Part shown: positions 1 through 64,000 of the stretch, piece by piece | How positions within the stretch are numbered: position 1 is the stretch's first letter | Layout: every line of letters starts with the position of its first letter | NCBI GenBank assembly: GCA_029821735.1 | Contig: JALGSU010000009.1 | Span: forward strand, 95,139-159,138 | Length of the DNA stretch: 64,000 nt | Direction of reading: 5' to 3' | Source of the DNA: Candidatus Zipacnadia bacterium | GTDB lineage: Bacteria; Armatimonadota; Zipacnadia; Zipacnadales; UBA5352 | The notes under the pieces: generated by a model | What the model saw: the letters and a program-made list of their open reading frames with translations, nothing else | Database searches by the model: none | What the model was told of the DNA's origin: nothing | Position numbers and translations under genes: made by a program

Positions 1-1822
1 CGCCATTGATCTCCGCCTCAACCGTCACGTACACGGACTCCTCGACGTGCTCGATCTCGAACGCCACGTCATGCCCGTCGAGGGTCACCCCGCTGCACTC
101 TCGCCATCCCGGCAGCAGAATGCGGAACGACACCCGCTCACCGGTGCCCGCGAAGTGCAATCGGATGCTATCTTCAGAGCGCTCATACCGATATGAAAAG
201 TAGGTGTCCGAGGACGGGAAGTGGGCGGTGGCGGAGGCGGTTTTCACACCAGCTGCGGGCCAGCGAGGTGCGCAGATGACGTGCCGGAACTGCGGCCTCG
301 CCGGCTTGACCCCGATCAGTTCCTCGACAACCGCCGCAGCCCACGGGCTGAAGCCCCAGGGATCGTAGTTGGTCTGATGGTGCGGCGCGTTGATGGCCGC
401 CGTCCCGTCGAGGTTATACCAGGTGAAGAGCGCGCCATTGTCGCGCTTGAGCACGCTGTGGACATCGCGCAGCAGTCGGTAGGCCAGCTCCTCCCGACCG
501 TGCTGGAGCGCGCCGCGGCACAGCTCGCCACCCACCCACGGGAACAGGCCGCCATTGCAGTATTCGCCCTGCCCCTTGGTCCACGCGCCCGAGTTGCGCT
601 TGAAGTACCCCAATTCGTCAGGATATCCCGGCTGCAGGTCGCCCGTCTCTTCCCAGCGCCGAACGTACTCGTCCACGATCGACACGGCCTTCTCGTGGTC
701 GGCCAGCCCACGCGTGACCGCCGCCGAACAACTCATGGCGAGCTGGTCGCTCTCATCAAAGTCCCCGTGATCGAACTCATCGAGGTGGATGTGGTGGATG
801 TACTTGGTCCCGTCCCAGAACAACTCGTTGCCGAGGTGGTAGTAGTAGCTCCGCACGCGCCGGTAGTGCTCGGCCCGGACCGAATCACCGGTCGCCTCAA
901 AGCCCTCGGCCAGCAGTGTCGCCGCCAGGTGAAGCTGTGCCGTGTCGCCCTGCATGAGCACGAACTTGCAGGTCTCGTCGGTCTCGGAGTGGTCGCCATC
1001 GTCGGTGAAACCGATGTCCCACTCGTCCAGCGTGTGCGGGCGCTTAATGGTCCCGTGCGTCTCGTCGAACATCAGCGGGTCGGTGAGGACGAAGTCCAGA
1101 CCGGCCTCCACGCTGGGGAGCATCGCGCGCAGCCACTCGTCATCGCCATGCGCCTGCCAGCCCTTGCACAGCCCCCACGCCACGCCGATCTCCAGGTCCG
1201 CCATGCACGTGCGCAGCTTGCGGGGCCCGCGAGGATGGTAATTGTCGCCGTAGACGTGGTCCGGCAACCGGCCATCGGGCCACTGGTTGTCGTAGATGGC
1301 CTCGAACATGCTCTTGACGTCCGGGATGAAGTAACGCAGACCGTCAATGCCAAACGCGGGGTATGCGAGGTTCTGGCGCGAGTTGTCAGCGGCCTTGTAG
1401 TAGGTTCGCAGCTTACCATTGACCTGCGTGACGTCGATGCACTGACGCAGGCCCTCTTCGAGCAGTTCCAGAAGCTCGTCGATCTCCCCGGTATCCGTCG
1501 CCACGGTGGTTGCCGCGTCCACCCGGAAGCTCCCGTATCTTATGTAGGGGGCCTCCTCCCCCCGGGGCGTCCGCACCGTAATGAGATGCACGCCGAGGCC
1601 GCCGCCGGGCTTCACTACCAGTTCCGCCCTGCCGTCCTCCGCCGTCACAGTCTGCTCGAAGTATTGCTGATGCGCGGCGTCTGTGAGCTGGAAGGTCACC
1701 GGTTGATCCGTCAACCCATCCCACACAAAGACGATCTTCACCTCATCGAGCGGACCACACGTGTTCGGGTATGTCCAGACAACTCCGGCCTCTGGCAGGT
1801 AGCTGCGAGTGTGTACTGCCAC
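1..1822 (-). CDS. Six-hairpin (alpha/alpha barrel) glycosidase-like protein, partial
   Basis: An open minus-strand frame enters at about 1822 and stays open to the left edge, giving at least 607 codons, so the C-terminus lies outside the window. The first ~110 residues look like a beta-sandwich. The rest has the alternating helix pattern of (alpha/alpha)6 glycosidases, with ADLEIGVAWGLCKGW near residue 206, CNGGLFPWVGGELC near 420 and NAPHHQTNYDPWGFSPW near 477; such Trp/His/Asp-rich loops line the barrel mouth in this fold. No signal peptide is visible. The only usable start is a GTG at 1822, without a good ribosome site and about 85 bp inside the end of the upstream FG-GAP gene. The true start may therefore have been lost (see findings). 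The substrate cannot be named. Confidence 0.7.
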   Translation of the reverse strand, partial: MAVHTRSYLPEAGVVWTYPNTCGPLDEVKIVFVWDGLTDQPVTFQLTDAAHQQYFEQTVTAEDGRAELVVKPGGGLGVHLITVRTPRGEEAPYIRYGSFRVDAATTVATDTGEIDELLELLEEGLRQCIDVTQVNGKLRTYYKAADNSRQNLAYPAFGIDGLRYFIPDVKSMFEAIYDNQWPDGRLPDHVYGDNYHPRGPRKLRTCMADLEIGVAWGLCKGWQAHGDDEWLRAMLPSVEAGLDFVLTDPLMFDETHGTIKRPHTLDEWDIGFTDDGDHSETDETCKFVLMQGDTAQLHLAATLLAEGFEATGDSVRAEHYRRVRSYYYHLGNELFWDGTKYIHHIHLDEFDHGDFDESDQLAMSCSAAVTRGLADHEKAVSIVDEYVRRWEETGDLQPGYPDELGYFKRNSGAWTKGQGEYCNGGLFPWVGGELCRGALQHGREELAYRLLRDVHSVLKRDNGALFTWYNLDGTAAINAPHHQTNYDPWGFSPWAAAVVEELIGVKPARPQFRHVICAPRWPAAGVKTASATAHFPSSDTYFSYRYERSEDSIRLHFAGTGERVSFRILLPGWRECSGVTLDGHDVAFEIEHVEESVYVTVEAEING

Positions 1823-2937
1823 ACGCGCTGATCGCCACCGATGAGAAGGCGCTCGGTCGACGGGTCCCCCGACGATACTGCGGCCAGGCACTCGCAGGCC
1901 TCCGCCAGCACTTCCTGGTAGACCAGGTTCTCATCATGGTCGTACAGATAGAGGATGGACCTCTCCCGGTTCCGGAACGCCACCAGCACCGCGAAATACT
2001 CATCCTCGTCTGCATCAAGCTTGACTGGGACCGCGCGGGCGTGGCCGAGATCGCCGCAGTCCGGGGCGTCGAGCTTGGCAACGCTCTTGCCGTCGAAGCC
2101 GAGCACCCATATAGTGCCGCTCTCGGACAACAGGGCGTGTTGCGGGTCTCCTTTGCCGGGCCAGTTGCACAGCGAGAAGCCAGAGAAATACGCGGGCGGT
2201 CTGCTTTGGTTCAGGACGGCGCCCCGGGCGTCCCGGACTTTCATCTCGCCGCCCGCGTTGCTGTGGAGTATCTCCAATTGCCCATCGCCGTCGGTGTCCA
2301 CCATCTCCACATGCCAAACGTTGCCATCGTCCTGGCGCCAGACCTGGCGACCGTCCGTCTCGACCAGATGCACGCCGCCGCCGCCATTGAACCCGACGAC
2401 GAACTCCAACTCGCCATCGCCGTCGATGTCCCCGGCAGCCATATCGTCCACGCCCGGCGAGCCCGCTCCGTAGCTCCAGACCGTAGCCCCGTTGCTGTCG
2501 ATAAGTGAGGCCGGGTTCCCCCACGATCCCCGGTCCATGAAGTCGTACACGCCGTCGCCCTCGACGTCGATAGCGTCAACATGGGACATGCCCGGGAAGC
2601 TGTTAGCAGACAAGCTCGCGAAGCTGACCGAGGAAAGCGTGGCAGCCTGCTGGTCCACGAAGACCGCGCCGTCCCCACCCACCAGTACAATGCTCGATCC
2701 GTCCTCTACTATATCGGTGACCTGCCCCACCCCAGATCCGCGCCAGAACTCCGCCTTCGACAGCAGGTCGGCCTCCTTCACCACGCGGGCGGTCTCCAAG
2801 GCCGGCGGCATCTCCCGACTATAGTTGATGGAGTTGAACATGCGCCACATGCGCACCCCCGCTATCACTGCTACTACCAGCGCAAACACCAGGGCGATGG
2901 CGCATCCGACGATAATCTTCTTCGTTCGCGTATCCAT
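1738..2937 (-). CDS. Membrane-anchored FG-GAP/VCBS repeat protein
   Basis: This 399-residue protein starts at an ATG preceded by GGAGGTG with a five-base spacer; an in-frame start 48 bp upstream has no such site. Residues ~4-28 form one hydrophobic segment after a basic MDTRTKK start, so it is probably anchored with the rest outside the cytoplasm. The body has repeated acidic Ca-binding loops (DVEGDGVYDF, DIDGDGELEF, DTDGDGQLEI) typical of FG-GAP/VCBS beta-propellers, and the end contains the propeller-like phrase GGDQRVWQY. Family members usually bind sugars or proteins rather than catalyse. It is the upstream partner of the glycosidase-like gene and overlaps its start. The last ~23 residues are basic and unlike a propeller, which may reflect a local sequence defect. 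Confidence 0.8.
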   Translation of the reverse strand: MDTRTKKIIVGCAIALVFALVVAVIAGVRMWRMFNSINYSREMPPALETARVVKEADLLSKAEFWRGSGVGQVTDIVEDGSSIVLVGGDGAVFVDQQAATLSSVSFASLSANSFPGMSHVDAIDVEGDGVYDFMDRGSWGNPASLIDSNGATVWSYGAGSPGVDDMAAGDIDGDGELEFVVGFNGGGGVHLVETDGRQVWRQDDGNVWHVEMVDTDGDGQLEILHSNAGGEMKVRDARGAVLNQSRPPAYFSGFSLCNWPGKGDPQHALLSESGTIWVLGFDGKSVAKLDAPDCGDLGHARAVPVKLDADEDEYFAVLVAFRNRERSILYLYDHDENLVYQEVLAEACECLAAVSSGDPSTERLLIGGDQRVWQYTLAATCQRPELSGHTRTRVVRSMR

Positions 2938-3098
2938 GGGGCCCACCTCCGACACCTGTGCGCTCCGCCTGCGCCGGGCCCGCAATCGGACCGAGCACGG
3001 CGGCCGCAGTATCTGCCCTCGAACAACGGCGTGTAGCCACTGTCAGCATACTTGAGCATCTCGGCGCGGCCGGTCTGACATTGCTTCGAGCAGGACGG

Positions 3099-4298
3099 TC
3101 AGGGCTTAAGCCAGCGATCCAGCCAGGCGAAGGCCTTGTCCTGCATCTCGGCGTTGAACTCGTGCGGCCCGTCATAGGTCACGCCCTCGAAGCGCTCCGG
3201 TACGCCCGCCTTTGCGTAGACGCGCGCGATCTTGTCGTAGGCATCAGCTACGCCCTCGTTGGTGAATAGCCCGTCCTGTGTTCCCTGGATCACCATGAGG
3301 CCGCCGGGAACGTTCATCGAGACCACGTCCGGCAGGTCCATCAACGGGTAGAGACCGGGGATCAGCTTCATGGGGCCGATACTCGACAGCTTGGACTGCA
3401 GCATTGCCCCGTAGGTGCACATCCACCCTACCACCACTGCGGCCTTGATACGCGGATCCAGCCCCGCCAAGTGTGCGGAACGGAAACCTCCCACCGACAG
3501 CCCGCAGCAGCCGATGCGTTCGGGGTCCACCTCGGGGCGCGTGAGCAGGTAGTCCACGGTGCGGATGTCGTCCATGAACATGACCCCGGACCAGGTGATG
3601 CCCGCCTCGAACAGACCGACCGAGGTGCGCCAGGTCAGGGCACTCGAACGCTGGTTGAAGGCTGAGACATCCTCGGCGGTCATCGGGTCGCGCTCGTGCC
3701 ATGAGGGCGGGTCGCCGGGCAGGAGCATGCGTCGCTCGCCCCAATAGAAAGTGTCTATGGCGATGACCACGTAGCCGCGCTTCACCAGATCCACGCCATA
3801 GCTGCGGCCCGAGTAGTAGTTGCGCTTGAACTCCGTGAGCGCCGCGTGCTCGTTGTCGGTGGGGATGATCTTCTCCTTGCCATAGACGAAGAAGGCGCCG
3901 TGGTCGTGCAGGGCCACGATGGCCGGCCTCGGACCGGGGTACCCTTTCGGCAGCAGCAGGTAGGCCGGCACGCGGATGTCGGGGGTGGTGTTGAAGTAGA
4001 GCTTCTCGCGGATGTAATCGCCACAGTCGACGCGCTCGACGACCTCCGCCTGGGGATCACAGGTCGGCGGGCTATAGTGCAGAAGACTCATTACCTCCGC
4101 TCGCGCCTCGGTCTTCCAGGCCTCAACGTCGGTGAAGCGTTCCTTGAGGAAGGAGAGTGAGAACTGCGAGCGGTCCGCCGTCTCGCGGATGAATGGATAG
4201 AGACTGCCCGTCTGTGCATCGGGGACCTCGTCGGCCGAGACCACGGACGCGGCCAGCCCAAGCGCGGCAGTCATCAGGCACAAAGTGGTGATCGCCAT
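3099..4298 (-). CDS. Exported alpha/beta hydrolase (Abhydrolase_7-like esterase)
   Basis: This is a 399-residue exported hydrolase with an N-terminal signal peptide (MAITTLCLMTAALGLAASVV...). The catalytic triad is readable: the nucleophile elbow GLSVGG with Ser at ~268, Asp at ~342 in GTQDGLF and His at ~379 in DGPHEF. The lid-containing layout, and the phrases VPAYLLLPKG and VALHDHGAF, match bacterial dienelactone-hydrolase/acetyl-xylan-esterase-like proteins (Abhydrolase_7 group). It probably removes acyl groups from a glycan or related ester. The ATG at 4298 lies 8 bases after GGAGG; another in-frame ATG two codons earlier sits only 2 bases after it. It is divergent from the flavodoxin gene. 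Confidence 0.85.
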   Translation of the reverse strand: MAITTLCLMTAALGLAASVVSADEVPDAQTGSLYPFIRETADRSQFSLSFLKERFTDVEAWKTEARAEVMSLLHYSPPTCDPQAEVVERVDCGDYIREKLYFNTTPDIRVPAYLLLPKGYPGPRPAIVALHDHGAFFVYGKEKIIPTDNEHAALTEFKRNYYSGRSYGVDLVKRGYVVIAIDTFYWGERRMLLPGDPPSWHERDPMTAEDVSAFNQRSSALTWRTSVGLFEAGITWSGVMFMDDIRTVDYLLTRPEVDPERIGCCGLSVGGFRSAHLAGLDPRIKAAVVVGWMCTYGAMLQSKLSSIGPMKLIPGLYPLMDLPDVVSMNVPGGLMVIQGTQDGLFTNEGVADAYDKIARVYAKAGVPERFEGVTYDGPHEFNAEMQDKAFAWLDRWLKP

Positions 4299-4498
4299 CG
4301 TCATCGCCTCCGGCAGCGGAGCATGCATCCGATACGTCGACCAAATTCCTCGGAGCGTTGGCGAGCACCTTCGCCATGGTAGGTCCGCCGCCGAGCACGG
4401 CGCCGATGCAGGTTTACGCGCCCTGACGAGGAACACCGCAGTGACTGGCACACAACAGGGCGCACCCATGGCCGGACACACTCGATGGGAGATCAATC

Positions 4499-5167
4499 AT
4501 GAAAATACTTGGCATCCTGGGCTCACCACGCGATCGCGGCAACACCGTACTGCTGCTGGACGCGGCTCTGGCGGCCGCGGCGGAGGCCGGCGCACAGACA
4601 GAGAAGGTCGGCGTGTCGGACCTCGACCTGAACTTCTGCATAGGGTGTGGCAAATGCTACGCGACAGGGCAATGCATCTACGACGACGGCGTCACGATGC
4701 TGCAGTCGAAGATGATGGAGGCCGACGGCATCATCCTCGCCAGCCCCAACTACATCCAGAGCGTCACGGCACAACTCAAGACGCTGATGGACCGCTCCAG
4801 CCTGCACATCCACTGCTTCCTCTTCGACGGCAAGTATGGTGCGTCAGTCGCGACCACCGGGGGAGCGGGCGCGGAGCAGGTGGCGGAGTTCGCGAACCAG
4901 TATCTACAGGTCTGCGGGATGCAGACGGTCGGTATCGCGGCCGCACAGGCGGCCGGGGTGGGCGCGCTGGTCGAGCAGGAAGCCGCGCTGGCGCGGGCCA
5001 CGGCTCTGGGCACGGACCTCGTCGCTGCAATCGGCGAACGGCGCGAGTACCCGGATCAGATGGCCGCCCACGAGGTCTTCGCCGAGCATATGAAGCAGCT
5101 CGTAGTCGCGATGAGTGACATGGCGCCCTTCCAAGTTGAGCACTGGCGGAAGATGGGCTGGCTGTAG
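4499..5167 (+). CDS. Flavodoxin-fold FMN reductase (FMN_red family)
   Basis: This 222-residue cytoplasmic protein begins MKILGILGSPRDRGNT, the phosphate-binding loop of NADPH-dependent FMN reductases. A second flavin-contact segment, SPNYIQSVTAQLK, lies at ~82-94. A cluster of four cysteines (47, 50, 53, 59; pattern CxxCxxCx5C) follows the third strand, as in iron-sulfur flavoprotein-like and other Cys-containing members, where it may bind a metal or cluster. It likely reduces a quinone, azo or metal-type acceptor with NAD(P)H, but the acceptor cannot be read from sequence. GGGAGA lies 6 bases before the ATG. The DegT-family gene follows 121 bp downstream. Confidence 0.85.
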   Translation: MKILGILGSPRDRGNTVLLLDAALAAAAEAGAQTEKVGVSDLDLNFCIGCGKCYATGQCIYDDGVTMLQSKMMEADGIILASPNYIQSVTAQLKTLMDRSSLHIHCFLFDGKYGASVATTGGAGAEQVAEFANQYLQVCGMQTVGIAAAQAAGVGALVEQEAALARATALGTDLVAAIGERREYPDQMAAHEVFAEHMKQLVVAMSDMAPFQVEHWRKMGWL

Positions 5168-5288
5168 ATAACCGGCGCGAGCCCCTGCTGCGAAGAACGA
5201 GACGACCCGGAGCATCGGACACTGCTGATCGCACCAACTCGGGGGCAATACTGCCTCCTCAATGAACCCATGACAGGAGTGCAATACA

Positions 5289-6566
5289 GTGAGCGAACTG
5301 GCAATTTACGGAGGACCACTGACCATCCAGCCCGACGAGATCAAGCCTTGGCCAACGGTTGACGAAGAGGACGACCGGCTGGTGCTGGAGGCCCTCCATG
5401 CCGAGAAGCAGGCCTACGGCCCCCAGAACCAGGCTGTGCAGGATGAATTCGCCGCCTGGAACGGGAACAGCCACGCGATCTTCACCAACAGTGGCACGGC
5501 GGCTCTTCACATGGGGCTTGCGGGCTGCGGGGTGGGAGCTGGCGATCATGTGCTGGTTACCGCCTACTCGTGGAGTTCCAGCGCCACCTGCATCCTCCAC
5601 CACAACGCGATTCCCATCTTCGTGGACATCGACTTCGATACCATCAACATGGACACCGCCAAGATCGAGGCAGCGATCACGCCCCGGACCAAGGCGATCG
5701 TCGCGGTCAACCTGCACGGTCTGTGCCTGAACTTCGACGAACTCCTGGCCGTTGCCCGCAAGCACAATCTGAAGGTCGTTGAGGACTGCTGCCAGGCCCA
5801 CGGGGCGCAGTTCAACGGTCGCAACTGCGGCACGTTCGGGGACGCAGCCGCTTTCAGCTTCAACCAGAACAAGTGCATGTGCTCAGGCGAGGGCGGGATG
5901 TTCGTCACCAACGACGAGGAAGTCGCGGCCAACGCCGCCAAGCTATGGAGTTTCGGCGAGACCCGGCAGCCACAACAGTCCCGCGATTACCACGCCTACG
6001 CTCTGGGATGGATGTACCGCAATAACGAAATCACGGCCGCGTTCGCGCGCGCTCAACTCGCCAAGTACCCAGGCAACTTCGCGATGCTGCGGGCCAATGG
6101 CGAGCTACTGAACGAACTCCTGCCGGGCACGCGCGCGCTGATTATGCCCACCGAGCCGGCAGGGCACCTGCACAACTGGTACAACTACAACCTGCGCATC
6201 GACTTTGAGGCCGCTGACTGGACCGGTGACCGGGCGCGATTCCGCGACGCGGTCGCCAAGGCGCTCAACGCCGAGGGCGTGCCCGTCAGCGCCTGGCAGC
6301 AGTTCATCCTGCCGGAGATGACCGTCTTCCAGGCCAAGAACGCCTACGGCGGCGGCTTCCCGTGGTCGATTCCCGGAGCAGACGAAGGGGTTAACTACGA
6401 CCCGGCACAGTTCCCGGTGGCCCAGCGGCACTGCGAGAGCTACATGGCCCTCGTCATGGCGCTGCGGGCCCCCAACGGCCTCGACATCGCCGAGAAGATC
6501 GCTACGGGCATCCGCAAGGTCTTCGACAACATCGACGAGATCGACCCGGACCGGATTCTGGCGTAA
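5289..6566 (+). CDS. DegT/DnrJ/EryC1/StrS family PLP-dependent aminotransferase
   Basis: This 425-residue cytoplasmic enzyme is of normal length for the family. The PLP lysine is Lys195 in FNQNKCMCSGEGG, matching the family pattern K-x(4)-GEGG, and Asp166 in VEDCCQAHG pairs with the pyridine nitrogen. NSGTAALHMGL (~67-77) is the phosphate-binding segment. Family members aminate nucleotide-linked keto-sugars or act as related dehydratases; an intact Lys supports a true aminotransferase, but the keto-sugar is unknown. Translation starts at GTG, nine bases after AGGAG. No sugar-nucleotide biosynthesis genes lie next to it, so it may act in amino-sugar catabolism or in a pathway encoded elsewhere. 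Confidence 0.88.
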   Translation: MSELAIYGGPLTIQPDEIKPWPTVDEEDDRLVLEALHAEKQAYGPQNQAVQDEFAAWNGNSHAIFTNSGTAALHMGLAGCGVGAGDHVLVTAYSWSSSATCILHHNAIPIFVDIDFDTINMDTAKIEAAITPRTKAIVAVNLHGLCLNFDELLAVARKHNLKVVEDCCQAHGAQFNGRNCGTFGDAAAFSFNQNKCMCSGEGGMFVTNDEEVAANAAKLWSFGETRQPQQSRDYHAYALGWMYRNNEITAAFARAQLAKYPGNFAMLRANGELLNELLPGTRALIMPTEPAGHLHNWYNYNLRIDFEAADWTGDRARFRDAVAKALNAEGVPVSAWQQFILPEMTVFQAKNAYGGGFPWSIPGADEGVNYDPAQFPVAQRHCESYMALVMALRAPNGLDIAEKIATGIRKVFDNIDEIDPDRILA

Positions 6567-6608
6567 TCTCGACGCAGGAGCGGCGGTACCTCAAGCGTGA
6601 GACTTCGG

Positions 6609-6633
6609 GGCCCGGTCCCTACCAGGCCGGGCC
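6609..6633. terminator. Possible hairpin between convergent genes
   Basis: GGCCCGG (6609-6615) pairs with CCGGGCC (6627-6633) around an 11-base loop, 43 bp after the DegT stop and spanning the last codons and stop of the convergent URO-D-like gene. There is no T-run. It may end the DegT transcript; the GC-rich context makes chance pairing possible. Confidence 0.3.
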
Positions 6634-7608
6634 GCCGGGGCATTCCCGCCAGCAAGCCGCGATGGCCGCCTCCATGTTGCGCTCGGGGGTGTCGCTGCCC
6701 GGGTAGAGCTGCACGTGCGAGCAACCGCTCCCGGCCAGTTCGCAGATGCGCTCATCGATCTCGGCCGGCGTAAGCTCCATCATCTCGCGCGGGATGAGCT
6801 GGGTCCAGAAGTCGTTCCCCATGATCTCGTGCATCTCGGCGAGAGTCAGGTTCTCGCAGCCCGCGCCGTGGAATGAAGTGATCCCCAACTCGTCACGGGC
6901 GATGCGCAGATGCTCCGCGCGCAGCAGTTCGCTGTGCATGAAGCGCGTCTCGTTGTCCGCGTAGAGCCTCTGGTAGGATGGGACCGCGAACTTGCGGTAC
7001 ATCGCCGGTGACAGCAATCCCGAGTTGTCATCACCGGTGCTCGTGAATCCAGCGAACTCCCCGCCAACCATCGAGGCGTCGAACCTGGCCACCGCTTCGA
7101 TGGCATCGATCAGGCGGTCAAGCAGCCGTTTCGCGCCCTCGGGGTTCTCGGCGAACCCGTGCATCACCGCATCGCCGCTCACCTGGCAGGCCAGCGTTAC
7201 CACGGCCGTGCTGGCTCCGCCGAAACCCACGTCATAGCCATGCTCACGGTAATACTGCCAGTCCTCCCAACGCTTGGCCATCAGCCCCTCGGTCTTTGGG
7301 TCACCGATCCGGATCGCGTCAGCGTCGGCCACGTCGGTGATCAGCGGACGACTGCTGTCAACGTAGGGCAACTCGTCCGCGGTGGGCACCACCACGGGCA
7401 TGCCCAGGTAGGAGGCGAAGGTGCACGACGGTGAGTCCACGCGCGGCGTGATGAAGCGGCCCACGCCAAAGCGTTGCTCAGCGTAGTTCTTCGCGGAGAG
7501 TTGCGCCTCCAGCATCACGGCGGGCGAACCATAGTAGTCGGCGTAGCTTACTCCCGCGTATGCGGCGAATGTCACGTTGCAGAAAGCGATGTGCCACTTG
7601 GGTTGCAT
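6619..7608 (-). CDS. Uroporphyrinogen decarboxylase (URO-D)-like protein, paralogue 1
   Basis: This 329-residue cytoplasmic protein starts at an ATG after GGAGGAACC. It has the (beta/alpha)8 layout of the URO-D superfamily that includes the corrinoid methyltransferases MtaA/MtbA/CmuA. His and Cys at ~247 and 251 (FHGAGCEN) lie where the zinc-type His-x-Cys ligands occur in methyltransferase members. True HemE is unlikely because the N-terminal porphyrin-binding arginine motif (RxxWxMRQAG) is absent. Members of this broad group are abundant in uncultured polysaccharide degraders, with mostly unknown substrates; a demethylase role is only an inference. No corrinoid-binding protein is adjacent. 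It is one of three URO-D-like genes here, each of a different subfamily. Confidence 0.78.
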   Translation of the reverse strand: MQPKWHIAFCNVTFAAYAGVSYADYYGSPAVMLEAQLSAKNYAEQRFGVGRFITPRVDSPSCTFASYLGMPVVVPTADELPYVDSSRPLITDVADADAIRIGDPKTEGLMAKRWEDWQYYREHGYDVGFGGASTAVVTLACQVSGDAVMHGFAENPEGAKRLLDRLIDAIEAVARFDASMVGGEFAGFTSTGDDNSGLLSPAMYRKFAVPSYQRLYADNETRFMHSELLRAEHLRIARDELGITSFHGAGCENLTLAEMHEIMGNDFWTQLIPREMMELTPAEIDERICELAGSGCSHVQLYPGSDTPERNMEAAIAACWRECPGGPAW

Positions 7609-7890
7609 GGTTCCTCCGCTGCCGGGATCGTGATATGGGTGCGCTACGACCCGCTGGTGGTGCTTTCGACGGCATGCCGCCAGCACCTTCGCCAGCAGCC
7701 CCTGCTTGTGCAGCCCTCAGCGTTGGGTTACAGCGGGAAATGTGGCCTGCAACGGGCCTTGTGTGGGCTAATCGGGCAGGTGATGATGGCCCAACGGCGA
7801 AGTCACTCCTCTGTGGGCAGCGGGTCGAAAGCCTCGCGTCAGCCGCATTGCAGCCACGGCCCCAACAGGTGACAGGAGAGTGGGTCCACC

Positions 7891-10113
7891 ATGCGCAGGA
7901 CGCTGCATTTCATGCTGACGGTCCTTCCACTCACCGCGACTCTCTGGTTCATCGCCGCACTTGCTGCGGCCGACGAGACCGTAGCCAGGCAGATCGAGCC
8001 GTGGTGGGAGACCGCCTCGCCGGCGGCGCGGTCTGCTGAGCGTCTGCGCACCATCGCGCCTGAGAGTTGGTCCCCCGCCGAACGTGAGGAGCGCACCTTC
8101 GTCGTCCCGGCCGAGGAGGGCAAGTCCGACGAGGCCCGCCTGCTGCCGTATGATCTCTTCGCCACCGCCGACGTCTTCCATTACCCGGCAGACCAGAGCA
8201 AATTCCAGGGAGGCATGCAGGTCGTCTACGAGGTGGTGCAGCCAGCGGACGTCATGCTGCGGTGCAACTCGGGGTCAGCCCTGTGGCGATGCGAGAACAC
8301 GAGCAACGGCAAGCAGACGGTCTTCTACACGGGAGGCACGTGGGACCTGACTGGTGAGGGCGTCTTCTCTTTGGACATGCCGATCACCAGTTGGCGCAGC
8401 TACATCGGCGCGCCGTTCGCGAAGGGTGCTTACGTGGTTGATGCGCTGGGGATGCAGGTGTACCGCGCCGAGAGCGGCGAGCACGTGAAGGCGATGAGGC
8501 CACAGAATCTCCGGGGAGCAGTCGACCCCGACGCGTGGTTCTCCGTGGCCAACCTGACCGAGTATGAGATCTCGATCACGGAGATCGCGACCGACTGGGG
8601 AAAGAGCGGGTACGTCGGTGCAGTGGTGACCTTGACGGACGCCGACGGCGAGAGCTTCGATCTACCCGGGGCGGAGGTCACTGCTATCGCGTCGGGCGAG
8701 GGGGAGCATGAGTCCACCGTGGTCGCGCTTGCGCCAAGAGGCGGGATCTACGAGCCGGGCAGCGTCAACTACAGGTTCAAGTTCTTCGGCACCTACGCGC
8801 CCGAGTTCTACGACAAGCAGCAAATCACTGTGAAGGCCACGGTCTGGGTTCTTGGGCCGGATGGCGTGACCCGCGAAGAGCAGGTGGAGCGAGTGATCAG
8901 GCGGGGTCAGGCCGAGCCGGTGCCGCTGGCGACCTGGCAGAACCAGCAGCGGCGAGAGGACGTTCGCACCGCCGACGGGCGCCTGATGGAGTCGCGATTC
9001 CTCTGGACGCACGGGCAGTATTTCAAGTGGTGGCAATCACTCGAGAACGCGGACGCGGCGCTGCTGGCCACTGGGATGATAGGCGCCAACATCTTCGGGG
9101 GTGGGATCTACTTCAACGGCAGGTCACATGTTCGCACCGACAAGATGATCACTCTCGAGAGCATATGGGAGGGCCCGGACGTCTTCGCCTATCTGATCGA
9201 GAAGGCTCATGCCGCCGGGATCGAGGTGCATTCGGCGGTCAACTGCGCCTCTGGCGGCGGAGGGTATGGTGGGCCGCAACTGCTTCTCGAACACCCCGAG
9301 TGGGCGGTTGAAAGCCCGAGCGGCGAGAGATCGGAGCGGATTGTGGACATGCACCGCCCGGAGTTTCGTGCGCACTTCGCCGAGTTCATCGCCGACGTCG
9401 TCTCCCGCTACGAGGTGGACGGCATCAAGCTGGACTTCACGCGGGTGATGGAGAGGTGCTACTGCGCGAAGTGTCGCGAGGAATACGAACAGCTAACGAG
9501 CCGCGACCTGATGGAAGACGCCAAGCCCCCCTACACCGAAGAGTACATCAGCTGGCAGGAAGACGCGGTGGGCGACCTGGTCCGGCGAACGCGCGAGGCC
9601 ATGAACTCGGTTCGCCAGGGGCTCAAACTATCGCATTGGGGCCATGACGAGCCGGGCAATCCCAGTTTCCAGGGGCGCAGGCCGGACGTATGGCTGAACA
9701 ACGGCTGGATCGACTGGTTCGAGATCGGGTGCTATGGCGGCGACCCCGATGCCGCGGTCCGGACCTGGTCGAGGATCGCGCGGATGGTGGATCAGCCCGA
9801 GTGTGTGTGGCCGGCCTTCGGCTTCTACATCGGGAACATCCCTCAGCCCGGTACCGCCACGGATACGTACGTGCCCATACCCCGCTACAACGAGTTCACC
9901 GGCGACGGTTTCCACTCGAAAGAAGGCGCGATGGGCTGCCGACGTCCGGTGGTGATGGCCCCCATGTACGAGGCGTTCCGCGACACCTGCGGGCTGAATG
10001 GCTTCGCACTGTTCGATCTGTGCCAGCATACAAAGGAGACCGCCAAGGCCTACGGGGAGGAGTTGTTCGTCGAACCGGCCGTGCCTTGGTATCCGGCGGA
10101 CGCGCCAGAGTGA
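7891..10113 (+). CDS. Exported GHL10-like (COG1649-type) putative glycoside hydrolase with CxCxxC
   Basis: This 740-residue protein has a signal peptide (hydrophobic core ~8-26) and an N-terminal beta-rich region (~80-345). The C-terminal TIM barrel (~375-730) carries VDGIKLDFTRV at ~509-519, whose Asp515 is at the strand-end position expected for the catalytic nucleophile of glycosyl-hydrolase-like-10 proteins. Immediately after come Cys523, Cys525 and Cys528 (RCYCAKCREEYE), the same CxCxxC knuckle seen in the DUF4838 proteins of this window. Related enzymes act on peptidoglycan or complex glycans; the substrate here is unknown. An AGGAGA site lies 11 bases before the ATG. It heads a plus-strand run of exported carbohydrate-active genes. 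Confidence 0.8.
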   Translation: MRRTLHFMLTVLPLTATLWFIAALAAADETVARQIEPWWETASPAARSAERLRTIAPESWSPAEREERTFVVPAEEGKSDEARLLPYDLFATADVFHYPADQSKFQGGMQVVYEVVQPADVMLRCNSGSALWRCENTSNGKQTVFYTGGTWDLTGEGVFSLDMPITSWRSYIGAPFAKGAYVVDALGMQVYRAESGEHVKAMRPQNLRGAVDPDAWFSVANLTEYEISITEIATDWGKSGYVGAVVTLTDADGESFDLPGAEVTAIASGEGEHESTVVALAPRGGIYEPGSVNYRFKFFGTYAPEFYDKQQITVKATVWVLGPDGVTREEQVERVIRRGQAEPVPLATWQNQQRREDVRTADGRLMESRFLWTHGQYFKWWQSLENADAALLATGMIGANIFGGGIYFNGRSHVRTDKMITLESIWEGPDVFAYLIEKAHAAGIEVHSAVNCASGGGGYGGPQLLLEHPEWAVESPSGERSERIVDMHRPEFRAHFAEFIADVVSRYEVDGIKLDFTRVMERCYCAKCREEYEQLTSRDLMEDAKPPYTEEYISWQEDAVGDLVRRTREAMNSVRQGLKLSHWGHDEPGNPSFQGRRPDVWLNNGWIDWFEIGCYGGDPDAAVRTWSRIARMVDQPECVWPAFGFYIGNIPQPGTATDTYVPIPRYNEFTGDGFHSKEGAMGCRRPVVMAPMYEAFRDTCGLNGFALFDLCQHTKETAKAYGEELFVEPAVPWYPADAPE

Positions 10114-10135
10114 CCGTCGCCCGGCGTCACTGCAC

Positions 10136-10168
10136 GCCATGGCCCAACGCCAGGGTCGGGCCTCTGGC
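10136..10168 (+). terminator. Imperfect hairpin after the GHL10-like gene
   Basis: GCCA-GGCCC pairs with GGGCC-TGGC around a 12-base loop, 22 bp after the stop codon and 45 bp before the heparinase-like gene. There are nine pairs with small internal bulges and no clear T-run. It may be an attenuating or RNA-stabilising hairpin rather than a full terminator. Confidence 0.35.
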
Positions 10169-10212
10169 TTACATGCCGCTCAACGATGGCTGACACTTCA
10201 GGGAGAGAACAG

Positions 10213-13200
10213 ATGCCGGCGCGCAAACTGATGCGATCCATGGTGCGGGCTTACTGGGCCATAGTATTCCTCTCGGTCGGCGCCATGGGTCAGGCCAATG
10301 ATCTGCTGCGCGTGGAGGAAGTGGTTGCCCCTGCGCGGGTGCCGGCAGGTGTCTCGGTTCCCATCGAGGTCAGCTTTTCAGTTGTAGAGCCTCTCCGCAA
10401 CGGTTGGCGGGTAAGCCTGGAATTGGCCCCAATCGGTGGCGGGGCCACTATCAAAGTGGGCCCGGTCAACTCCCTCTTCACTGCCGAGACGCCGCTCGGG
10501 ACGCAGCAGACCTACGCATTCACGGTGGCGATCCCCGACGATGCCGCTGCCGGTTCCTACCGCATCATCGCGGATCACTACGCCAAAGTGGATGACGCCT
10601 GGGTCCATGTGCGATATGTGAACCGCGACGGTAACCCATTGGCCCTGACGGTGGGCGAATTGACGATCGTCGAGCCCCTGCCGGCTCTCCCCCTGCCCCC
10701 GCCTCAGCGGAAGCTCGACCCCGGCGAGATACACGCGGTCTACGAGTGCGAACAGTTCGAGGGGATGGACGGGGGCGGCGAGGACGTGGGTGTCGCGCAG
10801 GGGTGGACGTGGTATTCGCGGGTCCACTCGTCGGCGATGCGAACGGCAGTCAACAACACTGGCTCGGGCATGATTCACGCTACGCTGAATCCGCCACTGC
10901 CGGCGGGAGACTACAAGCTCTTCCTCAAGGCGGACAGCGTGTTCTCCACGGTGCGCGTCGGTCTCGATGACGAATCGATCGAGGTCACGCCGCTCCGCGA
11001 AGGGTGGACGGAAGTCGGGACGGTGACAATGCGCGAACCGTCGAGCCGATTGTGGGTGGAAGCCGTCAATAGAGTGGGCAAGTATGTGATGGTGGACTCA
11101 ATCTACCTCACGAACAATCTGGCGACTGAGGCCACCCGTGGACGCGATCCCTCACGCCAGTTCCTCCCCGCTGACGCGGCGCCAATCAAGAAGGGGCGCA
11201 CGATCTGGACCGATTCCTACCTCGCCGAAACGCGAGAACGCATCGCGGAGCATGAACAGATCAGACAGGTAGCCGACGGTGTAGTCGCCTCAGCTCGCGA
11301 TATTGCCGGTCATACGGACAGGGAACTGTGGGGCCTCCTGCCGGACACCACGATTGCCCGCGAATACTACGTCAATCAAAACGCAGGTTGCCCGGTCTGC
11401 GGGCTGAAGATAAAGGAATACGACGTCTTTCACCCATGGATTCTGAAGCCGCTGGAGCGACCGTTCAAGCTTGAGTGCCCGTCTTGCGGCGGCATATTTC
11501 CGAGCAACGACTTCGCGGCCGGCGAGTTGGCGGGCGGGGAGTTCCCCGACGACGGCGATGGCTGCGAGATCGGGGACGAAACATACTGCTTCATCGGTGA
11601 GTACGTGCACTTCACCTACCGGAAGTTCTTCCTGTCGTATCTGAAGACGCTCACCGAGGCAGTGGTGCTGACCGAAGACCCCGCGCTCGCCCACAAGGGA
11701 GCGGTGATGCTGCTTCGCGCCGCCGAGCAGTACCCAAACTCGGAGGATCGATCCGAGCGCGGCTTTGCCAGTCAGGGGCAACCGTGGGACTTCCGCTCGG
11801 GCTGTATCACGGACTCGATCTGGTCAAGCTACGAGGGCAAGAACTACGGGCAGGCCTACGACGCCGTGTGGCCATTCCTCGACGGAGACGAAGAGCTGCT
11901 GGCGTTGGCGCGTAAGGAGATCCCGCAGATTCAGACGCACGAGGATCTCCGCCTGTACATCGAGGAGAACCTGCTGCGGCGGGTCGCCCAGGCATACTGT
12001 GATGGGGCGATAGTTGGTAACCTCGGGTACCATCACAAGGGTCTTGCCTGGCTGCTGCTGGCGCTGGACGATGTGGAATCACCCCGGTTCCCCAACTGCG
12101 CCGATCTGCTGGAGTATGCTTACTACAGAATCTTTGGTCCACTGCGGTATTTCCCCAACCTGCTCGGGCGCGACGGGAGCAGCATGGAAAGTCCCGGGTA
12201 CAACGCCTCGCGCCTGAACATGGTCGGAGCGATCGCGATTCTGGAGCGCTTCTTCGAGCAAAACCCCGAGATCCCCCGGGATCGCTACCCGAGCATGTGG
12301 CAGGACCCACGCTTCCAGGCACAATTCGACTACTACACTGACTACGTGCTACTGGATCGATGGCTGCCCGCGGTCGGCGACTGCAATGGCGGGCCGGTCA
12401 TACCCGAACCGTCTTCGCCAGCCAAGCTCAGCTTCGTCGCGCCCGAGGTCGCCGCCAACGCATGGGCGCATTACCGGACGCCGAAGCTGGCGATGCTGGC
12501 CTACGGTCTGGGCAACAAGCCGCCATCGCCCTCGCTTTGGGGCGATCTGCCACTCGACGAACTGGCGGCGGCCCGTGTAGAAGCGCCAGAACGCTTCGAA
12601 CGCCGGACGAACGTGCAGGACGAGTATGGCCTGGTCTTCCTGCGCAGTGGCGAGGGCGAATCGACGCGGGTGCTGTGGGCCTGGTATGGGCGCCTGTTGT
12701 CTCACTCCCACGACGACAAGCTGATGTTCGGGATGGCCGGCAAGGGCCTCGATCTGCTGCCTGATCTGGGCTACCCCAAGTCATGGGAGCACACCGGGCG
12801 TTGGGAAGCCAACTCGCTCACGCACAACACGGTCACGGTGGACGGCGCGGCGTTCCCAGTCGGCCGCGAGCGCGGCTATCTGCGGTTTCTGGGCAACGTG
12901 CCGGGGATGCAGGTGGCTGAGACCGCAACGGGCAGTATCTCAGGCAGCGGTCCGCTGTCCAGGCGGGCGCTGGTGCTGGTCGATCTCGATGACGATGGCT
13001 TCTACGCAGTTGATCTGTTCGACGTGCGGGCCGGGTCCGAGCAGACGCTCAGTTACCACGGCCCGCAGGCGAGGGTATCGGTCGAGGGCGTTGATTTGCA
13101 GAGTCAGCCCGCAGGCACCATCGCCGGCCCCGACATCGCGTTCGGTCAGCCGCTGTCCGACGCCGCGGGCAAAGAAGTCCACACACCTCTGGCCCACATG

Positions 13201-14289
13201 ACCGAAGTCGAGCGAGGCCAGCCGGTGGGCAGCTACCGCATTGACTACGCGCTCGACGATGCCGCTGACACCCACGTGCGCCTGCACCAGTTCCCGGACA
13301 CCGATACCTCCCTCGTGCTCGGCACGGGCCGCCCTCCCTCGCAGCCAGAGGCCTATCGTGTCCGCTACGGACTGCAGATGCGCGCGGGCACAGCTCCTCT
13401 CGAGAGCCGCTACCTGACACTGATCGAACCATACTGCGAGAATGAAGCGCTGGCCTCGGTGGAACGGCTGACGTCCGGCGGCTTCGGGACGGGAGAGGCT
13501 TTGAAGATCGTCCACGCGGACGCGGTGGATCTGCTGGTGCTCGCCCCTGAGGCGGACCAGACGACCGAGGCCGATGGCGCCAGTGTCACGGGCCGAGCCG
13601 CTCTCATCCGCAGTGTTGACGGTTCGCCCACCGAAATACGGGCCTATGCATTCTCGTCCATCAAGGCGGGCAGCGTTTCGGTCAGCGCCGATGCGCCATA
13701 CATGACCGGCGAGATCGTTTCGTGCGACTATGACGATGCGAGCATCATGGTGTCCGGGGTCAGCGCCGATGAGAACCTCATCGGGCGTCCCATCCGCATC
13801 CACAACGACCGTCGCAGCACAATGCACATCATCGCGAAGATCTCAGCGGCAGGAGAGTTCGCACGCTTGACGTTGACGACGTCCGCTCTGCGCCACGAGG
13901 GTTGGGTATCTGCGGTCTCGGGAAGCAGCATCCGCAACGGTGCGCCGAGTCCATGGGCATTCGACACCTATTTCGCGGGCACCCGCCTCCTCAACGAGGA
14001 CGCCAGTGCGAGCTGGATTGTCACGGGTGCCAACGGAGGCTGGTGGAGCGGCCCGAATGGCACTCGGATGAACCTGCGTGATACGTCCGGTGGTATAGTC
14101 TCGGCCGAAGCGCTCGAGCGGTCCCTCTCCGACGCCAATGGAGACGGCGTCAGGGATTTCCAGGTGTATGAGTATGGTTCGGGCGACCGCGTCGAGGTGA
14201 GCGCGTTCGCGGCTCTTCGTCGCGGTGCGGATGGCCAGTGGACCGGTGAGATGTCGCCAGGAGTGCAAGTCGTGCAAGGGCCTCGGTGA
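10213..14289 (+). CDS. Exported heparinase II/III-like polysaccharide lyase, multidomain
   Basis: This is a 1358-residue exported protein; the start is the ATG six bases after GGGAGA, followed by a signal sequence. Residues ~30-155 form an Ig-like sandwich and ~170-310 a galactose-binding-like domain. An alpha-helical toroid (~330-760) follows, then the heparinase II/III beta-sandwich signature (SHSHDDKLMF near 830, EANSLTHNTVTVDG shortly after), where the His and Tyr residues serve catalysis in this family. The toroid is interrupted by two CxxC knuckles (CPVCG ~393, CPSCGG ~421), likely a structural zinc site. The C-terminal ~450 residues are beta-rich. Substrates would be uronate-containing glycans. 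Its length is about twice that of typical heparinase II. Confidence 0.82.
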   Translation: MPARKLMRSMVRAYWAIVFLSVGAMGQANDLLRVEEVVAPARVPAGVSVPIEVSFSVVEPLRNGWRVSLELAPIGGGATIKVGPVNSLFTAETPLGTQQTYAFTVAIPDDAAAGSYRIIADHYAKVDDAWVHVRYVNRDGNPLALTVGELTIVEPLPALPLPPPQRKLDPGEIHAVYECEQFEGMDGGGEDVGVAQGWTWYSRVHSSAMRTAVNNTGSGMIHATLNPPLPAGDYKLFLKADSVFSTVRVGLDDESIEVTPLREGWTEVGTVTMREPSSRLWVEAVNRVGKYVMVDSIYLTNNLATEATRGRDPSRQFLPADAAPIKKGRTIWTDSYLAETRERIAEHEQIRQVADGVVASARDIAGHTDRELWGLLPDTTIAREYYVNQNAGCPVCGLKIKEYDVFHPWILKPLERPFKLECPSCGGIFPSNDFAAGELAGGEFPDDGDGCEIGDETYCFIGEYVHFTYRKFFLSYLKTLTEAVVLTEDPALAHKGAVMLLRAAEQYPNSEDRSERGFASQGQPWDFRSGCITDSIWSSYEGKNYGQAYDAVWPFLDGDEELLALARKEIPQIQTHEDLRLYIEENLLRRVAQAYCDGAIVGNLGYHHKGLAWLLLALDDVESPRFPNCADLLEYAYYRIFGPLRYFPNLLGRDGSSMESPGYNASRLNMVGAIAILERFFEQNPEIPRDRYPSMWQDPRFQAQFDYYTDYVLLDRWLPAVGDCNGGPVIPEPSSPAKLSFVAPEVAANAWAHYRTPKLAMLAYGLGNKPPSPSLWGDLPLDELAAARVEAPERFERRTNVQDEYGLVFLRSGEGESTRVLWAWYGRLLSHSHDDKLMFGMAGKGLDLLPDLGYPKSWEHTGRWEANSLTHNTVTVDGAAFPVGRERGYLRFLGNVPGMQVAETATGSISGSGPLSRRALVLVDLDDDGFYAVDLFDVRAGSEQTLSYHGPQARVSVEGVDLQSQPAGTIAGPDIAFGQPLSDAAGKEVHTPLAHMTEVERGQPVGSYRIDYALDDAADTHVRLHQFPDTDTSLVLGTGRPPSQPEAYRVRYGLQMRAGTAPLESRYLTLIEPYCENEALASVERLTSGGFGTGEALKIVHADAVDLLVLAPEADQTTEADGASVTGRAALIRSVDGSPTEIRAYAFSSIKAGSVSVSADAPYMTGEIVSCDYDDASIMVSGVSADENLIGRPIRIHNDRRSTMHIIAKISAAGEFARLTLTTSALRHEGWVSAVSGSSIRNGAPSPWAFDTYFAGTRLLNEDASASWIVTGANGGWWSGPNGTRMNLRDTSGGIVSAEALERSLSDANGDGVRDFQVYEYGSGDRVEVSAFAALRRGADGQWTGEMSPGVQVVQGPR

Positions 14290-14335
14290 CGCTGACGTGG
14301 CGCAAACAAGTGTGACTCTGGAGAGGGCTGATCGC

Positions 14336-16828
14336 ATGTTCCGACTGATGATCCTGATCGCAGGCATCGCGCTGATGACGTTACCAGTCGCGGCCGATGG
14401 GGACCAGTTCGTGATCGCTGAGAACGGGGCAGCGCGAGCGGTCATCGTCCACCCCTACCCGTATGAGTCACAGCACGAGGTCGCTGCCGTCGAGGAGCTG
14501 GCCGATTGTCTAGGCCGCATGACCGGGGCGACCTTCGAGGTCGTCAGCGAGTCCGAGGCCCCCGACGGGCCGCAGATTCACGTCGGTTACACGAAGTCGG
14601 CACGCTACCTGCAGCGGCGCCTCGAGCGGGACGGCACCGACATCGACGGCTTCGCGATGGTCGTCAAACCCGAGCGTATCTTCCTCGTCGGGCGCCTGCA
14701 TCATTCCACCGAGTTCGCGGTCTATCGGTTCCTCTACCGCTTCTGCGGCGTGCGCTGGTACATGCCCACCGATCTGGGCATGCACGTGCCGGCGGCATCA
14801 ACTATTGCGGTTGCGGTCGGCGAGACTGTCGAGGAGCCTGCGATCCTGTCTCGCCTGTGGAGCGGCGTATCGAAGTACGACGGGGGGCGCTGGGAGGTCC
14901 ACAACCTGTGCCGGGGTCGCTTCTCTTTCCACCATGCGCTGCTGGACCACATGAACGTGGAGGGCCTCTACGATGAGCATCCCGAGTGGTACCCGGTCCG
15001 GCCCGACGACGGCGACGACCAGCGCTACCGACCTGGTAGCCCGGCCGACCACTCCTGGCAGCCGTGCATGACCGAAGAGCCGCTCATGGACTGGCTCGCC
15101 GCGCGCTTCATCGCCTACTTCGACGCCAACCCTAACGCCACTTCGGTTTCCATCGGCGTGAACGACTCTGACTGGTCGGGCTACTGTCAATGCAGCGAGT
15201 GCCGCAAGCTGATGAGGTCCGGAGCGCTATCACAACACGGCGGACCGGACTACTCCGACCTGTTCTTCCACTTCGCGAACGGTATCGCCGAACGCGTGGC
15301 GATCAAGCACCCCGACAAACACATCGGCTGCCTTGCCTATCACGCCAACGAGAACCCACCGAGTTTCCCGGTGCACCCGATGATCATCCCATACCTGACG
15401 AACGATCGCGGCGAGTGGTATGACCGAGACTTCCGCCAGCGCGATCTCGACTGGATCAGTGCGTGGCGGGCGGTCTGCCCATCGGTGGGCGTCTACAGCT
15501 ACGACTATGGCAGCATGTACATCGTCCCGCGCATCTACCCGCACGTCCACGAGGACTTCATCAAGTTCCTGGACCGACAGGGCGTGAAGGGATGGTATTC
15601 CGAGATATATAGCCGCTGGTGCCAGGACGGCCCCAAGGCGTGGATAGCCAGCCAGCTCATGTGGGATCCCGATCAGGATGCCGACGCACTGCTGGGCGAC
15701 TTCTGCCACGGGATGTTCGGCGCCGCCGCCAATCCGATGCGGCGCTACTTCGACCTGTGCGAGCGCGTCTGGATGACACAGCCAGGCGAGGGAAAGTGGT
15801 TCCGCTACTACTACAAGATTGAGCAGCTTGCGCTCTACCCGGACGAAGTATGCCGAGAGGCCGAAGGCCATCTGGCGAGGGCCGCTGAGGCCGCGGACTC
15901 GGACCTTGCTCGCGAGCGCGTAGAGATATTCGCGAAAGGTTTTCGACTCACACGGCTCTACTCAGACTCGTGGCATGCGAGTCGCGCCGCGCAGATGCCG
16001 ACTGATCCGGACGCCAACATGGCGAGTATGATCGAGCCGGCGATCGAAGCCATCGCCAGCGACCGTGAACGCGAGGCGCTCGAAAGTTGGATGGCTGAGG
16101 CCGGGCCTGTCTTCCGGCCTGCTGCCTCTTTCAGCTCCCGGGCATATGGCGGGCCAACGGCGTCGCTGGCTGTGCTGATGACTACGCTGAACCGCTACCA
16201 GACCGCAAATGACCAACCGGCGATCGAGCTACTGCTTGAGCGGCTTGAGGACCACGTCCCGGAGAGCGCGCCGACTGCGGCGGCGCACTACGCCCTGCAA
16301 TCGCTGAACGGTACACCTCCCTCGAACCTGGCCACTAACCCGGACTTCGAGACGCTGGAGGGTGACGCCGGATCCGAAGCGGGGACAGGCTGGCAGGCGG
16401 AGGGGGCGCCTCCTGGGTGGTCCACCTGGCAGAATGCGAGCAGCACCGGCGAATTCCTCTGGCTGGGCGAAGAGGGCAACCGCTTCGTGACGCTCAAGGG
16501 AATGAGCAACGGGGTCTTCCTGCAGAACATCCCTGTTACGCCCGGCAAGCGCTACCTGGTGGCCTGCAGCTTCAGAGGCAGTGTCGAGACGGGGGTCAAG
16601 GCCCAGATACACATGGCCTGGCGGAACGATCAGGGCAATTGGACGGCCGAAGATCAGCGGCGCGGCGTCAGTTTGCCAAACGGTCAGTTCGGCCACTGGC
16701 TGCGCACCGGGATGGTCGTCACGGCGCCCGGATCCGCCGCTCAGGGAGTGCTGATGCTCACAAGCAACGATCAAATCGGCGACGAACAGGTCGCGTACGA
16801 CAACGTGCTGGTGACCGAACTGCCTTGA
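14336..16828 (+). CDS. Exported DUF4838 protein with C-terminal carbohydrate-binding-like domain
   Basis: This 830-residue protein has a signal peptide (MFRLMILIAGIALMTLPVAA) and a GGAGAGGG site before the ATG. Residues ~25-170 resemble the small alpha/beta domain found ahead of GH20, GH67 and GH84 barrels. The central region is DUF4838, a TIM-barrel-like domain of unknown activity, with SIGVNDSDW leading into Cys284, Cys286 and Cys289 (YCQCSECRKL). The C-terminal ~165 residues (NPDFETLEGD..., ending DNVLVTELP) have the CBM4/9-like sandwich pattern. DUF4838 proteins cluster with glycan degradation, and glucuronidase- or hexosaminidase-like action is a reasonable guess. It lies 46 bp after the heparinase gene and probably shares its transcript. 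Confidence 0.85.
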   Translation: MFRLMILIAGIALMTLPVAADGDQFVIAENGAARAVIVHPYPYESQHEVAAVEELADCLGRMTGATFEVVSESEAPDGPQIHVGYTKSARYLQRRLERDGTDIDGFAMVVKPERIFLVGRLHHSTEFAVYRFLYRFCGVRWYMPTDLGMHVPAASTIAVAVGETVEEPAILSRLWSGVSKYDGGRWEVHNLCRGRFSFHHALLDHMNVEGLYDEHPEWYPVRPDDGDDQRYRPGSPADHSWQPCMTEEPLMDWLAARFIAYFDANPNATSVSIGVNDSDWSGYCQCSECRKLMRSGALSQHGGPDYSDLFFHFANGIAERVAIKHPDKHIGCLAYHANENPPSFPVHPMIIPYLTNDRGEWYDRDFRQRDLDWISAWRAVCPSVGVYSYDYGSMYIVPRIYPHVHEDFIKFLDRQGVKGWYSEIYSRWCQDGPKAWIASQLMWDPDQDADALLGDFCHGMFGAAANPMRRYFDLCERVWMTQPGEGKWFRYYYKIEQLALYPDEVCREAEGHLARAAEAADSDLARERVEIFAKGFRLTRLYSDSWHASRAAQMPTDPDANMASMIEPAIEAIASDREREALESWMAEAGPVFRPAASFSSRAYGGPTASLAVLMTTLNRYQTANDQPAIELLLERLEDHVPESAPTAAAHYALQSLNGTPPSNLATNPDFETLEGDAGSEAGTGWQAEGAPPGWSTWQNASSTGEFLWLGEEGNRFVTLKGMSNGVFLQNIPVTPGKRYLVACSFRGSVETGVKAQIHMAWRNDQGNWTAEDQRRGVSLPNGQFGHWLRTGMVVTAPGSAAQGVLMLTSNDQIGDEQVAYDNVLVTELP

Positions 16829-16949
16829 GGCCAGGCGTGCAGGCCTGCAGAGGCAAGATGCCAAAGCGTCGCTGCGGGCGACTAACCGTAGAGTGGACGA
16901 CGGGGGGGTTGCCCCCCACTTGAGGACTCCCGATCAACTGGAGGAGATC

Positions 16950-19331
16950 ATGCGCGCGATACGTGCGTCCGCGCTCGTCTTAGCAGTAATGGCGCCCGTG
17001 GCTGTGGCGACGACGACCGCCTGCGCCCAGGAGGCCAACGTCTGGCTGTTCGACATGGGCTCGGCGGACTCGCCGCTGTGGCCGGGCTTCATGCGCGTAA
17101 CCAACGAGACGGCCTACTCCCCCGATCAGGGCTACGGTTGGCTGACCGAAGCCGACACTATGCGCGCCTACGTAGCCACCAACATCGACGCGCTGGCCTT
17201 GGACGATATGAGCGCCGTGGGCAATCGCTCCATCCGCTTCCAGGTGGATGTGCCGGACGGAGATTACACCGTCTGGGTGCTGACCGGTGCCATGGGCAAC
17301 ATCTGGCGGCTGCGCTACATGCGGCAGGAGCACCAACTGCTGCTGCAGGGCGAGATCGTCGAGACCATCGCGCCTGCCGAGGGAAAGCTCTTCGAACTGG
17401 CCAACTACGAGTGGAGCGCCGGCGACGACGTCTGGGAGCGCTTCATTGCCTCCCGCTTCACCTGGCACAGACACGAGGTCGCGGTGGACGGTGGAACGCT
17501 GGAGATCGGCTTCGGCACGGCGGCCGCGTTCCCCGTCAACGCAATCATCGTGGCCCGCGAGGATGTCGCCGAGCGCGTACAGGCGAACATCCAGTCCCTC
17601 GACGAGCGCAGGCGCGAGGCTTTCAACGGTCTGTGGATGGAGACGCGGCCCGAGGCCGTCCCGCCACTGGAGGCAACCGCTGCCGAGACCCGACGCGGCT
17701 ACGTGGTGGCCGAGATGCACTGTTCGGACGAGGCGGACCCGTGGTCGAGGCCCGCGCCGGACGCGTCGCGCGAGCGCATCGAGTTGTTCGCTGCCCCCGG
17801 CACGCAGGAGCAAGCTTCCTTCGGAGTGTTCGGGCTGCGCGACTTGCAGGACGTCACTTTCGGCATCAGCGACCTGACCAGCGATGCAGGCGCGACGCTA
17901 CCGGGCGAGGCGCTGCGACTGGGGCTGGTGCAGTTTGCACCATGGCATGCAGGTCGACGCGACGTGCCTGCCTATGCGATCTACGAGTGTCTGATCCTGC
18001 CGCTGCGACCGACCTTCGTGAGCGAGGCCACGTGCAAGCGCTTCTGGATCACGCTGCACACTCCCGAAGACGCAGCGCCGGGCACCTACAACGGGACCGT
18101 CGACATCAGTGCGCGCAACGCCCCGCCCGCTTCGCTGGAGCTGCGCATCCGCGTTCTGCCGCTGAAGCTCGAGACACCACCGGTCGAGCGCTTCATGTAC
18201 TTCGGCACCATGTACTCCCTCGGCCGAGCCTACCTGCCGGTAATGGATGATGAGCGCTACTGGGAGGCAATGCGGGCCGAGGTGCGCTTCATGCGCGACA
18301 ACCAGTACTGCCGAGCCGAGTGCATCATCCCGCATGGGCGCAGCTATCTGAGCATGGATGGCGAAACGGTCGTCGACGTGGACATGAGCGACACTCAGCG
18401 ACTGATGGAGATCCTGCGCGAAGAGGACGCCAGGCCGCGCGATAACACGATGATCTGCCGCACCGGGACGCTGAACCTGAAGTTCGGCGGGCATTTCAAC
18501 CGCCCCGACAACCCCGGGGTTGAGTTCATCCCCAGCGAAGAGGGCCGCGAGAAGTACCGCCAGGCCATCGCCATCATCAATGAGCGAGGCAGGCAGAACG
18601 GCTGGCCGGAGATCGCCTTTGAGTGTCTCGGCGAGTACAGCAATTACCGCGAGCAAGGCAAGCAGTTCGCCATCGAGGTGCATACGCTGTTGCACGAGAT
18701 GGGCGTCGCCAACAGCGTACGCGGCAACGGGCCGTCGGACTTCGCCGCCATTGAACTGGGGCTGGTCAAGTACCCGCAGCCCAACCACGCCATGATGAGC
18801 GAGGCACAGCTGGAGGTCATGCACCGCACGGGTGAGCGGCTGTGGGCCTACAACTTCTCGCGAAGCCGCTTCTCCCTGGGCTGGTTCTGCCTCAAACACA
18901 ACATCACCCGCGCCAGCTACGAGTCCGGCGTTTATGCCAACGGCCAGCCGGGGAACGTCTTCGACATCGAGACCATGTTCCCAATGGGCCTGCCTACCAG
19001 CATGACGAGCATCGAGCCGACGGTCTGGCTCAAGCGACTGGTGCAGGGCGCGGTGGACTACGAATATCTCTGGAATCTCGACCGGCGCATCGGGACTGCT
19101 GAGGCGTCCAACAACGCTGGCGCCAAACGCATCGCCCGCGCGGCCCGACAGTGGCTGGACGCGAAGCTCGCCGAACTGCCGAACGGGGTGGACTACATCG
19201 CCGGCGACCCGAAGGCCGACATGGACGTGCAGGGCAAGTTCTGGCCCGCGCACGATCTGGACAAGTACCGCTGGCAGGCGGCGGAGTTCATCATGGGGAT
19301 TGACCAGGCGCTCGGGGGCGAGGGCGGATGA
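16950..19331 (+). CDS. Exported GH123/DUF4091-like putative glycoside hydrolase
   Basis: This 793-residue exported protein has its ATG after GGAGGAGATC, followed by a signal peptide ending near ACAQ. Residues ~25-200 form a galactose-binding-like module (FDMGSADSPLWPGF). A beta region follows (~225-420, including PGTYNGTVDI, the spacer sandwich of DUF4091/GH123 proteins), then a TIM barrel (~430-770). GH123 enzymes are beta-N-acetylgalactosaminidases that use an Asp-Glu pair. Here the barrel has FECLGEYSNY near 560 and SIEPTVW near 690, but I cannot align the pair securely. Its stop codon overlaps the start of the next gene (ATGA), indicating translational coupling. Confidence 0.65.
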   Translation: MRAIRASALVLAVMAPVAVATTTACAQEANVWLFDMGSADSPLWPGFMRVTNETAYSPDQGYGWLTEADTMRAYVATNIDALALDDMSAVGNRSIRFQVDVPDGDYTVWVLTGAMGNIWRLRYMRQEHQLLLQGEIVETIAPAEGKLFELANYEWSAGDDVWERFIASRFTWHRHEVAVDGGTLEIGFGTAAAFPVNAIIVAREDVAERVQANIQSLDERRREAFNGLWMETRPEAVPPLEATAAETRRGYVVAEMHCSDEADPWSRPAPDASRERIELFAAPGTQEQASFGVFGLRDLQDVTFGISDLTSDAGATLPGEALRLGLVQFAPWHAGRRDVPAYAIYECLILPLRPTFVSEATCKRFWITLHTPEDAAPGTYNGTVDISARNAPPASLELRIRVLPLKLETPPVERFMYFGTMYSLGRAYLPVMDDERYWEAMRAEVRFMRDNQYCRAECIIPHGRSYLSMDGETVVDVDMSDTQRLMEILREEDARPRDNTMICRTGTLNLKFGGHFNRPDNPGVEFIPSEEGREKYRQAIAIINERGRQNGWPEIAFECLGEYSNYREQGKQFAIEVHTLLHEMGVANSVRGNGPSDFAAIELGLVKYPQPNHAMMSEAQLEVMHRTGERLWAYNFSRSRFSLGWFCLKHNITRASYESGVYANGQPGNVFDIETMFPMGLPTSMTSIEPTVWLKRLVQGAVDYEYLWNLDRRIGTAEASNNAGAKRIARAARQWLDAKLAELPNGVDYIAGDPKADMDVQGKFWPAHDLDKYRWQAAEFIMGIDQALGGEGG

Positions 19332-20515
19332 CCGCGGCCGCGATAGTCTGGGCGCTGCTGCTGGCGCTCCCCTCCGCTGCACAGGAGTGGGCGCTTCAGG
19401 ACGCACAGGCGCGCGTGGAGCTGGCGATCGAGGGGGACATGTACACGCGTGACGAGATGCATCTCGAGACAGTCGTCGACTTCAATGAGCTACTGGAAGC
19501 ACGGACGTTGCGAGCGGACTCGCTCACCCTCGTGGACACTGGCAGCGGTGAGCGCATCGAATTGCAGACGGCCGAGGACGCACAGATGCGCTACGCCTCC
19601 GGGAGCCCGATCCTGCGACTGCGGTGGGCTTCGGGGGCGCTGGAGCGATTTGAGCGCCGAAGCTGGCACCTCTATATGGGTACCACCAAGCGCGGCTCCG
19701 AGGACGCCTGGGCGCACCTGGAGCAAACCTTCCTGCCGCGACCGCCGAGCCTGCTGTTCGAGTCGGACTTCGAGATCGCTGACCCGAATCACCCGTACCG
19801 GCCACTGGCTTTCAACCCCGGCGGCAGGGACGTCGATGGCGAGCACACCGACCGTGTGTGGACCGACCAGCAGGCACGCTCGGGCACGCACGCGCTGAAG
19901 ATCGAGCGCAGATCCGATGACGGTCCCCCCACGAACAGCAACCGGCCTTTCTGGTGGACCTGGCCGCCACCCATGGAAGTGAGTGAGGGCCAGAGCGTGC
20001 AGGTCGAGGCCTGGCTGAAGGCGGAACGGCTGGCGCAGGGGGCGATGGCGAGCGTGGCACTGGAGTTCCGGGACGCCGAGAACGCCAGGTTGGGCAACCG
20101 TCTGTGGCTGCGCGGCCCGCGCATCCCCCATGACTGGCAACTGATGGCGGGCACGGTCATGGCGCCAGCAAACGCCGCCAGCGCGGTCTTCTGGTTCTCG
20201 CTGCACGGTGACGGGGAAGCCTACTGCGACGACGTGCGGATCACCAGCAATTCGCGCGGGGGGAAGCCGGAGCTGAGAGTTACCCGTGGAAGGCTGGAGG
20301 ACGGGGCCAGCTTCACCGCCGACGACGCTGCGTCCATCCAGGAGAAGACACTCAAAGTGGGCATCGCCGGACAGCCGCCAGCGATCGACGGGGCACTCGA
20401 CGACGCCTGTTGGCAGACCGCCGGGGCCATCCGCGAGATGGAGGACTTCATGCGTGTACTTTGGCTTCGACTGCCAAGAACCAGCGACCGACAACCTGCT
20501 CGCGGGCGCCGCTGA
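19328..20515 (+). CDS. Exported CBM9-domain protein, 5' part of a frame-broken gene
   Basis: The gene starts at an ATG overlapping the previous stop. It encodes a signal peptide (MTAAAIVWALLLALPSAAQ), a beta-rich domain (~20-135) and a CBM4-like sandwich (~140-310; FESDFEIADPNHPY, YCDDVRITSN). The start of a CBM9 domain follows (AIDGALDDACWQTAG, ~354-368). Homology stops at about residue 375 (nt 20452); the frame then runs through unrelated codons to a stop at 20515. The rest of the CBM9 domain continues in the +1 frame from about 20454. Against the intact CBM9 domain of the DUF4838 protein at 46.8-49.4 kb, about 17 residues are missing at the break. Carbohydrate binding is the likely role. 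Confidence 0.7.
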   Translation: MTAAAIVWALLLALPSAAQEWALQDAQARVELAIEGDMYTRDEMHLETVVDFNELLEARTLRADSLTLVDTGSGERIELQTAEDAQMRYASGSPILRLRWASGALERFERRSWHLYMGTTKRGSEDAWAHLEQTFLPRPPSLLFESDFEIADPNHPYRPLAFNPGGRDVDGEHTDRVWTDQQARSGTHALKIERRSDDGPPTNSNRPFWWTWPPPMEVSEGQSVQVEAWLKAERLAQGAMASVALEFRDAENARLGNRLWLRGPRIPHDWQLMAGTVMAPANAASAVFWFSLHGDGEAYCDDVRITSNSRGGKPELRVTRGRLEDGASFTADDAASIQEKTLKVGIAGQPPAIDGALDDACWQTAGAIREMEDFMRVLWLRLPRTSDRQPARGRR

Positions 20516-21539
20516 GCGCGACGGGCCAGCCTGGCAGGATGACTCGGTCGAGCTGTTCCTGGACACGAACCTGGACCGCCACAGCTACTACCAGATCATC
20601 GTCAACCCCAATGGCTTCTTCTTCGATCAGGACACCGGTGCGCCGGATCTGGCCGGAGCCAAATGGGACGGGCCCATCAGTGTGGCCACGGAAATTCTGC
20701 CCGACCGCTGGACCGCCGAGGTGAAGCTGGAGTTCACCGGTCTGCGATTAGCTGAGGCCGGGCGCACCTGGGGCGCAAACTTCACGCGTACCAGCATGCG
20801 CGAAGGCCGCTCGTGCTACACCTGGATGAAGATGAAGGACAGTTTCGGCCAACCGGCCCTGTTCGGTGACCTGGTGCTGCCTTTCGACCCGAGCGCGAAT
20901 GTGGTCACCGGGCGGGCCACGTCTGGCCCGCAGCTGTTCTGGGGCGAGGGCGCGCTACCGTTCGAGATTACCAACAACCGCGACGCGCCCGTGGACGTGC
21001 GAGTAGCCGTTGCCGACGAGGACGCTGGAGCGATACTCGCCGAAGAGCAGTTCTCGATCCAGCCACGCAGTCATACTGAGGTCGGCCTCGGATGCGCCTT
21101 CGCCCAGCCCGGCGAAGTGAAGCTGCGCTACGATTTGTTCGAAGAACCGTCCGGCAAGTTGCTCTACACCACCTCGCAGGCACACACGGTGCCCGAGCCC
21201 ATGACGATCGAACCACGGAGCCTGATCCTGTACCTGAGCGAGGACCACGTCGCCGGAAGCTACACGCTGGGCATCTCTCCAGACGCGGTGGCGGCAGTGA
21301 CTTTGCGGCTGGCAGTGATTGCCGAGGGCGCGACAGACCCCGTTGTGACCGGAACCATCGGCCCAAAGAACACCACCGGTTCGTTCAGAATTGCGGTGAG
21401 TGAGTTGGGGGCCGGAAGCTACGAGCTGCGCGCGGAACTGTTGCGGGGCAAGCAGGTAGTGGCTTCGCAAAGTGTGAAAATCACGCGGCGAGCGGGGCCG
21501 TTCGACGGGGGCCTCCGGGGGCGCGGACCTGAACTCTGA
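20454..21539 (+). CDS. CBM9-domain protein, 3' part of the frame-broken gene
   Basis: From 20454 the frame reads VYFGFDCQEP, the C-terminal half of the CBM9 domain begun in the preceding fragment. It continues through WQDDSVELFLDTN and IIVNPNGFFFDQ, the usual CBM9 aromatic and acidic sites. About 220 further residues form beta-sandwich domains (LPFEITNNRDAPVDV, ELRAELLRGKQVV) before the stop at 21539. No start codon with a ribosome site lies near the break, so this half is not a gene of its own. Either the locus is a pseudogene or ~50-53 bases are missing from this sequence; frame arithmetic requires a loss of 3n+2. Confidence 0.7.
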   Translation: MYFGFDCQEPATDNLLAGAAERDGPAWQDDSVELFLDTNLDRHSYYQIIVNPNGFFFDQDTGAPDLAGAKWDGPISVATEILPDRWTAEVKLEFTGLRLAEAGRTWGANFTRTSMREGRSCYTWMKMKDSFGQPALFGDLVLPFDPSANVVTGRATSGPQLFWGEGALPFEITNNRDAPVDVRVAVADEDAGAILAEEQFSIQPRSHTEVGLGCAFAQPGEVKLRYDLFEEPSGKLLYTTSQAHTVPEPMTIEPRSLILYLSEDHVAGSYTLGISPDAVAAVTLRLAVIAEGATDPVVTGTIGPKNTTGSFRIAVSELGAGSYELRAELLRGKQVVASQSVKITRRAGPFDGGLRGRGPEL

Positions 21540-21628
21540 CCGAACCGACCGGGACTTGCCCGCAGTTTGCTCGCCGCTGATGTCGTGACGCTCAATCACA
21601 GCGCTCTTCTTCACGAGGGAATGACAAC

Positions 21629-22519
21629 ATGCCCGACACACACGACCTGGACGTTCTCCGCGAACTGGCAACACGAATGGCTGCAATCGCAGCGCTTCCT
21701 GTGCAGGAGGAGAAGCGGCAACTTTGGCGTGGCCTCAACGCGCTGGAGCCGGTGCGCCCCATGGTCATGATCGACCAGGTGTGCTGGAACGAGATGGATG
21801 TCAACGACGAGTTGACGCTGCACTGTAAGGACGCCGAGTGCCAGGGCTATGAGAACGTGATGCGCCGCACGCTATATCAGTGGGACCATTTCCGCGTGGA
21901 CATGGTTGTCGAACCGTTCGTGCGCGTGCCGAAGGCGGTCCGCAACACCGGCTTCGGGGTCGCTCGCGAAGAGGATGTCTCGGTGACCGACCCGACCAAC
22001 TCCGTCGTCGGGCACAGATACATCAACCAGTTTGAGACCGAGGCGGATCTGGAGAAGCTGCGGATGCCCGAGATCAGCCATGACCCGATCGAGACCGAGC
22101 GCCGCCTCGCTCTTGCCCACGAGGTCTTCGACGGGATCATCGAGGTACGCGCGTGGGGTGTGGACGCGGCCGCATCGTTGTGGGACCCGATCAGCACGTG
22201 GATGAGCGTAGAGGGAGCTCTGTGGACGCTGGCCGATCGCCCCGAGTACATGCACCGGCTGGTCGGGAAGATGACCGATGGCTACCTGGGCACACCGGCG
22301 CCTGGGTGGACGAACTGCCCGCGCCCGGCTACGATCCGGCCCGGCCGCGCCGCAAGGACATGTGGGCGATGGGGCTGGCGCAGATGTTCTCGACCGTGTC
22401 GCCGCAGATGTTCAGGGACTTTGAGGTGGACTACGTCGCGCGCATCTGCGAGCACTTCGGATTGGTCTACTACGGTTGCTGCGACCCCCTGGACCGCAAG
22501 ATGGCCGAGGTGCGGATGA
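21629..22519 (+). CDS. URO-D-like protein, paralogue 2, 5' part of a frame-broken gene
   Basis: This fragment carries the N-terminal ~220 residues of a URO-D superfamily protein (MPDTHDLDVLRELATRM..., RPMVMIDQVCWNEM, WGVDAAASLWDPIST, LWTLADRPEYMHRLVGKM). Coding similarity ends at GYLG (nt ~22290). The frame then gives proline/arginine-rich codons and stops at 22519, while the family sequence resumes one frame over at 22291. The ATG follows CACGAGGGAATGACAAC, where GAGGGA serves as ribosome site. Homologues of this subfamily usually have a segment of roughly 20-25 residues between GYLG and the HTGAW/HCTG-type motif, and this segment is absent here. It lies 89 bp after the CBM9 gene. Confidence 0.7.
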   Translation: MPDTHDLDVLRELATRMAAIAALPVQEEKRQLWRGLNALEPVRPMVMIDQVCWNEMDVNDELTLHCKDAECQGYENVMRRTLYQWDHFRVDMVVEPFVRVPKAVRNTGFGVAREEDVSVTDPTNSVVGHRYINQFETEADLEKLRMPEISHDPIETERRLALAHEVFDGIIEVRAWGVDAAASLWDPISTWMSVEGALWTLADRPEYMHRLVGKMTDGYLGTPAPGWTNCPRPATIRPGRAARTCGRWGWRRCSRPCRRRCSGTLRWTTSRASASTSDWSTTVAATPWTARWPRCG

Positions 22520-22806
22520 TCCCGAACGTGCGCAAGGTGTCGATGAGCGCGTGGACGGACCAGGAGTTGGGCGCGAGTGAGATCGACGGGGAGTACGTGT
22601 TCTCGCGCAAGCCCTCGCCCGCGCCGCTGGCAACCGATGTTTTTCACGGCGATGCGGTGCGCGAGGACCTGCAGGCCACCAAGGAGATCTGCGCCCGGCA
22701 CGGCTGCGCGCTGGAGATCATCCTCAAGGACATCAGCACCGTGCGCTACGACCCCGGACGCCTCAGCCAGTGGGCTGCGATCGCCATGGAGGTCGCCGAT
22801 GCATAG
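22291..22806 (+). CDS. URO-D-like protein, paralogue 2, 3' part of the frame-broken gene
   Basis: This is the C-terminal half of the URO-D-like protein, beginning HTGAWVDELPAPGYD. It has the highly conserved subfamily blocks FSTVSPQMFRDFEVDY, GLVYYGCCDPLDRK, NVRKVSMSAW and EIILKDISTVRYDP. The GCCDPLD cysteine pair lies where corrinoid methyltransferase members hold their zinc. These blocks are intact, so the break at ~22291 is recent or artefactual rather than the result of long decay. The missing sequence must be 3n+1 bases. There is no plausible independent start. The gene converges on the HExxH protein gene, which ends 36 bp away on the other strand. Confidence 0.72.
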   Translation, partial: HTGAWVDELPAPGYDPARPRRKDMWAMGLAQMFSTVSPQMFRDFEVDYVARICEHFGLVYYGCCDPLDRKMAEVRMIPNVRKVSMSAWTDQELGASEIDGEYVFSRKPSPAPLATDVFHGDAVREDLQATKEICARHGCALEIILKDISTVRYDPGRLSQWAAIAMEVADA

Positions 22807-22841
22807 CAGCGTAATGCACTGCGTTGGCTCGCCAGCACGAC

Positions 22842-25800
22842 TCACCAGCGGGTGGTGCGGACCTCCCTGCAGGCCAGTCCATCTCCTGACAGACACGCGA
22901 AGGTCAGGTGCCCGCCCCGCAAGTAGGCCGCTTCATCACGGGCCTCCAGCACATCACGGTCGTCAACGCTGATACTGAACTGCCCGCGCTTGAGGTCCAC
23001 CTGTATCTGGTGCCACTGCCCAGCCGCCAAGCTGACCTTTGCGGCACCCAGCGTCGTCTTGAGCCCGCCCTCAGCCCGCCGGACGACAATGCGGTTACCC
23101 GTCAGGCGGACAATATACGCAGTCAAGCCGCGCCCTTCGTCATTGAGGCAGAAGCCAATCTCGCCGGTTGAGTCAGTGTGCCTGTATTCGAAGCTGAGCT
23201 TGAGACTATGGTGCTCTTCGTTTTCGCTCATGGCCCGTCCGGGCCCGGCAAAGGCGAGCACAGTGCCGGTGCCATCCTGAGCGACGTCCGCTCCACCAGT
23301 GAGCAGCCACCCGGCAGCAGACCTTACCTGCCCGTCGTCTTCGGCAGGTTCTCCCGGCGGGTCGCGCGGGTCACGAACCGTGGGAGTGGTCGGTTCCTCG
23401 GCACCTGGGGCGGTCAATGCAAAGTCGATGGTCTCCCGCTCCTGGCCGAGAATGCTCTGGTAGTCCCCCATCGTGGTCGCCAGCGCCTGTAGGCGCGTCT
23501 TGGCGTCTCTCATGATCTCTCTTATGGACCTTCTCTGCAGGGGGCGCAATTCCTCGACGTCCCCGAGGCCCTGCATCGCGTTGCTGAGGAAGCCTACCAG
23601 CTGGGTTCGCTGCCCCTCGATCTCAGGCAGACGCGCCTCACGGTCCACGACTTCCTGCCTCAGCTCACGCAAATACTCCATCTGCTCGGCTGTCAGTACC
23701 GGTATCCTCAGCTTCCCGGTTGACGCGTTGTTCAGGAATGTCGTCTGCTGCGGAGCCTGCAGCACACCGTTGGCCATCATCAGCGAGGGCATGGCTATGG
23801 TTGTCCGCAGACCCGTGTCGCCGCCACCCGCCTCGGCCTGCGGTCGCCGGTCCGGATCGAGCCTGGCCTCGAGCTCATCGGCGATTGCCAGGGCCTGGCC
23901 CTGAATCCGCGTGTATTCTTCCGCCAGCGATGAACTCCTGGACAGCGCCGCGGACAGACTCAGCGTCTCGAGCGCGGGGATTGGCGGCGTGGTTGTCAGG
24001 TCGACTCCGGCGTATGGGCCCCCCCGGGTCGGCTGGCCCTGCCCGCCCCGAAGTGTTTCAGAAATCATGCCTCTCTCCGGTAGCGTCCGCGGCTGCGCCG
24101 GCATGTAGGGCCGGAGGCGATAGACGACCTCGAACGTCGTGTGCAACTGCACGGGATTGTCAAGCGTGTCCTTGACGGTGACGGTCTCGTCGAGCACGAT
24201 CTCTACCCTCTGGGGCGCGAAGCCGTAGGCCTCGTCCCGTGTCCAGCGGATGGGTGCCGGCTGTGAATTGAGGTCAACACGGCCGCCGCCCCCTACCTCG
24301 AGCATCTGCCGACCGCCGACGTGGAAGCGCAGTTCGATATAGTCGGGCAGTCTTGGCAGCTTGTAGATCTCGGTGGCTTCCGCGAACTTGTACGTGTTCG
24401 CTCTGGTCCGCCAGGTGGTGTCGGCCATCTGAGTTGGTCGGGGAGCGGTGTTGGTGCCGTCCGTGACGGTGACGTTGCAGAAGATCTGGTTCAGCTCGGG
24501 CATGCCGGTGAACCAGTAGCTGCTGTCCAGCGGGGGATCGGCCTCACGGTAGACGTTGACCTCAAGCAGTTCGGCGATCACCCCTCCCATCTGCGCCTCG
24601 GGCGGCGGCTCTGGCGCGTCCTCAGCCACATCAGACATCATGTTGTCATCTGACTCGATCAGAAATCTCGGGTTCGGGAGGCCGGGAGCCCAGGCGACGT
24701 CTTGGCCGACGGTAATCGTCTTCCTGTGGTTTTCCCAACCGCCCTCCCCGAGCGTCACCCTCTGCACCAGGCGCTCGTTCAGGAAGATGTTCGCCCGGAC
24801 GTGCGGCTTGTCTTCTTCGTCCTGCTCAAGGACAGTGATAGGGATCTGGGCCTGCCACCCATCCCAGGTGATATCACCAAGTTCAACAAGCGCGGGGCCT
24901 TCGTGCAGTCGGAGATCACTCATTCCCTGGTTGTACAGGATGGATTTGAGCGCATGGCGCATATCCATGTCCGCACGGTCGAGCCAGACCCTTACGAAGG
25001 AACTGTGATCGTGCGAGAACGCGTATGGGCGCTCGTCGGTGAATACATCCCATATCTTCGCGAGATCCGGGTCGGAGATGCCGTCCCAGAACAGCTCATC
25101 ACCGGGGATATCAGTACGCTGTATGCACCGCTTCTCCCATCCCTCACCGTCGTGGATGTCCCACAGGACGTTAGCGATGTATCCCTCGATCAGATCGTTG
25201 ACGCTGGCGGTGCTGCCGCCGGGCATTTCCACCTCGGGCGAGACCTCGCAGTTCATGTAGGGAACCGATGCGGTGGGGTCGAGCATCTTGCGGTTCTTGT
25301 AGCGAGGGGTCAGCGATGCGTGCGCCAGGAAGTCTGCCCAGGCCTCCACCCATGCGCCCTCGTAGTGGTCGCAGGGCTGCCAGTAACTGTGGTCACCGGC
25401 GGAGTCGGGCATGAGCCAGTATTCGTCGGCCATGACGCCGTGGCTGAGCTCGTGGCGGAAGGTGTGAGACGCGCTCAGGAGCTTGTCCAGTGCGCCCTGC
25501 GTGGTGTAGTGTTCCGGGAACACTCGATCGGGGATCTTGATGTAGTCGAGGACGCGCTCGCGCACCGGGTCCTCAGAGTGGGGGAAGCTGACTTCCTTCT
25601 CCTCGAAGTTGCCCGCACCGAGCGCGCCATCCAGAAGGAACAGGCGATGATCGGTCATCTCGTGGTAGATGAAGAAGGCCCGCCACCCTCTCCGGGAGTA
25701 GGTGGGCGAGGAGTTGTCGAGATCGGCCAAACCGCCTAGCTGCCATTCGTCTACATCGTCCTCGGTGCCGCCGAGGGTCAGGTCGATGTCAGTGAACTCG

Positions 25801-26186
25801 CCATCCGGCGCGGTCACCTTTCTAGACTCGGCCTGGTAGCCGTCGATCTGACCGCTGTACTCCTGCACCTCGAGCTTCCAGGGCGACTCGGCGAAGACGA
25901 TGATGTACGCATCGTAGGCATCCCTGAACCAAGGCTCGCCCTTGGTGATCTCGTAGTAGCCATCGCGGTCTGCGGTATCTTCCACGTCGAACGTATCCGA
26001 ATCACTGTACTCCCCAAGAACCACGCGCACTCGCGCCTTGGCCAACGGCTCATACTGGTCGGTAAGTGGGTTCCAGATCCGGATGTGGCCACGAACACCA
26101 ACACCTGCGAGGGCCACATGAGTCGTGCAGAGGAGCAACACCGAGAGGAGGAACGTCGTGCCGAGCAAGCGCAGCGTAGGCGTCAT
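22842..26186 (-). CDS. Very large exported HExxH (gluzincin-like) putative metalloprotease
   Basis: This 1114-residue protein has a signal peptide (LLGTTFLLSVLLLCTTHVALA). Residues ~30-140 resemble a carboxypeptidase-regulatory/transthyretin-like domain. A zincin-like region follows with HELSH at ~245-249; Glu276 and Glu281 in EGAWVEAWADFLA are candidate third zinc ligands with gluzincin spacing. Residues ~400-680 are beta-rich and ~740-930 are largely coiled coil with Gln/Glu-rich helices. The last ~150 residues form a LamG-like sandwich (WHQIQVDLKRGQFSISVDDR). I recognise no named family spanning this architecture. The start is the ATG 8 bases after GGAGG, with another in-frame ATG two codons earlier. 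It is monocistronic, between convergent and divergent neighbours. Confidence 0.7.
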   Translation of the reverse strand: MTPTLRLLGTTFLLSVLLLCTTHVALAGVGVRGHIRIWNPLTDQYEPLAKARVRVVLGEYSDSDTFDVEDTADRDGYYEITKGEPWFRDAYDAYIIVFAESPWKLEVQEYSGQIDGYQAESRKVTAPDGEFTDIDLTLGGTEDDVDEWQLGGLADLDNSSPTYSRRGWRAFFIYHEMTDHRLFLLDGALGAGNFEEKEVSFPHSEDPVRERVLDYIKIPDRVFPEHYTTQGALDKLLSASHTFRHELSHGVMADEYWLMPDSAGDHSYWQPCDHYEGAWVEAWADFLAHASLTPRYKNRKMLDPTASVPYMNCEVSPEVEMPGGSTASVNDLIEGYIANVLWDIHDGEGWEKRCIQRTDIPGDELFWDGISDPDLAKIWDVFTDERPYAFSHDHSSFVRVWLDRADMDMRHALKSILYNQGMSDLRLHEGPALVELGDITWDGWQAQIPITVLEQDEEDKPHVRANIFLNERLVQRVTLGEGGWENHRKTITVGQDVAWAPGLPNPRFLIESDDNMMSDVAEDAPEPPPEAQMGGVIAELLEVNVYREADPPLDSSYWFTGMPELNQIFCNVTVTDGTNTAPRPTQMADTTWRTRANTYKFAEATEIYKLPRLPDYIELRFHVGGRQMLEVGGGGRVDLNSQPAPIRWTRDEAYGFAPQRVEIVLDETVTVKDTLDNPVQLHTTFEVVYRLRPYMPAQPRTLPERGMISETLRGGQGQPTRGGPYAGVDLTTTPPIPALETLSLSAALSRSSSLAEEYTRIQGQALAIADELEARLDPDRRPQAEAGGGDTGLRTTIAMPSLMMANGVLQAPQQTTFLNNASTGKLRIPVLTAEQMEYLRELRQEVVDREARLPEIEGQRTQLVGFLSNAMQGLGDVEELRPLQRRSIREIMRDAKTRLQALATTMGDYQSILGQERETIDFALTAPGAEEPTTPTVRDPRDPPGEPAEDDGQVRSAAGWLLTGGADVAQDGTGTVLAFAGPGRAMSENEEHHSLKLSFEYRHTDSTGEIGFCLNDEGRGLTAYIVRLTGNRIVVRRAEGGLKTTLGAAKVSLAAGQWHQIQVDLKRGQFSISVDDRDVLEARDEAAYLRGGHLTFACLSGDGLACREVRTTRW

Positions 26187-26492
26187 GGTCATCGCCTCCA
26201 TGCGGCGGGGCAGTTCCCGACCTTACAGTGGCAGGAAGCCGGCATCGTCGCCGATGAACACGGTGTTCGCCGGGATCTCCCCTATCGCGCCGAATACCCC
26301 TGTCTCCGGCCAAGCCATCGCCTCGTCTGTAGAAGACTTCGACGCTGGGGACGCTGGCGCCTGCTTGATACATAACGAATCGATGCAACAGAGCCCTGCA
26401 AAGCGGGGCAGGCTTAAACCGCCTGAGTGTCGAACGAGACAGCGGAAGATCGCGCGGTTAAGCGCAAGGCAAGGCCGACGAGGTGCCATGTC
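26187..26492. other. Divergent intergenic region with a weak ORF remnant
   Basis: This 306-bp stretch separates the divergent HExxH and GH20/84-like genes and should hold both promoters. A minus-strand frame at 26223-26489 ends with ETGVFGAIGEIPANTVFIGDD, which reads like the end of a real protein but has no ribosome site and no recognisable family. It may be a gene remnant or chance. No clear -35/-10 pair or inverted repeat was found. Confidence 0.35.
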
Positions 26493-27350
26493 ATGAACGC
26501 CGCAAGGATAGCTGCTGCCCTGATGGGGATGCTCCTGGCCGCCAGTTCCGCCACGGCGGACCCGTACGACGTTGCCGACCGCTTGGATATCATTCCCACG
26601 CCGCGAGCGATCACACTCGATGGTGAGCGGCTGGACCTTGCCGGGTGGGTGATCGTGCCGGCCGCAGACTGCCCCATGTCGGCGATCGGGGCCGAAGAGA
26701 TCAATGACCGGATCAACTCACTCGGTGGTCAGACGCTGACAGTGGCCCCCGAGCCCGGGGGATCTGGCGCTATCTTTGTGGGGGCTGTGACCGATCCACT
26801 GACCGAGCAGGTGGCCACCTCACTGGGCACCGTTCTCTCTGAGACGGACCCGGGCGAACAGGGCTACGTCATCGCGTTCGGTGAGCGCGAGGGGCTGCCG
26901 GTCATCCTGTGCGGGGGATCAGATCCGCAGGGGGCACTGTACGCGTGCGTGACTCTGCGCCAGATGATCCAGAGCGAGGACGAGCGCACGGTGGCGCTGT
27001 CGGGCATGGTGCGCGACTGGCCCGACTTCAAGTACCGCTGCAACTGGCTCATGAACGTGCGCGGCATCCCCCCCGCCACGAACTCGCCGGACAGGTTGGC
27101 AGCCGCCGTTGCCGACGCCAAGGCAGAGATCGACTTCTGCGTGCGCCACAAAATCAACCACGCCATCGGTCGCTTCCGCGATCTCTCCGCGCGAGAGGAA
27201 GCCCGCGACGTCCAGATCGAGGTGCTGCGCTATGCGGCCGAGCGGGGCATCGGCGTGCGCTATGGCGGTTGCCCTCATGCGTGGCGAGAAGCACGCCTTC
27301 ATCTGGTCGGCGCTGGACGCCCATGCCGAGCATGCGCAAGACGTGGCTGA
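26493..27350 (+). CDS. Exported GH20/GH84-like glycosidase, 5' part of a frame-broken gene
   Basis: The ATG follows GAGGTG with an 8-base spacer and begins a signal peptide ending near SSATA. Residues ~25-165 are the GH20b-type alpha/beta domain (DIIPTPRAITLDGER, AEEINDRINSLGG, LPVILCGGSDPQGALYA), which precedes beta-N-acetylglucosaminidase and alpha-glucuronidase barrels. The first TIM-barrel strands follow (VRDWPDFKYRCNW, FCVRHKINHAIGRF). Homology stops at GIGVRYG (nt ~27266), after which the frame yields unrelated codons to the stop at 27350. The barrel resumes one frame over. Exact family membership is unsure because the catalytic strand may lie in or near the lost segment. Confidence 0.7.
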   Translation: MNAARIAAALMGMLLAASSATADPYDVADRLDIIPTPRAITLDGERLDLAGWVIVPAADCPMSAIGAEEINDRINSLGGQTLTVAPEPGGSGAIFVGAVTDPLTEQVATSLGTVLSETDPGEQGYVIAFGEREGLPVILCGGSDPQGALYACVTLRQMIQSEDERTVALSGMVRDWPDFKYRCNWLMNVRGIPPATNSPDRLAAAVADAKAEIDFCVRHKINHAIGRFRDLSAREEARDVQIEVLRYAAERGIGVRYGGCPHAWREARLHLVGAGRPCRACARRG

Positions 27351-28656
27351 CCGACTTGCACAGGTGAGTGCTGGCATGGTCGCGCTGCACCCCTTCGATG
27401 GCGGGGCCTACATTGACCCCGAGCGCTGGAGCGCTCGCGCACCGCAGGACGTCGAACGCTATGGCGGCGACCGGGCCGCAGCCAGCATCGAGCAGTTCAA
27501 GCTCTACTTCGACGCCTACCGCCAGGCGGTGCCCGGTATCATGGCCGAGGCCGTCAGCTACCCTTACCACTACCAGTTTGCTCTGCCAGACTTCGACACG
27601 TACTATCAAGACATGACAGTGCCTCCATACTGGAACTGGTGGCGAGCAATAAAGAGCCCCGAACAGGCGCGCGAGGTGGCGCAAGGCCTCGTTGACTACC
27701 ACAGGCGTCTCTCTGAAGCTCTCGACCCGAACGTCTTCATCACCTTCCGCGAGGCCGAGCGCCGTGTCTTCCTCGCCTGCGCTCAACTCTACGAAGGCCA
27801 CCCCATCACGATCTGGACGTACCCCGAGACCTACAAGGGCTGGCAGGGACTGTTCCTGCCCCAGAGCCGCTTTGCGGCCTCGTTCTTCCGGACCGAGCAG
27901 AGCGACTACTGGTTCCAGGCCGGCGGGTTCATTGCCGGACGCGACGACCGGGTTCAGTATCTCGCTCAGCAGGAGTATCTATGGAACGTCCAGCGCCCGG
28001 ACGCCTCCGAGGACTTCACGGTGCGTTCACGCCTGTATTCCGAGGAGGGCACGCCCAGCGACTACCAGCGGGAGAGACTCATCCCGCGTATCTGCCGCAT
28101 CCTGTACGGTCCCTCGGCAGAGGTGATTGAGCCCCTGATCGCAGCGAACGCGAGCTTCAACTACGTGGCTCGCCCGGTCGCTGTGGCGAACGAGTCCAGT
28201 GGGGAAGCCTTCGATGATCCCTTCGTGCACCTGGCCGAGCAGGGGGAACTCATGGCCCGCTGTCACGCTGAACTCGCCGACCTGATCGGCGCAGCGGAGG
28301 CAGGACCGCCTCAGGATGGGCAGGAGCAGTTCCACGAGCAGCCCAATCGACAGGGGGCGCTCTACTACTACAAGTACACGGGTATATGCGCCGAGAGGGC
28401 GGCACTTCAGATCAGCATGAACGCCGTTCGCGCACTCGTGGCTGAAGGCCAAACGGACGAGGCGCGCGCTGCTGCTGACCGCATCAAGGCCGAACTTCCG
28501 GCAATCGCGGCGCGAGTGGCGGCCATCCACGAGCGCGTTGATGGGCAACCCTCAATGCGGACGCCGGCCGGCGACGCTGAGAAGGCGCTGCACGCGTTCG
28601 ACCCGAGCGCTTACGCCGCTCAATTCGACCGCGTCCTGGCCGCGAGCGGACAATGA
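27268..28656 (+). CDS. GH20/GH84-like glycosidase, 3' part of the frame-broken gene
   Basis: This fragment continues the TIM barrel of the preceding one, resuming at ALMRGEKHAFIWSALD. Long conserved stretches follow (PGIMAEAVSYPYHYQF, VPPYWNWWRAIKSPEQA, FITFREAERRVFLAC, TIWTYPETYKGWQG) and a C-terminal helical region (~350-460) with few low-complexity stretches. No start codon with a ribosome site is present at the break. A loss of 3n+2 bases joins the two frames. Acidic catalytic residues cannot be assigned with confidence. If repaired, the protein would be about 720 residues or more, with a probable exo-glycosidase role in the periplasm or outside the cell. Confidence 0.68.
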   Translation, partial: VALMRGEKHAFIWSALDAHAEHAQDVADRLAQVSAGMVALHPFDGGAYIDPERWSARAPQDVERYGGDRAAASIEQFKLYFDAYRQAVPGIMAEAVSYPYHYQFALPDFDTYYQDMTVPPYWNWWRAIKSPEQAREVAQGLVDYHRRLSEALDPNVFITFREAERRVFLACAQLYEGHPITIWTYPETYKGWQGLFLPQSRFAASFFRTEQSDYWFQAGGFIAGRDDRVQYLAQQEYLWNVQRPDASEDFTVRSRLYSEEGTPSDYQRERLIPRICRILYGPSAEVIEPLIAANASFNYVARPVAVANESSGEAFDDPFVHLAEQGELMARCHAELADLIGAAEAGPPQDGQEQFHEQPNRQGALYYYKYTGICAERAALQISMNAVRALVAEGQTDEARAAADRIKAELPAIAARVAAIHERVDGQPSMRTPAGDAEKALHAFDPSAYAAQFDRVLAASGQ

Positions 28657-28735
28657 TCGTGCTGAACTACGTGCTACCTTCGCTATCGACCTGCCGACGA
28701 CGGGGGCAGGACCAGATGACAGAGGGTGACGAACA

Positions 28736-29161
28736 ATGGGTACGTCGCTCCCCGTATATCTCTCAATCGGTACGATTGGCGCCGCGGTTGTGTTGACGAC
28801 GGCTCTCATCACATCTCGTATGCCGATGCCGGGGGCCATGTCCTTGTGGGGCCAGGCAGTGCTCGTTGCGCTTCTTGCTACTGGCGCTGCCACTGCTGGG
28901 GTCGGCGCGGCGCGTGCATGTATGCTTGCAGGTTGCTCGCCAACTTGGGTTGCGGGCGCTCTGCTGGGAGTTGCGTGCGGCGCAGCCTGGGCAGCCTTCG
29001 CGATACATGTGCCGATGCCTCATCTGCTGGTTCTTGGGGACGAGGACGGAGTGGGGCCTCTTGCTGCCCTTGTTCTGACACGAAACGGAGCAGTAATCGG
29101 CGCCATGGCAAGCGGGATTGCTCAGGCTTTCACAGCAGTGTGGGCTCTGCTTATCCGGTAG
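28736..29161 (+). CDS. Small polytopic membrane protein of unknown function
   Basis: This 141-residue protein starts after GAGGGTGACGAACA. Four hydrophobic segments are visible (~7-26, 36-60, 68-90, 105-140), rich in Ala and Gly with several small-residue packing motifs. It has two cysteines near the second segment (RACMLAGCSP). An overlapping longer frame at 28726-29205 has poor codon character and was not chosen. It matches no family I recognise. It sits 79 bp after the glycosidase and 90 bp before the beta-propeller gene, on the same strand. Confidence 0.6.
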   Translation: MGTSLPVYLSIGTIGAAVVLTTALITSRMPMPGAMSLWGQAVLVALLATGAATAGVGAARACMLAGCSPTWVAGALLGVACGAAWAAFAIHVPMPHLLVLGDEDGVGPLAALVLTRNGAVIGAMASGIAQAFTAVWALLIR

Positions 29162-29251
29162 CGATTGGGGCGTCGAGTTGCGGCGCGCTGATGCTTCGGC
29201 CTTGATCGTGCCCTGTAACTGAACGAGTGAACCCAGTTGGGAGTGACCGGT

Positions 29252-31924
29252 ATGCTGTATGCATGGATCATCATGGGGGCAATTTCGCTGGCCTCTGCTC
29301 AGGCCGCCGACTGGCCCGTGTACCGGCATGATGCCCGCCTTTCGGGAGCTTCCCCCGGTACCGGTCGCATTGTGACACCGGAAGTGAAGTGGGAGCATTA
29401 CCTCGGGGCGCCGTTCATAGCGATGGCAACCGACCGCCCATCGGCTGCGCCGAATGTCGCTGATCTCGATGGTGATGGCCAGCTCGAGCGCTTCACTATC
29501 CGAGATAAGACGATAGAAGTGACGACGCTAAGCGGTGAGTTGCTTTGGTCGCTCACGGTCGACGGCCGCCCGCTCGGCCAGACGGTGCGAGTGTGCAAAC
29601 TGCTCCCCGAGCGAGCGGGCCTGCAGATCGTCTCCTTCTCTTCGCGCATGGATACGGGCGAGGGACAGGGCTATTGCTTCAGCTTCCACAACGGCGCCGC
29701 CGAGGGTGAGCTGGCATGGACCACGGGCCCCATCGAGGGGCAGTACGCGCCCACCCGCATCGTTGACGACGTCGACGGGGACGGGCTCCTCGAGGTAGTC
29801 ACTGCGCCCCACTACAAGGTCCAGATATTTGACGGTCAGACGGGCGAACTGAAGGCCGAAGTGCCGTGGCCAGTTGGCAGGAACTACGGCGCGCTCGTAA
29901 GCAGGCCGCGAGCCGACAGCCCTCAGAAGGACCTGTTCATCGTTTGCGACTTCGTGCTCCACGTTGACTGTATTCGCTATGTCGACGGCGAGTGGGTTCA
30001 CGCCTGGGGGCACAAGTACGTCGATCCGGGCTCGTCCCTGCACCGGGCTCGCGAGAAGTACATCCGCGTCGGCCCGAACCCCGTGACCGACGTCGACGGC
30101 GACGGTAAGGACGAGATGCTCTATATGCTCGTCGATGCCGAAGTCGATGACCAATGGCACCTTCGCGTTCGCGACTGCGAAACCGGCGAGGTCCGTGCAG
30201 ACATCGGCGGCGTGTGGGTATGGTCGGTGACCGACATCGACGGCAATGGCATGGACGAGATCATCTACACACCCACCTCGGAGAAGCGTCCGCCGACGTA
30301 CTGCGACCTGCACATTGGCCGCCTCAATCGCGACGTGATTGATGACGTGGCGACTATCGAGAACGTTCGGCCCATCACTATGAACGCGACGCTTCCCTCG
30401 ACAGCGGCAACGATCGCCGATGAAGGACGGCTCGACCTCCTCACTGCCGACCTTGACGGCGATGGCCGCCGGGAGTTGTTCTATGCACTCAAGAGCTCCG
30501 ATGGCCGCTTCGAGGATACGGTGCTTGGGGCCTCACTGACGCCCGGCGGCGAACTCGAGCCCAAGTTCCGTTTCAGTATCGCGGGCCATCGACTGAACAC
30601 GATTCACGCAGGGCCCGACGGCACCGGCGCGCCAATCGTGCGCATTCGAGACCTGACTGACGGGAACGTGCTGACGGTCAATGCCGCGGGGACAATCATC
30701 GCGGAGGCCAACCTGGGCCGTCCGTCAGGATTTCAGACGACGCCCATCGTCGTCGACATCGATGCTGACGGCACCAGTGAGATCATCGTGCAGACAGCTG
30801 CAGGCGAAATCGTGGCGCTCCGACCCGCCGAAGAGCGCGCCGGGCCTCCGGAAATCCTCTGGTCACTCCCGGGCGTGGCGATGAGTCGGGCGCCGGGGTA
30901 TGTGTGGAACGGGGATTTGTGCCCGCAGGCGGCGGACCTTGACGGCGACGGAGTGCCCGAGGTCGTGTTCGCCAGCGAGGACGATCTGGGCCGTGCCGCA
31001 CTCGTGTGCGTCGACGGCTCGGGGAAGCAGAGATGGAGCCACTCATTCGACGGCTGCCCATGGGGAGGCCTGCAGGCCGGCGTCAACCTGTGGACTTTCG
31101 GGCGCTTCACGGGCCGGGACAAGGGCCTCGATGTGTACGTGGATGTCCACCTCCGCTCGAAGGGCAGCAGCGGGGGCTGGGTGTTGCGCGGAGACACCGG
31201 GGAGGCCGTGTGGCATCAGGGGAGCCTGGTCGCTGAGACGACAGCCATGCCGTTCGGCGGTGGGATGCCAGCAGTCGCCGACGTGAACGGCGATGGCATC
31301 GATGACCTCGTTCAGGAGTTCTACACGATCTACGCGGCCATCTCAGGAGCCACCGGTGAGCCGCTCTTCCCGCCCGCCTACCTCCCGGATGCGGACCACT
31401 TCGGGAAATGGATCGCCTACTCCTCGCCGACCATCGCCGATCTCAACGGTGACGGGGAGCTGGATGTGTATCTCAACTCCGCCTCATACGCGCGCGGCGG
31501 CTACTCGGCGGTCGAGATCGACGGGAAGCCGCTCTGGGTCGAGTTCCACGATAACGAGCAAGGCTCTGACGGCTTCGGCGCCGTCGGCGACTTCAACGGA
31601 GACGGGAGCGTCGAGATCGCCGTGCCCGTTCTGAACGGAACCCTCCTCTGCCTCAATGCCGCCGACGGCTCCCACAAGTGGCGCATCGATGCCGGTGTGA
31701 CGCTCGACGTTATCGCCGCGGACGTAAACGGTGACGGCGTGTCTGAGCTGATCTTCTGCGAACGTGACGGGACTCTGCGCGCAGTCAGTGGCGCAGACGG
31801 CTCTGATGTCTGGTCGATCAAACTCCCGGCGCCGGGCCGATTGGTTGTGGGGGACGTCGATGCCGACGGGTTCGTCGAGATTCTCCTGGCTGGCTACGAT
31901 GGGGTTCTCAGAGTCGTCGGGTGA
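29252..31924 (+). CDS. Exported PQQ/FG-GAP-type beta-propeller protein
   Basis: This 890-residue protein starts at the ATG after GGGAGTGACCGGT and has a signal peptide ending near SAQAA. It opens with WPVYRHDARLSG, typical of PQQ-like propeller proteins. It then carries many Ca-binding blades of the type DLDGDG, DVDGDG, DIDGNG and DVNGDG (for example VADLDGDGQLERF ~70 and PTIADLNGDGELDVY ~730). The length allows two propellers. Such proteins are extracellular binding or scaffold proteins, and no catalytic motif is visible. The sequence is intact from start to stop, unlike its neighbours on either side. Confidence 0.82.
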   Translation: MLYAWIIMGAISLASAQAADWPVYRHDARLSGASPGTGRIVTPEVKWEHYLGAPFIAMATDRPSAAPNVADLDGDGQLERFTIRDKTIEVTTLSGELLWSLTVDGRPLGQTVRVCKLLPERAGLQIVSFSSRMDTGEGQGYCFSFHNGAAEGELAWTTGPIEGQYAPTRIVDDVDGDGLLEVVTAPHYKVQIFDGQTGELKAEVPWPVGRNYGALVSRPRADSPQKDLFIVCDFVLHVDCIRYVDGEWVHAWGHKYVDPGSSLHRAREKYIRVGPNPVTDVDGDGKDEMLYMLVDAEVDDQWHLRVRDCETGEVRADIGGVWVWSVTDIDGNGMDEIIYTPTSEKRPPTYCDLHIGRLNRDVIDDVATIENVRPITMNATLPSTAATIADEGRLDLLTADLDGDGRRELFYALKSSDGRFEDTVLGASLTPGGELEPKFRFSIAGHRLNTIHAGPDGTGAPIVRIRDLTDGNVLTVNAAGTIIAEANLGRPSGFQTTPIVVDIDADGTSEIIVQTAAGEIVALRPAEERAGPPEILWSLPGVAMSRAPGYVWNGDLCPQAADLDGDGVPEVVFASEDDLGRAALVCVDGSGKQRWSHSFDGCPWGGLQAGVNLWTFGRFTGRDKGLDVYVDVHLRSKGSSGGWVLRGDTGEAVWHQGSLVAETTAMPFGGGMPAVADVNGDGIDDLVQEFYTIYAAISGATGEPLFPPAYLPDADHFGKWIAYSSPTIADLNGDGELDVYLNSASYARGGYSAVEIDGKPLWVEFHDNEQGSDGFGAVGDFNGDGSVEIAVPVLNGTLLCLNAADGSHKWRIDAGVTLDVIAADVNGDGVSELIFCERDGTLRAVSGADGSDVWSIKLPAPGRLVVGDVDADGFVEILLAGYDGVLRVVG

Positions 31925-31945
31925 GGCAGGTCTATAGCACCTGCC
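31925..31945 (+). terminator. Short hairpin immediately after the beta-propeller stop codon
   Basis: GGCAGGT (31925-31931) pairs perfectly with ACCTGCC (31939-31945) around CTATAGC, directly after the TGA at 31922-31924. There is no T-run. It is a terminator or 3'-stabilising stem candidate. Confidence 0.4.
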
Positions 31946-32013
31946 CTGCGCCGTCATGCGCCGCGACAAGCTCCATCTGAAATAAGTTATCTCACGTATG
32001 GTTGGTGACTGAG

Positions 32014-32736
32014 ATGCGTCGTCTACTGCTGTGCATCTGCGCAACGCTCACGCTGTCGGTGGCTTTCTCACAGGAGATCAAGTCCGGTGGCCTGCTTGCC
32101 GCCGACGGCTTCGACCGCTTCACCGACGCCACAACCGATCTCGGTAGGGTCGATACTGGCGACGCTGTGTGGGCCAGGAACGACGTCGGCAAGGACGGTG
32201 CTGCAGTCCCCAGCCTCATTATCGGCATCAACGGCGAACTGCAGATCCGCTACAGCTCCGGCAACAACAACGCCCCGGCCGTCTATCTGCAGGACTTCAC
32301 CATCGACAATGCGGTCGTCTTCGTCACGGTGGGCAGGTCGCTGATGGGCGGGCGAACCAACACCGCCGTCATCACGTACCGGGCGCAGGAGCCGAAAGAC
32401 GTTTGGTCCCACAGCGCGGAGGCCTACCACGTGGAGCTTGCCGCCGACTGGTCGACCAGCCGCGATGTGATCCTGCGGTACGGCAGCGAGGTCCTGGCCG
32501 TCGGTGACGTTGCTGACGAGCGCGCAGCCGATGGCGTCCATAGAGTCAGAGTCGCATACGCAGGCTTCCACCACCAGGTATCGGTCGATGACAAGCCAGT
32601 CATCGACTTCTGGGAATATGAGAGCGGCCGAAACAGCGATCACCAATGTCGCGGATCAGTCCACGGTCTCGGCATCGGGTCAGATGGCGCCGCTGATCTA
32701 TCAGGGACGGCCGATCTTCGTCCTCGGCAGCTTTGA
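32014..32736 (+). CDS. Exported LamG-like/TIM-barrel protein, 5' part of a frame-broken gene
   Basis: The chosen ATG begins MRRLLLCICATLTLSVAFSQ, a signal peptide; the ribosome site is weak (GGTGACTGAG). Residues ~25-205 form a LamG-like sandwich (ADGFDRFTD, VHRVRVAYAGFHHQVSVDD, IDFWEYESG). Similarity stops at nt ~32622 and the frame runs on to a spurious stop at 32736. Compared with the C-terminal LamG-like domain of the HExxH protein, the last beta-strands of the sandwich, about 20-25 residues, are missing. The downstream frame then enters the second domain directly. Confidence 0.68.
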   Translation: MRRLLLCICATLTLSVAFSQEIKSGGLLAADGFDRFTDATTDLGRVDTGDAVWARNDVGKDGAAVPSLIIGINGELQIRYSSGNNNAPAVYLQDFTIDNAVVFVTVGRSLMGGRTNTAVITYRAQEPKDVWSHSAEAYHVELAADWSTSRDVILRYGSEVLAVGDVADERAADGVHRVRVAYAGFHHQVSVDDKPVIDFWEYESGRNSDHQCRGSVHGLGIGSDGAADLSGTADLRPRQL

Positions 32737-33928
32737 CATGCCGCGCGATGAGGACCTCGCGGAGTGGAAGGAGGCGGGTGGTAACGCCGCAATCGTGGGC
32801 ACATTCAGCGAATCGCAAGCTCCTGACGAGCGCAAGCAGAAGCTCGAAGCGCTTGCCCAGTGGGGCGCGGACAATGATGTCGCAATGGTCTACTACCCGC
32901 TCATCTACCTCTTCTCCAAGGATGGCGAGAAGACGATCCCTACCCTTGAGGAGGAGATTCCCGGGAAGGTGGCGCTGCTGGAGGAGATGCTGGCCATCAC
33001 CGCAGACCACCCGAACACACTCGGTTACTGGACCTTCGACGAGATAGAGAACCACTTGTACAAGTCCTATGCTGACTGGAATGAGAAGAAGGACCGAGGG
33101 CTGGCGGAGTGGATTGCCGACACGATGAAGTGGACCTATGACACCGTCAAGCAGGGCGACCCGGACGCCTATGTAATGCCCACCATTGCCTGGTGGACGA
33201 CCTACGAGGGTCTGGCGCCACTGTATGATGTGAACGTGCCGAATACCTACGGCTGCGGCAAGGATTCCCCGCACCTCGGCGGCGACATGTACAACATCAT
33301 CTACGACGCCGTCAAGGCCGCTGATGCCATCCGCGCAAGCGGGCGGACCTCGTATGTCTTCATGCCACGCTCGTATGACGTCCTCGAAGGCTCGCGGCCA
33401 GCATCGCTGTTGGAGCAACGCTACTGCTTCTTCGCGCCTATCACCCAGGGCGCCATGGGGCTCCTGCCCTGGCGGCTGGGGCGCTGCACCATGCCCTACC
33501 GACGCGCGGTAATCTACCCGGCGATGCGAGAAGTCAAGCGCCTCATCCCGTGGCTACTGGGCGAGTGGCATGATGAGAAGGTCACCTCAAACCATGACAC
33601 CGCCACCGCCGACTACCTGAAGGAATTCCCCGAGCGAGCGAAGATCATTCCGGGTGAAGAGGACGCGGCGATGGTGGAGACCGAGGTGGACGCAGTGCCC
33701 GATTGCTCCTACTGCCTGCGGCGGCGGCCGGACAACAGCTACCTGCTACTCGCCTGCAGCAATCGTGCGGAGCCGCTGGATGTCACGTTCACGATCAGCG
33801 ACATCCCGGGCCTGCCCGAATCTGCACGCGACATGATCAACTGGCACGATGTGCCGATAGTGCATGGCACGATCACCGAGACGCTCCAGCCGTTCGCGGT
33901 AAGAGCGTACGTGTTCGCAGTGGAGTGA
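32624..33928 (+). CDS. TIM-barrel glycosidase-like protein, 3' part of the frame-broken gene
   Basis: This fragment is ~434 codons and opens AAETAITNVADQ. It includes QGRPIFVLGSFDMPRDED, typical of strand 1 in GH2/GH5-like barrels annotated as glycoside-hydrolase-like, then HPNTLGYWTFDEIENH, where the Glu of the DE pair occupies the acid/base position. It continues with YVMPTIAWWTTYEGLA and a C-terminal beta-sandwich ending AVRAYVFAVE. It lacks its own start and is best read as the second half of one exported protein of ~650 residues. The lost segment must be 3n+2 bases. Its stop lies 22 bp from the end of the convergent isomerase-like gene. Confidence 0.7.
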   Translation, partial: AAETAITNVADQSTVSASGQMAPLIYQGRPIFVLGSFDMPRDEDLAEWKEAGGNAAIVGTFSESQAPDERKQKLEALAQWGADNDVAMVYYPLIYLFSKDGEKTIPTLEEEIPGKVALLEEMLAITADHPNTLGYWTFDEIENHLYKSYADWNEKKDRGLAEWIADTMKWTYDTVKQGDPDAYVMPTIAWWTTYEGLAPLYDVNVPNTYGCGKDSPHLGGDMYNIIYDAVKAADAIRASGRTSYVFMPRSYDVLEGSRPASLLEQRYCFFAPITQGAMGLLPWRLGRCTMPYRRAVIYPAMREVKRLIPWLLGEWHDEKVTSNHDTATADYLKEFPERAKIIPGEEDAAMVETEVDAVPDCSYCLRRRPDNSYLLLACSNRAEPLDVTFTISDIPGLPESARDMINWHDVPIVHGTITETLQPFAVRAYVFAVE

Positions 33929-33950
33929 GGGCACATCGCGCCGCCAATCG

Positions 33951-34733
33951 TCAAGGAAGAAGTCTCTCGGCACGCTCCCTCGCCTGCGACAGGAAGACAG
34001 CCGGATCCTTGAACTGCGAATTCCCGATGCCCACCTCGAGGAGGAGATTGCCGGAGTAGTCAAGCCCGTGGAACACCTCCCGGAAGCCATCCCAGTCGGT
34101 CGTCCCCTCATACGGCAACACGTGGGTATCCGAGCCATGGTTATCGTGGATATGAACGGTAAGGAGACGGTGGCCGAACTGCTCCAGCATCCTGAAACAG
34201 GTCCCCTGCACGTTCTCGTGGCCTGAATCATAGCAAAAACCCACGTGCTCGGTGTCGAACTCGGTCAGAAGATCCTCCAGCACCTGGTCGTAGGCACGCT
34301 TCTGCCCGTTCTCGAGGGCCAGCTTCACGCCCCTGTCGGCCGCCTGCTCTGCCAACACGCTGACGCTCCGACGGCCATGCTCTATCATCTCGGTCCGCAC
34401 TTCACCTTCCGGGATACCGTATGGCTGGATCAGGTGGATGACCACGATTCGCCCGTCCAACTCCGCTGCCGTGTCCATGGCAATCTGGCACTGGCGAATG
34501 GATTCCGCACGCTCTGCTTCATCGAGCGAAAACAGGCGGTCACCCTCCGGGAAAGGCGCATGCACAGAGTCGACGGTCAGGCCGTTCTCCTCAAGCAGCT
34601 TGCGTATCACGGCCCTCCCTGCCGTGGTGGTGTAGTCTGAATGCCGCGGGTTAGCGCCCGCATCTCGTATCATTGGCACTACTCGTGCGAACGGAATCTC
34701 ATAGTCGATGGATGTGCAGATCGCCGGTTTCAT
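33951..34733 (-). CDS. Sugar phosphate isomerase/epimerase-like TIM barrel (AP_endonuc_2 family)
   Basis: This 260-residue cytoplasmic protein starts after AAGGGGAACCC. The divalent-metal site of the xylose-isomerase-like fold is readable: Glu141 (LALENG), Asp169 and His172 (CYDSGHEN), His194 (TVHIHDNHG) and Glu233 (LLLEVG). Such enzymes isomerise or epimerise sugars released from glycans; the exact substrate is unknown. The first barrel strand reads MIRDAGANPRHSDY, whereas homologues usually carry a hydrophobic strand (DAGFEVISLG-type) at this point. About 7-8 residues therefore appear to be missing in frame near nt 34656. Confidence 0.8.
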   Translation of the reverse strand: MKPAICTSIDYEIPFARVVPMIRDAGANPRHSDYTTTAGRAVIRKLLEENGLTVDSVHAPFPEGDRLFSLDEAERAESIRQCQIAMDTAAELDGRIVVIHLIQPYGIPEGEVRTEMIEHGRRSVSVLAEQAADRGVKLALENGQKRAYDQVLEDLLTEFDTEHVGFCYDSGHENVQGTCFRMLEQFGHRLLTVHIHDNHGSDTHVLPYEGTTDWDGFREVFHGLDYSGNLLLEVGIGNSQFKDPAVFLSQARERAERLLP

Positions 34734-34946
34734 GGGTTCCCCTTAATCGTGCGCCAGCGTCTCAGTTCAATTGAGCACTGGTCCTGCTCGAACACCACCG
34801 CGAAGCTTCAGCATACTGCCGATCTGACCGAAGGAAGATAAGAAGCCATTGGCCGGAGCCATCAGTCACGGGAGTGGATCAGGTTGCTCCTGCATATGCG
34901 GCTGGATGTGCAGCACCTCGTCACGACCGATCAGGACGAAATAGCG

Positions 34947-35059
34947 GCAGGAACAGCCACCGGTCAAGGCTAACCACTCCAATGAGACTGCTCAAACAGG
35001 TGGCGGGCAGCTTGACCGCCGCCCGCAGAAGACAGCCGACCCGAGGAGGCGCTTGGAGA
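34947..35059 (+). promoter_or_regulatory. Conserved leader of Kre9-repeat surface protein gene, copy 1
   Basis: The sequence from GCAGGAA (34947) to the ATG at 35060 aligns without gaps to the leader of the paralogue at 56697-56809. Shared blocks include TCAAGGCTAA (34964), a CAAAC-centred stem-like segment followed by GGTGGCGGG, GACAGCCGACC and GAGGAGGCG just before the start. This may be an RNA regulatory element or residual homology from gene duplication. I compared it with the c-di-GMP class I and cobalamin riboswitch consensus motifs and did not find a convincing match. The rest of the 326-bp gap (34734-34946) shows nothing recognisable. Confidence 0.4.
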
Positions 35060-36598
35060 ATGACGGCAGCACGGTCCACCACAGTGTGTTGCACGATGGT
35101 GTTGGTCGCGCTTGCGTTCATGGCAGACTTCGCGCACGGCGATGGGACCTACGCAATCTTCGGGACTGTTACCGGCCAGGATGGTGCGCCTGTCTCTGGG
35201 GTAGTCCTGAGTTTCCAGGAAGCGCTCTCCTCACAGACGACAGACGACGACGGCAAGTACCAGGTCACGGGCGCGGCGTCCGGCAGAAGCTACACGATCA
35301 CACCTGCCAAGGCCGCGATGAGCTTCTCGCCTGCGAGCCGCACGGTGACGATCGGCTCGGGGGACGAGCGGGTGGACTTCGTAGGAGTGCCGCCCGAAGG
35401 CACGCTGTGTGCGTCTGTCGCAGCAGCGTCAGCGCAGACGAGGAAAGTGAACCTCTGGCCTGACGTCCTCTCCCCCGTCTGGGGAGACGTCTGGCAGCAA
35501 GGCAAGTCCTACAACATCCGCTGGACATACGATGGGTACCATCCCCCGTTGCGGATTCGTCTGCTCAAGGGCGGGGCGCCCCACATGGTCATCGCCCTCA
35601 CTACACCCAACGACGGCTCGTTCTGGTGGAAAGTGCCCGCCACGATCGCACCCGCAACCGACTACGCGATTGAGGTCACCGATCAGGTCCTCTACGCTGA
35701 CACGGGCGGGAAGTTCACCATTGAGTCAGCTCCACTGGTGACCTACCCAAACAATGCCGGGGTGAGTTGGCGGCGTGGACAGTCATATAAGATCCAGTGG
35801 CAGGGATTCGGCGGCAGCCATGTGAAGATCCAACTCTACAGAGCAGGATCACTGAACCGGCTGATCTCGTGGGCAACGCCAAACGACGGCTCGTTCTGGT
35901 GGAAGGTACCTTACACACAGGCAAAGGGCACAACATTCAAGATCAAGATCACGGGCCAAAGCAAGACGGTGGTCTACGACTTCTCGGACAAGAATTTCAC
36001 TATCGCCGGTGTACAGAAGGTAACTTGGCCAACAGCGCCGGGGATAGACTGGCGACAGGGCCAGGCGAAGCCAATCACGTGGCAGGGGTACGTCGGCCCG
36101 AACGTGCGGATCGAGTTGCTCAAGGGCTGGGCGGTCCACAAGGTCATCACCACAGGCACACCCAACGACGGGAAGTTCTGGTGGAAGATGCCGTGGGCTA
36201 CAACGCCGGGAACAGACTACCGAATCCGAGTCATCTCGGCAAATGACCCGACGCAGAAAGACCACTCGAACAACAACTTCACGGTGGTGCCAGTGCCGCA
36301 CGTGAACTACCCCAGCGCCTCGGGCATCATCTGGGGGCGCGGAATGACCTACACGATCAAGTGGTCAGGTTACACCGTTAACAAGATACTGATACTGCTG
36401 TATCGCGATGGCGTGGGCCAAGTCGCCGAGATTGCTGACGGCACTCCCAACGACGGCCGCTTTGTGTGGAGAGTGCCGGACAACATCGCAACGGGCGAGG
36501 GATATCGCATCCTGGTGGGCACTTCGTACAAGGGCGACGTCAACGAAGACATGTCCGACAACCCATTCAGCATCTACCAGGCAGTTCCAGCGCAGTGA
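35060..36598 (+). CDS. Exported surface protein: carboxypeptidase-regulatory domain plus four Kre9/KNH-like repeats
   Basis: This 512-residue protein starts at an ATG shortly after GAGGAGG and has a signal peptide (MTAARSTTVCCTMVLVALAFMADFAHG). Residues ~29-108 are a carboxypeptidase-regulatory-like sandwich (YAIFGTVTGQDGAPVSGVVL). Four Kre9/KNH (Ser-Thr-rich GPI-anchored) type Ig repeats of ~90 residues follow, each with G-x-x-Y-x-I-x-W near the start and TPNDGxFWWKVP in the middle. Such repeats occur in bacterial adhesins and cell-surface stalks. An in-frame ATG 78 bp upstream is also conserved in the paralogue but lacks a ribosome site. Two paralogues lie at 56.8 and 58.7 kb. Confidence 0.82.
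   Translation: MTAARSTTVCCTMVLVALAFMADFAHGDGTYAIFGTVTGQDGAPVSGVVLSFQEALSSQTTDDDGKYQVTGAASGRSYTITPAKAAMSFSPASRTVTIGSGDERVDFVGVPPEGTLCASVAAASAQTRKVNLWPDVLSPVWGDVWQQGKSYNIRWTYDGYHPPLRIRLLKGGAPHMVIALTTPNDGSFWWKVPATIAPATDYAIEVTDQVLYADTGGKFTIESAPLVTYPNNAGVSWRRGQSYKIQWQGFGGSHVKIQLYRAGSLNRLISWATPNDGSFWWKVPYTQAKGTTFKIKITGQSKTVVYDFSDKNFTIAGVQKVTWPTAPGIDWRQGQAKPITWQGYVGPNVRIELLKGWAVHKVITTGTPNDGKFWWKMPWATTPGTDYRIRVISANDPTQKDHSNNNFTVVPVPHVNYPSASGIIWGRGMTYTIKWSGYTVNKILILLYRDGVGQVAEIADGTPNDGRFVWRVPDNIATGEGYRILVGTSYKGDVNEDMSDNPFSIYQAVPAQ
35759..35872 (+). repeat. Near-identical 38-codon block in Kre9 repeats, copy 1
   Basis: These 38 codons (GVSW to LISW) are almost identical to 57512-57625 and 59351-59464 in the two paralogues, including GQSYKIQWQGFGGSHVKIQL. 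A second shared block, DYRIRVISANDPTQKDH to NNNF, lies at 36215-36280, 57968-58033 and 59525-59590. This level of identity suggests recent duplication or gene conversion. Confidence 0.85.
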
Positions 36599-36605
36599 CC
36601 TGATC

Positions 36606-36640
36606 TGTATGGGCCGGGCGCTTGGCGCCCGGCCCATACA
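36606..36640. terminator. Perfect 16-bp hairpin, likely bidirectional terminator
   Basis: The arm at 36606-36621 pairs perfectly with 36625-36640 around a TTG loop, just after the Kre9-repeat gene stop (36598) and 77 bp beyond the end of the convergent RND transporter gene. The stem starts TGTATGGGCC and is very GC-rich. No strong T-run follows, so it may be a bidirectional or Rho-independent-like terminator. Confidence 0.75.
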
Positions 36641-36717
36641 AGTCCAGGCAATCGGCTGGCGCGCCCCCGTGTCGTGTCCCCGGAGAGCGCACAACATTCC
36701 CTCGTTCCTGCGCGAGA

Positions 36718-39700
36718 TCAGTCGCGCCGCCCCCATCGGCCCTCAATCCACGCGTACAGCGTCGGCAGGACCAACAGGGTCAGCAGCGTCGACGTCACCA
36801 GCCCGCCGATGACCACCGTGGCCAACGGCCGCTGCACCTCGGCACCCGTGCTCTGGGATGTGGCCATCGGAATGAACCCGAGGCTTGCGACCAGAGCGGT
36901 CATCAGTACCGGGCGCAGTCGCGTCTGTGCACCCTCCCTCACTGCCTCGAGCAGGCTGTGCCCTTTGCTGCGGAGCTGGTCGATGTAGGAGACCATGACC
37001 ACACCATTGAGCACCGCTACCCCACACAGCGCGATGAAACCGACGCCCGCGGAGATACTGAACGGCATCCCTCGCACGAAGAGCGCGAACACGCCGCCGA
37101 TCACAGCGAAGGGCACGTTGCAGTAGACGATAAGCGCCGGTCGAATGCCGCCGAAGGTCGCGTAGAGCAGAATGAAGATCAGCAACAGCGCGATCGGGAC
37201 AACAATCGCGAGTCGCGCGCGAGCCCTCGCCAGATTCGCGAACTGCCCGCCCCATTCGATGTGGTAGCCCGCCGGCAACACCACCGCGCTGGCGACCGCC
37301 GCCTGAGCGTCGGCGACGAACCGGCCCATATCGCGGCCGCGGATGTTGCACTCCACTCCCACTCGGCGCTGGTGATGCTCGCGGCTGATCTGCGCCGGCC
37401 CACTGACGACCTCGATGTCGCAGATTTGGGCCAACGGTATCTGTGACCCGTCCTGCGCCTCGACGAGAATATCGGCGATGGCCTCCTGGCTGTCGCGATA
37501 CTCTTTCGGCAGCCTCACGACGATGTCCCATCGTCGCTGGCCCTCGACGAACTCGCTGGCCTTCTTGCCACCAAGAGCGGTCTCGACTACCTCCTGGACG
37601 TCCGCCACGTTGACGTGATAGCGGGCCAGATCGTCTCGCCGGGCCCTTATCTCAAGCACCGGCAACCCCGCGACCTGCTCCACCTGCACCTCGGCGGATC
37701 CTGGTACTGACTCCAGGACTTCGCCCACTTGCTGGGCCTGCTCATGCAACACATCCAGATCCGGCCCAAACACCTTGACCGCCAGATCCGAACGCACGCC
37801 AGACACCAGGCAGTTCACGCGCAACTGAATCGGTTGCGAGAGTGAGAAGTTCACGCCGGGCATCTCATCGATCGCGAAAGCGATCTCGGTGAAGAGTTTC
37901 TCTTTGGTCAGACCTCGACGCCACTCTCGGGGCGGCTTGAGGCCGATGAAGACATCCGCTTCCTCCGGCCCCATCGGGTCGTCCGCGATCTCTGCCGCGC
38001 CGGCTCGCGAGACAACGTCGGTCACCTCGGGGATCTTCTTGATGTTCTGCTCGATCCGCGTATGGATCTCCACGGCCGCCGGGAGCGAGATGCTCGGCAG
38101 CTTGATGATCGACGCAGCCGACGCGCCCTCATCGAGTGTCGGGACGAACTCTGATCCCAGCATCGGGAAGACGAATAGTGCCGCCGCCAGGGAGATCACT
38201 GCCAGTCCCGTGACCGCGATTCGCCGCTGCATCACCCGGTCGAGCAAACGCCCGTAGGCTGCGCGCAACTTGTCCACGGGCACGATTGCCCGCTCGCGGA
38301 ACCTGCTACCCAGCATCGCCGCGCACAAGGCCGGTGTCAGCGTCAAGGCCATAAGCAGTGAGCCAACCAGGGCGAAGACCACTGTGTAGGCCATCGGCCG
38401 GAACATCCGCCCCTCGACGCCTTGGAGCGTAAGGATTGGCAGGTAGACGATGGCGATGATGCTCACGGCAAAGGCCACCGGTCGGGCCACTTCGCGAGCG
38501 GCTTGAGTGATGACGGGCAGCGAAGGCGCGTCTTTGTCCTTGTGCGCCATGCGGCGTATCACGTTCTCGGTCATGACGAGCGCACCGTCGACTATCAGAC
38601 CGAAATCGATGGCGCCAAGCGACATCAGGTTAGCCGTGATCCCGAACCTGGTCATGCCAATCGACGCGACCAGCATTGACAGGGGAATGGTCACGGCGAC
38701 GATAATGGCGCCACGCAGATTGCCGAGCAGCAGGAAGAGCACGGCTATTACCAGCAGACCACCCTCAAACAGATTGCGCCGCACCGTGTGCAGGGCGGCT
38801 TCCACCAGCTCTGTTCGGTCGTAGTAGGGCCGGATGCCGATGCCCTCGGGAAGCGTGGGCTCTATCTCCGCCAGCCTCTCCTTGACATCGTGAGCCACCG
38901 TCCGGCTGTTGGAGCCGATAAGCATCATGACCATGCCAACGACGACTTCGCCCTCGCCGTTCATCGTGACGGCCCCGTGGCGCAGGGCGTCGCCGATCAC
39001 GATCTCGGCCACCTCGCCAAGCTGAACGGGCATGCCGTCTTTCGCATGGAGGTAGATGCTCTCCAGGTCGGCGATGTTCTGGGCCAGGCCGACCCCGCGG
39101 ATCAGGTACTGCTCTGACCCGTGCTCGATGAAGGCGCCACCGGCGTTCGAGTTATTGTCTGCGACTGCCTCGAACACGTCACTGAGAGTGATGCCAAAGA
39201 TCCTGAGCTTGTCCGGGTCCACGAGCACCTGGTATTGCTTCTCGAACCCGCCGAACGAGTTGACTTCCACGACGCCTGGAACTGTCAGTATCTGAGGCTT
39301 GATGTTCCACTCGAGCTCCGCCCGCAGATCTCGCGGAGAGTAGTCGTCGCCCTCCACCACGAACTCGTATATCTGCCCCAGTCCCGTCGTGGTCGGGCCC
39401 ATCTCCGGGTCGCCGACGCCCTCGGGAATATCCTCGCGGGCCTGTTGCAGGCGTTCGAGGACGAGTTGACGGGCGAAGTAGATGTCCACACCGTCAGCGA
39501 AGACCACGGTAACCTGGGAGAGCCCGGTCTTTGAGATGGACCATGTGCGCTCGACATCGGGCAGACCGCTCATGGCGGTCTCGATGGGGAAAGTAATCAG
39601 CTGCTCGATCTCCGCCGGCCCGAGGCTCGGCGATACGGTGTTCACCTGCACCTGGACAGGTGTCATGTCAGGCACCGCATCGATGGGCAGCACGGTCAGA

Positions 39701-39789
39701 CTGTACAGCCCGGCACCAGCCACCACCAACCACAGGAGGATGACGACGGATCGGTTTTGCACACTTAACTCGGCTATTCTGGCGAACAT
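36718..39789 (-). CDS. czcA: CzcA-type heavy-metal RND efflux transporter
   Basis: This 1023-residue inner-membrane proton/metal antiporter has the normal length for HME-RND pumps. TM1 is at ~12-30 and the paired TM clusters (~335-520 and ~850-1010) flank two periplasmic loops. The proton-relay motif is DFGLIVDGALVMTEN with Asp395, Asp401 and Glu408, the HME-1 pattern of divalent-metal pumps (Zn/Co/Cd) rather than the CusA copper/silver pattern. It should form a tripartite complex with the adaptor and outer-membrane factor encoded just upstream. The start is the ATG 7 bases after GGGAGG; an in-frame ATG two codons earlier is too close to it. The adaptor stop lies 14 bp upstream. Confidence 0.93.
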   Translation of the reverse strand: MFARIAELSVQNRSVVILLWLVVAGAGLYSLTVLPIDAVPDMTPVQVQVNTVSPSLGPAEIEQLITFPIETAMSGLPDVERTWSISKTGLSQVTVVFADGVDIYFARQLVLERLQQAREDIPEGVGDPEMGPTTTGLGQIYEFVVEGDDYSPRDLRAELEWNIKPQILTVPGVVEVNSFGGFEKQYQVLVDPDKLRIFGITLSDVFEAVADNNSNAGGAFIEHGSEQYLIRGVGLAQNIADLESIYLHAKDGMPVQLGEVAEIVIGDALRHGAVTMNGEGEVVVGMVMMLIGSNSRTVAHDVKERLAEIEPTLPEGIGIRPYYDRTELVEAALHTVRRNLFEGGLLVIAVLFLLLGNLRGAIIVAVTIPLSMLVASIGMTRFGITANLMSLGAIDFGLIVDGALVMTENVIRRMAHKDKDAPSLPVITQAAREVARPVAFAVSIIAIVYLPILTLQGVEGRMFRPMAYTVVFALVGSLLMALTLTPALCAAMLGSRFRERAIVPVDKLRAAYGRLLDRVMQRRIAVTGLAVISLAAALFVFPMLGSEFVPTLDEGASAASIIKLPSISLPAAVEIHTRIEQNIKKIPEVTDVVSRAGAAEIADDPMGPEEADVFIGLKPPREWRRGLTKEKLFTEIAFAIDEMPGVNFSLSQPIQLRVNCLVSGVRSDLAVKVFGPDLDVLHEQAQQVGEVLESVPGSAEVQVEQVAGLPVLEIRARRDDLARYHVNVADVQEVVETALGGKKASEFVEGQRRWDIVVRLPKEYRDSQEAIADILVEAQDGSQIPLAQICDIEVVSGPAQISREHHQRRVGVECNIRGRDMGRFVADAQAAVASAVVLPAGYHIEWGGQFANLARARARLAIVVPIALLLIFILLYATFGGIRPALIVYCNVPFAVIGGVFALFVRGMPFSISAGVGFIALCGVAVLNGVVMVSYIDQLRSKGHSLLEAVREGAQTRLRPVLMTALVASLGFIPMATSQSTGAEVQRPLATVVIGGLVTSTLLTLLVLPTLYAWIEGRWGRRD

Positions 39790-39803
39790 GTCCATCCCTC
39801 CCT

Positions 39804-41786
39804 TTAGTGGCCACCACAACTGTCGGATATTTCGCTGCCCTCTGACTTGAGCAGGAACGCGCCCTCGACTACGATCCGGTCGCCAGTCTGCAAACCCTCA
39901 ATGATCTCGACGCGCCCGCCGCTGCGAGAGCCGGTCTGTACGTCGACTTGTCGGTACTGCCCGACTTCCACCTCAATGAAGACGAACTCACAGTCGCTGT
40001 CGCTCTGCACGGCGTCTTCAGGCACCGAAACAACCCCTTCCGCCGCACCAACCCGGACGCGGACCCTCGCGAACATGTCCGGAAGCAGCCGCCCGGACGC
40101 GTTGTCGAGCATGCCTCGCACCGTGGCCTTCCGGGTGTGCTCGTCGAGGCCCGGGTCGATGCTGTGGATGGCGATGTCCGAAGCCGTGTCACCGATAGAG
40201 GGAACTTCGACCTGCATCAACTGGCCCTCACGGACAAAGGGCAGGTCCTTCTCGTAGAAGCCGGCCTCAACCCATATCGAGCGTACGCCGACAATCTCCA
40301 TAAGCTCCTGTCCACCGTCGGCAGTTGCCCCGACGCTGACCGTCCGCGAGCTGATCTTGCCCGACACAGGTGCAGTCAGTGCGATGCGGCCGCCGGATCG
40401 CCGGCGACCGTGGCCGATCACGCTGACTGCGCGTTCGGCCGCTCGCAGACGGGCGCTGGCCATGCTCACAGCACCTTCCAGATCGGCGAGCGCTTCGCGT
40501 GACCGGGCATCCTGCTGCTTGAGCCGCTGCTCCCGCTCCCACGCCAGCCGGGCGCGGTCAAACGCGGCCTGTGCCAGCGCGAGTTGGCTCTCGGCGGCTG
40601 ACAGTTGCGCTTGCGACGGGATGTCCTCTCGCGCAATGGTCTGCTCGCGGCCATGCCTCGCTTGCGCGACCTCGAGTCGCTGCTGGGCCTCCTCAAGCGC
40701 AGACGTGGCACGCGCAACATCCTGCTCCGCCGTCGTCGCCGACAGACGGGCCTCGTCCAGCGGTCCGTCGCTGGAACGCAGCGCCAGACGCGCCTCCTCA
40801 AGGTCTGCTCGAGCTGCGGCCTCGCCGGCCTGGCTGTCCGCAACTTCCTGCTCGGTGGCAAGCCCATCCGCCAGGAGACTGCGCAGGCGTTTGGCAGTAT
40901 CGACGGCAGACTGCAGAGACGCCTCTGCGGCAGCCACTCGGGCCTCCGCTGCCGGTCGACTGGCCGAGGCATCGGCGGTGTCGCCGGTCAGCCTGGATGC
41001 GCTTCGCCCGGCAGTCGCCAGTGCCGCCTGGGCCGTCTGCAGATCTGCCTCAGCACCGCGCACAGCTTCACGCGCGTCGGCGAGTCCGCTGGTCGCATCC
41101 TCCAGCGCTGGCTGCGTCGCGCCGCCCAGCTCCACAATTCGTCGCACGCGCTTGAGGTCGGCCTCAGCGCTGCGGAGTTCCTGCTGGGCCTCGAGGAAGC
41201 TGCTCCGGGCGTCCTCGAAGGGCGCCGAAGCGAACTCTCCCTCAGCCGCCAGAGCCTGCCTGCGCGCCAGCGCCTGTCGCGCTGCGGCAAGCTCGGACGC
41301 GGCCGTGGCCACATCCGCCTGAGCCCCGGCCAGTTCGGGGCAGCGCACTACTACGAGTGTCTGCCCGCGCCGCACTGAATCGCCGACATTCACGGAGACC
41401 GACTCAACCGTTCCCATCATTGGGGCGCTCACTACAGCTGTCTCGTCGGGGTTGGCATGAAGGACGCCGGGAGCTTCCAGCCACTCATCAAAAGCGCCGG
41501 CCTCGACCGTGGCCACCGCGATGCCCGCCAATTCCCGAGCATGCTCGTCCAGCTCGATCAAAGCTCCCTCTTCATCCTCGTGCTCCTCCGCCGAATGTTC
41601 ATCGTCCGCATGTTCATCCGCGGCCGGCTCCTCATGCTCACCTTCAGCATGATCATGGCCTGCGTGCTCGTCCACAGCCGGGGCGCGACACGCCATCGGC
41701 AGCACGCAGACGGCGACGCCAAGCAGCGTGATGATAGTGATCACCAGTGGTCTGGATGTCCAAAGCTTACGCATCGTCGCGAGCAT
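39804..41786 (-). CDS. RND periplasmic adaptor (membrane fusion) lipoprotein with His-rich N-terminus and very long coiled coil
   Basis: This 660-residue adaptor (CzcB/CusB role) has a likely lipobox LPMAC with Cys33. An acidic histidine-rich stretch follows at ~40-75 (HAGHDHAEGEHEE and further His), suited to capturing metal ions. The barrel-sandwich half motif PMMGTVESVSVNVGDSVRRG is near 122-141 and its partner ALTAPVSGKISSRTVSVGA near 480. The hairpin between them spans over 300 residues, rich in Ala/Glu/Arg heptads and far longer than in ordinary CzcB proteins (~400 residues in total). The ATG lies 7 bases after GGAGGAG and overlaps the end of the preceding OMF gene by 20 bp, indicating coupling. 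Confidence 0.88.
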   Translation of the reverse strand: MLATMRKLWTSRPLVITIITLLGVAVCVLPMACRAPAVDEHAGHDHAEGEHEEPAADEHADDEHSAEEHEDEEGALIELDEHARELAGIAVATVEAGAFDEWLEAPGVLHANPDETAVVSAPMMGTVESVSVNVGDSVRRGQTLVVVRCPELAGAQADVATAASELAAARQALARRQALAAEGEFASAPFEDARSSFLEAQQELRSAEADLKRVRRIVELGGATQPALEDATSGLADAREAVRGAEADLQTAQAALATAGRSASRLTGDTADASASRPAAEARVAAAEASLQSAVDTAKRLRSLLADGLATEQEVADSQAGEAAARADLEEARLALRSSDGPLDEARLSATTAEQDVARATSALEEAQQRLEVAQARHGREQTIAREDIPSQAQLSAAESQLALAQAAFDRARLAWEREQRLKQQDARSREALADLEGAVSMASARLRAAERAVSVIGHGRRRSGGRIALTAPVSGKISSRTVSVGATADGGQELMEIVGVRSIWVEAGFYEKDLPFVREGQLMQVEVPSIGDTASDIAIHSIDPGLDEHTRKATVRGMLDNASGRLLPDMFARVRVRVGAAEGVVSVPEDAVQSDSDCEFVFIEVEVGQYRQVDVQTGSRSGGRVEIIEGLQTGDRIVVEGAFLLKSEGSEISDSCGGH

Positions 41787-42996
41787 TCTCAATCTCCTCC
41801 ATCGTCAGGCCCACGGCGCGTTCCACGCGCACTGTTGCCGTCAATCGTTCTTCAACTGCATCCAGCCACTCGAACCGAAGCTCCATCAACTGGCCCCGCG
41901 CCTCAAGCACTTCGAGGCGGTTGATACTCCCTGCCTCACGTGCACGCTCCAAGCGCCCCAGCAGGTCCTCTCCCCGGGGCAGCAACTCCGCGGCGAGCCG
42001 CCTCTCGCACTGCATGGCAGCCTTCAGCGCAACTGCTGCTGACTGCACTTCCTGTCTGATCTCAGCCTCAATCACGTCCACCTCGGCGACCGCCGCCTGA
42101 GCGTATGCGTGCGCGGCCCTCTTGCCGTGCCTGATGCTGCCGAAATCGATCAGAGGCAGATCCAGCAAGCCACGCCCGAAGTTGACGCCCTCCTCGCGTT
42201 CGAGCGAGACCTCAAGATCCGGGTAATGCTCCGCGCCAGCAATGTGGGCGGACGCGAGGGACGCTCTGGCCAGCGACTGCACGCGTCGCATCGCCGGGCG
42301 GGACCCAAGCGCCACGTCCTGCAATTCCGGCCCGGAGGGCAGTGTCGGCAGGGAGAGGTCCAAGTCGTCGGAGGCGGCGATGTCGGTCTCCGGGGCCACA
42401 CCAATCAGCATCGCCAGGTCCGCCTGCGCCTCTCGCACAGACGCGGCCGCAAGCTCCTGCTCGCCCCGCGCCGCACTGGAATCGCTCGTGGCCTGATCGA
42501 GATCTACCTGTCGGCCCATCCCCTCTTCGACCAGCCGCGCGAACGCGGTCTGTATCTCCAGCACGACCGCAAGGTTCTCCCCCGCAAGCATGAGGCGCTC
42601 CTGGCTTGAGCGTAGATGCCAGTAAGTCGAACGGGTTGCCGCGGCAAGCTCCAGACGGAACTCTTCGTTGCCCGCGACGGTAGCCGCCAGTTCGTGGCGA
42701 GCCGCCCGCGAGGCCCACTTGCGGCGGCCGCTCAGATCGAGGACGGCCGACACGGCCGCCTCCAGATTGTCCCAGATGCTGGCGGGCGAGAGAGACAATC
42801 GGATAGGCTCGGGACGTCCGGCAGCTTTGGCCTCAGCCGTTGCGGCCATCAGTTCAGCGGCCTGCACAGACATCTGTACGTTATGCGACATTGCCATGGT
42901 AACGGCCCCATCGACCGTCAGCTCGATGGTTTGCTGCTGAGCGTTAGCAAGCACCACGGATGACCACACTGCCACGCATACGAGTGCGAGGCGCAT
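41767..42996 (-). CDS. TolC/CzcC-family outer-membrane efflux protein
   Basis: This 409-residue protein has a signal peptide (MRLALVCVAVWSSVVLANA) and two homologous halves, each opening like an OEP repeat (LTVDGAVTMAMSHNVQMSV near residue 25; the second half after ~215). Heptad-rich helices dominate, as expected for the periplasmic alpha-barrel, and the short strands would form the outer-membrane beta-barrel. It completes the tripartite pump with the adaptor and RND genes downstream on the same strand. The ATG is 8 bases after AGGAGG, with another in-frame ATG two codons earlier. Its stop overlaps the start of the adaptor gene. Confidence 0.88.
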   Translation of the reverse strand: MRLALVCVAVWSSVVLANAQQQTIELTVDGAVTMAMSHNVQMSVQAAELMAATAEAKAAGRPEPIRLSLSPASIWDNLEAAVSAVLDLSGRRKWASRAARHELAATVAGNEEFRLELAAATRSTYWHLRSSQERLMLAGENLAVVLEIQTAFARLVEEGMGRQVDLDQATSDSSAARGEQELAAASVREAQADLAMLIGVAPETDIAASDDLDLSLPTLPSGPELQDVALGSRPAMRRVQSLARASLASAHIAGAEHYPDLEVSLEREEGVNFGRGLLDLPLIDFGSIRHGKRAAHAYAQAAVAEVDVIEAEIRQEVQSAAVALKAAMQCERRLAAELLPRGEDLLGRLERAREAGSINRLEVLEARGQLMELRFEWLDAVEERLTATVRVERAVGLTMEEIENARDDA

Positions 42997-43095
42997 GTAC
43001 ATCACCTCCTGGAATACGGGCCCAATGAACGTATCAGGGCACGCCAGTGCGTAGAACGCAACGGGCACGACTGTAAGGTTGGGGAGACGACTGAC

Positions 43096-43473
43096 TTACT
43101 GGGGAACCGTCGGTGGTGCTCGCAACTGCGGCGGTGGAGCGGAGGAGCGTCTGATTGCCGGGAGCGACAGTTCATCTGTCAGCCGTGAAGGGCATCGGGC
43201 ATCGCCGCCGGGACGGATGGTGGAAGCTACCACAGCGGGGGTAACGTCAGAAGCCCCACCCGCTGCGACGGGCGGTACCGCTTCACATTGGCACCACTCG
43301 TCATGGCTTTCCGGATCTGGTGCGTCGGGATGCCCTTGATCGTGCTGGGGTGCAGGGCCCCCCACGCACGCTGTGGCGTCCTCGCTCTCCGCGCACACGC
43401 AACTGGCGTGTCCGATCGCGAGTACCGCCGCAATGGCGTAGAGCCATGTCCTGGTCAGCCGACTTCTTCTCAT
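43096..43473 (-). CDS. Small exported Cys/His-rich protein leading the metal efflux operon
   Basis: This 125-residue protein has a signal-like N-terminus (TWLYAIAAVLAIGHASC). A metal-ligand-rich segment follows (CVCAESEDATAC, QHDQGHPDAPDPESHDEWCQC), holding six Cys and four His within ~45 residues. The tail is proline-rich. Position and composition suggest a periplasmic metal-binding or sensing accessory, as seen at the head of some copper/zinc RND operons; I cannot match it to a named family. GAGG lies four bases before the ATG. It ends 99 bp upstream of the OMF start on the same strand. The divergent region 43474-43676 should hold the operon promoter; no regulator gene is adjacent. Confidence 0.6.
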   Translation of the reverse strand: MRRSRLTRTWLYAIAAVLAIGHASCVCAESEDATACVGGPAPQHDQGHPDAPDPESHDEWCQCEAVPPVAAGGASDVTPAVVASTIRPGGDARCPSRLTDELSLPAIRRSSAPPPQLRAPPTVPQ

Positions 43474-43676
43474 AGGCCTCAGGTTATGAACGCAATCCAG
43501 CGACTGGAAGTTCCCGGCCTCTGCAATCGAGTTCTCTTTGGGCTGATCTGCTTCACGGGCCTCTCCCGCTTCGCCGAGACGCATTCCCAGAGAACCCGAG
43601 CAGGAACAGGCACCCCCCGCAACTAATTGCCTGCATGGAGCGTAGCGCAGACACGGACGGAACGGGAGACACGTTC

Positions 43677-46600
43677 ATGCGCGATGAGAACACAAGATCG
43701 GCCGCGTTGATGGGACTTGCGCTTCTGCTCGCCGCTTTGAGTTGTGGGGCGCTCTCATATGCCCAACCGGCCGCGGAGCCGGCGGACCGCAGCGGGCCTC
43801 TGGACGACACCCTGTACCCGGCGATGGCCACGCCATGGACATCGGGAGGTCTCACACCCGTGGCCCTGTCGCTCATGGATGAACTGGGCGATCTGATCGT
43901 CGCGGCAGACGGTGCGGCGCAGGTCAAGATTATCACGGTCGACACGGCCGACTGGTACTACCCGGAGATCGCGGCGCTGCTGAAGACTTACCTCGACAAG
44001 TGCACGGGGGCGGAATTTGAGGTCGTCACGGGCTCAGTTCCGCCGGGCCGCCATGTCTTCATAGGACCCGTGAAGGAGCCGACCGTGCAGAAGGTCTTCG
44101 CCGCGTCACAGGAACTCAAGCTGGACGGGTTCCAGGTGGTCAGCTTCGAGAACGGGATCATTCTCGCGGGGCGGGACTGCCTTTCACCGTATGCGAACAA
44201 GCCGCCGGAGCCACTGCGCCTCAGCACTCAGAACACGAGCAGAGGGACTCTCTTCGCCGTCGTCGATTTCCTGGAGAGATTTGTCGGCATGCGCTGGTAT
44301 CATTGGGGTGTGCTTGGCGAATGCGCGCCGGACTTCACCGCGGCCCCGTTGCGCATTCCCCCCGTGACCTATCAGGACGCGCCTGTGTTCTACCATCGCC
44401 GCAGCAGCTACGGGAACCTGCCGACGCCGTATGGACAGGACGCCGAGCACATGTCCGAAGAGTACCGGGTTGAGCGACGTGAACGGGTCCTGTGGCGATC
44501 CGCACTGATGAGGGCCTCCTCAGTGCATATGTGTGTGGCAAACCACACGGACACCCGTTGGCATGAGGTCTTCCCGGACAAGCCCAACATGTTCGCCATG
44601 AGGGCAGACGGGTCGCGAATGATGGGTAACGAAGGTCCGCACTCCTCGCAGAGATGCTACAGCGACGAAGAGGGCTTCCAGGAGCACATCAAGGCTATCG
44701 GCGCCTGGTACGATAATCAGGAAGATGCCAGGCTGTTCGGGCGCCCGGAGATGGCTCCGAACGAGAGGTACATTCTCTGGCTGCCCAACGATGGTTTCCC
44801 CGGATGTCATTGCGACAAATGCAGCCCTCTGATCGACTGGGATGCGCCACCCGGGGAGACTCAGATGAGACTGATCTGGGGTTACATCACCAGGCTCTGT
44901 GCGGAAGTGAAGAAGAGATGGCCGGACAAGACGGTCTCAACGCTGCTCTACGGCGGGTGGAACAGGATCCCCACGGACCGAACGCTCCCCGACAACTTGC
45001 TCCTGTGCAAGGTGTGGAATAGCATCATCGAGCCCTTCATGAAAGAAGACCGATACTGGCAGCAGAACATCGGCGAGATCGATCTGATCAACGAGTTTTC
45101 GCGAGAGCGGATGCTGATCTGGAGCCATTATCCCATCAAGCCCTACCAGATCACTTTTGAGCCGATGCCGTTTAACGCGCCGCATGTGCTCAAGAGAATA
45201 TACAGTGAGAACCGTGAGAAGATCGGCGGAGTGGTGTTGAACGGCGGCTACCTGTCCGTCGCCCAGAATGGACAGGCCCTTTACCTCTACTACAAGCTGC
45301 TATGGAACCCGGATTTTGACGTTGACGCGGAACTCTATGAGTTCTGTCGATTGCAGTTCGGCCCGGCCGCCGGCGAGATGAAGGAGTTCTTCACCCTCGG
45401 CATCGATCGCTGGGAACAGACCAAGTGGTCCTACCTCCCTGCGGGTCCCTACAAACATGTGGAGCGCCTGCCCCGGGAGCTGTACTGGAAGGAAACGTAT
45501 CCGCCAGAGGTAAGAGCGGAGATGCGGGCGATCCTGGCGCGCGCACTTGACAATACCGATGAAGGCAGCATGTATCGGGTCAAGGTCAAGTATTACAGGG
45601 ACGCGCACGAGCCTTTCTTTGAGCTGGGCGACCTCAAGGACAGCTCCACCAGGGCCGTGTTTGATTGTCCGGAGACGACGGGGGCCATCGCAGTCGACGG
45701 GGACCTGACTGAGTGGGAAGCCGCAACGCCGCAGCTGCTGAAGGACAACGCCACTGGTGACGAGGTAGAAGTTGAGACCGAGATCTTCACGGCTTACGAC
45801 CAGCGCGCATTCTACGTCGCCGGCAAGGTGCATGAACCGGGCGAGCCGGTGCTCGCCCCGGAGAGATTGCCCAGGGATGGCGAGTTGTACAGCTACGATT
45901 CGGTGGAGATCTACCTCTGCTCCGACCAGGAGGGCTTTGACGAAGCCGGAGTGGCCAAGATGGACCAGCACCATCAGATCGTTATCAACTCAAGAGGCAA
46001 CCTGTACGACGGCTACAAAGACACCTCGGTGCGAACGACCAACGCAAGCGTGACGCTTGACATCGAGCACGCGGTCAGGCCCATGGAGAATGGGTTCCAG
46101 TTCGAGATGGCCTTCCCATATGAGGCGCTGCACGCTCTCACTCCCGAGCCGGGTGATTTCTGGTATGTCAACTTCTATCGGAATCGCCCCAGGGATGACG
46201 GTTCGCCCGTACACCACGCGCTGGCGCCTACGCGCTCTGGGTTCGCGGAGACGTCCCGCTTTGCCATAATGAACTTCCCGAAGGAAGCTGTGCTACTGTA
46301 CGACTTCAAGGACAGCATCCCGGAATTCCGTGTCTGGAAGACACCCTCGCCAGAAGCTGTCTGCACGCACGAAGTCAGGGACGGCATTGCTTACCTGAGG
46401 GTCACGTATCCGGAGACGGCCACGAAGACCGGACGCATCGCGTTCTCGATCGCGCCGGAGGGGATTGAGGTGGATGCCCCCATCCGCAGCCAGTATCGAT
46501 TCCGCTACCGTGGACACGGCGTTGAATCGCTGAACTTCCATCTGCGCTCGAAAGACTGGACACAGCAGAACGCGAAGTACATGCCACTTCATCCACCAGA

Positions 46601-46784
46601 TGAAGAAGTGGACATCACGCAGTGGCAGACGGCTGTGGGGGAACACGTATACCGGTATGACGGTGGCGTGCAGACGTTCCCCGAGTACCCGCCGGACATC
46701 AACAGCATCGGCATCGGATTGGACATGATCCCCGGGGCCGATGTTGTGATCGAGTTGGATGAGATCAGAATCGTGCCACTGTAG
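43677..46784 (+). CDS. Exported DUF4838 protein with CBM9-like and second sandwich domain
   Basis: This 1035-residue protein has a signal peptide (GLALLLAALSCGALSYA) and GGGAGA before the ATG. Residues ~75-215 are the glucuronidase/hexosaminidase-type N-terminal domain (HVFIGPVKEP, NGIILAGRDC). DUF4838 follows, with WLPNDGFPG leading to Cys377, Cys379 and Cys382 (CHCDKC). A CBM9-like domain begins near 673 (AIAVDGDLTEWEAA, with YDSVEIYLCSDQ further on) and a last sandwich domain spans ~875-1035 (ending VVIELDEIRIVPL). Two binding modules make it the largest of the four DUF4838 proteins. It converges with the next DUF4838 gene, leaving 16 bp between stops. Confidence 0.85.
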   Translation: MRDENTRSAALMGLALLLAALSCGALSYAQPAAEPADRSGPLDDTLYPAMATPWTSGGLTPVALSLMDELGDLIVAADGAAQVKIITVDTADWYYPEIAALLKTYLDKCTGAEFEVVTGSVPPGRHVFIGPVKEPTVQKVFAASQELKLDGFQVVSFENGIILAGRDCLSPYANKPPEPLRLSTQNTSRGTLFAVVDFLERFVGMRWYHWGVLGECAPDFTAAPLRIPPVTYQDAPVFYHRRSSYGNLPTPYGQDAEHMSEEYRVERRERVLWRSALMRASSVHMCVANHTDTRWHEVFPDKPNMFAMRADGSRMMGNEGPHSSQRCYSDEEGFQEHIKAIGAWYDNQEDARLFGRPEMAPNERYILWLPNDGFPGCHCDKCSPLIDWDAPPGETQMRLIWGYITRLCAEVKKRWPDKTVSTLLYGGWNRIPTDRTLPDNLLLCKVWNSIIEPFMKEDRYWQQNIGEIDLINEFSRERMLIWSHYPIKPYQITFEPMPFNAPHVLKRIYSENREKIGGVVLNGGYLSVAQNGQALYLYYKLLWNPDFDVDAELYEFCRLQFGPAAGEMKEFFTLGIDRWEQTKWSYLPAGPYKHVERLPRELYWKETYPPEVRAEMRAILARALDNTDEGSMYRVKVKYYRDAHEPFFELGDLKDSSTRAVFDCPETTGAIAVDGDLTEWEAATPQLLKDNATGDEVEVETEIFTAYDQRAFYVAGKVHEPGEPVLAPERLPRDGELYSYDSVEIYLCSDQEGFDEAGVAKMDQHHQIVINSRGNLYDGYKDTSVRTTNASVTLDIEHAVRPMENGFQFEMAFPYEALHALTPEPGDFWYVNFYRNRPRDDGSPVHHALAPTRSGFAETSRFAIMNFPKEAVLLYDFKDSIPEFRVWKTPSPEAVCTHEVRDGIAYLRVTYPETATKTGRIAFSIAPEGIEVDAPIRSQYRFRYRGHGVESLNFHLRSKDWTQQNAKYMPLHPPDEEVDITQWQTAVGEHVYRYDGGVQTFPEYPPDINSIGIGLDMIPGADVVIELDEIRIVPL

Positions 46785-46800
46785 GCTGCCGCCGTGCGCC

Positions 46801-49350
46801 TCAATCAAAGATGAGGTCGCCGAAGGCCGCCCTCGAATGGAAGCTGCGTTCTTCCAGGTTCGGCGACCACATGAACAGCTCCGGGCCGCCGCGCTCGGCG
46901 TTCTGCACGAACCGCTCGCGCCCCAAGTTCATCTTCCACAGGCTCCCCGTGCTGGGCGCGGTCACGCCGAGTGTCTCGAATGGAATGGCGACCTCGACCG
47001 TCCAGCGTTCCGCCTCGACATCAGTTATTCCGGCATAGCTCCAGACGCCATTCCAGCCCCGGTCGCTCTGGCCATACAGCGGGTGGATGGGATCCTTATG
47101 CAGGCCTATGGCTGCGTCATAGGTTGAGTCCGGCATGGCGCTGCAGGCGAAATGGTAATACTGCTGCAGGTCGCCCACCGGGTCGATGAGGATTTCGAGG
47201 CAGTCCTGGGAGTAGATCTTCCCGTCCTGGCCGTGGCTCTTCCACCATCCCGACGCCAGTCTCTCCGCAAGTGGTTCGCCACACTCGAACCCAATGTAGA
47301 GGTTCTGCTCGTCGTAGAGCAGGCGCACGCTGGTCTGGACTGTAGCTTCGCCCATGCCTATCTCGCCCAGTTCATCCGCCTCCGCGGCTGCCCAGACAGC
47401 CTCGTCCATGCGCCCGTCGATCTGCAGCGGGGTGGTCGCGCGGGCGACCGTGATCTTCTTGCGCCCAATGCCTGGGAGGACGCCCTTCTCCTTCAGCAGG
47501 TCGACGTCCCAGAAGAAAGGCGATGACAGTGTACCGGTCATGCGGCCGCCCAGCAAAGCCTGGTCGACGTCCGCGCGCGCGAACATCGGGGGGAAGCCGT
47601 CGATCTCCGCTATCTCGCCGCCCGCATCGAAGAAGGCTCGGACGTTCGCTTCACGGATCTTGATGGCGTCGGCGAGAGCATCGAAGGTGTGCTGATCGGG
47701 CCTGAGCTGGTAAGCCTGGTAGAGATGGAAGACCGTGGCAACGTCTCTGACATACTGGAAATGACGCCCGACCATGTCCACTCGCTTGCGCACGACGCCC
47801 TCGGGCTCGAGTTCCAGGGCTCGATCCAGGTTTGCCGCCATGGCTTTCAGCAGCGTTGGCGGGAAGAAGTGGGTGTAGTGGGTCTCGGGTCGTGGGGCAA
47901 AGCCCACTGCCTCCGCGCCGGGCAGTAGATCGGCCCAGCGCCCGATGCCGCCGTAAAGCGCCAGCCGCTCGTAGAGGGCATCATAGAACGCTTTCATTGG
48001 GATGTAGGCTTTCCCGAAGGCGGCTCGGTAGAAGCCGTCGAGTTCTGCCTGCCAGTCGCAATCCGGGGCATCCAGACAGCGGTTCCAGATGTAGTAGACC
48101 GGCCCCTCAAGCCCCCAGTCCTCCCCGCATCCGCAGACATAGATGGCTTTGACGTCACTGTCTCGGAAGAAGGATACCTGACGGGCGGCCATTTCAGGAG
48201 TGGTCTTCGGACCATAGCCAATGGTGTGGTAGGAGCCCCAGTTGTATATGTACACCATGAAGGCATCGGCCTTCTCCTGCCATTTGGCCACATGCGACGG
48301 CGAGTATTTGCACAGCTCGATGATGACGTTACTCCCGAACCGGTCAATCGTCTGCGGTGGCTCGACAGTCGGCCCGTAGGAGATGATGATGGCCTTGGCA
48401 TCCGGCCGCTCTTCGGCCAGCCGCCTTGCGAGCTTGTCGTGAACAATCCACAGCTGCTCGCCAATATCGGCGTGGATTGCGCGGCAGTTGTCGCACTCGC
48501 AGGCGATGTACCCGTCGGTCTGCGCCAGTTCGACGGCCTCGAAACCCATATCAAGCTGGCGGAGCATTTCCGCGTAGATAAGTTCCTGTACTTCGGGATT
48601 GCTGATGCAGAGGTGGTTCTGCGAACTGTTGCGGGTACCGCCGATGAGGGCGAAATACTCCGGGTTTGACTCGCCATACTTGTCTTTGGGAACGGCGGAG
48701 TAGTATGAATGGCCGCCGTAGGTGGCGAAGGGGACGCTCGCCTTGAAATGAGTGTTGAGGTCATAGCCCTCGCCCATCCGGAAGGCAGTATTCGCCACCC
48801 ATGGGAAGGTCGGGTCCCACCGCCGGTCCAGATCAGCGGGGAATGAGAGCGTTGGGCTCTGCGGTACGTGAGTACCGAGGCCCTCGCGATTGGGCCATAG
48901 CCAGCGGACGCCCAGGTAATCGTGCAAGAACAGGTGAACGGCACGCCGGCTCGCGGGGACGGAGTAGTACGGGCGCGGTGTGTCGGTATCACGGACCAAG
49001 TCGTGTCCGGCCAGAAACAGGTTCCCGTCAACCACTTTCATCACGCAGCTCTGCCCCTGAAGATCCGCCAGCGCCAGCCCGGCGACCTCCGCAGCCCTCG
49101 TCATGCCGATGAAGACCTTTGGTCCCTCGGGCGCGGCCGCCTCCTCCACTATCTGCATCTGCGCGCCGGAGGCCTGCTCTGCGATCCGGACAAGCAGGTT
49201 GGCTGCGTCCATCGCCAGTTGCGGACGTCCGTCCGGAACCACGATGACATACGCGGCATTGCCGTCCTTTACCAGGTCCAGGTTCTCTGCCGCCATGCAG
49301 GAGCCGGCTATCGCCAGAAGGAGTGCAGTGATGGCCACTTTGTGTGCCAT
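46801..49350 (-). CDS. Exported DUF4838 protein with C-terminal CBM9-like domain
   Basis: This 849-residue protein has a signal peptide (MAHKVAITALLLAIAGSCMA) and AAGGGATACC before the ATG. The N-terminal alpha/beta domain (~25-160; KVFIGMTRAAE) leads to DUF4838, with ELAQTDGYIA before Cys284, Cys286 and Cys289 (ACECDNCRAI). After a helical region (~500-640) comes an intact CBM9-like domain (~655-845; LQIDGRMDEAVW, SVRLLYDEQNLYIGFECGEP), which serves as the reference for the broken CBM9 gene at 20.4 kb. It is clearly paralogous to the convergent neighbour but differs in domain order and length. Confidence 0.86.
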   Translation of the reverse strand: MAHKVAITALLLAIAGSCMAAENLDLVKDGNAAYVIVVPDGRPQLAMDAANLLVRIAEQASGAQMQIVEEAAAPEGPKVFIGMTRAAEVAGLALADLQGQSCVMKVVDGNLFLAGHDLVRDTDTPRPYYSVPASRRAVHLFLHDYLGVRWLWPNREGLGTHVPQSPTLSFPADLDRRWDPTFPWVANTAFRMGEGYDLNTHFKASVPFATYGGHSYYSAVPKDKYGESNPEYFALIGGTRNSSQNHLCISNPEVQELIYAEMLRQLDMGFEAVELAQTDGYIACECDNCRAIHADIGEQLWIVHDKLARRLAEERPDAKAIIISYGPTVEPPQTIDRFGSNVIIELCKYSPSHVAKWQEKADAFMVYIYNWGSYHTIGYGPKTTPEMAARQVSFFRDSDVKAIYVCGCGEDWGLEGPVYYIWNRCLDAPDCDWQAELDGFYRAAFGKAYIPMKAFYDALYERLALYGGIGRWADLLPGAEAVGFAPRPETHYTHFFPPTLLKAMAANLDRALELEPEGVVRKRVDMVGRHFQYVRDVATVFHLYQAYQLRPDQHTFDALADAIKIREANVRAFFDAGGEIAEIDGFPPMFARADVDQALLGGRMTGTLSSPFFWDVDLLKEKGVLPGIGRKKITVARATTPLQIDGRMDEAVWAAAEADELGEIGMGEATVQTSVRLLYDEQNLYIGFECGEPLAERLASGWWKSHGQDGKIYSQDCLEILIDPVGDLQQYYHFACSAMPDSTYDAAIGLHKDPIHPLYGQSDRGWNGVWSYAGITDVEAERWTVEVAIPFETLGVTAPSTGSLWKMNLGRERFVQNAERGGPELFMWSPNLEERSFHSRAAFGDLIFD

Positions 49351-49471
49351 GGTATCCCTTCTTCCGTTCAGGTTGGGTCATTGGCGCGTCGCCTGAGAGC
49401 CCGAACTCCAGTGTCCTGCCCTCAGAAGCTTTGCCCTACACAATGAGTGATCTGGTCTGGTACCATTGGTC

Positions 49472-50590
49472 TCAGGCGCCCAAGAACTCGCGCCCGAATC
49501 GGTGACCGTGCTCGAAGAGTGCCTCGATGTTTTCGATGGGTGTCTCCGGCATGATGCTGCTGGTGGAGGACAGGACGTGCCCGCGGCCGGGTCCGGCGAC
49601 GGTGAAGGACCTCTCCACGGCTGCCCGCACATCCGCGACCGAGCCACGTGGTAGCGTGCTGACCACCGACACGCACCCCCAGGCCGCGATCGGTTCGCCG
49701 CGCGGGTCACACAACTGCACCATGTCCTCCCAGCGCGGCCCATGCTCTTCCTCGAAGCCCTGCAGGCCGATGACCCCGAGGTCCATGATGTCAGTGAGGA
49801 TGGGCCGGATGTCGCCATCGCAGTGCCAGATGAGGCCAATGCCCGCCTGCACGAGCGGCTCCAGGCACCACTTCAGGGCAGGGAAATACAGCTCCCGTAG
49901 CATGAGCGGGGACATGATCGGCCCCGCCGAACTGCAGATGTCCTGACCACCGTACACGAAGGGCGCAATGCCGTGCCGCTCAACCGCCAGCGCGATGGCC
50001 TGGTTCCGCAGCCGCGCCTGCAGCGCCGAATGCCGGTAGTAGTGCTTCATCGCCTCCGGGTACAGAGCCGCCGCCTCCAGATAGTTCTCATAGCCCCAGC
50101 GACCGTAGCCGCCCATGAAGTCGGCCTGCCCAAAGCCGTCAATCACCAGCGTGTTGAGCCCGAGCAACTCCATGTGCGCTCGGATGGTGTCGGCGTAGCG
50201 GCGCGCCTCGGCCTCGACGTCGCAGTCGCGCTCGATGAGCGCTTCGTCGGGGAGCTGCTCGATCGCCCGCACCACGTCCTCAGGGGTGAGAAAGCCCGAG
50301 CCCTCGTGCGCGACCGGCTCGTGCATCATCGCTCCCTGCTCCAGGCGGCGATGCCCCTCGCTCGGGATGTACCACTGCGGCACGAGGTTGATGCCGCAAC
50401 GCCGGATGTACTGCACGAACACGCTCTCGGGATCGTCCCAGAACTCGCGCCCGGCAACGTGGCTGAGGAAACGCGAGTGCGTGAGCCATGAGAAGTTGAT
50501 GCAGGGGTAATCCACCTGCTGATGATGCAAGGCAGCCAGTGCCGCCTCGCGTCCATCTATCCTCGCGTCAGCCCATACGTCCTCGAGCAT
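49472..50590 (-). CDS. URO-D-like protein, paralogue 3
   Basis: This 372-residue cytoplasmic protein starts after GGAGGAACCCA. The C-terminal barrel carries GIGLIWHCDGDIRPIL with His256-Cys257, the position of zinc ligands in MtaA/MtbA-type methyltransferases. Further conserved segments are VYGGQDICSSAGPIMSP and GHVLSSTSSIMPETPIEN. As with the other two URO-D-like genes, the HemE porphyrin-binding motif is absent and no corrinoid protein lies nearby. It is 121 bp upstream of a DUF4838 gene on the same strand and may be co-transcribed with it, which links this family to the glycan genes. Confidence 0.8.
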   Translation of the reverse strand: MLEDVWADARIDGREAALAALHHQQVDYPCINFSWLTHSRFLSHVAGREFWDDPESVFVQYIRRCGINLVPQWYIPSEGHRRLEQGAMMHEPVAHEGSGFLTPEDVVRAIEQLPDEALIERDCDVEAEARRYADTIRAHMELLGLNTLVIDGFGQADFMGGYGRWGYENYLEAAALYPEAMKHYYRHSALQARLRNQAIALAVERHGIAPFVYGGQDICSSAGPIMSPLMLRELYFPALKWCLEPLVQAGIGLIWHCDGDIRPILTDIMDLGVIGLQGFEEEHGPRWEDMVQLCDPRGEPIAAWGCVSVVSTLPRGSVADVRAAVERSFTVAGPGRGHVLSSTSSIMPETPIENIEALFEHGHRFGREFLGA

Positions 50591-50949
50591 TGGGTTCCTC
50601 CAGAGTCCGCCGGTCAGGAAGCGCCGGTACCTTTCCAGCCTCAGTCCTGGTGCCGCCCGCAGTGAGAGCCTTCAGCGCGTGAGGCAGATATCCCTCCACT
50701 CACGAAGGCGCATTCACAGCCCCCGAGCCGCGAAACGCTCGGTCCTTCGCTTGGTGGTGCCTGCCCTCACAAGTACCAAATGGGAACCAATACCACTTGT
50801 GAGGTCAGGGAGACAGACACGGGGGGAAGGTGGCGAATGCATGGGCGCTGAATGAGAGAACCGGTCAGGGCACACTCAACCGCGCGCAGGGGCAAGCGAT
50901 TGCCGGGCCGCAGCTTCCTCAGAAGGTGCCGAACTGGAGTCTGAAGACA
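50591..50949. promoter_or_regulatory. Divergent intergenic region with a perfect 10-bp inverted repeat
   Basis: This 359-bp region between the URO-D-like and class V aminotransferase-like genes contains CCTCACAAGT (50765-50774) and its exact complement ACTTGTGAGG (50795-50804), separated by 20 bases rich in ACCAA/GGAACC motifs. It could be a repressor operator or an RNA hairpin in the leader of the plus-strand gene. No other structure was recognised. Confidence 0.4.
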
Positions 50950-52227
50950 ATGCGCCCACTCATAGAGCCGTGGTCTCGGCGCGATTTCATGGCAGGACTG
51001 GGCAGTCTCGGTCTCTCTGGGATCGTGACGGGTGCCGTCGGCGCACCGGCCGCGCGCAGTTCGACGGAGGCGTCCCTGAAGCCGCTGCGAGACACCTCGG
51101 GCCCGAACTGGTCGGCGATACAGGAGCAATTCACTCTCATCCAGGATATCACCTATCTCAACAATGGCTCGCTGGGCCCGTGTCCACGCTATGTGATTGA
51201 CGAGACTGTTGGGGCATGGAACAGGCTCGAGCAGAATCCTGTTGAGTTGGGATATGGCTCACTGCTGAGCGAGGCCGATCAGACACGTGAGAAGGTGGCC
51301 AAGTTCCTCGGCTGCTCGATGGAAGAGATTGCGCTCACCCGCAATACCACAGAGGGCATGAACGCCATCGCCCAGGGCCTCAATCTTCGTGAGGGGCAAC
51401 GTGTCCTCACCACCGACCATGAACATCCCGGCGGAAGCGTCTGCTGGGAGTATTACCAGAAACGCCGAGGCATCAGTATCGACCGGGTGAACCTGCCCGT
51501 GCCGCCGGCAAGTGCCGACGACATCGTCCGGCTGTTTGAGCAGAAGCTGACGCAGCAAACGCGCGTGATCAGCGTCAGCCACATCACGTACTCGACCGGC
51601 TTGCGCCTCCCCATCCGCAAGTTGGCGGACCTGGCCGAAGCGGCTGGCGCACTTCTGGTGGTTGATGGCGCCCAGGGACCGGGCTGGCTTGAGGTCGATC
51701 TCGACGAGATGGGCTGCGCTGCTTACGTCACCAGCGCACACAAGTGGCTCCTGGCCCCGAAGGGATCCGGCATCCTGTACATTCGATCCAGCTTCCGCGA
51801 CCAGATTGAGCCACTGCTTCTGCAGCACGGCTACCGTGTGTACACAGCATCCACTGGGACGCGGAACATACCGGGCATCATCGGCCTCGGAGCAGCCGTT
51901 GACTTCCTGAGTGAGGTAGGAAAGGCACAGATCGAGGAGCGAACGTTGGCTCTGCGAGAGCTGCTTTGCCAGGGATTGCGTCGGCACCCGCGTGTGACGA
52001 TCGCGAGCCCTGACGACGCCGACCTGCGATCCCCGCTTGTCACGGTTTCGCTGCCCGACGGGGTACCGGGAGCGCAACTCGGGCGAGCGCTGCGCGAGAA
52101 ACACGGGGTCGTCGTTAGAGTGGTGTCACACGGCGCGCTCAACGGAATCCGCATTTCCACCCACTTCTACAACACCGCTGCGGACGTTGAGAAGGTCGTA
52201 GGGGCTCTGGCTGAGGAGCTGGGGTAA
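50950..52227 (+). CDS. Tat-exported class V aminotransferase-fold protein (isopenicillin-N-epimerase-like)
   Basis: This 425-residue protein has a twin-arginine signal (SRRDFMAGLGSLGLSGI, Arg10-Arg11), so it should be folded with its cofactor and exported. The class V fold is complete: TRNTTEGMNAI (~130-140), VVDGAQGPG with Asp239, and the PLP lysine Lys265 in TSAHKWLLAPKG. Exported members are annotated as isopenicillin N epimerase-like or cysteine-desulfurase-like proteins of unknown periplasmic function. An earlier GTG at 50830 in the same frame would bury the Tat motif at residue ~50 and was rejected. TGGAGT lies 11 bases before the ATG. Confidence 0.85.
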   Translation: MRPLIEPWSRRDFMAGLGSLGLSGIVTGAVGAPAARSSTEASLKPLRDTSGPNWSAIQEQFTLIQDITYLNNGSLGPCPRYVIDETVGAWNRLEQNPVELGYGSLLSEADQTREKVAKFLGCSMEEIALTRNTTEGMNAIAQGLNLREGQRVLTTDHEHPGGSVCWEYYQKRRGISIDRVNLPVPPASADDIVRLFEQKLTQQTRVISVSHITYSTGLRLPIRKLADLAEAAGALLVVDGAQGPGWLEVDLDEMGCAAYVTSAHKWLLAPKGSGILYIRSSFRDQIEPLLLQHGYRVYTASTGTRNIPGIIGLGAAVDFLSEVGKAQIEERTLALRELLCQGLRRHPRVTIASPDDADLRSPLVTVSLPDGVPGAQLGRALREKHGVVVRVVSHGALNGIRISTHFYNTAADVEKVVGALAEELG

Positions 52228-52447
52228 GGAGGGCGATGTTACCGCGGGACGAAGTTCCCTCGCAGCAGGCGATGCTGGCTCACGCGCCGAACCAGGCGGG
52301 ACGGCGAGGGCTATAGCCACGTGGGGACGCACTATGTCGGGGAGCTTGGCGGGGCCGGTCTTCGCCCTTCCCTTCACTATCTGAGAATGGAGACCCGGAC
52401 CATCCATCTCCATTCCTGCAATCCAAGCATGGTGGTGACGAAGCGAA

Positions 52448-52843
52448 ATGCACAGGAAGCTGGCGCTTGTGGTTGAGGATCATCTCCCAAATGCAAGGTT
52501 GCTTGCGGTGCTTGTGGAGCGCTGTGGTGTCAGGGCTGAGATCGCCTACAACGGTGTGGAGGCGCTCACCATGATGCAGGCCACCAAGCCCGATCTTGTC
52601 CTGCTTGACCTGTTAATGCCAATCATGACAGGAGATGAACTGCTGGAGATCATGCAGGCTAACGCCGACCTCTCTGCGATACCAGTGGTCATCATCACAA
52701 CCGAGGAGGAGGCTGAAAAGGGGAACCCCTATGGATTGCCCTACATGCGCAAGCCGTTCAATCCTGCCGACGTCCAGCGGATCATCCGGGAGATGCTGAC
52801 CGGCCAACCCAAAGCAGAAGATTCTTCAGCGCAAAATCTCTGA
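52448..52843 (+). CDS. Single-domain response regulator (CheY-like receiver)
   Basis: This 131-residue receiver domain has all key residues: acidic pair Glu10-Asp11 (VVEDH), phospho-acceptor Asp54 (VLLDLLMP), Thr84/Thr85 (VIITT) and Lys102 (MRKPF). There is no output domain, so it should act by protein-protein contact, as CheY- or Spo0F-type proteins do. It has no histidine kinase next to it and the neighbours are an exported PLP protein and a sulfatase. GGTGGTGA precedes the ATG. The 220 bp upstream (52228-52447) shows no recognised gene. Confidence 0.9.
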   Translation: MHRKLALVVEDHLPNARLLAVLVERCGVRAEIAYNGVEALTMMQATKPDLVLLDLLMPIMTGDELLEIMQANADLSAIPVVIITTEEEAEKGNPYGLPYMRKPFNPADVQRIIREMLTGQPKAEDSSAQNL

Positions 52844-52909
52844 CGCGAACTGCATTCTCATCTGACCGCAGACCAGCCGCAGGCGCGCCCGCTTTGGGCT
52901 TCGGGCCAC

Positions 52910-54361
52910 TCATTCCGCGAAGCCGGTTTCAGGGCGTGGCGGCCAGTGCCGTGAGCCCTGCTGCAGAGGCAGTGTGTCACTGCTCTCAAGCACCCAATTG
53001 AGCAGCCGGTCGCGGAGTTGGGTGCGCACCTCGCCGTAATCCTCATGCGAAGCCACATTCACGACAGCATCCGGGTCGCGACGTAAGTCGAACAGCTCGT
53101 CCACGTCGTTTGTGCAGTATATGTACTGGAAATCGCGGGTGCGGATCATGGCGCAGCGGCTGAGGGAGACGTCAGGGTTCTGGTTGACGATATCCCTGCG
53201 CTTGGCGTACCAGTTTTCCGGTGAAAGGCCCTCAATTCCCCAATGGTGTTCCCCCGCCAGTCTACCGCCTTCGGCGAACACGGCATCTCGATACACATCC
53301 CCATCACCGGTGATCGCAGGAACGAGGCTTTGCCCCAGTTGGTGGTGCTTTGGCTGCAAGCCGACGAGTTCCATCAGCGTGGCGTAGAGGTCGTTCATCT
53401 CGCACAAACCATCTACCTCGCCTGACGCCGTTCCGGGCACCCGGAAGATCAGCGGAACGCGAAGCAGACAGTCCTCGAAGCCGTAGGGGCATTTCTCTAC
53501 CATGCCGTAGTCACCCGCGTAATCACCGTGATCCGAGAACGCAACCACGATCGTGTCTTCCTCCAGCCTGCGTTCGGCAAGCTTGTCCAGGATCCGTCCG
53601 AGCTGCGCGTCGACGCGACTGACCATGCCGAAATAGACGGCTTTGATCTCGCGGCAGTCAGCTTCATCAACCCCATTCGGGAACGCGAAATCCCGATACA
53701 GCTTGCGGTAGGCCCGCTTGCTCTCCCCCTCAACGGGGGGAATTGCGGTCGGAAGCGCGTCGCGGTCATGCATGGAGAAGTACGGCTCCTCGGCCACGTA
53801 CCAAGGGTGGGCGAAGCTCAGCGGCAGGAGCAGACACCAGGGCTGGTCGTGGTCCTCGTCCAGGAACTGCAGAGCGCTCTCGGTATGGGCCCAATCTCCA
53901 TCGTGGCACTCGCCCTCGCGGAGCCCGTGATACATCGCGGGCGTCAGCCGCTCTGATGTCGGCGATGGCACAACACGTGTGGTCTCCCGATCAGGCTGCA
54001 GCCGCGCACCCCACTCGTCGAAGCACTCCGCGGCGAAGTCAGGAGCGATCAGGTCGTTCTTACCGAACACGACGTTCCGATAGCCTGCCTCCTTGAGATC
54101 CTGGAACAGGTTGCGCTCATCTTCCTGCAGCAGGTGCCATATCGACCGATGCCCATGAGTGTGCGGGTAGAGCCCCGTGAACATTGAGCACCGACTTGGG
54201 GTGCAATAGGCCATCTGCGCGTAGGCATACGTGAAGGTGACTCCTTCGGCACGGAGTCGGTCGAAGTTTGGGGTCACCGCCCGCGTCTCAGGCGGTCCGT
54301 AGATGGCGTCGCCACGCACGGTTTCGGGCAGAAAGAGAAGAATATTCGGTCGCTTGCTCAT
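52910..54361 (-). CDS. Sulfatase (CxPSR type)
   Basis: This 483-residue sulfatase has the formylglycine signature CTPSR with Cys53 (AYCTPSRCSMFTG), followed by GLYPHTHGHRS. C-terminal metal and substrate residues are in VAFSDHGDYAGDYGM (~290-304). The usual N-terminal Asp-Asp pair is replaced by LPETVRGDAIYG (Glu13, Asp18), the alternative form seen in a subset of sulfatases and phosphatase-like relatives. No signal peptide is visible, which is unusual for a glycan sulfatase; it may act in the cytoplasm or leave by another route. Activity needs a formylglycine-generating enzyme, not encoded here. AGGGAG precedes the ATG. Confidence 0.9.
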   Translation of the reverse strand: MSKRPNILLFLPETVRGDAIYGPPETRAVTPNFDRLRAEGVTFTYAYAQMAYCTPSRCSMFTGLYPHTHGHRSIWHLLQEDERNLFQDLKEAGYRNVVFGKNDLIAPDFAAECFDEWGARLQPDRETTRVVPSPTSERLTPAMYHGLREGECHDGDWAHTESALQFLDEDHDQPWCLLLPLSFAHPWYVAEEPYFSMHDRDALPTAIPPVEGESKRAYRKLYRDFAFPNGVDEADCREIKAVYFGMVSRVDAQLGRILDKLAERRLEEDTIVVAFSDHGDYAGDYGMVEKCPYGFEDCLLRVPLIFRVPGTASGEVDGLCEMNDLYATLMELVGLQPKHHQLGQSLVPAITGDGDVYRDAVFAEGGRLAGEHHWGIEGLSPENWYAKRRDIVNQNPDVSLSRCAMIRTRDFQYIYCTNDVDELFDLRRDPDAVVNVASHEDYGEVRTQLRDRLLNWVLESSDTLPLQQGSRHWPPRPETGFAE

Positions 54362-54612
54362 GGTTGCTCCCTGTGTTCTGACTGGCCCATCAGAGATGTT
54401 GTCCTCCCCTGGAGGCGGCCCAAGTGCCATGTTAATGCTGTCGGCGCCCGGACGCAATAGGGGGCAGTGAAATGGGCGGCAGAATTGCGCACACCCGACA
54501 GTGGAGGAGGCCGTGGTGATCGCGGCGCGCAGAGGTGGGGAGCGCCTGATTGCCGAATGAGAGAGCCGCCACACCCAGGACCAGAGATGAGACATGCTTG
54601 GAGCGAAGACGC

Positions 54613-56586
54613 ATGAAGATGATACACCCGCTTGTCCTCGCCATACCTCTGTGCGCGGTCTATTCCGTCGGTGGCTCTGCCGACGCAGCAGAACTGGTGC
54701 TCGTGCAGGACGGGGCCCCGATGGCTGTGATCGGGATCCATGCGGAAGCGAGCATCATCGAGCGCGAGGCCGCTGATGACCTCCAGACGCACCTGCGCAT
54801 GGCATCCGGCGCCGACGTCGACATCATCGAGACAACGGACGTGGGGACGCTGCCCGCCGACAAGGTACACCTGATCGTAGGTGCACAGCTTGCCCGTGAC
54901 CTCGGCGTGGACACAGAGGACCTTGAGCCGGAGGAGTACGTCGTGAGGACCGTCGGCAACCGCATCGTCTTCGCGGGCCATGATCTCGGTGAAGGCGGGG
55001 GCGATGCCAGCTCAACCGTTCGTGAGTCGGCAGCCACCGTCTGGGCGGTCGGCTGGTTCCTCGACCACCAGATGGGAGTGCGCTGGCTCTGGCCAGGTGA
55101 GACGGGCACTTACGTTCCCGCACGGGACACGATCGTAGCACCCGAACTGGATGTGCGAGAGAAGCCTTTCCTGGAGCAGCGCAAGCTGCGGGTCCAGGTC
55201 CATGCCAGCCCGAGCACTGAGGGGGCTCGTCTGCTCACCGACGCCCAGCGTTTGCAGCTAGTGGATGAGACCACGCAGTGGAAGCACCGCCACCAGATGG
55301 GGCGTCGCTCTACCTTCAAGTTCGGGCATGCTTTCGGGCCTTGGTGGGAGAAGTACAATGCGGAGTTCCCGGACTACTTCGCGACAGCCCCCGAGGGTCG
55401 CACGGTCAAGAAGACGAACCGGGCCAAGCTGTGTGTCTCCAACCCGGCTGTTGCTGAGCGGATCATGGAGGAATGGCGGGCTGCTGGCTCGCCAGACAAC
55501 TGGAACGTCTGCCCCAACGACGGTTCTGGCTTCTGCACCTGCGACGACTGCCGCGCGATGGACATCCCCGCTGACCAGGCCCCAGAGGACGTCTGGTCTG
55601 GTAAGGCCAATCTGACCGCCCGCTATGTCAAGTTCTGGAACGGCCTGATCACCGCGATGCGGGAGGAGAACCCGAACGCGACGATCTCCAGCTACGCCTA
55701 CAGCTGCTACCGGGAGCCGCCGGAGGGCCTAGCGCTCAACCCGGGCATCGTCCTGGGGATGGTGCATACCTACCACTCCTTCGACGAGTGGAAGGCGTGG
55801 AGCGACGCCGGTGCGCAGCTCTTCCTGCGCCCCAACTGGTGGCACATGGGCGGCCCGGCCCCGCACATTCCACTGCATAGCCAGGGCGAGTACTTCCTCT
55901 TTGCGCGCGAGCACTCGATGATCGGCTACGACTTCGACTCCCTGATCGGCTCCTGGGGAACCCAGGGGCCACTCTACTACCTCATCACGAGGCTCAGCAG
56001 CCGCAGTGACTTGACAGTGGACGATGTGATCGAGGAATACTGCTCAGCATTTGGCGCAGCGACGCCGATGCTGCGCGAGTACATAGCGTTCTGGGACGAG
56101 TTCGCCGACCGCGCGACGTATGCGGTACCCGCAGGCGGCGCGGTCTCCGTGGATCCGAACGGGCTCTACGAGCAGACGGCGAGGAAGTACGAGATGAACA
56201 TACACCCGATCGCCAGCAGTTGGCCGATCCTGCCGGCGCTCTACACCGACGAACTGCTTGAAGAAGCCGAGGCGATCCTGACGCGCGCGGAGACCGCAGC
56301 GACCGGAGATACGCCGGAGGTCCAGGCGCGCGTGAAGTTCGTTCGCGACGGCCTGCAGCACATGCGGCTGACGCGCGATGCTATTGCGCTCTTCGATCGC
56401 CGCTTCCGCCCCGAGGGAGCCACGGAGAACGGCTTCGCTGAGGCCGCGGCGCGGTTGCAGGACTTCCGCAGAGAGATCACGCCGCGCCACGTGGTCTGGG
56501 GCGAGACGATCAACAACTACGAGATCAGGCACAGGTACGCAACCGGGCTCGTGGAGGCTGGCTGGATCGAGACGGAGGGGTTGTAG
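54613..56586 (+). CDS. Exported DUF4838 protein without a binding module
   Basis: This 657-residue protein has a signal peptide (MIHPLVLAIPLCAVYSV) and GGAG upstream of an ATG-AAG-ATG double start. The N-terminal domain (~25-150; VHLIVGAQLARDLG, RIVFAGHDLG) leads to DUF4838, with NVCPNDGSGF before Cys308, Cys310 and Cys313 (CTCDDCRAMD). The helical C-terminus ends near the last stop without any CBM, making this the shortest of the four DUF4838 proteins. It is divergent from the sulfatase; the 250-bp gap should hold both promoters. Confidence 0.85.
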   Translation: MKMIHPLVLAIPLCAVYSVGGSADAAELVLVQDGAPMAVIGIHAEASIIEREAADDLQTHLRMASGADVDIIETTDVGTLPADKVHLIVGAQLARDLGVDTEDLEPEEYVVRTVGNRIVFAGHDLGEGGGDASSTVRESAATVWAVGWFLDHQMGVRWLWPGETGTYVPARDTIVAPELDVREKPFLEQRKLRVQVHASPSTEGARLLTDAQRLQLVDETTQWKHRHQMGRRSTFKFGHAFGPWWEKYNAEFPDYFATAPEGRTVKKTNRAKLCVSNPAVAERIMEEWRAAGSPDNWNVCPNDGSGFCTCDDCRAMDIPADQAPEDVWSGKANLTARYVKFWNGLITAMREENPNATISSYAYSCYREPPEGLALNPGIVLGMVHTYHSFDEWKAWSDAGAQLFLRPNWWHMGGPAPHIPLHSQGEYFLFAREHSMIGYDFDSLIGSWGTQGPLYYLITRLSSRSDLTVDDVIEEYCSAFGAATPMLREYIAFWDEFADRATYAVPAGGAVSVDPNGLYEQTARKYEMNIHPIASSWPILPALYTDELLEEAEAILTRAETAATGDTPEVQARVKFVRDGLQHMRLTRDAIALFDRRFRPEGATENGFAEAAARLQDFRREITPRHVVWGETINNYEIRHRYATGLVEAGWIETEGL

Positions 56587-56696
56587 CGGCAACGGCGGGG
56601 GGCACACCAACGACCGGCCCATCGGTGCGCCGATCGGGACACGGTCGTCACCATCGAGCGGGTGTGCGCGCGCCTCTTCGCCGAGTCAGAATCGTA

Positions 56697-56809
56697 GCAG
56701 GAAGGAGTGCCCTTCAAGGCTAATTCTCCCAATGGCATCACCCAAACGGGTGGCGGGGAGGCCGACGGTTGCTTGTGCAGGACAGCCGACCAGAGGAGGC
56801 GTTCCTGGG
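56697..56809 (+). promoter_or_regulatory. Conserved leader of Kre9-repeat surface protein gene, copy 2
   Basis: This leader aligns gap-free with 34947-35059: GCAGGAA, then TCAAGGCTAA at 56714, CACCC-AAAC-GGGTG (a five-base-pair stem), GACAGCCGACC and GAGGAGGCG. Both run 96 nt from TCAAGG to the start codon. The role is unknown; it is an RNA element candidate or duplicated flank. Confidence 0.4.
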
Positions 56810-58612
56810 ATGACGACAGCACGGTCTGCCGCAGCATCTTGCGCGATGGTGTTGGTCGCACTTGCGTTGGCCGCAGGTTTCGCGTGCGGCGATGAGACCC
56901 GCGCGATCTTCGGAACGGTCACCGACCAGGATGGTGCGCCAGTTCCTGGTGTGGCCCTGAGTTTCCACGAAGTGCTCCCCTCACAGACCACTGACCACGA
57001 CGGAGATTACCAGGTATCAGGTGCCGAGTCAGGCGAAAGCTACACGGTCGTGCCCATCAAGGCCGGCTTGGTCTTCTCACCTGCCAACCGGACGGTTACC
57101 GTCGGCTCTGGCGACGAGATGGCTAACTTCACGGCACTGGCGACGGGCAGAGCGAAACTGGCGAGCACCGGGCAGGGGGGCGACACCGGCAAGGCCGGGA
57201 TTTACTTCCCCACTGTTCTGTACCCCAACGGCGGAGAGACTTGGGAACAGGGGAAAGCCTACAACATCCGCTGGACATACGAAGGCTCAGGGCCGATGAT
57301 GATCAGCCTGAACCATGATGGGGTGTTGGTGGCAAGTATCACGAGCGGCACACCAAACGATGGCTCATTCTGGTGGAAAGTACCACCCAGTGTTCCCGCC
57401 GGCACCAAGTACGACGTGAAGATACGGGGAGCCGACAGCCCCAGCAGCGACTACTCGGATGGTCTCTTCACCATCGCAGAGACGCCGCTCGTCACCTACC
57501 CGAGTGCCGGCGGCGTAAGTTGGCGACGCGGGCAGTCATACAAGATCCAGTGGCAGGGGTTTGGCGGAAGTCACGTGAAGATCCAGCTCTACCGGGCGGG
57601 ATCGCTGAACCGGTTGATTTCGTGGTCAACGCCAAACGATGGAGCGTTCTGGTGGAATGTGCCGGCCACCCAGGCGACGGGCACAACCTTCAAGATCAAG
57701 ATCACCGGACAGAGCAAAGCGGTGGTGTATGACTTCTCGGACAAGAACTTCATCATCGCAGGCGAGCAGACGGTGACGTGGCCGACTGCTTCGGGAACAT
57801 ACTGGTTCCAGGGAACCACGAACGCCATCCAATGGACGGGCTACGTGGGCCCGAGCGTGCGGATCGAGTTGCTGAAGAACTGGTCCCTGGTGAAGGTCAT
57901 CAGCGCGGCTACCCCCAACGACGGGAGCTTCGTATGGAAGATGCCGTGGACCATGCCGGGGGGACCGGACTACCGCATTCGCGTAATCTCGGCCAATGAC
58001 CCGACTCAGAAGGACCACTCAAACAACAACTTCACAGTGGTGCCGGTGCCGCATGTTATCTACCCGAGCGCTGCGGGTGTGTGGTGGGTCAAGGACCAGG
58101 CATACGCGATCAAGTGGTCAGGGTACACATGTGCCACTGTGAATATCAGCCTCTACAAGGGTGGCACCTGGCACAGAACCATAGCGGCCAGTACAGCGAA
58201 CGATGGGAAGTTTGTCTGGAAGGTCCCTGCGGGAGAGACATCGGGGCATGACTACACGGTCGTGGTCAGAGAGGGCTGCGCGAAGCCGTCCGTCGAAGAT
58301 TCCTCTAACAACCCGTTTACCATCGCAGGCCCCCCGAAGGTCACGTTCCCGAATGAAGAGACATACATGATCGAGGGGCAGAACTACCAGATAAAGTGGA
58401 CCAACTTCCGCGGGACTACCGTCAAGATCGAGCTGCTGGACTTCGGGGTGCCCGTGGAGGTCCTGTCGCCTGGCACAGCCAACGATGGCATGTTTGTGTG
58501 GCAAGCGCAGGACGCGAAGGTCATCACGGAATCCTACACGATACGCATCACCTCCGTTCAGTACCCGTCATTCACGGATACGTCCAATGAGCACTTCGAG
58601 ATCGGTAGTTGA
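56810..58612 (+). CDS. Exported surface protein: carboxypeptidase-regulatory domain plus five Kre9/KNH-like repeats
   Basis: This 600-residue paralogue of the 35.1-kb protein has its ATG 12 bases after GAGGAGG and a signal peptide MTTARSAAASCAMVLVALAL. Residues ~29-105 are the carboxypeptidase-regulatory sandwich. Five Kre9/KNH-type repeats then begin near 130, 220, 315, 410 and 505, with motifs YPNGGETWEQGKAYNIRW, GQSYKIQWQGFGG and TPNDGSFVWKMPW. Repeats 2-4 match repeats 2-4 of the first paralogue closely; repeat 5 is extra. It is likely extracellular and adhesive or structural. The next paralogue starts 55 bp downstream. Confidence 0.83.
   Translation: MTTARSAAASCAMVLVALALAAGFACGDETRAIFGTVTDQDGAPVPGVALSFHEVLPSQTTDHDGDYQVSGAESGESYTVVPIKAGLVFSPANRTVTVGSGDEMANFTALATGRAKLASTGQGGDTGKAGIYFPTVLYPNGGETWEQGKAYNIRWTYEGSGPMMISLNHDGVLVASITSGTPNDGSFWWKVPPSVPAGTKYDVKIRGADSPSSDYSDGLFTIAETPLVTYPSAGGVSWRRGQSYKIQWQGFGGSHVKIQLYRAGSLNRLISWSTPNDGAFWWNVPATQATGTTFKIKITGQSKAVVYDFSDKNFIIAGEQTVTWPTASGTYWFQGTTNAIQWTGYVGPSVRIELLKNWSLVKVISAATPNDGSFVWKMPWTMPGGPDYRIRVISANDPTQKDHSNNNFTVVPVPHVIYPSAAGVWWVKDQAYAIKWSGYTCATVNISLYKGGTWHRTIAASTANDGKFVWKVPAGETSGHDYTVVVREGCAKPSVEDSSNNPFTIAGPPKVTFPNEETYMIEGQNYQIKWTNFRGTTVKIELLDFGVPVEVLSPGTANDGMFVWQAQDAKVITESYTIRITSVQYPSFTDTSNEHFEIGS
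57512..57625 (+). repeat. Near-identical 38-codon block in Kre9 repeats, copy 2
   Basis: This is the same block as 35759-35872 and 59351-59464. Differences are mostly synonymous, and the encoded SHVKIQLYRAGSLNRLISW is identical in all three copies. Confidence 0.85.
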
Positions 58613-58667
58613 CCGCGACCGCTGAACGAACAGGTGCTATGAGATTCGCGTGTGAGAGGCGAGGTCC

Positions 58668-58916
58668 ATGGTGAACCGCGACTTCCTGCCAAAGCACATA
58701 GCGTTGTGGGCGGCGATCAGTCTCTGCGGGCTTGTGGCGACATCCTGCCTCGCGGCTGAGACCCACTCGATCTTCGGGACGGTGACTGACGCTGAGGGCC
58801 AGCCGATTGCCGGAGTGTGCGTGGACTTCGGCGGACAGATGGGGCTGGGAAGTACAAGGCAACTGGCGCAGCCGAAGGTGAGAGCTACACAATCGTGCCT
58901 GTCAAAGCCGGCATGA
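58668..58916 (+). CDS. Kre9-repeat surface protein 3, 5' part of a frame-broken gene
   Basis: This begins MVNRDFLPKHIALWAAISLC, a signal peptide, with GGCGAGGTCC before the ATG. It then encodes the start of the carboxypeptidase-regulatory domain (SIFGTVTDAEGQPIAGVCVDF). After nt 58829 the frame leaves the family sequence and stops at 58916. In both paralogues eight residues (HEVLPSQT in the 56.8-kb copy) separate the Phe from the following Thr-Asp; here only five bases remain, so a net 19 bases are missing. Its leader does not resemble those of the other two copies. Confidence 0.7.
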   Translation: MVNRDFLPKHIALWAAISLCGLVATSCLAAETHSIFGTVTDAEGQPIAGVCVDFGGQMGLGSTRQLAQPKVRATQSCLSKPA

Positions 58917-59902
58917 GCTTCTCACCCGCGAGCCGAACAATCACGGTGGGCTCCGGGGATGAGATCGCCAACTTCCGGGCAGCGGGCGGGGGCATGCTGG
59001 CGAGCACCGGGCCGGAGGGAGACGCCGCCAAGACCTTACCGAAGTACCTGCCCGTGTATGTTCTGTACCCTAACGGCGGAGAGACATGGGAGCAGGGGAA
59101 GGCCTATAACATCCGGTGGACAGAGGGAGGCTATGGGACGCTTAAGATCGCCCTATATCGTTCTCACCAGTTTCTGATGTGGATTACGGAGGACACGCCC
59201 CACGACGGGTCTTACTGGTGGAAGGTGCCAGCCAGTATGCCCCCGGACAACTCCTACAAAATCAAGATTCGCCGAGGCGCCGTGGTCGACTTTTCAGATG
59301 GATGCTTAACAATCGCGGAAGCGCCGCTGGTCACATATCCGAACGGGGCCGGCGTGAGTTGGTGGCGGGGACAGTCATACAAGATCCAGTGGCAGGGCTT
59401 CGGCGGCAGCCACGTCAAGATCCAACTCTATCGGGCGGGGTCGCTGAACCGGCTGATCTCCTGGTCAACGCCCAACGACGGCCAGTTCTGGTGGAAGCTG
59501 CCATGGACCACGACGCCGGGCCCAGACTACCGAATCCGAGTCATCTCGGCAAATGATCCGACCCAGAAGGACCACTCGAACAACAACTTCAGCGTCTCGC
59601 CTGTCAGGCACGTGAACTACCCCACCAAGGCGGGGATCACCTGGTGGCGTGGGCAGACGTACACTGTCAAGTGGTCAGGCTTCACGGAGAGCACGGTGAG
59701 AATTGTGCTCACGCAGGGCGGATTCACGGTCAAGGATCTCTCGAGCGCCACGGCTAACGATGGCCGCTTCGTCTGGAAGGTGTCCGACGACGTGCCGGCC
59801 GGCGGGGACTACCGGATTGCCGTAATGGAATACCCAACCAAGGGTTTCGGGGAAGGTGACGTGTCGGACAATCCGTTCCAGATCTCGATTCCGCAGTATT
59901 GA
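58835..59902 (+). CDS. Kre9-repeat surface protein 3, 3' part of the frame-broken gene
   Basis: This 3' part resumes at TDGAGKYKATG in the carboxypeptidase-regulatory domain and carries three Kre9/KNH-type repeats (YPNGGETWEQGKAYNIRW; GVSWWRGQSYKIQW; GITWWRGQTYTVKW). In the middle repeat the first half matches repeat 2 of the paralogues, while from TPNDGQFWWKLPW on it matches the second half of their repeat 3. One repeat length was therefore lost at the conserved TPNDG-FWWK block. All later motifs are intact through the stop at 59902, arguing against long-term decay. The repaired protein would have ~417 residues and be exported. Confidence 0.75.
   Translation, partial: TDGAGKYKATGAAEGESYTIVPVKAGMSFSPASRTITVGSGDEIANFRAAGGGMLASTGPEGDAAKTLPKYLPVYVLYPNGGETWEQGKAYNIRWTEGGYGTLKIALYRSHQFLMWITEDTPHDGSYWWKVPASMPPDNSYKIKIRRGAVVDFSDGCLTIAEAPLVTYPNGAGVSWWRGQSYKIQWQGFGGSHVKIQLYRAGSLNRLISWSTPNDGQFWWKLPWTTTPGPDYRIRVISANDPTQKDHSNNNFSVSPVRHVNYPTKAGITWWRGQTYTVKWSGFTESTVRIVLTQGGFTVKDLSSATANDGRFVWKVSDDVPAGGDYRIAVMEYPTKGFGEGDVSDNPFQISIPQY
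59351..59464 (+). repeat. Near-identical 38-codon block in Kre9 repeats, copy 3
   Basis: This is the third copy of the block at 35759-35872 and 57512-57625. The chimeric junction of this repeat follows immediately downstream. Confidence 0.85.
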
Positions 59903-59940
59903 TGGCTAACAGGCCACCATGAGGGATGTTGGTGGACCTC

Positions 59941-59973
59941 AGGGAAGAGCGCGCGCCACGCGCGCTCTTCCCT
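59941..59973 (+). terminator. Perfect 15-bp hairpin after the Kre9-repeat tandem pair
   Basis: AGGGAAGAGCGCGCG (59941-59955) pairs perfectly with 59959-59973 around a CCA loop, 38 bp after the stop at 59902. It is followed by TTGTACTA, not a long T-run. It should end the 56.8-59.9 kb transcript. Confidence 0.75.
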
Positions 59974-60092
59974 TGTACTAAGCGGCTTGGCGCAAGAGGC
60001 AATCCATTGCGTGCGAGGAAATATCGGCTGCCGTTGCTTACCTGCCGGCGCAGCACACTACGCCGCACGACACTGAATAGGAGCGCCTGACT

Positions 60093-61265
60093 ATGCCACA
60101 GACACAGATCGCTGAGACGGATCACTTCTGGTATCGGCTTGCACCGGAGTGGCCCTATATCGACTCGCAGCGAGACAACAAAGCCTTCGGCCACACCTAT
60201 GATGAGGTCATGCTGTCGGAAGACAACGGCAACACCTGGCCACACAAACTTGCCTTCCCAAATGCTCGAAACATCACATTCAGTTGCATCCTCGAAAGCG
60301 GCAACGTGGTCTTCACCACGAGCTCCAAGCTGTACGTCACCACAGACAACCTTCAGACGTGCGAGTATGTCACGGTCAAGGACCTCGATGGCTCCGACTA
60401 TATCCCGCACACCGCGCACGATCCGGATCGCCCCGGCTGGTATTTCCACACCCTCCCGGGCGTCAACTCGTGGGATGTGAACGGCACGGAGATGCTGGTC
60501 TGGGGGAACTACTGCAACGTCGTGGGCGGCGCGGCCCCCGTGAACATCTATTACTCCATCGACGGCGGCCAGACCGTGAAGATCGCCTACGCGTTCGGAC
60601 AGAACCTCCGCACACGCGACAATGGCTCTCCGGGCGGCAGTGCTGACGGCACGCTGCTGGGGAACCCCGACAACCCAGTCTGTGCCAGGCACGTGCACGC
60701 GGTGGCCTACAACCCGGTCGAGGACGCTTTCTACGCCTGCACTGGTGACGGCACCAGGGAGCAGGGCCACGAGTGCCATTGGCTGAGAGGCACGTACGAG
60801 CACGACGCGGATCGGTGGGATTGGCAGGTTATCATCTCGGATTATTCGAACTCGCGCTACAAGGCCGGCGGGATCACTTTCGTTGACGGAGAGCTCTACT
60901 GGATCAGTGACTCGAATGGACCCGAGCCTCACGACCGGGGCATCTTCCGGTGCGCGCCCGAGGACTTGGCCCGTCCCGAAGCGCATACGCTCCTGTTCAA
61001 CCCGCAGGTTGAGTCCGGCAACATGATAATCCAGGACGACGTGATTCTCGCCTCGCACTGCGCGCCCGCGTCCCCGATGGACACAGGTATCATTGTCTCC
61101 ACCGATGCGGGTGAAACGTGGGCGCAGTATGACCTCAAAGAGTTCGGCAAGCGATCGCCAACTCGTTTCCATGAGAAGAACAGCGAAGGCTGGTTCCGCA
61201 TGGACTTGAGGTCGGGGTGGGTCGAGTACGCCGACGTGCTCTTCATTAAGCCGAAGGAAAGCTGA
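60093..61265 (+). CDS. BNR/sialidase-like beta-propeller protein
   Basis: This 390-residue protein starts after AGGAGCGCCTGACT. Two clear Asp-box (BNR) motifs are present, SEDNGNTW (~42-49) and STDAGETW (~341-348), with intermediate blades resembling YSIDGGQTV (~150-158). The sialidase arginine triad cannot be recognised, so neuraminidase activity is not supported. No signal peptide is visible, odd for this family, which is usually exported. It may be a cytoplasmic sugar-binding propeller or use another export route. It is 61 bp upstream of the exported TIM-barrel gene and probably in the same operon. Confidence 0.75.
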   Translation: MPQTQIAETDHFWYRLAPEWPYIDSQRDNKAFGHTYDEVMLSEDNGNTWPHKLAFPNARNITFSCILESGNVVFTTSSKLYVTTDNLQTCEYVTVKDLDGSDYIPHTAHDPDRPGWYFHTLPGVNSWDVNGTEMLVWGNYCNVVGGAAPVNIYYSIDGGQTVKIAYAFGQNLRTRDNGSPGGSADGTLLGNPDNPVCARHVHAVAYNPVEDAFYACTGDGTREQGHECHWLRGTYEHDADRWDWQVIISDYSNSRYKAGGITFVDGELYWISDSNGPEPHDRGIFRCAPEDLARPEAHTLLFNPQVESGNMIIQDDVILASHCAPASPMDTGIIVSTDAGETWAQYDLKEFGKRSPTRFHEKNSEGWFRMDLRSGWVEYADVLFIKPKES

Positions 61266-61326
61266 TCAGCCGGGCAACGTGGGCAACCAGTTGGGCAAGA
61301 GCAATCACAGCAGCAAGGGCGGCATC

Positions 61327-63708
61327 ATGGTTTCACGCCATATCCTCTCAGCGTTCGTGTGCGGTGCCGTCGTCCTCGCATGCACGTGTGCTCGCGCGGC
61401 GTTTCCCGAGCCCGTCAAAGTCGCGTTCATGTACAGCGGCTTCAAGGGCGGGGCGAAGTCGTACATGAACGAGCAGGACCAAGCCTTCGACGCTCTTGGC
61501 TGGCAGTGCGTTAAGTTCGAGAACACACAAGCCGAGGAGTTGACCGCGCGCCTGGGCGAGTTCGACGTGGTGGTCGGCTCCAGCGTCAGCAACTACGAAA
61601 ACCCGCAGGACTTCGCCCCATACGCCGAGGAATGGCTGGCGTTCCTGCAGCGCGGCGGCATCGTCATCTGCACCGACGCCTCCTACACGCAGTTGCTGGA
61701 TCAGTGGATCGGCAAAATCGACCCGACGTTCAGGATGGGCAGCGCGTCCTGCAGCGAGTATCTCGAGCCCTCGCCAGAGACGAAGATCCGCGTGTTTGAT
61801 GACGAGAGCGCCCTCTTGCGGTGCCCGAACGATCTGCGAGCCGCGATGCGAGAGAAGACCAACTGGGCTCACATGGACGAGTTGGGCCCCGGCTGGCAGA
61901 CGCCCGTGCTCTGCTTCGACGACAAGCCTTTGCTGGCGTATCGGTCGGTGGGAGCGGGCATGCTCGTCGCGACGAGCTTCTTCCGGATGAGCGGGGGGAA
62001 GCCAGAATCGCTGGGCCGAGGCCTTCTGGAGAACGCTTACACCTGCGCGCAGGCCCGCCGGGGCGGCGTGGAGGTAACTCAGCTCACATACGGCGAGGCC
62101 GCGCCGGGGCCCAACCTGGCAGTGGTGGAACTGGTGAACGTCAGCGAGGACACGGTGGACCTTGTAGCAAGCGTAACGGTTCAGCATGCTGACGACCCCG
62201 AGATGACTCGCGAGGTCCCGGGCAGTCTGGCCCCGGGGGCCACGCACCGGTTCGAGTTGGCTTACGAGACAACTGCTCGCGGGGCGCACTCGATTGGCCT
62301 CTCTGTCGCAAGCAAGACGAAGGGCGCTTTCTTCAGTTCGCGGGCCTCGCTCATCATCCCCGAGCCTATCACCATTGACCTCGCCACCAGACACCACTAC
62401 CCGCACTACATATCGGCCAGGCCCGAGATCAGCCTGGCGCCAGACCCGCAGGTAGACCTGCGGAGTGCTCGCCTGTCGCTGCAACTGGTCGGAGACGACA
62501 TGGCGGGGCCAGAGATTGTGGTCCAGTCGCCGGAGGCCACGCTTACGGCAGAGCTGCCGCTGGCTGGCTTGTCGCCGGGCGAGTACGAGCTCATCGCACT
62601 TCTGAAAGCGGGAAGTGGCGTCGAGTACCACGCCGGCGCGCCGGTCATGCTGCACCCAGAGCCGTGGGTGCGGATCGAGCCGAACAACGTATGCTACGTG
62701 GACGACGAGCCGTTCTTCCCCATGGGCATGTACATGGTGACATGGCAGTTCGAGAAGGAGCAGGTGCTCGAGTGCATCCGCGACCTGGCGGCGGCGGGGT
62801 TCAACACCGCGCACCTCGGCTGCAAGGACTTCACCGACTTCGAGGAGGTACTGGACGAGGCCGAGAGGCTGAGCATCCGGGTCATCGTGGAGGGGCTCCG
62901 GGATATGGCGACGGTCGAGCGCTTCAAGAATCACCCGGCGGTCCTGGCGTGGAACCCCGGCGATGAACCAGATGGTCACGGCGTCCCGCCGGAGACGATC
63001 CGGCAGCACATAGATGCCATCAAGGATATCGACCCCAACCGAGTCACCTACACCACGCTGTGCGTTCCCGACCAGTACACCACCTACGCGCCGGTCACGG
63101 AGGTGCTCTCGCTTGATCCGTACCCCGTGCGCAAGGGCCCTCACTTTTTGTCGGCCGTCGGCGAATGCGTGGACCGCGCCCGCGACGCAGTCGAGGGGCG
63201 CAAGGCGCTCTGGGTCGTGCCGCAGTGCTTCGGCGGGTACTCCGCATGGGAAGTGCCCTCGCCCGCTGAGGAACGCTCGATGACGTACCAGGCGCTCATC
63301 CACGGGGCGAACGGGCTGGTGTACTACACGTACAACGACGGCAGCTTCAGCGTAATCGACCACCCCGAGCTGTGGGCGGAGATGAAGAAGCTGGTCGCCG
63401 AGGTGAAGGCGCTTAGCCCCGTGCTGCTGGGACCGGCCAATGAGGGCGTTCAGTTCCTGGCCGGGGCGGAAGACGTAGTGCATGGGCTCGCGGCACGCGA
63501 TGGCGAGGACCTGTATCTGATCACGGTCAATGCCGAGGACAAGGATGCGGGGCGCGTGGAACTAAGCGTGGCAGGCTTGCCGACCAAGGGCCAGGCGGAG
63601 GTGCTGTTCGAGGGACGAACTGTGGACGTGGTGGAGGGAATGATCACGGACGACTACGGGCCATGTGCGTCGCACGTGTACCGAGTCCGCGGCGCGAAGG
63701 CGCAGTGA
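61327..63708 (+). CDS. Exported GH2-like TIM-barrel putative glycosidase with GATase-like N-domain
   Basis: This 793-residue protein starts after AAGGGCGG and has a signal peptide ending near CARAA. Residues ~25-240 resemble a class-I glutamine-amidotransferase-like or ThuA-type fold (VKVAFMYSGFKGG, FDVVVGSSVSNYENP, GGIVICTDASY). Two sandwich domains follow (~255-445), then a TIM barrel (~450-730) with FFPMGMYMVTWQFEKEQ and NPGDEPDGHG near 540-550, whose Glu is at the acid/base position of clan GH-A. A small C-terminal sandwich ends the protein. Clan-A activity is likely but the substrate is unknown. An earlier start at 61279 would precede the signal peptide by 16 residues and lacks a ribosome site. 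Confidence 0.78.
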   Translation: MVSRHILSAFVCGAVVLACTCARAAFPEPVKVAFMYSGFKGGAKSYMNEQDQAFDALGWQCVKFENTQAEELTARLGEFDVVVGSSVSNYENPQDFAPYAEEWLAFLQRGGIVICTDASYTQLLDQWIGKIDPTFRMGSASCSEYLEPSPETKIRVFDDESALLRCPNDLRAAMREKTNWAHMDELGPGWQTPVLCFDDKPLLAYRSVGAGMLVATSFFRMSGGKPESLGRGLLENAYTCAQARRGGVEVTQLTYGEAAPGPNLAVVELVNVSEDTVDLVASVTVQHADDPEMTREVPGSLAPGATHRFELAYETTARGAHSIGLSVASKTKGAFFSSRASLIIPEPITIDLATRHHYPHYISARPEISLAPDPQVDLRSARLSLQLVGDDMAGPEIVVQSPEATLTAELPLAGLSPGEYELIALLKAGSGVEYHAGAPVMLHPEPWVRIEPNNVCYVDDEPFFPMGMYMVTWQFEKEQVLECIRDLAAAGFNTAHLGCKDFTDFEEVLDEAERLSIRVIVEGLRDMATVERFKNHPAVLAWNPGDEPDGHGVPPETIRQHIDAIKDIDPNRVTYTTLCVPDQYTTYAPVTEVLSLDPYPVRKGPHFLSAVGECVDRARDAVEGRKALWVVPQCFGGYSAWEVPSPAEERSMTYQALIHGANGLVYYTYNDGSFSVIDHPELWAEMKKLVAEVKALSPVLLGPANEGVQFLAGAEDVVHGLAARDGEDLYLITVNAEDKDAGRVELSVAGLPTKGQAEVLFEGRTVDVVEGMITDDYGPCASHVYRVRGAKAQ

Positions 63709-63775
63709 GCCGGTAAGGGCGCGGGCACGGGCTCCATCGAGACACGTGCCTCGACGGGTGATCAGTATGCACATG

Positions 63776-63802
63776 CGCTTATTGGCAAGACACCAATAAC
63801 GC
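63776..63802. promoter_or_regulatory. Inverted repeat upstream of the last gene
   Basis: TTATTGG (63779-63785) and CCAATAA (63793-63799) are exact complements around CAAGACA, and flanking GCG/CGC extends the symmetry with one bulge. Its location 80 bp before a start codon, in an AT-richer patch, suits a dimeric repressor operator. Confidence 0.45.
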
Positions 63803-63881
63803 ACATCGCGTTTGCCGGAAGGAGACCTGATCACCGCTGCCGAACGGTTGGACGGGCGAACCATTGGGAGGAGCAGCGTAC

Positions 63882-64000
63882 ATGACAGTCATCGCCGCGA
63901 TCGCGGTGCTTCTATCTGCGGGTGCTGCGCAGGCGGACGGTTGGGTTCACCCGGCGGGGCTCATTGACTCAGCCACACTCGAGGACGTGCGCCACAAGCG
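63882..64000 (+). CDS. Start of an exported protein, partial
   Basis: The ATG follows GGGAGGAGCAGCGTAC. Forty codons are in the window: a signal peptide (MTVIAAIAVLLSAGAAQA), then DGWVHPAGLIDSATLEDVRHK. The HP...L...L..VR pattern resembles the first mature residues of heparinase II/III-like and alginate-lyase-like proteins, but too little is present to name the family. Confidence 0.65.
   Translation, partial: MTVIAAIAVLLSAGAAQADGWVHPAGLIDSATLEDVRHK

What the first reader, a model, noticed from the sequence alone, without database searches (positions are those of the whole stretch)
20452..58834. Five genes broken the same way: a short internal segment is missing and the frame shifts
In five genes (breaks near 20453, 22290, 27267, 32623, 58832) the family sequence stops mid-domain and resumes in another frame a few bases later, with residues missing rather than a single-base slip. 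Losses range from 19 bases (measured against paralogues) to roughly 50-75. Flanking coding sequence is otherwise pristine. Losses divisible by three would leave no frame trace, so more may be hidden. Explanations are a systematic assembly error (for example collapse or bubble-popping at short repeats or hairpins), strain mixture, or a deletion-prone process acting on exported glycan genes. Four breaks fall between 20 and 33 kb.
Basis: partly seen in the sequence, partly recalled or inferred. Interest (0 to 1): 0.8.

Follow-up and report, generated by a model that had tools for sequence, protein, structure and literature searches.

The report
Genome-wide missing snippets, likely assembly errors
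Five genes in this draft genome of an uncultured bacterium each lack 19 to 65 letters that their relatives keep, and the same kind of gap turns up across the sampled parts of the genome, even in core genes, so the gaps are likely mistakes made when the genome was assembled rather than biology.

Summary
In detail: the five breaks are losses of 56, 58, 44, 65 and 19 nt against relatives or paralogues. A deletion process aimed at exported glycan genes does not hold. A frame census of 1.64 Mb of the same assembly (28.7%) gave 54 candidate breaks, 3.3 per 100 kb (48, or 3.0, without the window), against 4 in 391 kb of four related genomes, 1.0 per 100 kb. Ten further frame-breaking losses outside the window measured about 14-98 nt, in an AMP-binding enzyme, a transporter, an amidohydrolase, a sulfatase and lepA among others. 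gatB, with one match in the genome, lost 33 nt in frame: 11 residues that 11 of 11 relatives keep. Most junctions have little or no shared sequence, lost stretches are not hairpin-rich, and no Ku gene was found. A living cell with so many fresh losses, core genes included, is very unlikely. The likely cause is drop-out of short stretches while contigs or consensus were built; the exact step cannot be named without reads. Verdict: not a real biological feature.

The parts
19328..21539 (+). Gene 1, protein with a CBM9-like domain, split in two frames; junction about 20453/20454; 56 nt missing
   Evidence: L010 has 57 nt where the window has 1 nt, and L012 gives the same 56-nt difference; alignments (L011 differs by 59); CBM9_1 in the second piece
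21629..22806 (+). Gene 2, conserved protein without a Pfam or NCBIfam match to its pieces (recalled label: uroporphyrinogen-decarboxylase-like), split; junction about 22292/22293; 58 nt missing
   Evidence: 58 nt in 6 of 6 relatives (L025-L030), which are 78-83% identical downstream and open through the site; no family match
26427..28656 (+). Gene 3, protein with a Glyco_hydro_20b domain, split; junction between about 27261 and 27271; 44 nt missing
   Evidence: against L035 only; Glyco_hydro_20b in the first piece
32002..33928 (+). Gene 4, protein without a Pfam match to its pieces, split; junction about 32639-32643; 65 nt missing
   Evidence: against L043 (83-84% identity downstream of the break); more distant L044 nets 68
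58668..59902 (+). Gene 5, Kre9/KNH-domain protein, split; junction about 58829-58834; 19 nt missing
   Evidence: 19 nt against 3 of 3 paralogues in the same genome; Kre9_KNH in the second piece
1738..2985 (-). Upstream partner of a possible further break at about 1806 (minus strand): the coding signal leaves this frame 69 nt before its stop, and the next gene lacks the initiator that relatives have
   Evidence: (relatives L229, L230, L231 and own-genome paralogue L233 start the downstream gene with MRL; the window reads RSYL with no Met)

Best explanation
Five genes here lack 19-65 bases that their relatives or paralogues keep, and because the same gene-blind losses recur across the sampled assembly, in gatB and lepA too, they are likely drop-outs made while the contigs were built and not mutations of the organism. 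The likely step (untested) is consensus building or contig joining in which short stretches of tens of bases were skipped. That could be noisy long-read consensus whose small errors were later polished away while drop-outs too long to polish stayed, or contigs abutted across small unfilled gaps. Shown: the losses, their sizes, their spread over 15 of 22 sampled contigs and their indifference to gene function. Inferred: that the living genome is intact, and the software step.
For: Five losses of 56, 58, 44, 65, 19 nt. Ten further frame-breaking losses outside the window: 26, 43, 67, 32, 34, 38, 98, 67 and about 14 and lepA 28 (7 of 9 relatives; the other two net 34). gatB lost 33 nt in frame, 11 residues present in 11 of 11 relatives, in a gene with one match in the genome; names lepA and gatB from NCBIfam (pieces, so below the whole-protein cut-offs). 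54 census breaks in 1,643,614 bp against 4 in 390,691 bp of four relatives (3.3 vs 1.0 per 100 kb, one-sided P = 0.008; without the window 48 in 1,579,614 bp, P = 0.015). Contigs do not differ significantly (P = 0.17). Junction: 0-1 alternative placements in 19 of 28 loss-relative comparisons, 2-4 in 8, 7 in 1. No hairpin excess. No Ku gene. The bin has 86 contigs, 86.4% completeness, 5.1% contamination.
Against: No reads, coverage or assembly record were available, so the artefact is inferred. The census includes gene-boundary false positives: by a simple rule 5 of 54 own breaks look like that (one of the five is gene 4, a measured loss) and 2 of the 4 control breaks; one search shows the four. 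Control stretches and many own stretches were chosen near earlier hits, not at random. One break outside the window (L060) looks by eye like a one-base loss, and one 43-nt perfect tandem duplication breaks a frame in L121, so the errors are not purely deletions of tens of bases. Sizes 32, 34, 38, 44, 65 and about 14 rest on one relative each. Only 12 of 44 candidates could be sized.
Confidence: 0.87

Rival explanations
1. Chimeric molecules made before assembly: whole-genome amplification or library PCR skipped short stretches, and the assembler kept the skipped form where coverage was low.
For: Would also give gene-blind losses of tens of bases at many sites with intact flanks.
Against: Amplification skips usually join at short shared sequences (recalled); here 19 of 28 comparisons leave at most one alternative placement of the junction. 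An 86-contig 5.7-Mb bin suggests fair coverage (inference).
Confidence: 0.06
2. Strain mixture: some strains carry real deletions and the consensus took the short allele at many places.
For: The bin is a multi-contig draft with 5.1% estimated contamination.
Against: It would need strains that lack 11 GatB residues kept by 11 of 11 relatives and carry a broken lepA; no second intact copy of gene 2 was seen in the bin (next best own match 45%).
Confidence: 0.03
3. Real, recent deletions in the organism, from a deletion-prone process or loss of repair.
For: The sequence as held shows the short form; relatives are open through the sites.
Against: Dozens of fresh losses in the sample with no further decay seen in the measured genes, core genes included, no Ku gene found, no restriction to exported or glycan genes.
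Confidence: 0.04

Closest known systems
Indel errors in long-read and hybrid metagenome assemblies that split genes (PMC8575027, passages seen; it cites Watson et al.)
   Same: Artificial frame breaks that turn one coding sequence into two fragments
   Different: Here the measured errors are losses of about 14-98 nt; one candidate looks like a single base
Local misassembly as scored by assembly evaluators (recalled term)
   Same: Short pieces missing or doubled at a join
   Different: The candidate rate here is about three times that of stretches of four related assemblies under the same test
Pseudogenes formed by deletion between short repeats (recalled)
   Same: Internal segment lost, frame shifted
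   Different: Little or no shared sequence at most junctions, no further decay seen in the measured genes, and core genes hit

Membership tests
Assembly or consensus drop-out | Losses blind to gene function | tested here: met
   gatB, lepA (names), AMP-binding enzyme, EamA transporter, amidohydrolase, Peptidase_S9-like hydrolase and sulfatase hit
Assembly or consensus drop-out | Spread over the assembly, not local | tested here: met
   54 candidates on 15 of 22 sampled contigs, heterogeneity P = 0.17; 28.7% of the assembly sampled
Assembly or consensus drop-out | In-frame losses occur too, as no selection acts | tested here: met
   gatB 33 nt. In 51 own ORFs with a relative, in-frame gaps of 12 nt or more: 5 own-missing (one is a frame-broken tail, gatB is another) against 1 relative-missing; small numbers
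Assembly or consensus drop-out | Reads restore the missing bases | not testable with these tools
   No reads available
Real deletion between short direct repeats | Direct repeat at the junction | tested here: not met
   At most one alternative junction placement in 19 of 28 comparisons, 2-4 in 8, 7 in 1; tied placements span up to 9 nt in gene 3. The lost letters are inferred from relatives, so short homology cannot be fully excluded
Hairpin-driven loss | Lost stretch folds more strongly than its neighbours | tested here: not met
   12 losses, mean z +0.39, standard error 0.17, judged on relatives' sequence
End-joining deletion (Ku pathway) | Ku gene present | tested here: not met
   0 matches to PF02735 in an assembly of 86% estimated completeness
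Deletion process aimed at exported glycan genes | Restricted to such genes | tested here: not met
   Translation genes, a CoA-ligase-type gene and a transporter hit

The most novel reading that the evidence does not exclude
An uncultured Armatimonadota lineage underwent a recent burst of hundreds of near-blunt 20-100 nt deletions in all classes of genes, core ones included, by an unknown Ku-independent process, and tolerates or bypasses them.
Probability: 0.03. Interest if true: 0.85.

Novelty: not a real feature. Interest (0 to 1): 0.15.

Why it matters
If the artefact reading is right, gene-loss, pseudogene or split-gene claims from this bin are unsafe. About 130 frame-breaking losses above the control rate are extrapolated for the 5.73-Mb assembly, and perhaps half as many in-frame ones if frame is ignored (inference). 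In-frame losses such as the one in gatB leave an open reading frame and would pass ordinary gene calling. A frame census plus relatives, with a core gene as control, can tell drop-outs from biology in draft genomes without reads.

Tried and rejected
Glycan-gene-specific deletion: rejected, core genes are hit. Hairpin loss: not supported. Repeat-mediated slippage: not supported. Ku end joining: no gene found. Local hot spot in the window: weak. Stripped runs of N: no N in 1.24 Mb of this genome, but none in the control stretches either, so uninformative. Duplications: near-adjacent exact repeats of 18 nt or more gave 19 entries in 1.24 Mb of this genome against 10 in 0.39 Mb of controls (arrays included), so no excess. 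Finding the genome's own record and assembler: the answer says that records of the own genome may be left out, and none was recognised, so the assembler stays unknown; a paper on the class Zipacnadia uses Illumina and IDBA-UD (PMC10290634, passages seen) but nothing ties it to this bin. Paper searches for such drop-outs in metagenome assemblies (listings only, empty) showed no title that I could match to this pattern; passages of PMC8575027 were seen. A small local homologue search and Pfam boundaries were too coarse for exact sizes; for the Gfo/Idh gene in L069 they suggest about 47 nt, which I do not count among the ten. Candidates 12 and 16 had only weak homologues whose alignment showed no frame event and were not counted. 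The in-frame gaps in L099 (12 nt), L116 (18 nt) and L069 (66 nt) were not counted as losses, since natural length variation was not ruled out.

Full report
What was checked. The window is G000:C85:95139-159138, the end of a contig in an 86-contig, 5.73-Mb bin (86.4% complete, 5.1% contaminated). The two closest named relatives found with gene 4 are titled Armatimonadetes bacterium and Candidatus Zipacnadia bacterium; the third, at 35% identity, is a Lentisphaerae bacterium. It is thus most likely an uncultured Armatimonadota.

The five breaks. I aligned each broken gene with relatives that are open through the site. Gene 1 lacks 56 nt against L010 and L012 (59 against L011). Gene 2 lacks 58 nt against 6 of 6 relatives shown. 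Gene 3 lacks 44 nt against one relative. Gene 4 lacks 65 nt against its close relative. Gene 5 lacks 19 nt against 3 of 3 paralogues. The coding pieces on either side are open frames.

Is it local? A coding-frame model found 19 candidate breaks in the first 443,614 bp of this genome against 4 in 390,691 bp of G019, G005, G022 and G012, on the one condition that the old frame runs on 30 nt or more. With a minimum piece length of 150 nt added there were 44 in 1,243,614 bp and 54 in 1,643,614 bp, against 4 in the controls: 3.3 against 1.0 per 100 kb, one-sided P = 0.008. Without the window it is 48 in 1,579,614 bp, 3.0 per 100 kb, P = 0.015. Counts over 22 contigs do not differ significantly (P = 0.17). 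The model misses some true breaks: gene 5 and lepA are not in its list. It also includes some gene boundaries: a simple rule marks 5 of 54, one of them gene 4 itself, and 2 of the 4 controls.

Are the others the same kind? Of the 44 candidates, 14 found a homologue on both sides in the local set. Twelve of the 14 were informative and all 12 are segment losses of about 14 nt or more, 4 in the window and 8 outside. The sizes outside are 26, 43, 67, 32, 34 (with a further 38 in the same gene), 98, 67 and about 14. The three in L114 rest on one homologue and the last on a distant one. lepA lacks 28 nt against 7 of 9 relatives and nets 34 against the other two. A Gfo/Idh gene in L069 lacks about 47 nt by Pfam positions, not counted here. 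One further break (L060) looks by eye like a one-base loss.

The core-gene test. In gatB (NCBIfam name) the loss is 33 nt, in frame, and removes 11 residues that 11 of 11 relatives carry just before a conserved LEEDTGKN stretch; the genome has a single match to the gene. GatB is needed for glutaminyl-tRNA formation in bacteria that lack GlnRS (recalled; GlnRS was not sought here). In 51 own ORFs with a relative at 55% identity or more, 5 in-frame gaps of 12 nt or more are missing in this genome and 1 in the relatives; one of the 5 is a frame-broken tail. lepA is also named by NCBIfam; the next best own match to its piece is 38% identical.

Mechanism. With relatives as guide, the junction has at most one alternative placement in 19 of 28 loss-relative comparisons, 2-4 in 8 and 7 in 1. 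A join through a shared k-mer or long repeat is not what is seen. The lost stretches fold no better than their surroundings. No Ku gene was found. I saw one frame-breaking perfect tandem duplication (43 nt, L121) and one of 36 nt nearby, but no general excess of near-adjacent repeats over the controls. A process blind to gene and essentiality, with near-blunt joins and clean flanks, fits drop-out of short stretches during consensus building or contig joining. I favour a noisy consensus later polished at single bases, or small gaps closed by abutting, but this step is inferred.

Limits. No reads or assembly record were available. Some sizes rest on one relative. Control stretches, and part of the own stretches, were taken near earlier search hits. 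The extrapolated total (about 130 frame-breaking losses above the control rate) is an estimate.

Noticed in passing
window 1738-2985 and 2-1891, minus strand, junction about 1806: Possible sixth break in the window at a gene boundary: the coding signal leaves the upstream frame 69 nt before its stop, and the downstream gene lacks the initiator Met that three relatives and a paralogue have.
   Followed up: partly
L188 (G000:C68:25001-45000), about 18095, minus strand: gatB lacks 33 nt in frame; 11 of 11 relatives carry the 11 residues.
   Followed up: yes
L191 (G000:C25:42001-62000), about 10721: lepA is split by a 28-nt loss (7 of 9 relatives).
   Followed up: yes
L121 (G000:C3:50001-70000), 8974-9059 and 7760-7832: A perfect 43-nt tandem duplication breaks a long gene's frame, and a 36-nt perfect tandem duplication lies 1.2 kb before it.
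   Followed up: partly
L114 (G000:C50:30001-50000), about 12287-12790, minus strand: Three losses of 32, 34 and 38 nt within about 500 nt of one gene, measured against one homologue, L091.
   Followed up: partly
L060 (G000:C27:40001-60000), about 1510, minus strand: A gene that looks like a formylglycine-generating enzyme (recalled label) with what looks like a one-base loss, unlike the sized breaks.
   Followed up: partly
L096 (G000:C27:80001-100000), 14059-14270: A frame break inside an array of 15-nt repeats, where two copies lie 20 nt apart.
   Followed up: no
G000:C19:939-15725: A run of paralogues of gene 5's neighbour and of gene 5 (Kre9/KNH type), at least one of them frame-broken.
   Followed up: no
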